From: a virus | Strand: one strand, 5' to 3' | Virus record (IMG/VR): IMGVR_UViG_3300028840_000749 | Location: 1-21,735 of that record | Length of the DNA: 21,735 nt | Part shown: positions 1-21,735 of the stretch, one piece after another | Position numbering within the stretch: the first letter of the stretch is position 1 | Layout of the letters: each line of letters starts with the position of its first letter | Notes under the pieces: model-generated | Database searches by the model: none | The model's input: only the letters and a program-made list of their open reading frames with translations | Told to the model about the DNA's origin: nothing | Translations under genes and position numbers: made by a program

Positions 1-27
1 TCAGTAGAATGTGGTAAAAAAGATTAA
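1..27 (+). CDS. Possible 3' end of an upstream gene (partial)
   Basis: Reading from base 1, the frame gives SVECGKKD and then a TAA at 25-27, two bases before the next ATG at 30. That spacing matches the tight packing of the rest of the window, so this may be the tail of a gene that starts outside. Only eight codons are visible, so nothing can be said about its function. Confidence 0.35.
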   Translation, partial: SVECGKKD

Positions 28-29
28 TT

Positions 30-332
30 ATGAAAAAGAATTATAAAAACTATTTAGACAACGTAGTTACTGAATGTTTTAACAATCATTTATCCTCTTT
101 AGATTGGGATAAAAATGACCCTATACAAAAAGCTATGTATTTGAGATTGCATGATGCTTCTAAACAATTAATTAGAAAAATGAAAGCAAATGTAATTAAT
201 ACATCTCATTGTAAAATTGATGCTTATGCTGATGACGATTTTTGTCATAATTATAGAAGTAGAGTTAATTGCAATGGGTGTGATTTTAATTTAAACGACA
301 ACTGTTCGGAAAAACCGAACAGTTCATTTTAG
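30..332 (+). CDS. Small Cys-rich hypothetical protein (100 aa)
   Basis: Unrecognised. The N-terminal 55 residues look helical and charged. The C-terminal part carries Cys61, Cys72, Cys81, Cys84 and Cys92, including a CNGC pair, plus His60 and His73, so it may bind a metal. The last ten or so codons are written by the arms of a perfect hairpin (300-324), so the residues after Cys92 are likely a by-product of an overlapping terminator. The start at 30 follows an AT-rich stretch with no Shine-Dalgarno, as for the other genes here. It stands before a non-coding stretch and so probably ends an upstream transcription unit. Function unknown. Confidence 0.7.
   Translation: MKKNYKNYLDNVVTECFNNHLSSLDWDKNDPIQKAMYLRLHDASKQLIRKMKANVINTSHCKIDAYADDDFCHNYRSRVNCNGCDFNLNDNCSEKPNSSF
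300..330 (+). terminator. Intrinsic terminator hairpin overlapping the end of the first gene
   Basis: A perfect 10-bp stem (AACTGTTCGG at 300-309 with CCGAACAGTT at 315-324) closes an AAAAA loop and is followed by CATTTT. The run of U is short, so efficiency may be modest. The hairpin lies inside the coding sequence, whose stop codon is at 330-332. Confidence 0.65.
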
Positions 333-412
333 GAAAGCGAGGGGAGAAAAAAAATAAATACGGTATGATTAGCACTAAACTTGATACGAGAACGGAACTA
401 AGCCATATTGTG

Positions 413-527
413 TACAACACCAAAACAAAGCGGCGTTTTAATGCACTTTGTTGGCTGTTATCGCGCGTTTTAATGCGCAGCGTATCTAACCGCTAGTCAC
501 TATTTTAATTTTTGTTTTGGTATTGTA
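413..527. repeat. Structured intergenic element: 17-bp inverted repeat enclosing two copies of a 12-mer hairpin
   Basis: Bases 413-429 are the reverse complement of 511-527 with one mismatch in 17. Inside are two copies of GCGTTTTAATGC (433-444 and 465-476). Each can fold on itself with a TTTA loop; the second is extended to GCGC/GCGC (463-466 with 475-478). AGCGG (429-433) can also pair with CCGCT (490-494). The base composition differs from the surrounding genes. It could be a structured RNA, a replication or packaging signal, or a degenerate mobile repeat. I cannot assign a family. Confidence 0.6.
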
Positions 528-546
528 AAAAAAACGCTTACATTTA
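516..546 (+). promoter_or_regulatory. Possible Bacteroidota-type promoter for the small-gene/recombination operon
   Basis: TTG at 517-519 and TACATTTA at 539-546 are 19 bases apart. The second box misses the TAnnTTTG consensus only in its last base. It would start transcription near 552, ahead of the gene at 582. It overlaps the right arm of the inverted repeat at 511-527. This is a weak match and may be chance in AT-rich DNA. Confidence 0.3.
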
Positions 547-581
547 CACCATACAAACACACACACAAAAACAAAAAAAAT

Positions 582-746
582 ATGGAAGTCAAGAAATGCA
601 AAAAATGCGAAAATGAGTTTCCGGCGACTAAGGAGTTTTTTTATAAAGATAGAAGTAGATTAATGTCACGTTGTAAAAATTCTTTTTGGGCTATTATTAT
701 TGTAGCGTACTTACTCTTTATGGCGCTAATAGTTTTTAATAATTGA
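582..746 (+). CDS. Small zinc-finger-like protein with C-terminal membrane helix (54 aa)
   Basis: The ATG at 582 follows an A-rich run and reads 54 codons to TGA at 744-746. The N-terminus, KKCKKC then ENEFPATKEFFYKD, is typical of short zinc fingers found in phage and HNH-associated proteins, which normally close with a second Cys-x-x-Cys. Here the second half keeps only SRC and then turns into a strongly hydrophobic stretch (about residues 34-52) that should cross the membrane. Either the finger was truncated and joined to a membrane segment, or the family has this form. It is followed at once by the gene at 748. Location is probably the inner membrane with the Cys-rich part in the cytoplasm. 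Role unknown. Confidence 0.6.
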   Translation: MEVKKCKKCENEFPATKEFFYKDRSRLMSRCKNSFWAIIIVAYLLFMALIVFNN

Positions 747-747
747 T

Positions 748-924
748 ATGTGGAAAGCTATAATTAAATTAATTAAAAAGTGGGCTTACCGGTGCAATCA
801 TAAATTTGAATTGATAGACCAAATTAGGGTTTATCATTACGAACTTGATGTTAGAATCAGGGTTGAATATCTTTTTATATGTAAAAAATGCGGAAAGTCT
901 AAAGTAATTAAAAGTAAAGATTAA
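748..924 (+). CDS. Small zinc-ribbon-like hypothetical protein (58 aa)
   Basis: The ATG at 748 comes one base after the previous TGA and reads 58 codons to TAA at 922-924. A basic, Trp-containing N-terminus is followed by CNH at Cys16 and, near the C-terminus, CKKCG at Cys45 and Cys48. The spacing of a C/H pair and a later CxxCG knuckle suggests a one-zinc ribbon of the kind common in small phage proteins. Coding status rests on the intact frame, the tight spacing to both neighbours and the plausible zinc-ligand pattern. The function cannot be told from sequence; nucleic-acid binding or a structural zinc are the obvious options. Confidence 0.55.
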   Translation: MWKAIIKLIKKWAYRCNHKFELIDQIRVYHYELDVRIRVEYLFICKKCGKSKVIKSKD

Positions 925-941
925 CTAATAAATAAAACGAA

Positions 942-1115
942 ATGTTAAAAAATGTAATTATCGTAAAGAAGAAAAAAAACTTCGAAACGTGGTCAAGCTT
1001 TACGGACCTTTGTAAAGCTCATGGCTTGCCTTACCATTCAATAAAAATGAATGCGTTTCCGATGAAAATAAACGGAATAATTAAAGTTAAACACAATGTT
1101 AAAACGCACGATTAA
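942..1115 (+). CDS. Small basic hypothetical protein (57 aa)
   Basis: The ATG at 942 follows an A-rich leader and reads 57 codons to TAA at 1113-1115, overlapping the start of the next gene (1096) by 20 bases in another frame. The product is Lys-rich, with the pattern TWSSFTDLCKAHGLPYHSIK followed by FPMKINGIIKVK. This resembles a compact helix-helix-strand domain I associate with small proteins in Bacteroidota phages, possibly DNA binding. That resemblance is from memory and unverified. It belongs to the same run of small co-directional genes. Confidence 0.5.
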   Translation: MLKNVIIVKKKKNFETWSSFTDLCKAHGLPYHSIKMNAFPMKINGIIKVKHNVKTHD

Positions 1116-1380
1116 TAAAGACAAGGCGGCACAATTAAGGAAAACTTTTCAAGGCAAAGCAGACTTTAGAGGCTTAAAATTTACCGTAAAAGAAGCGACC
1201 GAAAAAACATATTTAATTGAAATGCGTCACCAACGTTTAAATATTACGGCTTATCAAGTCATTGACAATGATAAAAGCGGGCAATATCCGCATAATAATA
1301 AAGAATTGGAGCTTTTAAATGTTTTTAGAACGAACCATTTAAAAGAAGCAAAAGAAAATTTTAATTCACGAAAAAATTAA
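1096..1380 (+). CDS. Hypothetical protein (94 aa)
   Basis: Not recognised. The 94-residue product is basic at both ends and mixed alpha/beta in look, with no membrane segment, signal peptide or metal motif. The start at 1096 overlaps the preceding small gene by 20 bases. It ends four bases before the next ATG (1385), which sits behind an AAGAAA tract. Its position at the head of the recombination module and its basic charge would fit a small DNA-metabolism accessory protein, but this is context only. Confidence 0.65.
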   Translation: MLKRTINKDKAAQLRKTFQGKADFRGLKFTVKEATEKTYLIEMRHQRLNITAYQVIDNDKSGQYPHNNKELELLNVFRTNHLKEAKENFNSRKN

Positions 1381-1384
1381 GAAA

Positions 1385-1585
1385 ATGGTAGCATTAGGAT
1401 TTGAAAATTTAGACGACGCAGTTAAATGGGCGCGTAAATTAAACGAATATCAAATTGTTTATTTATTGAACGGTTTATTTTATAATATACGAGCAACTTC
1501 AGAACTTCCGGAAGGCGCCGAAAAAATGGCTTCAATTGACCCAATTAATAAAGAAGTAGTAAAAATTTATAACGGTCCTTTATAA
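1385..1585 (+). CDS. Hypothetical protein (66 aa)
   Basis: Not recognised. It is short and soluble, with a predicted helix at residues 8-20 (NLDDAVKWARKLNEYQ) and then beta-like stretches ending in INKEVVKIYNGPL. The stop codon overlaps the next start by one base (TAATG at 1583-1587), so the two genes are probably translationally coupled. No motif supports a function. Confidence 0.65.
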   Translation: MVALGFENLDDAVKWARKLNEYQIVYLLNGLFYNIRATSELPEGAEKMASIDPINKEVVKIYNGPL

Positions 1586-1806
1586 TGGAGTTAAACGGAA
1601 AAGTCGAAAAATTCGAAAGCTTGGAGCAAATAGAGGTTGAAATGTACAAAGTGCAAAATATTTATTGGAAAAAAGATAAATATATTAATCTACTTGAAAA
1701 AAGACTTATTGAATTAAAGCAAAAACGAACCGAAGCTTTAAAACGATTCGAAAATTTAGACCAAATTCGCGGAAATTTCGCGGAAAATTACCAACTAATT
1801 AAATAA
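1585..1806 (+). CDS. Small coiled-coil hypothetical protein (73 aa)
   Basis: The product is almost entirely charged helix: residues 10-55 show heptad-like spacing of Leu, Ile and Tyr in Lys/Glu-rich sequence, as expected for a coiled coil. It overlaps the preceding gene by one base and ends five bases before the Rad50-like ATPase. It could be a partner of that ATPase, but nothing beyond adjacency supports this. No homologue recognised. Confidence 0.65.
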   Translation: MELNGKVEKFESLEQIEVEMYKVQNIYWKKDKYINLLEKRLIELKQKRTEALKRFENLDQIRGNFAENYQLIK

Positions 1807-1811
1807 ATAAA

Positions 1812-3530
1812 ATGGGAACTAAAGAACAAAAAACGGTTAAGATAATTGGCCTTTCTCTTAATCAAAATTTAGGAGTTTTAGAAGCTACAAAGTTAGAGTT
1901 TAACGAAAAAAATAATTTAATCGCGGTCCATGGTGAAGTTGGCAGCGGTAAAACGACGCTTCAAAAAGCTATTTCGTTGGGAACGCAAGGCAGCGAAACG
2001 CTGAAGGACGACAAAGCTTTATACGGTAATATTGATATTGAAGTTCAACTTTTAGACGGCGACAAGCCCGTTTTTGTGGGTTGTAAGACAATAAAAGGCG
2101 GAAAGCTTGAATATGTACTTTATACCAAAGACGAAGACGGTAAGAAGGTTGAAAATCCAATTATTGACGGCGTAGAAGCAACCCCGGCAAAATACTTGAA
2201 GTTACTTCAAACAAAATTAACATGGCGTTTAAATGAGCTTATAAGCGAAAATTCAAACGTTCAAAAGAAAATTTTATTGGATATTTATAAACCGGAGCTT
2301 GCAAAGCTTGGTATTATATTCGATAAAAACGCCGAAGGCTTCGAAGATTCTATTCTTGGCCAAATTGAAACGGCCGAAGAAAGGCGAACGACTGCGGACT
2401 TTCACCGGAAACATAAAGGCGGTTTTGCAAAGCATTTATTAACCGTTGGCGTAAATGTTGAAAACCCTTCAAGCGTTCCGGAGCGAAAAGACACGACTCA
2501 ATTAGAGGCGGACCGGAATAGGTTAAAATATGAGATTGAAAACTTTTCCGCAGACTTTGACGCAAAAAAGAAAAATAAAATTGACAAGCTAAAGAATGAA
2601 GGCGGCGAAATTGTTTTACAACTAAAGCAATTGAATGAAGAAATTAAAACAAATAACCAAGCTTTAAAAACGGCTTACAAAAGAAAAGAAGAAAGCGCGG
2701 CCGGGCGAAATTTAGCGTTAAGCGAATTAATTAAAAACACAAACGATTTTTGGCGCAAGTATTCCGTTAACATGGAGTCAACAATTGATACTTTTGAGAA
2801 CTTAAAAATCAATTCAATTGATGCTTTTGATGAAACGACACTTTCGAAGGAATTAACTTTTGACGAGTTCGGAAATATCACTTCTAAACCGGATTTAAAA
2901 GCTTTTCCGCAACTTATTTGTAATTTACTTGAAGACCTTTCGAAATTACGTAAAAAGGTCTTAGCGGTCCGCGCTGAAGTGTTGGAAGGCGGAACGGAAA
3001 AGTTAGAATTAGAACTTGAAGAAATTAACAAGAAATTAAAGAGCGCCGAAGAGTTAAACACTATTTGCGACGCTTGCGACGCCTTTTTTGAATGGCAGAC
3101 AGAAAATAACGAAGTTTTAAAATTAAAAGCAGACTATGCGCGTAAACTTGCGGAAGTTCAAACCGGAGTAAATGGCTTAAAAATTACGGCGGACGAAAAA
3201 GAAAATATTTACTTGGAATATAACGGCGCTTATGACCCGGCTTATTTTGGAAACGACGCGCAAGAATTTAGAAAACTTTCGAGTTATTCAGATACACAAA
3301 AACCGGTAATTTGTTTATTATTACAATCGCATTTATTAAATAAAATGCCAAAGGCAATGCGTTATTTATGGATTGACCGCGTGCCAATTGATAAGAAAAC
3401 AAAAGCATTACTTGAAAAAATGGGTAAAGATTTAGGCGTTACAATCTTTTTAAACATTACGGGCGACTTTACAAAAAGCGCGTTAAAAGACGGCGAAATA
3501 TTAATTGAAAACGGACACTTATTATTTTAG
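1812..3530 (+). CDS. Rad50/SbcC-like SMC-type ATPase
   Basis: A 572-residue ABC/SMC-family ATPase. The N-terminus has a Walker A P-loop, GEVGSGKTT (residues 41-49). Helical, coiled-coil-rich sequence fills about residues 225-300 and 375-460. A degenerate ABC signature (LSSYSDTQ, about 488-495) is followed by a Walker-B-like strand YLWID (518-522). The residue after that Asp is Arg rather than the usual Glu, so hydrolysis may be unusual. CDAC at 419-422 has the CxxC form of a Rad50 zinc hook. It is far shorter than cellular SbcC/Rad50 and has no Mre11/SbcD nuclease next to it. It precedes an OB-fold-like protein and a YqaJ exonuclease, so a role in DNA-end processing or recombination is inferred. 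The ATP-binding assignment is solid; the exact family is not. Confidence 0.8.
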   Translation: MGTKEQKTVKIIGLSLNQNLGVLEATKLEFNEKNNLIAVHGEVGSGKTTLQKAISLGTQGSETLKDDKALYGNIDIEVQLLDGDKPVFVGCKTIKGGKLEYVLYTKDEDGKKVENPIIDGVEATPAKYLKLLQTKLTWRLNELISENSNVQKKILLDIYKPELAKLGIIFDKNAEGFEDSILGQIETAEERRTTADFHRKHKGGFAKHLLTVGVNVENPSSVPERKDTTQLEADRNRLKYEIENFSADFDAKKKNKIDKLKNEGGEIVLQLKQLNEEIKTNNQALKTAYKRKEESAAGRNLALSELIKNTNDFWRKYSVNMESTIDTFENLKINSIDAFDETTLSKELTFDEFGNITSKPDLKAFPQLICNLLEDLSKLRKKVLAVRAEVLEGGTEKLELELEEINKKLKSAEELNTICDACDAFFEWQTENNEVLKLKADYARKLAEVQTGVNGLKITADEKENIYLEYNGAYDPAYFGNDAQEFRKLSSYSDTQKPVICLLLQSHLLNKMPKAMRYLWIDRVPIDKKTKALLEKMGKDLGVTIFLNITGDFTKSALKDGEILIENGHLLF

Positions 3531-3533
3531 AAA

Positions 3534-4052
3534 ATGGAAAGCGAAAAATTAACACATTGGAAAAAGTTAAAGAACAAAACTTTTTTGGGAGCTTGGGACA
3601 TTGAACCCGGAACAATGCCAGACGTCACAATTATAGGCGTCGGAAAAGCTACGGCGAAAGCAAACCAAAAAGCCCCGGAAGAAGAAGTTGATGTTATTTA
3701 TTTCAAGGAATTTGATAAAGGAATGATTTTAAATAATGTTAATTCGGACCAAATTAGCAAGGTTTTACAAACTCCATTTGTTGAGCAATGGAATAATAAG
3801 CGGGTTAAACTATTCGTAAAAAAAGGCGTTAAAAAACCGGGACAAAAAGACCCGGTTGAGGCAATACGAATTTCAAACACGTTGCCGGCTCCAATAGCAA
3901 AGGAAAAAACTTTTTTAACTCCGGACCTTTCGACAACGTGGGAAAATGCAGTTGACGCAATTAAAAAAGGCGTGGGAATTGAGAAAATAAAATCGCGTTA
4001 TAAACTAACTGAAGAAAACGAAAAATTACTTTTAAGCCATGGAGCCAAATAA
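3534..4052 (+). CDS. Probable ssDNA-binding (OB-fold-like) recombination protein
   Basis: A 172-residue soluble protein. Its core (about residues 10-115) alternates beta strands in the order FLGAWDIEPG, VTIIGVGKA, VIYFKEFDKGMILNNVN, WNNKRVKLFV and VEAIRISN. This matches a conserved phage pattern (a Lys-Met-Ile-Leu-Asn core, then W-x-x-K-x-V-x-L, then alRI) seen beside phage recombinases. I read it as an OB-fold ssDNA-binding protein, perhaps doing the job of gp2.5 or a SSB. The C-terminus (about 125-172) is a helical tail. The gene sits three bases after the ATPase and overlaps the exonuclease start by 14 bases, so co-translation is likely. The fold is inferred from pattern only; an annealing role is possible. 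Confidence 0.5.
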   Translation: MESEKLTHWKKLKNKTFLGAWDIEPGTMPDVTIIGVGKATAKANQKAPEEEVDVIYFKEFDKGMILNNVNSDQISKVLQTPFVEQWNNKRVKLFVKKGVKKPGQKDPVEAIRISNTLPAPIAKEKTFLTPDLSTTWENAVDAIKKGVGIEKIKSRYKLTEENEKLLLSHGAK

Positions 4053-4809
4053 AAAATATAATGAGTTTACTCCGGAGCCGGACGATTTAGAAGACAAAGA
4101 AATTATTTGGTTAAGGCAGCGCGCCGGAAATTTCACCGGGTCCGAAAATTATAAGTTAATGAAATGCAGCTCGGCAACGTCAAAATTAAGTTGGGGCGAC
4201 CCGGCTAAGTTGTTAGGCTTTGGCGCTCCAACTCATGCTTATATTTTTCAAAAAGCCATGGAGCGGCGCACGGGCTTTTTAAGTCACGCGTCAAAAGCTT
4301 TTAATTTGACTTACGGAAATGAAAACGAACCGTTGCTTGCTGAAGAGTTCGAAAGGCAAACGGAATTTTACGGCTTTAAAAAATGCGAATTTATGCTTTC
4401 GGACCAAGTCGAAAATTTAGGCGCAACCCCGGACGGCGAAGTTGCGCGAAAAGAAGGACTTCAACGGCTCCGGGTTGACTATGCCGCAGAATTAAAAAGC
4501 TGCGTTTCGTGGGACGGTTTTAAAAAGCGTATGGGTTGCATATTAGATGAAACGCACGGGGATTTTTGGCAATGGATTACAGAAATGCACGTTTTAGGAG
4601 CTTCAAAGCTTGTGTTTGTTGTTGCTTATCCTATGGAATACAAGTATTTCGAAAATAGAATTATTGATTTATCAACGATTCACGAAGACGCTTTAATTGA
4701 GCGCGTAAAGATAGCCAACGACGCAATAAATGAGTTTAATAAAGATAAAGCTTTTATAATTGAACCGTATATTAAAGCCGCAATTGAAAAATATAAATTA
4801 AATTCGTAA
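4039..4809 (+). CDS. YqaJ-like viral exonuclease (lambda-Exo-type, PD-(D/E)xK)
   Basis: A 256-residue nuclease with the YqaJ order of motifs: WLRQR (24-28) and FTGSEN (32-37) near the N-terminus; YGNENEPLLAEEFERQT (92-108), matching the G-x-x-x-E-P-x-A helix; the acidic motif ATPDG (129-133, Asp132); ELK (151-153), giving the Glu-x-Lys of the PD-(D/E)xK active site; and WQWITEMHVLG (177-187) with the conserved Gln/Met helix. This family digests one strand of duplex DNA 5' to 3' to make ssDNA for annealing. It overlaps the preceding OB-like gene by 14 bases and closes the recombination module. A 40-residue stretch between motif 1 and the GNENEP helix looks longer than usual. Confidence in the family is high. 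Confidence 0.85.
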   Translation: MEPNKKYNEFTPEPDDLEDKEIIWLRQRAGNFTGSENYKLMKCSSATSKLSWGDPAKLLGFGAPTHAYIFQKAMERRTGFLSHASKAFNLTYGNENEPLLAEEFERQTEFYGFKKCEFMLSDQVENLGATPDGEVARKEGLQRLRVDYAAELKSCVSWDGFKKRMGCILDETHGDFWQWITEMHVLGASKLVFVVAYPMEYKYFENRIIDLSTIHEDALIERVKIANDAINEFNKDKAFIIEPYIKAAIEKYKLNS

Positions 4810-4820
4810 AATATATTTAT

Positions 4821-4833
4821 TAAATTTGCGTCT
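4821..4833 (+). promoter_or_regulatory. Bacteroidota -7 promoter box immediately upstream of a start codon
   Basis: TAAATTTG at 4821-4828 is a perfect match to the TAnnTTTG -7 element. Only five bases separate it from the ATG at 4834, so transcription should start at or very near the A of the start codon, giving a leaderless or near-leaderless message. No convincing TTTG/TTG -33 box is seen at the right distance; TTCG at 4803-4806 is the closest. Confidence 0.5.
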
Positions 4834-5139
4834 ATGAGTGTTTACGAAAATGAAGTGTGTTTTTTACAAAGTTGCACAACCGCACAAGCCAAAGTTTCCG
4901 CATTAGATTTAATAATTGATGCTTTGTTATTGGCTTCAGTTGATGCGGGTAATACGGTAGATTCGCAAGGCTATAACCTTGACGACGGACAAACAAAAAT
5001 TAAACGGGAATATCGAAGCCCGTCCGAAATAGTGGACGCGTTGACCGGGTTCGAACGAATGCGAAATTATTATATTGCAAAGTGTACCGGGTCTGTTATT
5101 CAATTAAGAAATCAAGACACTATTAAACGACGTTGGTAA
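4834..5139 (+). CDS. gpW-like head-completion (head-tail joining) protein
   Basis: A 101-residue protein placed two bases before the portal gene, the position of gpW in lambda. Its C-terminal half fits the gpW pattern: a short beta hairpin (TKIKREYRSP, about 54-63), a helix (SEIVDALTGFERMRNYYIAK, about 63-82) and a basic tail ending in KRRW. The N-terminal helix (about 14-36) is hydrophobic-rich. gpW plugs the portal after DNA packaging and offers the site for the next connector. At 101 residues it is longer than lambda gpW. The assignment rests on order and pattern, so it is moderate. Translation should start at or near the 5' end of the mRNA, given the -7 box at 4821-4828. Confidence 0.5.
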   Translation: MSVYENEVCFLQSCTTAQAKVSALDLIIDALLLASVDAGNTVDSQGYNLDDGQTKIKREYRSPSEIVDALTGFERMRNYYIAKCTGSVIQLRNQDTIKRRW

Positions 5140-5140
5140 T

Positions 5141-6691
5141 ATGGATTTATTAAAATTTTTCGGATTAAAACGAATTGAAGAACCTATTGAAGAGCCGCAA
5201 AAAATGGTACACCCGGAAGCGTGGACCATGTTTAACGAGCCTTACGACGGTGAAAAAGAGCCGGGCGACATTGGAGTTATAAAGGATTATTATGTTAGTC
5301 ATTACGCTTTAGCTTATCGAAGTTGGCAAGCTTATCTTGATAGCGACGTTGCGCAATTGATACTTAGTAAATTTTTAAAATGGGTCGTTGGTTCCGGGTT
5401 AAGATTAAACGCGGACCCGGACGAAATAGTTTTAGCTTCTGAAGGAATAACGGCGTTAAATGAAGACGAATTTTCAAATTTAACCGAAAGCCGTTTTAAA
5501 GTATATTCAAATGCTAATTTTTCGAGCCATTCGGGCGAAGAAAGCCTTCAAACATTAGCTTTTGAAGCGTATAAAGCCGCTATTATTGGCGGGGACGTTT
5601 TAGTTGTTAACCGGGTTGAAAATAAAAACATAACAACGCAATTAATTGATGGAAAATATATTATTACTCCAAGCGACGGCCAAGCTGAAGAAGCGGAAAA
5701 GCGCGGTAATAGAGTTGTTGACGGCGTAGAAATTGACAAGAACGGTAAGCACGTTGCTTATTTTGTAGAAACTGAAGACTTGAAATATAAGCGAATAAAA
5801 TCTTTTGTAAATGGTCAAAGATTTGCTTATTTGGTTTATGGCCGAAGGTATAAAACGAACGACCTTCGAGGTATTCCGTTAATCCAAGCGGTACTTGATA
5901 CAATTGCAAAATTAGACCGGTATAAAGAAGCGACCGTTGGAAGCGCCGAAGAGCGTCAAAAAATCGCTTATTCAATTGAACATGATGTTGACGGACAAGG
6001 GCAAAACCCTTTATTGTCGCAGCTTAAAAAAGTCCCGGTTGCTTCGGTTACGGACGAAGGCCAACTTGACATTGCACAAAAGTACATTGCAAACACAATG
6101 CAAAAGCAAGCCATTAATTTACCCGCGGGCGCGAAGCTTAACTTATTAGAATCGCGGAACGAATTATATTTTGAAAGCTTTATGACTATCAATATGCGGT
6201 TTTTATGCGCAACGGTTGAGATTCCTATGGAAGTGGCTCTTTCTTGGTTTGATTCGAATTATTCAGCAAGTCGAGCGGCTTTAAAAGATTGGGAGCATAC
6301 GTTGAGCGTAGAGCGTGAAAAGTTTTCAAGGCAATTTTATCAAAATATTTATTCGAATTGGTTAAACGTTGAAGTTTTACTTAATAGAATTAATGCGCCG
6401 GGATATGTGAAAGCGTTTAATGAGCGTAACGAAATGGCAATTAATGCTTATCAAACCGCGACGTTTATAGGTGCAAATATTCCGCATATTGACCCAATGA
6501 AGGAAGTTCAAGCGGAAAGGCTTAAACTTGGAAGTCAAACAATACCATTAACAACGGCGCAAGCGGCAACCGAAGCTTTAAACGGTGGCGACTTCAAAGC
6601 GAATGTTAACCAATACAGAAGAGAAATTGAAGAGGCGGACGGAATAAACGAGCCGCCGGCTCCAATAGAGCAAAATGGACCAAATGAATAA
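5141..6691 (+). CDS. Phage portal protein (lambda gpB family)
   Basis: The 516-residue product has the landmarks of the lambda-type portal family: an acidic N-terminus with WTMFNEPYDGE, an SFVNGQRFAYLVYGRRYKTNDLRG block, LDRYKEATVGSAEE, LPAGAKLNLLES, then EIPMEVALSWFDSNYSASRAALKDWEH, whose NYSxxRAAL core is diagnostic. Length is close to lambda gpB. The protein forms the dodecameric ring at one capsid vertex through which DNA is packaged. Lambda gpB is processed, and the protease downstream could do this here. It lies directly after the gpW-like gene. Its end is followed by an intrinsic terminator at 6773-6799, so portal and gpW form a short transcription unit. No terminase lies before it, which is unusual. 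Confidence 0.92.
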   Translation: MDLLKFFGLKRIEEPIEEPQKMVHPEAWTMFNEPYDGEKEPGDIGVIKDYYVSHYALAYRSWQAYLDSDVAQLILSKFLKWVVGSGLRLNADPDEIVLASEGITALNEDEFSNLTESRFKVYSNANFSSHSGEESLQTLAFEAYKAAIIGGDVLVVNRVENKNITTQLIDGKYIITPSDGQAEEAEKRGNRVVDGVEIDKNGKHVAYFVETEDLKYKRIKSFVNGQRFAYLVYGRRYKTNDLRGIPLIQAVLDTIAKLDRYKEATVGSAEERQKIAYSIEHDVDGQGQNPLLSQLKKVPVASVTDEGQLDIAQKYIANTMQKQAINLPAGAKLNLLESRNELYFESFMTINMRFLCATVEIPMEVALSWFDSNYSASRAALKDWEHTLSVEREKFSRQFYQNIYSNWLNVEVLLNRINAPGYVKAFNERNEMAINAYQTATFIGANIPHIDPMKEVQAERLKLGSQTIPLTTAQAATEALNGGDFKANVNQYRREIEEADGINEPPAPIEQNGPNE

Positions 6692-6772
6692 AAAAATAAA
6701 TAGTTCGTTTATTTTTATTAAATTGCGCAAGTTCTTGAAAATAAACGTTCCCATTTTCTTTATTTTCGTTTT

Positions 6773-6799
6773 AAAGCCGGCTTTATTGTCGGCTTTTTT
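6773..6799 (+). terminator. Intrinsic terminator after the portal gene
   Basis: A stem formed by 6773-6781 (AAAGCCGGC) and 6788-6796 (GTCGGCTTT), with one G-U pair, closes a TTTATT loop and runs into a stretch of T (6794-6799). It sits in the 151-base gap between portal and protease, ahead of the next promoter, so the two units appear separately transcribed. Confidence 0.8.
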
Positions 6800-6809
6800 A
6801 ATTTTTATG

Positions 6810-6838
6810 TTGTAATTAAAAAAAGTTTTATATTTTTG
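6810..6838 (+). promoter_or_regulatory. Bacteroidota-type promoter for the head/tail gene cluster
   Basis: TTG at 6810-6812 and TATTTTTG at 6831-6838 are 18 bases apart. They match the -33 TTG and -7 TAnnTTTG elements of Bacteroidota within the usual 17-23 spacing. The ATG at 6843 starts four bases after the box, so the transcript should be leaderless or carry only a few bases. It follows a terminator, which supports it as a true start of a transcription unit. Confidence 0.65.
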
Positions 6839-6842
6839 TTGC

Positions 6843-7856
6843 ATGGCTAAAGAAATTTATTTGTATTCCGGAATTTACAGTTTCACCGCTGAAAATTTTA
6901 ATAAAGAAATGGAAGCGGCAAGCGGTCAAGATATTGACTTTCGAGTTTCGTCCGGTGGCGGTGACGTTTTCGCCGGTTGGCCTATGATTGCAAAAATGGG
7001 CGAACATACCGGGAATATAAAAATAAAAGTTGATGGGTTGGCGGCAAGTATGGCCGCTTTTATGTTACCTTATGCCGACGAAGTCGAAGCGGTCGAGGTG
7101 GCCCGTATTATGGTACACCGCGCAGATATGTACGTTCGTGAAGAAGGAGAAAAAAGGCTTTTAGCAGATATAAATAAAAGTCTTCGTTCGCAGTTTGAAA
7201 AAACGCTTGATTTAGAAGCGTTTGAAAAAATCACGGGCAAAACTATGGACGACGTTTTTAACTCTGAAGCTCGAATTGATATTTGGCTCACTGCAAAAGA
7301 AGCTAAAAAAGTTGGCCTTGTTAATAAGGTTGTGAAGTTGGAACCGAGAGTTAAAGCGGAAAGCGAAGGGCTGATTAATGCCATTGCAGCAAATGCCGGT
7401 TGGAAGCCAAGCGAAGGGCAAAAACCAAAATCAGAAAAAGAAAATTCATTTATTAATAATCAAAAAACGCAAATTATGACAATTGCAGAATTAAAAGCGA
7501 CGCACCCGGCTTTATATGCCGAGGTTATCGCAGTCGGCGAAACCAACGAACGCGACCGTGTAGGCGCTTTTATGGCTTTTGCCGCAGTTGATTTGGACGC
7601 GGTTAAAAAAGGTATTGAAAGCGGGGAACCGTTAACACAAACCGCAACCGCTGAATTTACCGTTAAAATGGTAAACGCCGGAAGAGTGGCGGACCTTGAA
7701 GAAGGTTCAGAAGGCAACGTTGACCCAAAGGGCGACGGAAAAGAAGACGTTAAAACTGAAGCGGAAATTGCCGCGGACGCAAAAGCGAAATTAGAGTTTG
7801 AAGCTTCTGAAAAAGAGCTTTATGCTGAATTAGGAATTAAAGCCCCAACGGCGTAA
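6843..7856 (+). CDS. Prohead protease (ClpP/S14-like) fused to a scaffold domain
   Basis: The 337-residue product has an N-terminal ClpP-fold serine protease. FRVSSGGGDVFAGW (33-46) matches the N-S-P-G-G-x-V-F-A-G strand-loop; DGLAASMAAFM (64-74) holds the nucleophile Ser69; IMVHRA (89-94) holds His92; IDIWLTAKEA (145-154) probably supplies Asp146. After a charged linker (about 185-205) comes a scaffold-like part, MTIAELKATHPALYAEV onwards (212-337), with ERDRVGAF and an acidic, Lys/Glu/Ala-rich C-terminus. This is the lambda C/Nu3 arrangement: scaffold templates the procapsid and protease then clears it. The start at 6843 follows the promoter by four bases. An internal ATG (7476) may make the scaffold alone. 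Confidence 0.88.
   Translation: MAKEIYLYSGIYSFTAENFNKEMEAASGQDIDFRVSSGGGDVFAGWPMIAKMGEHTGNIKIKVDGLAASMAAFMLPYADEVEAVEVARIMVHRADMYVREEGEKRLLADINKSLRSQFEKTLDLEAFEKITGKTMDDVFNSEARIDIWLTAKEAKKVGLVNKVVKLEPRVKAESEGLINAIAANAGWKPSEGQKPKSEKENSFINNQKTQIMTIAELKATHPALYAEVIAVGETNERDRVGAFMAFAAVDLDAVKKGIESGEPLTQTATAEFTVKMVNAGRVADLEEGSEGNVDPKGDGKEDVKTEAEIAADAKAKLEFEASEKELYAELGIKAPTA
7476..7856 (+). CDS. Possible internally started scaffold protein (Nu3-like, 126 aa)
   Basis: In the same frame as the protease, an ATG at 7476 follows an A-rich run (CAAAAAACGCAAATT) that looks like the upstream region of the other genes here. It would give a 126-residue product beginning MTIAELKATHP, exactly where a low-complexity linker ends and a conserved-looking domain starts. 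In lambda, the scaffold Nu3 is made in just this way from the 3' part of the protease gene C. The residues around ERDRV and TQTATAEFTVKMV look folded, and the rest is acidic. Whether this start is used cannot be told from sequence. Confidence 0.4.
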   Translation: MTIAELKATHPALYAEVIAVGETNERDRVGAFMAFAAVDLDAVKKGIESGEPLTQTATAEFTVKMVNAGRVADLEEGSEGNVDPKGDGKEDVKTEAEIAADAKAKLEFEASEKELYAELGIKAPTA

Positions 7857-7868
7857 AAAATTAGAAAA

Positions 7869-8312
7869 ATGAGCGAAGCAAATACAACTTTGAACACGAG
7901 TAACCAATTAAACACTGATTACGATTTTTCTAAAATTTTCATTGGTAACAATGATTTTAGAAATGGAACATTAGTAAACCCGGAAGCGGGCGAAGAAACT
8001 ATTGTTGCCGGTACTCTTTTGGGCCGGGTAACTGCGGGCGGTAACGTTCAAGTTTTAAAATCTGCGGCCGTTGACGGGTCACAAATTCCAATTGGAATTT
8101 TAGCGGAAACAATCACTTTAGCCGCTGCGGCTACTGCTGAAGTTTCTTTTTGCATAGGCGGCGACGTTGCGCAAGAAAAACTTATTCTAAACGGTGGCGA
8201 CACTTTAGCAACCGATATTGACGGGCGTCAATTAGGGGATAGAATAGAGGCCGACACTTTAGGTATTTACCTTGTTGCCGGTGACGAATTAACTGAATTT
8301 GACAACCAATAA
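7869..8312 (+). CDS. Head decoration protein (lambda gpD family)
   Basis: The 147-residue product shows the gpD pattern: a flexible N-terminus, then VAGTLLGRVTAGGNVQVLKS (about 47-66), AVDGSQIPIGILAE (about 68-81) and a beta-rich tail. In lambda-type heads gpD binds as trimers on the expanded capsid and stabilises it during packaging. The gene sits between the protease/scaffold and the major capsid gene, the same order as C-Nu3-D-E in lambda. It is longer than lambda gpD (110 residues) at both ends. The start at 7869 follows TTAGAAAA, the usual A-rich context. Confidence 0.82.
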   Translation: MSEANTTLNTSNQLNTDYDFSKIFIGNNDFRNGTLVNPEAGEETIVAGTLLGRVTAGGNVQVLKSAAVDGSQIPIGILAETITLAAAATAEVSFCIGGDVAQEKLILNGGDTLATDIDGRQLGDRIEADTLGIYLVAGDELTEFDNQ

Positions 8313-8324
8313 AAATATATAAAA

Positions 8325-9404
8325 ATGACTGTTCAACAAGCAAAACAATTATATACGCAAGCGTTGGTTGCCGTTTACACGGACCAAACCGCGCCTTTAA
8401 GCTTCTTGCGTTCGTTCTTCAAAGATTCCACAAGCGATACAAAGCTTGTTTCTGTTGAAGTTCAAAGAGGCACGGAAAAAGTGGCTATTGACGTTGTACG
8501 TGGTACAAACGGAAATCGAAATTCAATTTCACGTTCTACGGAGCGAATTATTGAGCCGCCAATGTACGACGAATTTTTAGACGCGACGAGTTTAGACGCT
8601 TACGACAACTATTTTGGTGCCGGAGCTTCTACGCCTACGGCTTCAACGGCTGCGCGTTTCTTAAACTCCGCCGGTTCGAAATTGGCTTTAATTAGAAATA
8701 AAATCGAAAGGGCTTACGAGCTTCAAGCTTCACAAGCTTTATTTGATGGAATTGTTCAGTTGAAAAACGGCGATAATATTGATTACAAGCGTAAAGCGGG
8801 GTCGTTGGTTGACCTTGGAGCGGGTAGCTATTGGAGCGCTGCAAACGCTGCGACGGCTGACCCATTAGCTGACTTTAAAAATGCCGGTGACTTCCTTCGT
8901 AATGTTGGAAAAATGCGCGGCGGAGTTCTTAATGTTGTTTTAGGTGGTGACGCTTACGCGGCAATGCTTCAAATGGATAAATTTAAGGAAACTTCAGATT
9001 TACGAAGGATTGATTTAGTAGATATTACCGGACCGGTTCAAAATTCGGTTGGTGGGGTTTTACATGGTGAAGTTTCGGCCGGAAATTACAAAGTTAGACT
9101 TTGGACTTATCCGGAAGTTTACACCGATGCAAACGGCGACCAACAAGACTACGTTCCGCAAAATAAATTCTTAGCATTGCCGGAAATGACTAACTTTAAC
9201 TTGGCTTATGCAGCTACTCCGGTAGTAATGGACTTGCCAACGAATAGCGCGTTCAATTCAGCGGTAAGACAAAAGAAAGGTAAGTATAATATGTATGACT
9301 ACGTTGACAAAAGAAAGGCAACGCATAACATGGGCTTACGTTCTGCGGGAATAGCAATTTTAACGGCGGTTGACCAAGTTTATACCGCGCAAGTTTTAGC
9401 GTAA
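8325..9404 (+). CDS. Major capsid protein (lambda gpE family)
   Basis: The 359-residue product is close in length to lambda gpE (341). It has the family's N-terminal pattern: SFLRSFFKDSTSDTKLVSVEV (about 24-44) followed by a segment about removing metal-independent charged loops (VAIDVVRGTNGNRNSIS), then IEPPMYDEFLDATSLDAYDNYFGAG, the E/P-loop region that links capsid subunits. The C-terminal half alternates helices and strands as in HK97-fold proteins, and ends in AILTAVDQVYTAQVLA. Its position after protease and decoration genes confirms it. It should be the most abundant virion protein. Confidence 0.9.
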   Translation: MTVQQAKQLYTQALVAVYTDQTAPLSFLRSFFKDSTSDTKLVSVEVQRGTEKVAIDVVRGTNGNRNSISRSTERIIEPPMYDEFLDATSLDAYDNYFGAGASTPTASTAARFLNSAGSKLALIRNKIERAYELQASQALFDGIVQLKNGDNIDYKRKAGSLVDLGAGSYWSAANAATADPLADFKNAGDFLRNVGKMRGGVLNVVLGGDAYAAMLQMDKFKETSDLRRIDLVDITGPVQNSVGGVLHGEVSAGNYKVRLWTYPEVYTDANGDQQDYVPQNKFLALPEMTNFNLAYAATPVVMDLPTNSAFNSAVRQKKGKYNMYDYVDKRKATHNMGLRSAGIAILTAVDQVYTAQVLA

Positions 9405-9413
9405 TTCTAAAGT

Positions 9414-9677
9414 ATGGCTAAGTATAAAGTAAAAGCTTTAACAATATCCGGAGCGGGAAAAAAAGTTTTCCGCGCGGGTAATGTTGTTGAAGATAAAGAC
9501 CTTGTTCCCGGAGCGGGTGCAAAGTATGTTGAAAGTGGCCATTTAGAACTTTTAAAGAGTTCTAAAGTTGCACCGGTAAAAGAAGTAAAATCCGAAGCGA
9601 AAGCAGAAGCGAAGACGGAAACAAAAGGAGCAACAAAAAAAGAAAATATTCTTAAAAAAGTAGGAAAAAAGAAATAA
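9414..9677 (+). CDS. Small head protein with Lys/Glu/Ala-rich tail (87 aa)
   Basis: Residues 1-48 form a compact beta-like unit (KYKVKALTISGAGKKVFRAGNVVEDKDLVPG and YVESGHLELL) like small proteins that often follow capsid genes in phages and may act at the head-tail junction. Residues 50-87 are low complexity, built from Lys, Glu, Ala and Thr, and very basic at the end (ILKKVGKKK). A DNA- or capsid-contacting tail is possible. The gene starts nine bases after the capsid gene and ends six bases before the next gene. Function is inferred from context only. Confidence 0.6.
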   Translation: MAKYKVKALTISGAGKKVFRAGNVVEDKDLVPGAGAKYVESGHLELLKSSKVAPVKEVKSEAKAEAKTETKGATKKENILKKVGKKK

Positions 9678-9683
9678 ATTTTT

Positions 9684-10067
9684 ATGGGTAAAATGTTAGA
9701 TGAAGCCCGTAAAGATTGGAATAAAATTACAACGTCGGGCGGTTTTGAAGTTGATATTACTTTGGAAAAGTCCGGCGTTCCTATTACAGTAGTTAAAGGC
9801 TTGGCAACGCTTCGTTCAATGGAATTTGATTTTGAAGCCGGGGCCTTTATTCGCGCAGACAAAGCGCACGCGACAATTTCGTTTGCTGAATTAGATGCAA
9901 ACGCTTTTCCTTACAGAAATACAAACGGCGTAATAAATATGATTGGAACGAAAGTTTCGTTTTTAAGTTCGCAAGGCGATGTAAAAAATTACAAAGTTTC
10001 TGAAAATTTCCCGGACGAAACCGTTGGAATAATAACTTTTAATTTGGTTGACTATGGCACTAATTAA
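9684..10067 (+). CDS. Putative head-tail connector protein (127 aa, lambda FII-like position)
   Basis: The 127-residue product lies between the capsid block and the tail-terminator candidate. An N-terminal helix (MLDEARKDWNKI) precedes a beta-rich body including VDITLEKSGVPITVVKGLATL, HATISFAELDANAFPY and GTKVSFLS, ending in GIITFNLVDYG. Head-completion proteins of the FII type have this helix-plus-beta-barrel look and this gene position. There is no diagnostic motif, so the call is by position and secondary-structure pattern. Its end overlaps the next start by 14 bases. Confidence 0.5.
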   Translation: MGKMLDEARKDWNKITTSGGFEVDITLEKSGVPITVVKGLATLRSMEFDFEAGAFIRADKAHATISFAELDANAFPYRNTNGVINMIGTKVSFLSSQGDVKNYKVSENFPDETVGIITFNLVDYGTN

Positions 10068-10659
10068 CGAACCAATTCTTGACCAAACTTTTGAAATTAT
10101 CCGGGACCGGATAGTTGCAATTTTAGAATTAGAATTTCCAAACCAACAAATACTTCAACCGGGTATTGATTTAAGCCCGGAAATTGTAAAAGAGCGTTCA
10201 ATCGCTTTTGATTCGGCGCAAGGTTCCCTTATTAACGTATTGTTTATAAATGACGTTGCGACACAACGAACACAAGTCAATAAGGTCGGCGACTTTCTTT
10301 ATTATATAGATGTTTACACCGGTAAAAAAGACACCGAAACGGAAAGCGGCGACGAGTTAAGCCGCGTAGCTTGTCAACGAATTGCGGGCGTTGTTCGCGG
10401 TATATTAGAAGCCCCCGTTTATAAACATTTAGGTTTTGATACTTTAAAGCCCGTTCAGCGGTTAAATATTACAACAATAGAACAAGCGGAACCGGATTCA
10501 AGAAAGGACGCGGCAAATATATCGCAAGCAAGGCTTCAATTTGAAGTTCGTTCAACCGACATAAACGCGCTTGAAGGCGTGAGAGATTTAGACCTTTTAA
10601 CGGTTCAATTCAAGATTGATGAAACCGACGAAGGTAATTTATTTGAAAAAGATGTTTAA
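10054..10659 (+). CDS. Putative tail terminator/completion protein
   Basis: I chose the ATG at 10054 (MALINEPILDQ) over an upstream TTG at 10048, which would add only two residues. The 201-residue product has an N-terminal helix (about 8-27), a strand-rich middle (GSLINVLFINDV and DFLYYIDVYTG, about 60-92), a long helix (ELSRVACQRIAGVVRGILEAP, about 100-122) and a final beta part. This layout fits tail-terminator or head-tail adaptor proteins that cap the tail tube. Its place just before the sheath gene agrees. No sequence motif is diagnostic. A 43-base AT-only gap follows, with a short inverted repeat at 10667-10683. Confidence 0.5.
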   Translation: MALINEPILDQTFEIIRDRIVAILELEFPNQQILQPGIDLSPEIVKERSIAFDSAQGSLINVLFINDVATQRTQVNKVGDFLYYIDVYTGKKDTETESGDELSRVACQRIAGVVRGILEAPVYKHLGFDTLKPVQRLNITTIEQAEPDSRKDAANISQARLQFEVRSTDINALEGVRDLDLLTVQFKIDETDEGNLFEKDV

Positions 10660-10666
10660 TTAACAA

Positions 10667-10683
10667 AAAAATAATTTATTTTT
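10667..10683. repeat. AT-only inverted repeat between tail-terminator and sheath genes
   Basis: AAAAATA (10667-10673) and TATTTTT (10677-10683) can pair around ATT. The stem has no G-C pair, so it is a poor terminator. It may simply be part of an AT-rich promoter-like spacer ahead of the sheath gene; TATTTTTA lies here but lacks the G of a true -7 TAnnTTTG box. Confidence 0.25.
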
Positions 10684-10702
10684 ACAAAAAATAATCAAAG
10701 CT

Positions 10703-12235
10703 ATGGCAACAAGTTCAGCAATTGCACAAGATAGAATTTCGAGAGTTTTAGGCTATCAAATTAAAAAAGGATTTTTTAATGAAACAACCCCGTATTTGCC
10801 GCAACGAATTGTTGTCTTAGCAGAAGCAAACACGGCTAACCAAGCAAACGTTGACCCTTCGGCCCCGTTTGAATTTATCGACGAAGCAAGCGTTGGTAAC
10901 GAATTTGGTTTTGGTTCACCGGCGCACCAAATAGCGCGTATTTTACGCCCAAAAGCGGGCGGCGGCGTTGGTTCTGTTAGTACGGTTATTTACGCACAAG
11001 ATGAAGACGTTGCAGCGGTAGCCGCTGAAGTTGAAATTACGGTTACGGGACCGGCTACGCAAACGGTAACGCATTTTCCTATAATTAACGGTCGTTCAAA
11101 TGTTGATGGCGTTTCTTATGGCGTTAATATATTAGTTGGTGATACGGACGCGATAATTGCCGGCAAGATTGCCGACGCAATTAATGCAGTTCCGGGCGCA
11201 CCATGTACGGCGGCCGCGGCTTTAGGCGTTGTAACGCTTACTTCAAAATGGGCGGGCGTTACTTCTGACGAATTAAACGCTTCAGTTGATACCGACGGGC
11301 TACCGGGGGGCGTTTCTTATGCAGTTGTTAACACAACCGCCGGAAGCGGAACGGCTGACATTACCGCAAGTCTAAACAACTTCGGTAATACTTGGAATAC
11401 TTTAATTATAAATTCGTTTAAGGATAGCGCTTTTTTAAACCAATTAGAGGTTTTTAACGGGCGCCCGGACGCAAACGCGCCAACGGGTCGTTATACTGCA
11501 AACATATTTAAACCGTTTGTTGCGTTGTTCGGAAATACCGATTCGACAACTTCGACAATTGAGTTAATAACCGACACGCCGGCGCGAAAAATAGAAAGCA
11601 CAAACGCGATTTGCCCGGCTCCAAATTCCGACGGTTTTAGTTGGGAAGCGGCGGCAAATGTAGGCGCTTTAGTTGGTCCGGTTTGGAATAATTCACCGCA
11701 TTTAGACGTAAGCGGGCAGCTTTACCCGGATATGCCAACGGCTTTAACGATTGGCGATTTTTCAACGTATGATGGACGCGACAACCTTGTTAAAAAAGGA
11801 AGTTCAACGGTTGACCTTGTAAGTGGAAAATATCAAATACAAGAAATTGTTACAACTTACCATCCGGTAGGCGAAGAGCCGGCGCAATTCCGATATATTA
11901 GAAATTTAAATATTGATTGGAATATTAAATATGGCCTTGATTTATTAGCAGATATTAACGTTGTTGACCACATGGTTGCGGACGATAACGCAATTGTCGG
12001 CGTTGATAATGTTATTAAGCCGAAACAATGGAAGCAAATTATTTCTTCTTACGCTTCGGACCTTCAAAGCCGTGGTTTAATTGTTGATGCTCCTTTTATG
12101 GTTGATTCAATAGAAGTAACGACCGGAAATACAAACCCGGACCGTTTAGATACGGCATTTAAATATAAAAGAAGTCCTTACGCAAGAGTTATTTCAATTA
12201 CTGCGGTTGCGGGCTTTTCATTCGGAAATAATTAA
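10703..12235 (+). CDS. Contractile tail sheath protein (Mu gpL-like)
   Basis: The 510-residue product is close to Mu gpL (495). It has the phage sheath layout: an N-terminal segment that wraps neighbours (1-60), a middle inserted domain with GVNILVGDTDAIIAGKIADAIN (about 140-161) and VTLTSKWAG (177-185), the domain found in Mu-type sheaths, and a C-terminal core where RFRYIRNLNIDWNI-like text (about 398-412) and SPYARVISITAVAGF (near the end) form the conserved handshake region. Contraction of this sheath drives the tube into the cell, so the phage has a myovirus tail. The gene starts a tail block with tube, chaperone and tape measure following in canonical order. Confidence 0.9.
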   Translation: MATSSAIAQDRISRVLGYQIKKGFFNETTPYLPQRIVVLAEANTANQANVDPSAPFEFIDEASVGNEFGFGSPAHQIARILRPKAGGGVGSVSTVIYAQDEDVAAVAAEVEITVTGPATQTVTHFPIINGRSNVDGVSYGVNILVGDTDAIIAGKIADAINAVPGAPCTAAAALGVVTLTSKWAGVTSDELNASVDTDGLPGGVSYAVVNTTAGSGTADITASLNNFGNTWNTLIINSFKDSAFLNQLEVFNGRPDANAPTGRYTANIFKPFVALFGNTDSTTSTIELITDTPARKIESTNAICPAPNSDGFSWEAAANVGALVGPVWNNSPHLDVSGQLYPDMPTALTIGDFSTYDGRDNLVKKGSSTVDLVSGKYQIQEIVTTYHPVGEEPAQFRYIRNLNIDWNIKYGLDLLADINVVDHMVADDNAIVGVDNVIKPKQWKQIISSYASDLQSRGLIVDAPFMVDSIEVTTGNTNPDRLDTAFKYKRSPYARVISITAVAGFSFGNN

Positions 12236-12255
12236 TTAAAAAAAAACTTTGAATT

Positions 12256-12663
12256 ATGGCTTATATTGGCGGTGATATTATCGAAATAACTTACAACCAT
12301 CCGACTTTAGGAAGTGGAACTTTTTACCCCGTTTCCGGAGAAAGCGCGACGGTTGACAATGGCGGCTTTCGTTCAGACGACGAAGCCAATAGTATTGCCG
12401 GGAATGGCGCAATGATTGACATAATGAAGCGCGTTCGTTGGTCCGTTGAAGTTGCTTGCGCTTGGTCACTTGGAGAGCAAGAAGACACCTTGAAATTGGC
12501 GGAATTAGCTTCAAGCCCGGAGCTTTCCGATTGGACTTTTACGCACGTAAGCGGTACAATTATGGGAGCAAAAGGCAAACCGGTTGGAGATATTCAAGGC
12601 GACACCGGAGCGGGAACATTTAATTTAAAAGTAAGTGGCGGCGGAATTTTAGAAAACAAATAA
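12256..12663 (+). CDS. Tail tube protein (Mu gpM-like)
   Basis: The 135-residue beta-rich protein directly follows the sheath gene, the usual place for the tube. Landmarks are SGTFYPVSGESATVDNGGF (about 15-33), a helix around AMIDIMKRVRWSVEVACAW, and the C-terminal pattern GKPVGDIQGDTGAGTFNLKVSGGG (about 107-130), which is typical of Mu-type tube proteins. It forms stacked hexamers around the DNA channel. Length is near that of Mu gpM. Position and the Gly-rich C-terminal pattern together make the call strong. Confidence 0.85.
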   Translation: MAYIGGDIIEITYNHPTLGSGTFYPVSGESATVDNGGFRSDDEANSIAGNGAMIDIMKRVRWSVEVACAWSLGEQEDTLKLAELASSPELSDWTFTHVSGTIMGAKGKPVGDIQGDTGAGTFNLKVSGGGILENK

Positions 12664-12674
12664 AATAAAATATA

Positions 12675-13073
12675 ATGGGAACAAAAGAAACTATGACTAA
12701 AGAATTAGCTATTGAAGAAATTAAAAAATGGCTTGATTTCAAAAGAATTTTGCCAAAGGAGCGCGAAGAAAAACAACCGCAAACAGACATTTTAGTTGAT
12801 GCTATGCAAAGCGGCTCTTTGATTTTAAACGAAGACCATTCTTTAACTCAAATATTGCGTTTCGAACTTGAAACCGTAAAAGAGTTAACTTATAAAGCTC
12901 GTTTAACAGTTGGAGAAATAAACGCAAAATTACGCGGTATTGATTCAAGTAAAGCGCATGATTTATTAGTTGCTTACGTAAGCGTTGCCACGGGTTCGCC
13001 TATGGGAATAATTAAGCAACTTGATAGCAATGATTATAAAGTTGCGCAAGCAATTAATATGTTTTTTTTGTAG
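12675..13073 (+). CDS. Tail-assembly chaperone, short form
   Basis: The 132-residue product, mostly helical, lies between tube and tape measure, as do lambda gpG and Mu gp41. It begins MGTKETMTKELAIEEIKKWL and ends IKQLDSNDYKVAQAINMFFL just before a TAG at 13071-13073. The last codons form a slippery run of eight T (13062-13069). Chaperones of this kind bind the tape measure during tail assembly and are made in short and long forms in a set ratio. The short form is expected to be the more abundant. Identification is by position, size and the frameshift signal. Confidence 0.8.
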   Translation: MGTKETMTKELAIEEIKKWLDFKRILPKEREEKQPQTDILVDAMQSGSLILNEDHSLTQILRFELETVKELTYKARLTVGEINAKLRGIDSSKAHDLLVAYVSVATGSPMGIIKQLDSNDYKVAQAINMFFL

Positions 13074-13249
13074 GGACGGACCTAAGTTTTGAAAATGCGA
13101 TAAAAACAGTTGTACGCGCGCACCATTGGAATAATGATAAAATCAGCCAAATGTATTACGATAAAATCGACTACAATGGGCTGATTTTTTGGTATAACGA
13201 TGTTGTTCAAGTGAATGAAGAAACGGTTAATAAATACAAAAAAAAGTAA
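12675..13249 (+). CDS. Tail-assembly chaperone, frameshifted long form (G-T-like fusion)
   Basis: A -1 slip at 13064-13070 joins residue 132 of the short form to a 59-residue extension ending at TAA 13247-13249, for about 191 residues in all. The extension reads VGTDLSFENAIKTVV, then RAHHWNNDKISQMYYDKI, and later NGLIFWYNDVVQVNEE, ending KYKKK. It has no ATG start of its own near its 5' end, and it fills exactly the gap to the tape-measure start at 13254. Lambda G/GT and Mu 41/42 use the same arrangement. Typically only a small share of ribosomes shift. The rate here is unknown. Confidence 0.85.
13064..13070 (+). promoter_or_regulatory. -1 ribosomal frameshift site (T TTT TTG) before a stop codon
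   Basis: The heptamer T-TTT-TTG at 13064-13070 fits X-XXY-YYZ in the zero frame and sits directly before TAG (13071-13073). Slipping back one base lets the ribosome read GTA at 13070 and go on for 59 sense codons without a stop. A stop codon right after the slip site favours pausing. A 10-bp hairpin lies about 70 bases downstream (13139-13188), rather far for a classical stimulator. Confidence 0.85.
13139..13193 (+). other. Hairpin with T tract inside the frameshift extension
   Basis: AAAATCAGCC (13139-13148) pairs perfectly over 10 bp with GGCTGATTTT (13179-13188), followed by more T. The 30-base loop holds a smaller CGAT/ATCG hairpin. It has the form of an intrinsic terminator but lies inside coding sequence, ahead of the tape measure. 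It may attenuate transcription or help the frameshift. Confidence 0.4.
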
Positions 13250-13253
13250 TTAA

Positions 13254-15206
13254 ATGGCAGCTTTTCAAGTCCCGGTAATTTTTAGCGCTATTGACAAAAT
13301 GAGCGCACCGATTCGACGAATGCAAGGCGCAACGCGTGGCTTTGCTAATACCGTTGGAGTTGCTGAAGCTAAAGTTGTAAGGGGTTTCCGTTCAATGACC
13401 CGCGCCGTTGGTCAATTCGGTATTGCTTTAGGCGCTACGGCGCTTATAATGATAGGCGGTAATGCAATAGGTATATTTAAAGACTTCGAGCAAGCCAACG
13501 CCAATTTGGCGGCGGTAATGCAAAAAACCGTTGGCGAAACGCAAGCGCTACAAAATAGCGCTAAAACTTTAGGGGCAACGACTTCGTTTACCGCTTCTGA
13601 AGTCGTCGCGCTTCAAACTTCTTATGCGAAGCTTGGATTCGTTGAAGACCAAATTTTAAATATGACCGCGTCAACGCTTGCACTTGCAGCGGCGACCGGT
13701 ACGGACTTGGACCAAGCAGCCACGCAAGTAGGGGCCGCGCTTAATGCGTTTGGCCTAAAATCGACCGAAGCGGCACGGGTTGCGGACGTTTTCGCTCTTG
13801 CTTCAAGTAAGACGGCTTTAGATATGGAAAAATTGGCCGGCTCCATGGATAAAGTGGCGCCGGTAGCTAAACAATTTGGTTTTGGAATTGAAGATTCAAC
13901 GGCTTTACTTGGAAAATTAGTCGATGCCGGCTTTGATGCTTCAACGGCCGGAACGGCAACCAAAAATATTATGCTTAATATGGCGGACGCAAACGGAAAA
14001 CTTGCGAAAGCTTTAGGCGGTCCGGTTACGTCGCTCGAAGACATGACGCAAGGAATGATTGCGTTAAGGGAAAAAGGTATTGACTTGACGACAATGCTTG
14101 ATTTAACCGACAAACGAAGCGTTGCGGCTTTTGCGACGTTCTTAGAAGGTTCTGAAAGCTTGGTTGTACTTTCCGACGCTTTAAAAAATGCCGCCGGCGC
14201 TGCGCAAGGTATGGCGGACAAACAACTTGATACGCTTGAAGGTAGTTTGATAAAATTAAGTTCAGCTTACGAAGGATTTATTTTAAGCATGGAAGACGGA
14301 ACCGGGCCTTTTGCAAAAACGTTGCGTTTAACGGTTGACGTTGCGGCGGCTATTTTGTCAATGGCTGCGGGAGTAGAGCAAGCGAACGGGCCGTTAACAG
14401 AACGCGCGACACTTGTTAAAGAATTAGCCGGTAAAACGTTATTAGTTTTAAAAATTATTAAATGGACTATTGCGGCTTATATAGGGCTTAAAGTTGTCAT
14501 GGCGGCCGTTACCGCTGCGACTTGGTTATATAATACCGCACAAGCTTTAAGTTTAGCTTTTCAAGGTAAAACGCTTTTATTTCTCAAAGGAAATACCGCG
14601 GCAATGGTAATTTATAAGATTGCAATGTTTGCCGTTACGGCCGCAACTTGGCTTTGGAATACTGCGCAAGCAGCTTTAAATATTGTTATGACGGCCAACC
14701 CAATAGGTTTAATTATCGCAGCAATAGCGCTTTTAATTGGACTTGTTACCGCGGTTGTTGTTAAATATAAAGATTGGGGCGCAGCTATTACGCTTTTAAT
14801 GGGTCCGCTTGGAATGATTATAAACTTAGTTATGAGTTTCGCGCGCCATTGGGACAGTATAACAGAAGCGTTTTCAAGTGGGGGAATTTTAGCCGGCTTA
14901 AAAAGAATTGGATTAGTTTTATTTGATGCTATTTTAATGCCGTTGCAACAAATGCTTGAATTGCTTTCAAACCTTCCGGGAATTGGTGACTTAGCCGCAG
15001 ACGGTGCCGCAGCAATTGAAGGGCTTCGCGCAAACTTAGATTTAATTAACCCGGAAGCAGATAAAGCCGGGGCGCAAGTGGATAGAGAAGAGCGCGTTGA
15101 ACAACAAAAACTTGATATAAATATTAATAATAAGTCGGGCGGACAAGCGGACGTTGAAAGCTCCGGAGATATTACGCCGACAATAACGCCAACTTTTGCT
15201 TTTTAA
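13254..15206 (+). CDS. Tail tape measure protein (TP901-type)
   Basis: The 650-residue product starts four bases after the frameshift extension ends. Residues 70-265 match the conserved TP901-type core: FEQANANLAAVMQKT, TLGATTSFTASEVVALQTSYAKLGF, AATGTDLDQAATQVGAALNAFGL, ASSKTALDMEKLAGSMDKVAPVAKQFG and DASTAGTATKNIMLNMAD. Hydrophobic segments follow at about 40-60, 395-435, 455-475 and 480-510, probably the parts that enter the host membrane. Two near-identical blocks (AVTAATWL-Y/W-NTAQA) recur 42 residues apart. The protein sets tail length; at 650 residues it implies a short to medium tail. The C-terminus is polar and Asn/Thr-rich. Family call is firm. Confidence 0.92.
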   Translation: MAAFQVPVIFSAIDKMSAPIRRMQGATRGFANTVGVAEAKVVRGFRSMTRAVGQFGIALGATALIMIGGNAIGIFKDFEQANANLAAVMQKTVGETQALQNSAKTLGATTSFTASEVVALQTSYAKLGFVEDQILNMTASTLALAAATGTDLDQAATQVGAALNAFGLKSTEAARVADVFALASSKTALDMEKLAGSMDKVAPVAKQFGFGIEDSTALLGKLVDAGFDASTAGTATKNIMLNMADANGKLAKALGGPVTSLEDMTQGMIALREKGIDLTTMLDLTDKRSVAAFATFLEGSESLVVLSDALKNAAGAAQGMADKQLDTLEGSLIKLSSAYEGFILSMEDGTGPFAKTLRLTVDVAAAILSMAAGVEQANGPLTERATLVKELAGKTLLVLKIIKWTIAAYIGLKVVMAAVTAATWLYNTAQALSLAFQGKTLLFLKGNTAAMVIYKIAMFAVTAATWLWNTAQAALNIVMTANPIGLIIAAIALLIGLVTAVVVKYKDWGAAITLLMGPLGMIINLVMSFARHWDSITEAFSSGGILAGLKRIGLVLFDAILMPLQQMLELLSNLPGIGDLAADGAAAIEGLRANLDLINPEADKAGAQVDREERVEQQKLDININNKSGGQADVESSGDITPTITPTFAF

Positions 15207-15208
15207 TT

Positions 15209-15679
15209 ATGGATATAGCTTTAAAATCAACGGGAAACGGCGGCGACTTTATACTTTCGGGCAATGACATTGAAAGCACTTCAAGCCTTTACAATCAAGT
15301 TTATCTTGCTTTGTTTGGTGGTAACGTCGAAGATTCAACAAAACGGAATTATGCAGCCGGTGAAGAGCGCCTTGACTATTGGGCTAATTCTTTGCTTTAT
15401 GAAAACAAACCAATTGAGCAATTTAATAGCAGTACAGAAAGAGAATTAAAAAACGTATCTTTGACGAGCGCCGGAATTATAAGAATTGAACAAGCCGTTA
15501 AAGTTGATTTATCTTTTATTTCGGAGCTTGGAAATTATGAAGTTGAAGTTTCTTTTTTAGAAAACAATCAACTTTCAATTGAAGTTAAACTTTTGGAACC
15601 AAGCGGCGAAAAGTCGCAAGCTTTGAATTTCATTTGGGACGCTTCGCGAAATGAAGTAATTAATACAGAAATAATTTAA
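15209..15679 (+). CDS. Baseplate protein, Mu gp46 / T4 gp25-like
   Basis: The 156-residue product opens with MDIALKSTGNGGDFILSGNDIE and has ALFGGNVEDSTK, EERLDYWANSLL, EQFNSSTERELKNV and IIRIEQAVKVDLSF. This order (GGDF, an LFGGN loop, WWGN-like text, NSSTERxL, IExAVKxDL) agrees with Mu gp46-type proteins, which do the job of T4 gp25 at the start of the sheath in the baseplate wedge. It is followed six bases later by a gp47/J-like gene, the canonical pairing. Length is near Mu gp46. It starts two bases after the tape measure, so the usual genes for tail hub and spike are not between. Confidence 0.78.
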   Translation: MDIALKSTGNGGDFILSGNDIESTSSLYNQVYLALFGGNVEDSTKRNYAAGEERLDYWANSLLYENKPIEQFNSSTERELKNVSLTSAGIIRIEQAVKVDLSFISELGNYEVEVSFLENNQLSIEVKLLEPSGEKSQALNFIWDASRNEVINTEII

Positions 15680-15684
15680 AAAAA

Positions 15685-16857
15685 ATGGCCGTTCAAATTC
15701 CAACGATAAAAGAACTTTACAATTCGATTTTAAACGATTTAAACACGGAATTAAATATTACAATTCCGTTTTTCGGCAAAAATATTTTACGGGCAATTGC
15801 AAGCGTTCAAGCTGCGAAACTTAAAATATATTATTATTTCACCGCTGAAGTACAAAAAAACGTTTTTCCGGACCAAGCAGATAGCGAAATAAACGGGGGG
15901 ACCCTTGAAAGGTTTGGGCTTGTAAAGCTTGGAAGAAGCCGTTTCCCGGCGGTTGCTGCAATTTATCAAGTTGTTGTTTTTGGTGACGCGGGGGCAGTAA
16001 TAAAGGCAAGTCAAACTTTTAAAAGTAATGACGATTCGGCGAACCCCGGACAACTTTTTATTTTAGATAATGAATATACTTTAACCGGTATTACTGACAA
16101 TATCCAATTGCGCGCGCTTGAAGGCGGGACCGTAAGCGAATTATCAATTAGCGATAATTTAACGGCTACGTCACCGCTTTTAAATATAAATGACGAAGTA
16201 ACCGTTAATTTAGTTGTAAACACGCCAACGGACGCCGAAACAACGGAGCAATACAGAAGTAAAATTTTAGAATCGTACCGTTTAGAGCCACAAGGCGGGG
16301 CGGCTTCAGATTATAGACTTTGGGCCGCGGACGCGGTCGGAGTTCGAACCGTTTACCCTTATGCGGTTACGGCAACAAGTAACACAATTGACGTTTACGT
16401 TGAAAGCGCAAGCGCTCCGGGTACCGCTCCGGTCGATATGCTTGCAGACGTTGCGGCGGTTATAGAGCAAGACCCGGACACAACAAAGCCGTTAAACGAA
16501 AGGGGGCGCCGTCCGCTTGGAATTTTGCAAGTAAATACCGTTTCGGTCATTCTTTTAGATATTGACATTACAATTACGGGATTAGCTACAAACGACGCGG
16601 AAACACAAAGCACAATTTTAAACGCTTTAACGGAATATTTAAAAACGGTTCGGCCATTTATTGCCGGGGCCGACGCGCTTAATTTAAAGAATGATATTTT
16701 AACCGTCGGAAAGCTTTCTTTAGTTGTTCAAGATGCTATCGGATTGGGTAATTATTTTAATTCGTTAAGTTTTACAGTTGATGGCAACCCAATAACTTCA
16801 AGTTTTCTTTTTAACAACGGTAATATTCCGCTTATTAATACAATAACTTACGTATAA
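15685..16857 (+). CDS. Baseplate protein J (Mu gp47 / T4 gp6-like)
   Basis: The 390-residue product is of Mu gp47 size (360). Its landmarks fit baseplate J: IPTIKELYNSILNDLN at the N-terminus, an A-x-x-Q/K helix (ILRAIASVQAAKLKIYYYF), NGGTLERFGLVKLGRSRFPA for the tsLerwG pattern, VIKASQTFKSND (the gtvi.ag strand), GGTVSELSISDNLT, TDAETTEQYRSKILESYRLEPQGGAASDYRLWAADA (the wedge core, about 180-215), and GVRTVYPYA. J-type proteins form the wedge around the hub. It begins five bases after the gp46-like stop. The typical next gene, tail protein I, is absent; a large fibre follows two bases later. Confidence 0.9.
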   Translation: MAVQIPTIKELYNSILNDLNTELNITIPFFGKNILRAIASVQAAKLKIYYYFTAEVQKNVFPDQADSEINGGTLERFGLVKLGRSRFPAVAAIYQVVVFGDAGAVIKASQTFKSNDDSANPGQLFILDNEYTLTGITDNIQLRALEGGTVSELSISDNLTATSPLLNINDEVTVNLVVNTPTDAETTEQYRSKILESYRLEPQGGAASDYRLWAADAVGVRTVYPYAVTATSNTIDVYVESASAPGTAPVDMLADVAAVIEQDPDTTKPLNERGRRPLGILQVNTVSVILLDIDITITGLATNDAETQSTILNALTEYLKTVRPFIAGADALNLKNDILTVGKLSLVVQDAIGLGNYFNSLSFTVDGNPITSSFLFNNGNIPLINTITYV

Positions 16858-16858
16858 T

Positions 16859-18796
16859 ATGGCCGACAAGATTTTACCTTTTGATACTATTTTGACGCCT
16901 TCGGGTCGGGAGATTAATATAAAATCAAGTTGGGAATATTCCGAAGTTGAAATTGTAGTTGATAAAGACACGGAAATTACTATAAAAAGCAATTTACCGG
17001 CCGTCACGCAAGATATTATTGTTGAATGGGCGGACAACTCCGAATTTGATTTTGGAGTTGAAAACGGCGGCCTTTTAGCTTTTGTTAAAAGTTACGGTTC
17101 GCCTTTTTCCGGAAGTATTTATTTATTGGGTAAAGAAAATTTAAACGTTATAACGTACATTGAATTTGAAAACGGACTTACTAAAATTGATTATAATCAA
17201 ATTTCAAACGCGCCGTTAACCGATTTAATTATTGGTGAAAAAAGCGCGGTAAATGGAAACGTTTCGAATTTACCGGCAACAATTGAATTTATCGACGACC
17301 AAGGAATTAGCGAAATAACAAATTATACGGGCTTTGTTTTTGCTCCCGGAATGCGTCGTTTACGATTGCGGCCAATTTTTCCGTTTTTCCTTTTTTCCGG
17401 ATTAGTGGACCAACTTTTAATTGATGCTTCTTTAACAACTTGGCAGCCCGGCGCAATTATTGATTTGGCCGGATATAACGCACCAAGAACGGCGGCTTCA
17501 GACCAAGCCGTTATTGATTTACAAGCGCAAGGCGTCACGGTAACGGTAAATTCTACAAATCAAAACAATGATTATTACATGTATAATAATCAATTTGACA
17601 ATTTAAATACCGCAAGCGAATTGCAGCTTGCCGCGGGTTCTTATATTGATTTAACGACAACAAGCGCCCAACCAATTGAGTTAAACGGGCCTTGGTTTTT
17701 TCAATGGGTAAATAATAATATTACCGGACCGCAAATTTTATTTGGCGGCACAAGTACGGATTATGAAATTAAAATAAATGGGGCCGGAATTGTAAGCGTA
17801 AACGCACAAGACGGGGTTTATACTCCGGTTTCTTTTACTTACGCATTATTGCCAAATAAAGTTTATACTTTACAAAGCGACGGGGCAAGCCGTTTTATTT
17901 TATTTGAAAACGGTTCCGAAGTTGATAATATAGCGGCCGGCTCAAATATTCCGGTATTTTTTAGAACTTCTTTTATTGGGTTTTCTACTCCGATAGGACC
18001 AACTTTAAATTTAATGGCTTACGCTTCGCTTGGAGTGAATGGCGTTAAGTTGCACGAATATTTATTTAATGAAAGTAGCGGCTTAAATATTTATGATTCA
18101 ATTGGCGGGTTTCATGCTACTTTGGAAGGCGGCGCGGAAATTTGGAATTTAGGTAAAAATACGCCAATTCAAGCCGGCACGCAAATAGCTTTAAATAGTT
18201 GGAATAATACCGGCGGGGTAATTATTCCGGAAAACAAAAATAATTTAGGTTTTGACGTTTTAGGCGCCGCAATTACGCGGCCAAGTATTGAGGGGAAATA
18301 CAACTTTCCGGGATTGGTAAATAATGGTTTTAATGCTACAAATTTTTTAGATAGAAGCACACGCGGGACTGATATTTATTTAATGAATTATCAAGCTTTT
18401 TTAACTCCCGGAATGTTTATTTGCGGGGACGACATTTATAGTCATTCAATAGATAATACCGGGGTTTGTACTTTTAATTTTGGCGGCGGTTCTTTTTCAG
18501 TTCCGGCGGCACAACTTCAAGCGGGAGTTACTTATATGATTATTTTCATGGTTGACGGCGGCGGTGGTGGTGAATTTATACTTGCAGATTATGACAACGC
18601 GCCGCAAAGTGTAGGAACCGGCGCAGTAGGTCCGGGAGCCGTTGCGGTTCAAACTATGAGTTACGGAAATGTTTTAGTTGACCCGGCGCCAAATAAAAAT
18701 TTCGACGGTTATATTAGTAATGCGGTACACTTTCCGAGGGATTTAAACGCGCAAGAAATACTTCAAGCTTGGTATTATTACAAGCGATTTTTTTAA
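16859..18796 (+). CDS. Large tail fibre / receptor-binding protein with lectin-like domains
   Basis: The 645-residue product starts one base after the J stop. An N-terminal beta domain (1-130) is followed by a leucine-rich-like stretch (about 160-231) with LLIDASLTTW, IIDLAGYNAPRTAAS and AVIDLQAQGVTVTVN, a layout seen in Bacteroidota surface and phage proteins. Two concanavalin-A/laminin-G-like regions seem present: about 255-370 (YIDLTTTSAQPIELNGPW, VYTLQSDGASRFILFENGSEV), and about 405-645 (YDSIGGFHATLEGGAEIW, then the jelly-roll end FDGYISNAVHFPRDLNAQEI). Such lectin domains bind sugars, so a role in host recognition is inferred. The final segment YYYKRFF may act as a tip. The domain names are by pattern. 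Confidence 0.65.
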   Translation: MADKILPFDTILTPSGREINIKSSWEYSEVEIVVDKDTEITIKSNLPAVTQDIIVEWADNSEFDFGVENGGLLAFVKSYGSPFSGSIYLLGKENLNVITYIEFENGLTKIDYNQISNAPLTDLIIGEKSAVNGNVSNLPATIEFIDDQGISEITNYTGFVFAPGMRRLRLRPIFPFFLFSGLVDQLLIDASLTTWQPGAIIDLAGYNAPRTAASDQAVIDLQAQGVTVTVNSTNQNNDYYMYNNQFDNLNTASELQLAAGSYIDLTTTSAQPIELNGPWFFQWVNNNITGPQILFGGTSTDYEIKINGAGIVSVNAQDGVYTPVSFTYALLPNKVYTLQSDGASRFILFENGSEVDNIAAGSNIPVFFRTSFIGFSTPIGPTLNLMAYASLGVNGVKLHEYLFNESSGLNIYDSIGGFHATLEGGAEIWNLGKNTPIQAGTQIALNSWNNTGGVIIPENKNNLGFDVLGAAITRPSIEGKYNFPGLVNNGFNATNFLDRSTRGTDIYLMNYQAFLTPGMFICGDDIYSHSIDNTGVCTFNFGGGSFSVPAAQLQAGVTYMIIFMVDGGGGGEFILADYDNAPQSVGTGAVGPGAVAVQTMSYGNVLVDPAPNKNFDGYISNAVHFPRDLNAQEILQAWYYYKRFF

Positions 18797-18805
18797 TTTA
18801 GCAGA

Positions 18806-19276
18806 ATGAAGCAAAAAATTATAAAAATTTGGGATTGGTTTTATAAAATTGCGGGTCAATATTTAAAAACAATTGTTTTTATTAGTTCAATTTCAACGGC
18901 GGCTTGGTGGGGTTTTGGTCCGCGCATTATGATAGAAGTAAACGGCGCTTTCGATTCTATTCTTACGCCTAAATTAGAAAAAAGGGATTCGATTCGAGAT
19001 ATTCAACGAAACGTTGAAATTTACACTATGTTTTTAAAAGCTTTAACCGATACAACTTTTTTAAACAAGGTTGAAGTTATAATTGAAACGACAACGGACA
19101 AAGTCGTTGATAAAAAGTTAACCGGCGTAATGCGTCGCGAAATGGTTTTAAAAATAAAAGAAATGGTAAAAGATACGGTTTGGATTATTAACGCAAATAC
19201 CGGCAACGAAATTGGTTATGATGTTTATCATTTTTACAACGGGGGCGTTATTAAAGTAGCAGAAAAAAGATTTTAA
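18806..19276 (+). CDS. Membrane-anchored hypothetical protein (156 aa)
   Basis: A basic N-terminus (KQKIIKIWDWFYK) leads into one hydrophobic segment at about residues 18-38 (QYLKTIVFISSISTAAWWGFG), followed by a long charged domain rich in coiled-coil-like helices (IRDIQRNVEIYTMF, DKVVDKKLTGVMRREMVLKIKEMVKD). This looks like a single-pass inner-membrane protein whose bulk could face the periplasm. Lysis proteins and phage membrane adaptors have such architecture. No known family was recognised. It lies between two fibre genes, with only nine bases from the preceding gene and 35 before the next, so it is part of the late unit. Confidence 0.55.
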   Translation: MKQKIIKIWDWFYKIAGQYLKTIVFISSISTAAWWGFGPRIMIEVNGAFDSILTPKLEKRDSIRDIQRNVEIYTMFLKALTDTTFLNKVEVIIETTTDKVVDKKLTGVMRREMVLKIKEMVKDTVWIINANTGNEIGYDVYHFYNGGVIKVAEKRF

Positions 19277-19311
19277 CCTATAATAAATATTTAACCTTTA
19301 AAAAAAATAAA

Positions 19312-19605
19312 ATGATGTTTGACACAATGCCGGTTTACCTTGGTTATTTGATACTCGTCGCTTTGATAGTCGATATATCCCTACATTGGCCGACGCCGCG
19401 CAAAGTATTAGAATACGAAAATAAAAGCTTACGAGAAGAAGCAACGCAAAACAATATATATATTAACGATTTACAAAAGAACGTTAAAAGGATGCGAGAT
19501 AAAGAGCTTAGAAGAGATAAAGAAATGAGAGATTTGGAACAAATAGTTACAATCTTGGCAGAAGCGCAAGGAATAAAAGATTGGAAAAAATTATTAAAAA
19601 AATAA
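19312..19605 (+). CDS. Small membrane protein with coiled-coil tail (97 aa; spanin-like architecture)
   Basis: Two ATGs (19312, 19315) begin the frame; either fits, and I keep the first. A hydrophobic segment (about residues 8-24, YLGYLILVALIVDISLHW) anchors the N-terminus. Residues 35-85 form a charged, heptad-like coiled coil (VLEYENKSLREEATQNN, NDLQKNVKRMRDKELRRDKEMRDLEQIV). An N-terminal membrane helix plus periplasmic coiled coil is the layout of inner-membrane spanins (lambda Rz), but no outer-membrane lipoprotein partner is seen in another frame. The role as lysis factor is speculation. The leader before it is AT-rich with no clear -7 box. Confidence 0.55.
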   Translation: MMFDTMPVYLGYLILVALIVDISLHWPTPRKVLEYENKSLREEATQNNIYINDLQKNVKRMRDKELRRDKEMRDLEQIVTILAEAQGIKDWKKLLKK

Positions 19606-19614
19606 TTTAAAGAT

Positions 19615-21735
19615 ATGGCAGTAAAAATAAATTGGGAAGATAAGCAGAATATAAAAACAAACCCATTACCCGAAAAAAATAAAAGTACTGCCGCGACTTG
19701 GAACGAAACTAAAAACGCAGTAAATGCGAACGCGGACGAATTAGACGCGTTAAGTCAAGAAGTTGACGTTAATATAGTGGAAATTCAAGACATTAAAGAC
19801 GAGCTTGTAAATACAGTAAAAACAATAGTTCCCGGCGCTAATGTTGCGGTTAATTCAATTGACCCGGAAAACCCTATTGTTTCGGCTTCTATTTCTACAA
19901 GCGCCGGTATTTTATCAAGGTTGTTTTTTACCGCACAAGAAACGATTTTATCGGCCGGTACTTTTTATGATACGTTGCGAAATGATAAAGGGCTTATCGG
20001 TAGCGTGCAACAAGTCGTTGTTTCTAATGATAACACAATTGAATATTTTTTACAAGATTTAATTAGTATTCCGGCACTTTCGGACGACGAAGTTCCAATT
20101 GGTACTTATTCCGGTTTTTTTTCCGTTGAAGCTAATAGCGTAGCGGGCGACGCGGCGCGTTTTGGTTGTGAAATTTATCTTGCAGATGAAAACGGCAACG
20201 TCATTGATTCGGGAGTTGTAGGCAATCCGATTGGCTCTTATGGCGTTCGGGTAATTGGTTTATTGAGTAGCGGAAATGTAGAAATTCCCGCAAACTTTGA
20301 AACACAAATAAACGTTACGGGCGTCCTTACGTCACCGGCTCCTTATTTAGCCGGGCAGCGTTTTAGGTATAGAACTTTTGCGGAAAAAATAGGAACGCAA
20401 GGCGGGCCAATTACGTTTTCTATTTATTACGGGTTTGACCATAATACATATATTGACGTACCTACTATAAACACCACGGACAATACTGTTAACGTTTCTA
20501 AAAATCCGGGTGTAACCACAACGGACGCTTTAAATTCTCTTTATGATAAAACAACCCCGGAAACCGTAATTGGTGAATGGGAATTTTTGGCAAATTGGGA
20601 CGAAGGCGGCCCCATTCCGGCCGGTAAAATTCAAAATTTAGACGGTGAAACCGCCGGCGCTAATTTTGGAATGTTTTTCAATCCTATTGATAAAAACGCG
20701 GTTGACCATACGACACTTTTAAATCAAATAAAAGAAGTTCCTTTTACGCTTAATTGGTTCGAAAATGGGGTTTTAGTTCACACTATTATAAACACGGTAA
20801 CGGAATTTTATGATTCGATTGATACTGAATGGTGGCTTTTTTGGTTGGACCCGCCAAATACGGGCGACGCTTTCGATTTTGGTACTTATCCGGCGGACGG
20901 CGTAACGGTAAAGCTTTCAATTCCTACAAATTACATAACAGAAGCGCCAAGCAATCAATATGGTTATGTTAGGCAAAACGGCGCTTGGTCCAAAGGATTA
21001 ATTCCACAAATACAAACCGAAGGCGGCGACAATATAATTAGAGAAGTAACAAACGATTGGCTTGGAAGCGGGTCCGCCGTTGCTAATGGAATAATTAATT
21101 TTGATGCGAATGAATGGGCTGAAAATCTTTTTAGTTCGTTCGCTTTTTCTCAAAATCAAAGCGGTGGAACAAGTGAATTGCCATTTATTCAAACTTTAGA
21201 AGGGACAAATATAACTTTTGTTGATTCTTTAGACACGGGGAATTTTCTTATTGTTGATAAAGCGGTATTAGTAGAAAATCCGGCCGGTACGTGGATAGTT
21301 TCAAGGTTTGACACAGAAAATTTTTCATTTTCTAAAGGAGCGCCGGCGCTTGGAATAAATGTTTTTATTGGGTCGCCTATTGAAAACATTACTAAAATAA
21401 TTTCAAGCAATGGAACGGTTGAAATTTCGCAAACTGATAGCTTTAATATTGATTTAAAAGCAGTAAATACGCTTCAGTTTTCCGCAGCGTTAAGCGACGA
21501 AACAACGCCTTTAGCAGTTGGCCGCGTATTTTCAAAACGTGTTAAAATACCATTCAATTTATTAGATTATAGCTTTGACGTTGACGTTGCGCCAACGGGC
21601 GGACCAATTACGTTAGATGTTTTGAAAAATGGCGTTTCGATTTGGAGCGTTAAGCCAACTATTGCCGCAAGTGGATTTTTAAGCAGCGGCGGCGTTTTAC
21701 TTACGACCCCAACGCTATATTTAGAAAGTGATAAA
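19615..21735 (+). CDS. Very large tail fibre / virion surface protein (partial, 3' end beyond window)
   Basis: The frame opens at ATG 19615 and runs without a stop through the last base, 707 codons so far. The N-terminus (MAVKINWEDKQNIKTNPLPE, TWNETKNAVNANADELDALSQ) is a short adaptor and coiled coil, typical of fibres that dock on the baseplate. The rest is Gly-, Asn- and Thr-rich beta sequence lacking membrane segments, with repeated shallow blocks. Near the end, LDYSFDVDVAPTGGPITLDVLKNG and IWSVKPTIAASGFLSS match a small jelly-roll-like fold frequent in fibre tips, where the next strands would follow. It probably acts in adsorption. It begins nine bases after the small coiled-coil membrane gene. 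Confidence 0.7.
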   Translation, partial: MAVKINWEDKQNIKTNPLPEKNKSTAATWNETKNAVNANADELDALSQEVDVNIVEIQDIKDELVNTVKTIVPGANVAVNSIDPENPIVSASISTSAGILSRLFFTAQETILSAGTFYDTLRNDKGLIGSVQQVVVSNDNTIEYFLQDLISIPALSDDEVPIGTYSGFFSVEANSVAGDAARFGCEIYLADENGNVIDSGVVGNPIGSYGVRVIGLLSSGNVEIPANFETQINVTGVLTSPAPYLAGQRFRYRTFAEKIGTQGGPITFSIYYGFDHNTYIDVPTINTTDNTVNVSKNPGVTTTDALNSLYDKTTPETVIGEWEFLANWDEGGPIPAGKIQNLDGETAGANFGMFFNPIDKNAVDHTTLLNQIKEVPFTLNWFENGVLVHTIINTVTEFYDSIDTEWWLFWLDPPNTGDAFDFGTYPADGVTVKLSIPTNYITEAPSNQYGYVRQNGAWSKGLIPQIQTEGGDNIIREVTNDWLGSGSAVANGIINFDANEWAENLFSSFAFSQNQSGGTSELPFIQTLEGTNITFVDSLDTGNFLIVDKAVLVENPAGTWIVSRFDTENFSFSKGAPALGINVFIGSPIENITKIISSNGTVEISQTDSFNIDLKAVNTLQFSAALSDETTPLAVGRVFSKRVKIPFNLLDYSFDVDVAPTGGPITLDVLKNGVSIWSVKPTIAASGFLSSGGVLLTTPTLYLESDK

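Follow-up and report, generated by a model that had tools for sequence, protein, structure and literature searches.

Avoidance of restriction sites by phages is well documented, GATC included. In the dsDNA phages studied by Rusinov et al. 2018 (PMC6286503), 4-base palindromes, GATC among them, have been nearly or fully eliminated through synonymous choices, and complete or almost complete elimination of a site was reported for roughly one viral genome in ten. All 46 phages with a host that encodes the matching enzyme had fewer copies than expected of GATC, a Type IIM site; Type I and Type IIG sites were not avoided, and Type III sites only very rarely (PMC6286503). MboI, DpnII, Sau3AI and DpnI all recognise GATC, and a GATC restriction-modification system with MboI as prototype has been described in Bacteroidota (Pin25611FII of Prevotella intermedia; PMC5608340). 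The loss of GATC in the phage analysed here is real but ordinary in kind. It differs from the published cases in that the asymmetric word CCWG has been nearly eliminated as well.

The window, by which we mean the whole 21,735-nucleotide stretch under study, is the structural half of a contractile-tailed phage, and its main genes all lie on the + strand (Table 1). Ficleduovirus FCV-1 (NC_041845), whose host is Flavobacterium columnare, has a homologous and syntenic head-tail module, with the order portal, head protease, decoration, major head, sheath, tube, tape measure and baseplate common to both phages. Protein identity is 50% in the sheath and 36% in the portal. The window belongs to a distantly related, Ficleduovirus-like myovirus, for which we do not claim membership of the same genus. 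Unlike the window, FCV-1 retains GATC (50 copies vs 86 expected) and instead avoids CCGG (3 vs 22 expected) and GGCC (6 vs 25 expected). The isolates closest to the window have hosts in Flavobacterium and Cellulophaga, and the uncultured phage that it represents probably infects Bacteroidota. When the sheath was used to search genome contigs for a host, there was one match, in a contig binned in a Phycisphaerales MAG, which is probably itself a phage contig.

Table 1. Genes recognised in the window, with the family or profile matches on which the assignments are based
Feature	Position	Strand	Match
AAA_23-type ATPase	1812..3530	+	Pfam PF13476 5.5e-8
YqaJ/RecE-like recombination exonuclease	4039..4809	+	phrog_149 1.3e-16; PF09588 8.6e-5
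Portal protein	5141..6691	+	phrog_21 4.4e-50
Head maturation protease	6843..7856	+	phrog_133 8.5e-26
Head decoration protein	7869..8312	+	phrog_49 2.2e-13
Major head protein	8325..9404	+	phrog_29 3.6e-34
Head closure protein	9684..10067	+	phrog_4598 1.6e-20
Tail sheath	10703..12235	+	phrog_165 2.3e-84; 50% identity to Flavobacterium phage FCV-1 sheath
Tail tube protein	12256..12663	+	phrog_4699 4.7e-37
Tape measure protein	13254..15206	+	phrog_28, phrog_1533 (about 1e-47)
Two baseplate wedge genes	15209-15679, 15685-16857	+	phrog_180 8.4e-19; phrog_6 4.6e-33

The final 9,549 bases of the window recur at 99.97% in a second record of this phage, L040, which continues for another 2,965 bases; apart from L040, no other contig of the phage was recovered in a search. 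Family and profile searches of the window and L040, which together are a partial phage genome, did not find a methyltransferase, in agreement with an earlier note on the window. A DpnII-family search of the window's record and three further records gave no match.

An exact count of GATC in positions 1..21735 gave 0, which holds for both strands as the word is a palindrome, and the 2,965 bases added by L040 are likewise free of it. This bears out the earlier note, in which the word was reported as wholly absent from 21.7 kb where chance would give 60-80 sites: base composition alone predicts 74.8. Stricter nulls expect fewer, because the sequence of the window is strongly skewed. Markov simulations (100 each) contained a mean of 31.3 GATC (minimum 16) at order 1 and of 15.0 (minimum 5) at order 2. 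For the coding part, shuffling of synonymous codons resulted in a mean of 33.2 (minimum 20; 400 replicates), and a maximum-entropy null that preserves both codon usage and the dinucleotides at codon boundaries in a mean of 19.5 (minimum 7; 300 replicates). A shuffle in which the amino acid, the first base and the next base were fixed had a mean of 6.4 and some replicates with zero. It was discarded as invalid because, conditioned on the following base, GAT|C cannot arise, and the maximum-entropy model was used in its place. All valid nulls thus expect 15-33 copies and zero was reached by no replicate, including those of the Markov and codon-shuffled kinds proposed in the earlier note. The count of GATC falls far below what composition and codon use would lead one to expect, and its absence is confirmed as real and significant. 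Leaving CTAG apart, the six other palindromes that contain one of each base are present in 23-87 copies each. The neighbouring words had been described as common, which is true of GATA (100) and GATT (130), less so of GATG (40), and does not apply to AATC (46) and TATC (44), as ATC overall reaches only 0.27 of its base-composition expectation.

The avoidance has left its trace in codon choice. Before a codon starting with C, aspartate is encoded by GAC in 42 of 42 cases and never by GAT, exactly as had been noticed by eye, while before A, G or T the two codons are used almost equally (GAT 165/327, GAC 162/327). The difference from the GAT share elsewhere (0.50) has a probability of P=2e-12, and when the choice of T-ending codons before C is compared between Asp and Asn, Tyr and His, P=2e-8; in this position, AAT was kept 12 times for Asn and TAT 16 times for Tyr. 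Gly and Arg codons ending in GA precede TC in 0 of 29 cases, as compared with 215 of 622 elsewhere (P=8e-6). ATC follows a G-ending codon in 0 of 39 cases, where about 2 would be expected. GATC is missing from each of the three frames in which it could arise (GAT|C, xGA|TC and xxG|ATC). In the tail sheath, there are 11 dipeptides at which relatives carry GATC and the window encodes the same residues by synonyms, such as Asp-His (GATCAT in a relative, GACCAC in the window) and Lys-Ile (AAGATC and AAGATT, respectively). Together with the differences between lineages described below, these observations are good evidence that GATC has been selected against as a word.

GATC is neither the sole nor the strongest gap. 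The whole window contains single copies of CTAG, CCAG and CAGG and not one CTGG or CCTG, gaps that the earlier note did not mention. With CCAG/CTGG present once (42.6 expected in the coding part) and CAGG/CCTG once (about 33 expected there), the gap in CCWG exceeds that in GATC, and CCGG is in excess (137 vs 81.5 expected). Proline before G is written CCG or CCC 90 times out of 91, and a Trp codon after a C was seen in 0 of 76 cases. The main body (1091..21735; 20.6 kb) has no GATC, CTAG or CAGG/CCTG and a single CCAG/CTGG, at 3618. Positions 1..1090 are AT-rich (GC 30%) and hold the sole CTAG (493) and the sole CAGG (858), and again no GATC. The leftover copies of CTAG and CAGG are mostly confined to this segment and to the gene at 10081-10755 of L040, both without GATC, and these two regions are possibly recent acquisitions. 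Trinucleotide use is extreme as well: ATC, CTC, CTG and GTG reach 0.27-0.29 times the expected number and CGG and GCG 2.7-2.9 times, and the CpG ratio of the window is 1.76. G/C and A/T bases are clumped, with S-S neighbours 1.37 times more frequent than expected, and throughout the window the third codon base tends to match the class of the first base of the next codon.

We compared about 60 related loci. Near-complete loss of some palindrome was common among them, and the word lost varied. GATC is near zero in the window, L002, L004, L010, L028, L030, L035/L036, L056/L057 and L061; CCGG is nearly lost in L010, L011, L022 and L043-L047, CTAG in L003, L011 and L060, and CATG and GGCC in L053-L057 and L060. 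Some relatives avoid none of these words. The sheath tree accounts for the distribution of GATC avoidance with 4 changes of state, of which 3 are forced by well-supported branches. Avoidance of GATC among the kin of the window is thus lineage-specific and not common to the whole family. This loss of different Type II words in different lineages fits restriction and does not fit a mutation bias shared by all. A conserved HpaII-like system directed against CCGG has been reported in the related Flavobacterium psychrophilum (PMC11837570). Among the relatives, the parent contigs of L013 and L039, both of which keep GATC, carry genes for Dam-family methyltransferases. L047, and in part L046, lacks the asymmetric word CATC/GATG (0 vs 25) alongside CCGG (0 vs 35).

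The absence of GATC beyond every valid null, in all three frames, and with different avoided words among relatives is established here, and we infer a restriction enzyme as the likeliest agent. One or more hosts with a GATC-cutting enzyme, either of the MboI/DpnII/Sau3AI type or of the DpnI type that cuts methylated GATC, would have exerted long selection on the phage lineage; variants that lost a site by synonymous change would have survived more often, until no site was left. We give long selection by GATC-cutting host restriction a probability of roughly three in four. The two enzyme types leave the same trace and are indistinguishable from sequence. Several findings count against this reading. 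CCWG and CTAG are also missing and the composition is unusual (CpG 1.76, excess of CCGG), and given these features part of the pattern may stem from a broader cause. Moreover, relatives that avoid GATC are not clearly poorer in methyltransferases than those that do not; such genes were found in 1 of 4 avoiders and 11 of 16 non-avoiders, which is a trend only (P=0.26). Of the MboI/Sau3AI-type host restriction suggested in the earlier note, the selection on GATC holds, but the single-enzyme story is incomplete because GATC is one of several nearly absent words, and a DpnI-type enzyme fits equally well. Host restriction is probably right in kind as an interpretation and incomplete since other words are missing too. 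As to the further expectation that the loss could help name the host range, loss of GATC by itself is too common to identify a host. If restriction was the agent, the window is a clean natural case of complete restriction-site loss, with a codon trace in every frame and relatives that lost different sites, and such sets of phages make it possible to read which restriction systems acted on which lineages.

The composition of the window raises the question of whether GATC, CTAG and CCWG could have become rare without any restriction, through a neighbour-dependent bias of mutation or repair that produces an excess of CpG and makes isolated weak bases between strong ones rare; Vsr-like repair turning CTGG into CCGG would be an example. 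The extreme trinucleotide skews speak for such a bias, as do the excess of CCGG alongside the near-total lack of CCAG/CTGG and the depletion of CCAG in the CpG-rich relatives L035, L036 and L038. Nevertheless, we regard it as an unlikely explanation for the loss of GATC. Nulls that keep trinucleotides, or codon usage together with boundary dinucleotides, still expect 15-20 GATC, and a bias of this kind rarely produces exactly zero; before C, GAT falls to nothing while AAT and TAT persist, and GATC has also been lost in L002 (CpG 0.43) and L010 (CpG 0.75), which do not have such a composition.

A still smaller probability, in our view, attaches to an explanation that has been debated for phiX174, in which the phage escapes Dam/MutH-dependent mismatch repair or the effects of Dam/SeqA. 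The phiX174 genome is, like the window, entirely devoid of GATC, and added sites lower its mutation rate (PMC5014478). However, phiX174 is small, has ssDNA and grows on a Dam+ MutH+ host, whereas the window comes from a large, tailed phage with dsDNA, and the isolates nearest to it infect Bacteroidota. The explanation requires a host with Dam and MutH, and MutH is largely restricted to gammaproteobacteria; the hosts of the nearest isolates are Flavobacterium and Cellulophaga, although the sheath also matched Vibrio phages. It would, in addition, leave the avoidance of other words in sister lineages unexplained. As the record is a single fragment of a metagenomic virus, chance or an artefact of assembly or library preparation, for instance breakage at GATC, must also be considered, but we judge this to be extremely improbable. 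Chance is contradicted by every valid null; the second record, L040, agrees at 99.97% and lengthens the GATC-free stretch, and breakage at GATC sites of normal density could not leave a contiguous coding stretch of 21.7 kb without the word.

The gap in CCWG calls for separate treatment. Avoidance of CCWGG (Dcm/EcoRII) was rejected as its cause, since the lack of CCAG and CAGG extends to almost every flanking context; two relatives, L053 and L061, lack CCWGG alone, yet keep CCAG and CAGG. Both orientations of CCWG are missing from the coding strand, from which it follows that the cause acts on DNA, and a cause at the mRNA level is unlikely. To our knowledge, CCWG matches no Type II target, and a literature search for CCWG as a target of methylation or restriction found none. 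Several overlapping restriction systems are a possible source of the gap, and so is a repair bias that turns CTGG into CCGG. That the lineage was selected, besides GATC, against the asymmetric and degenerate CCWG itself, by a host defence with an undescribed target, is a tentative idea that we consider rather doubtful. Such selection would be unusual, as near-elimination of asymmetric targets has rarely been reported, and it would point to a host target that is not yet described.

Some longer words are scarce, too. In the window together with positions 9550-12514 of L040, ACAGC/GCTGT was found once (16 expected at order 2), GAGAC/GTCTC once (12 expected) and CCTCC/GGAGG not at all (7 expected). 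GAATTC is missing from the window, where 7.7 copies would be expected.
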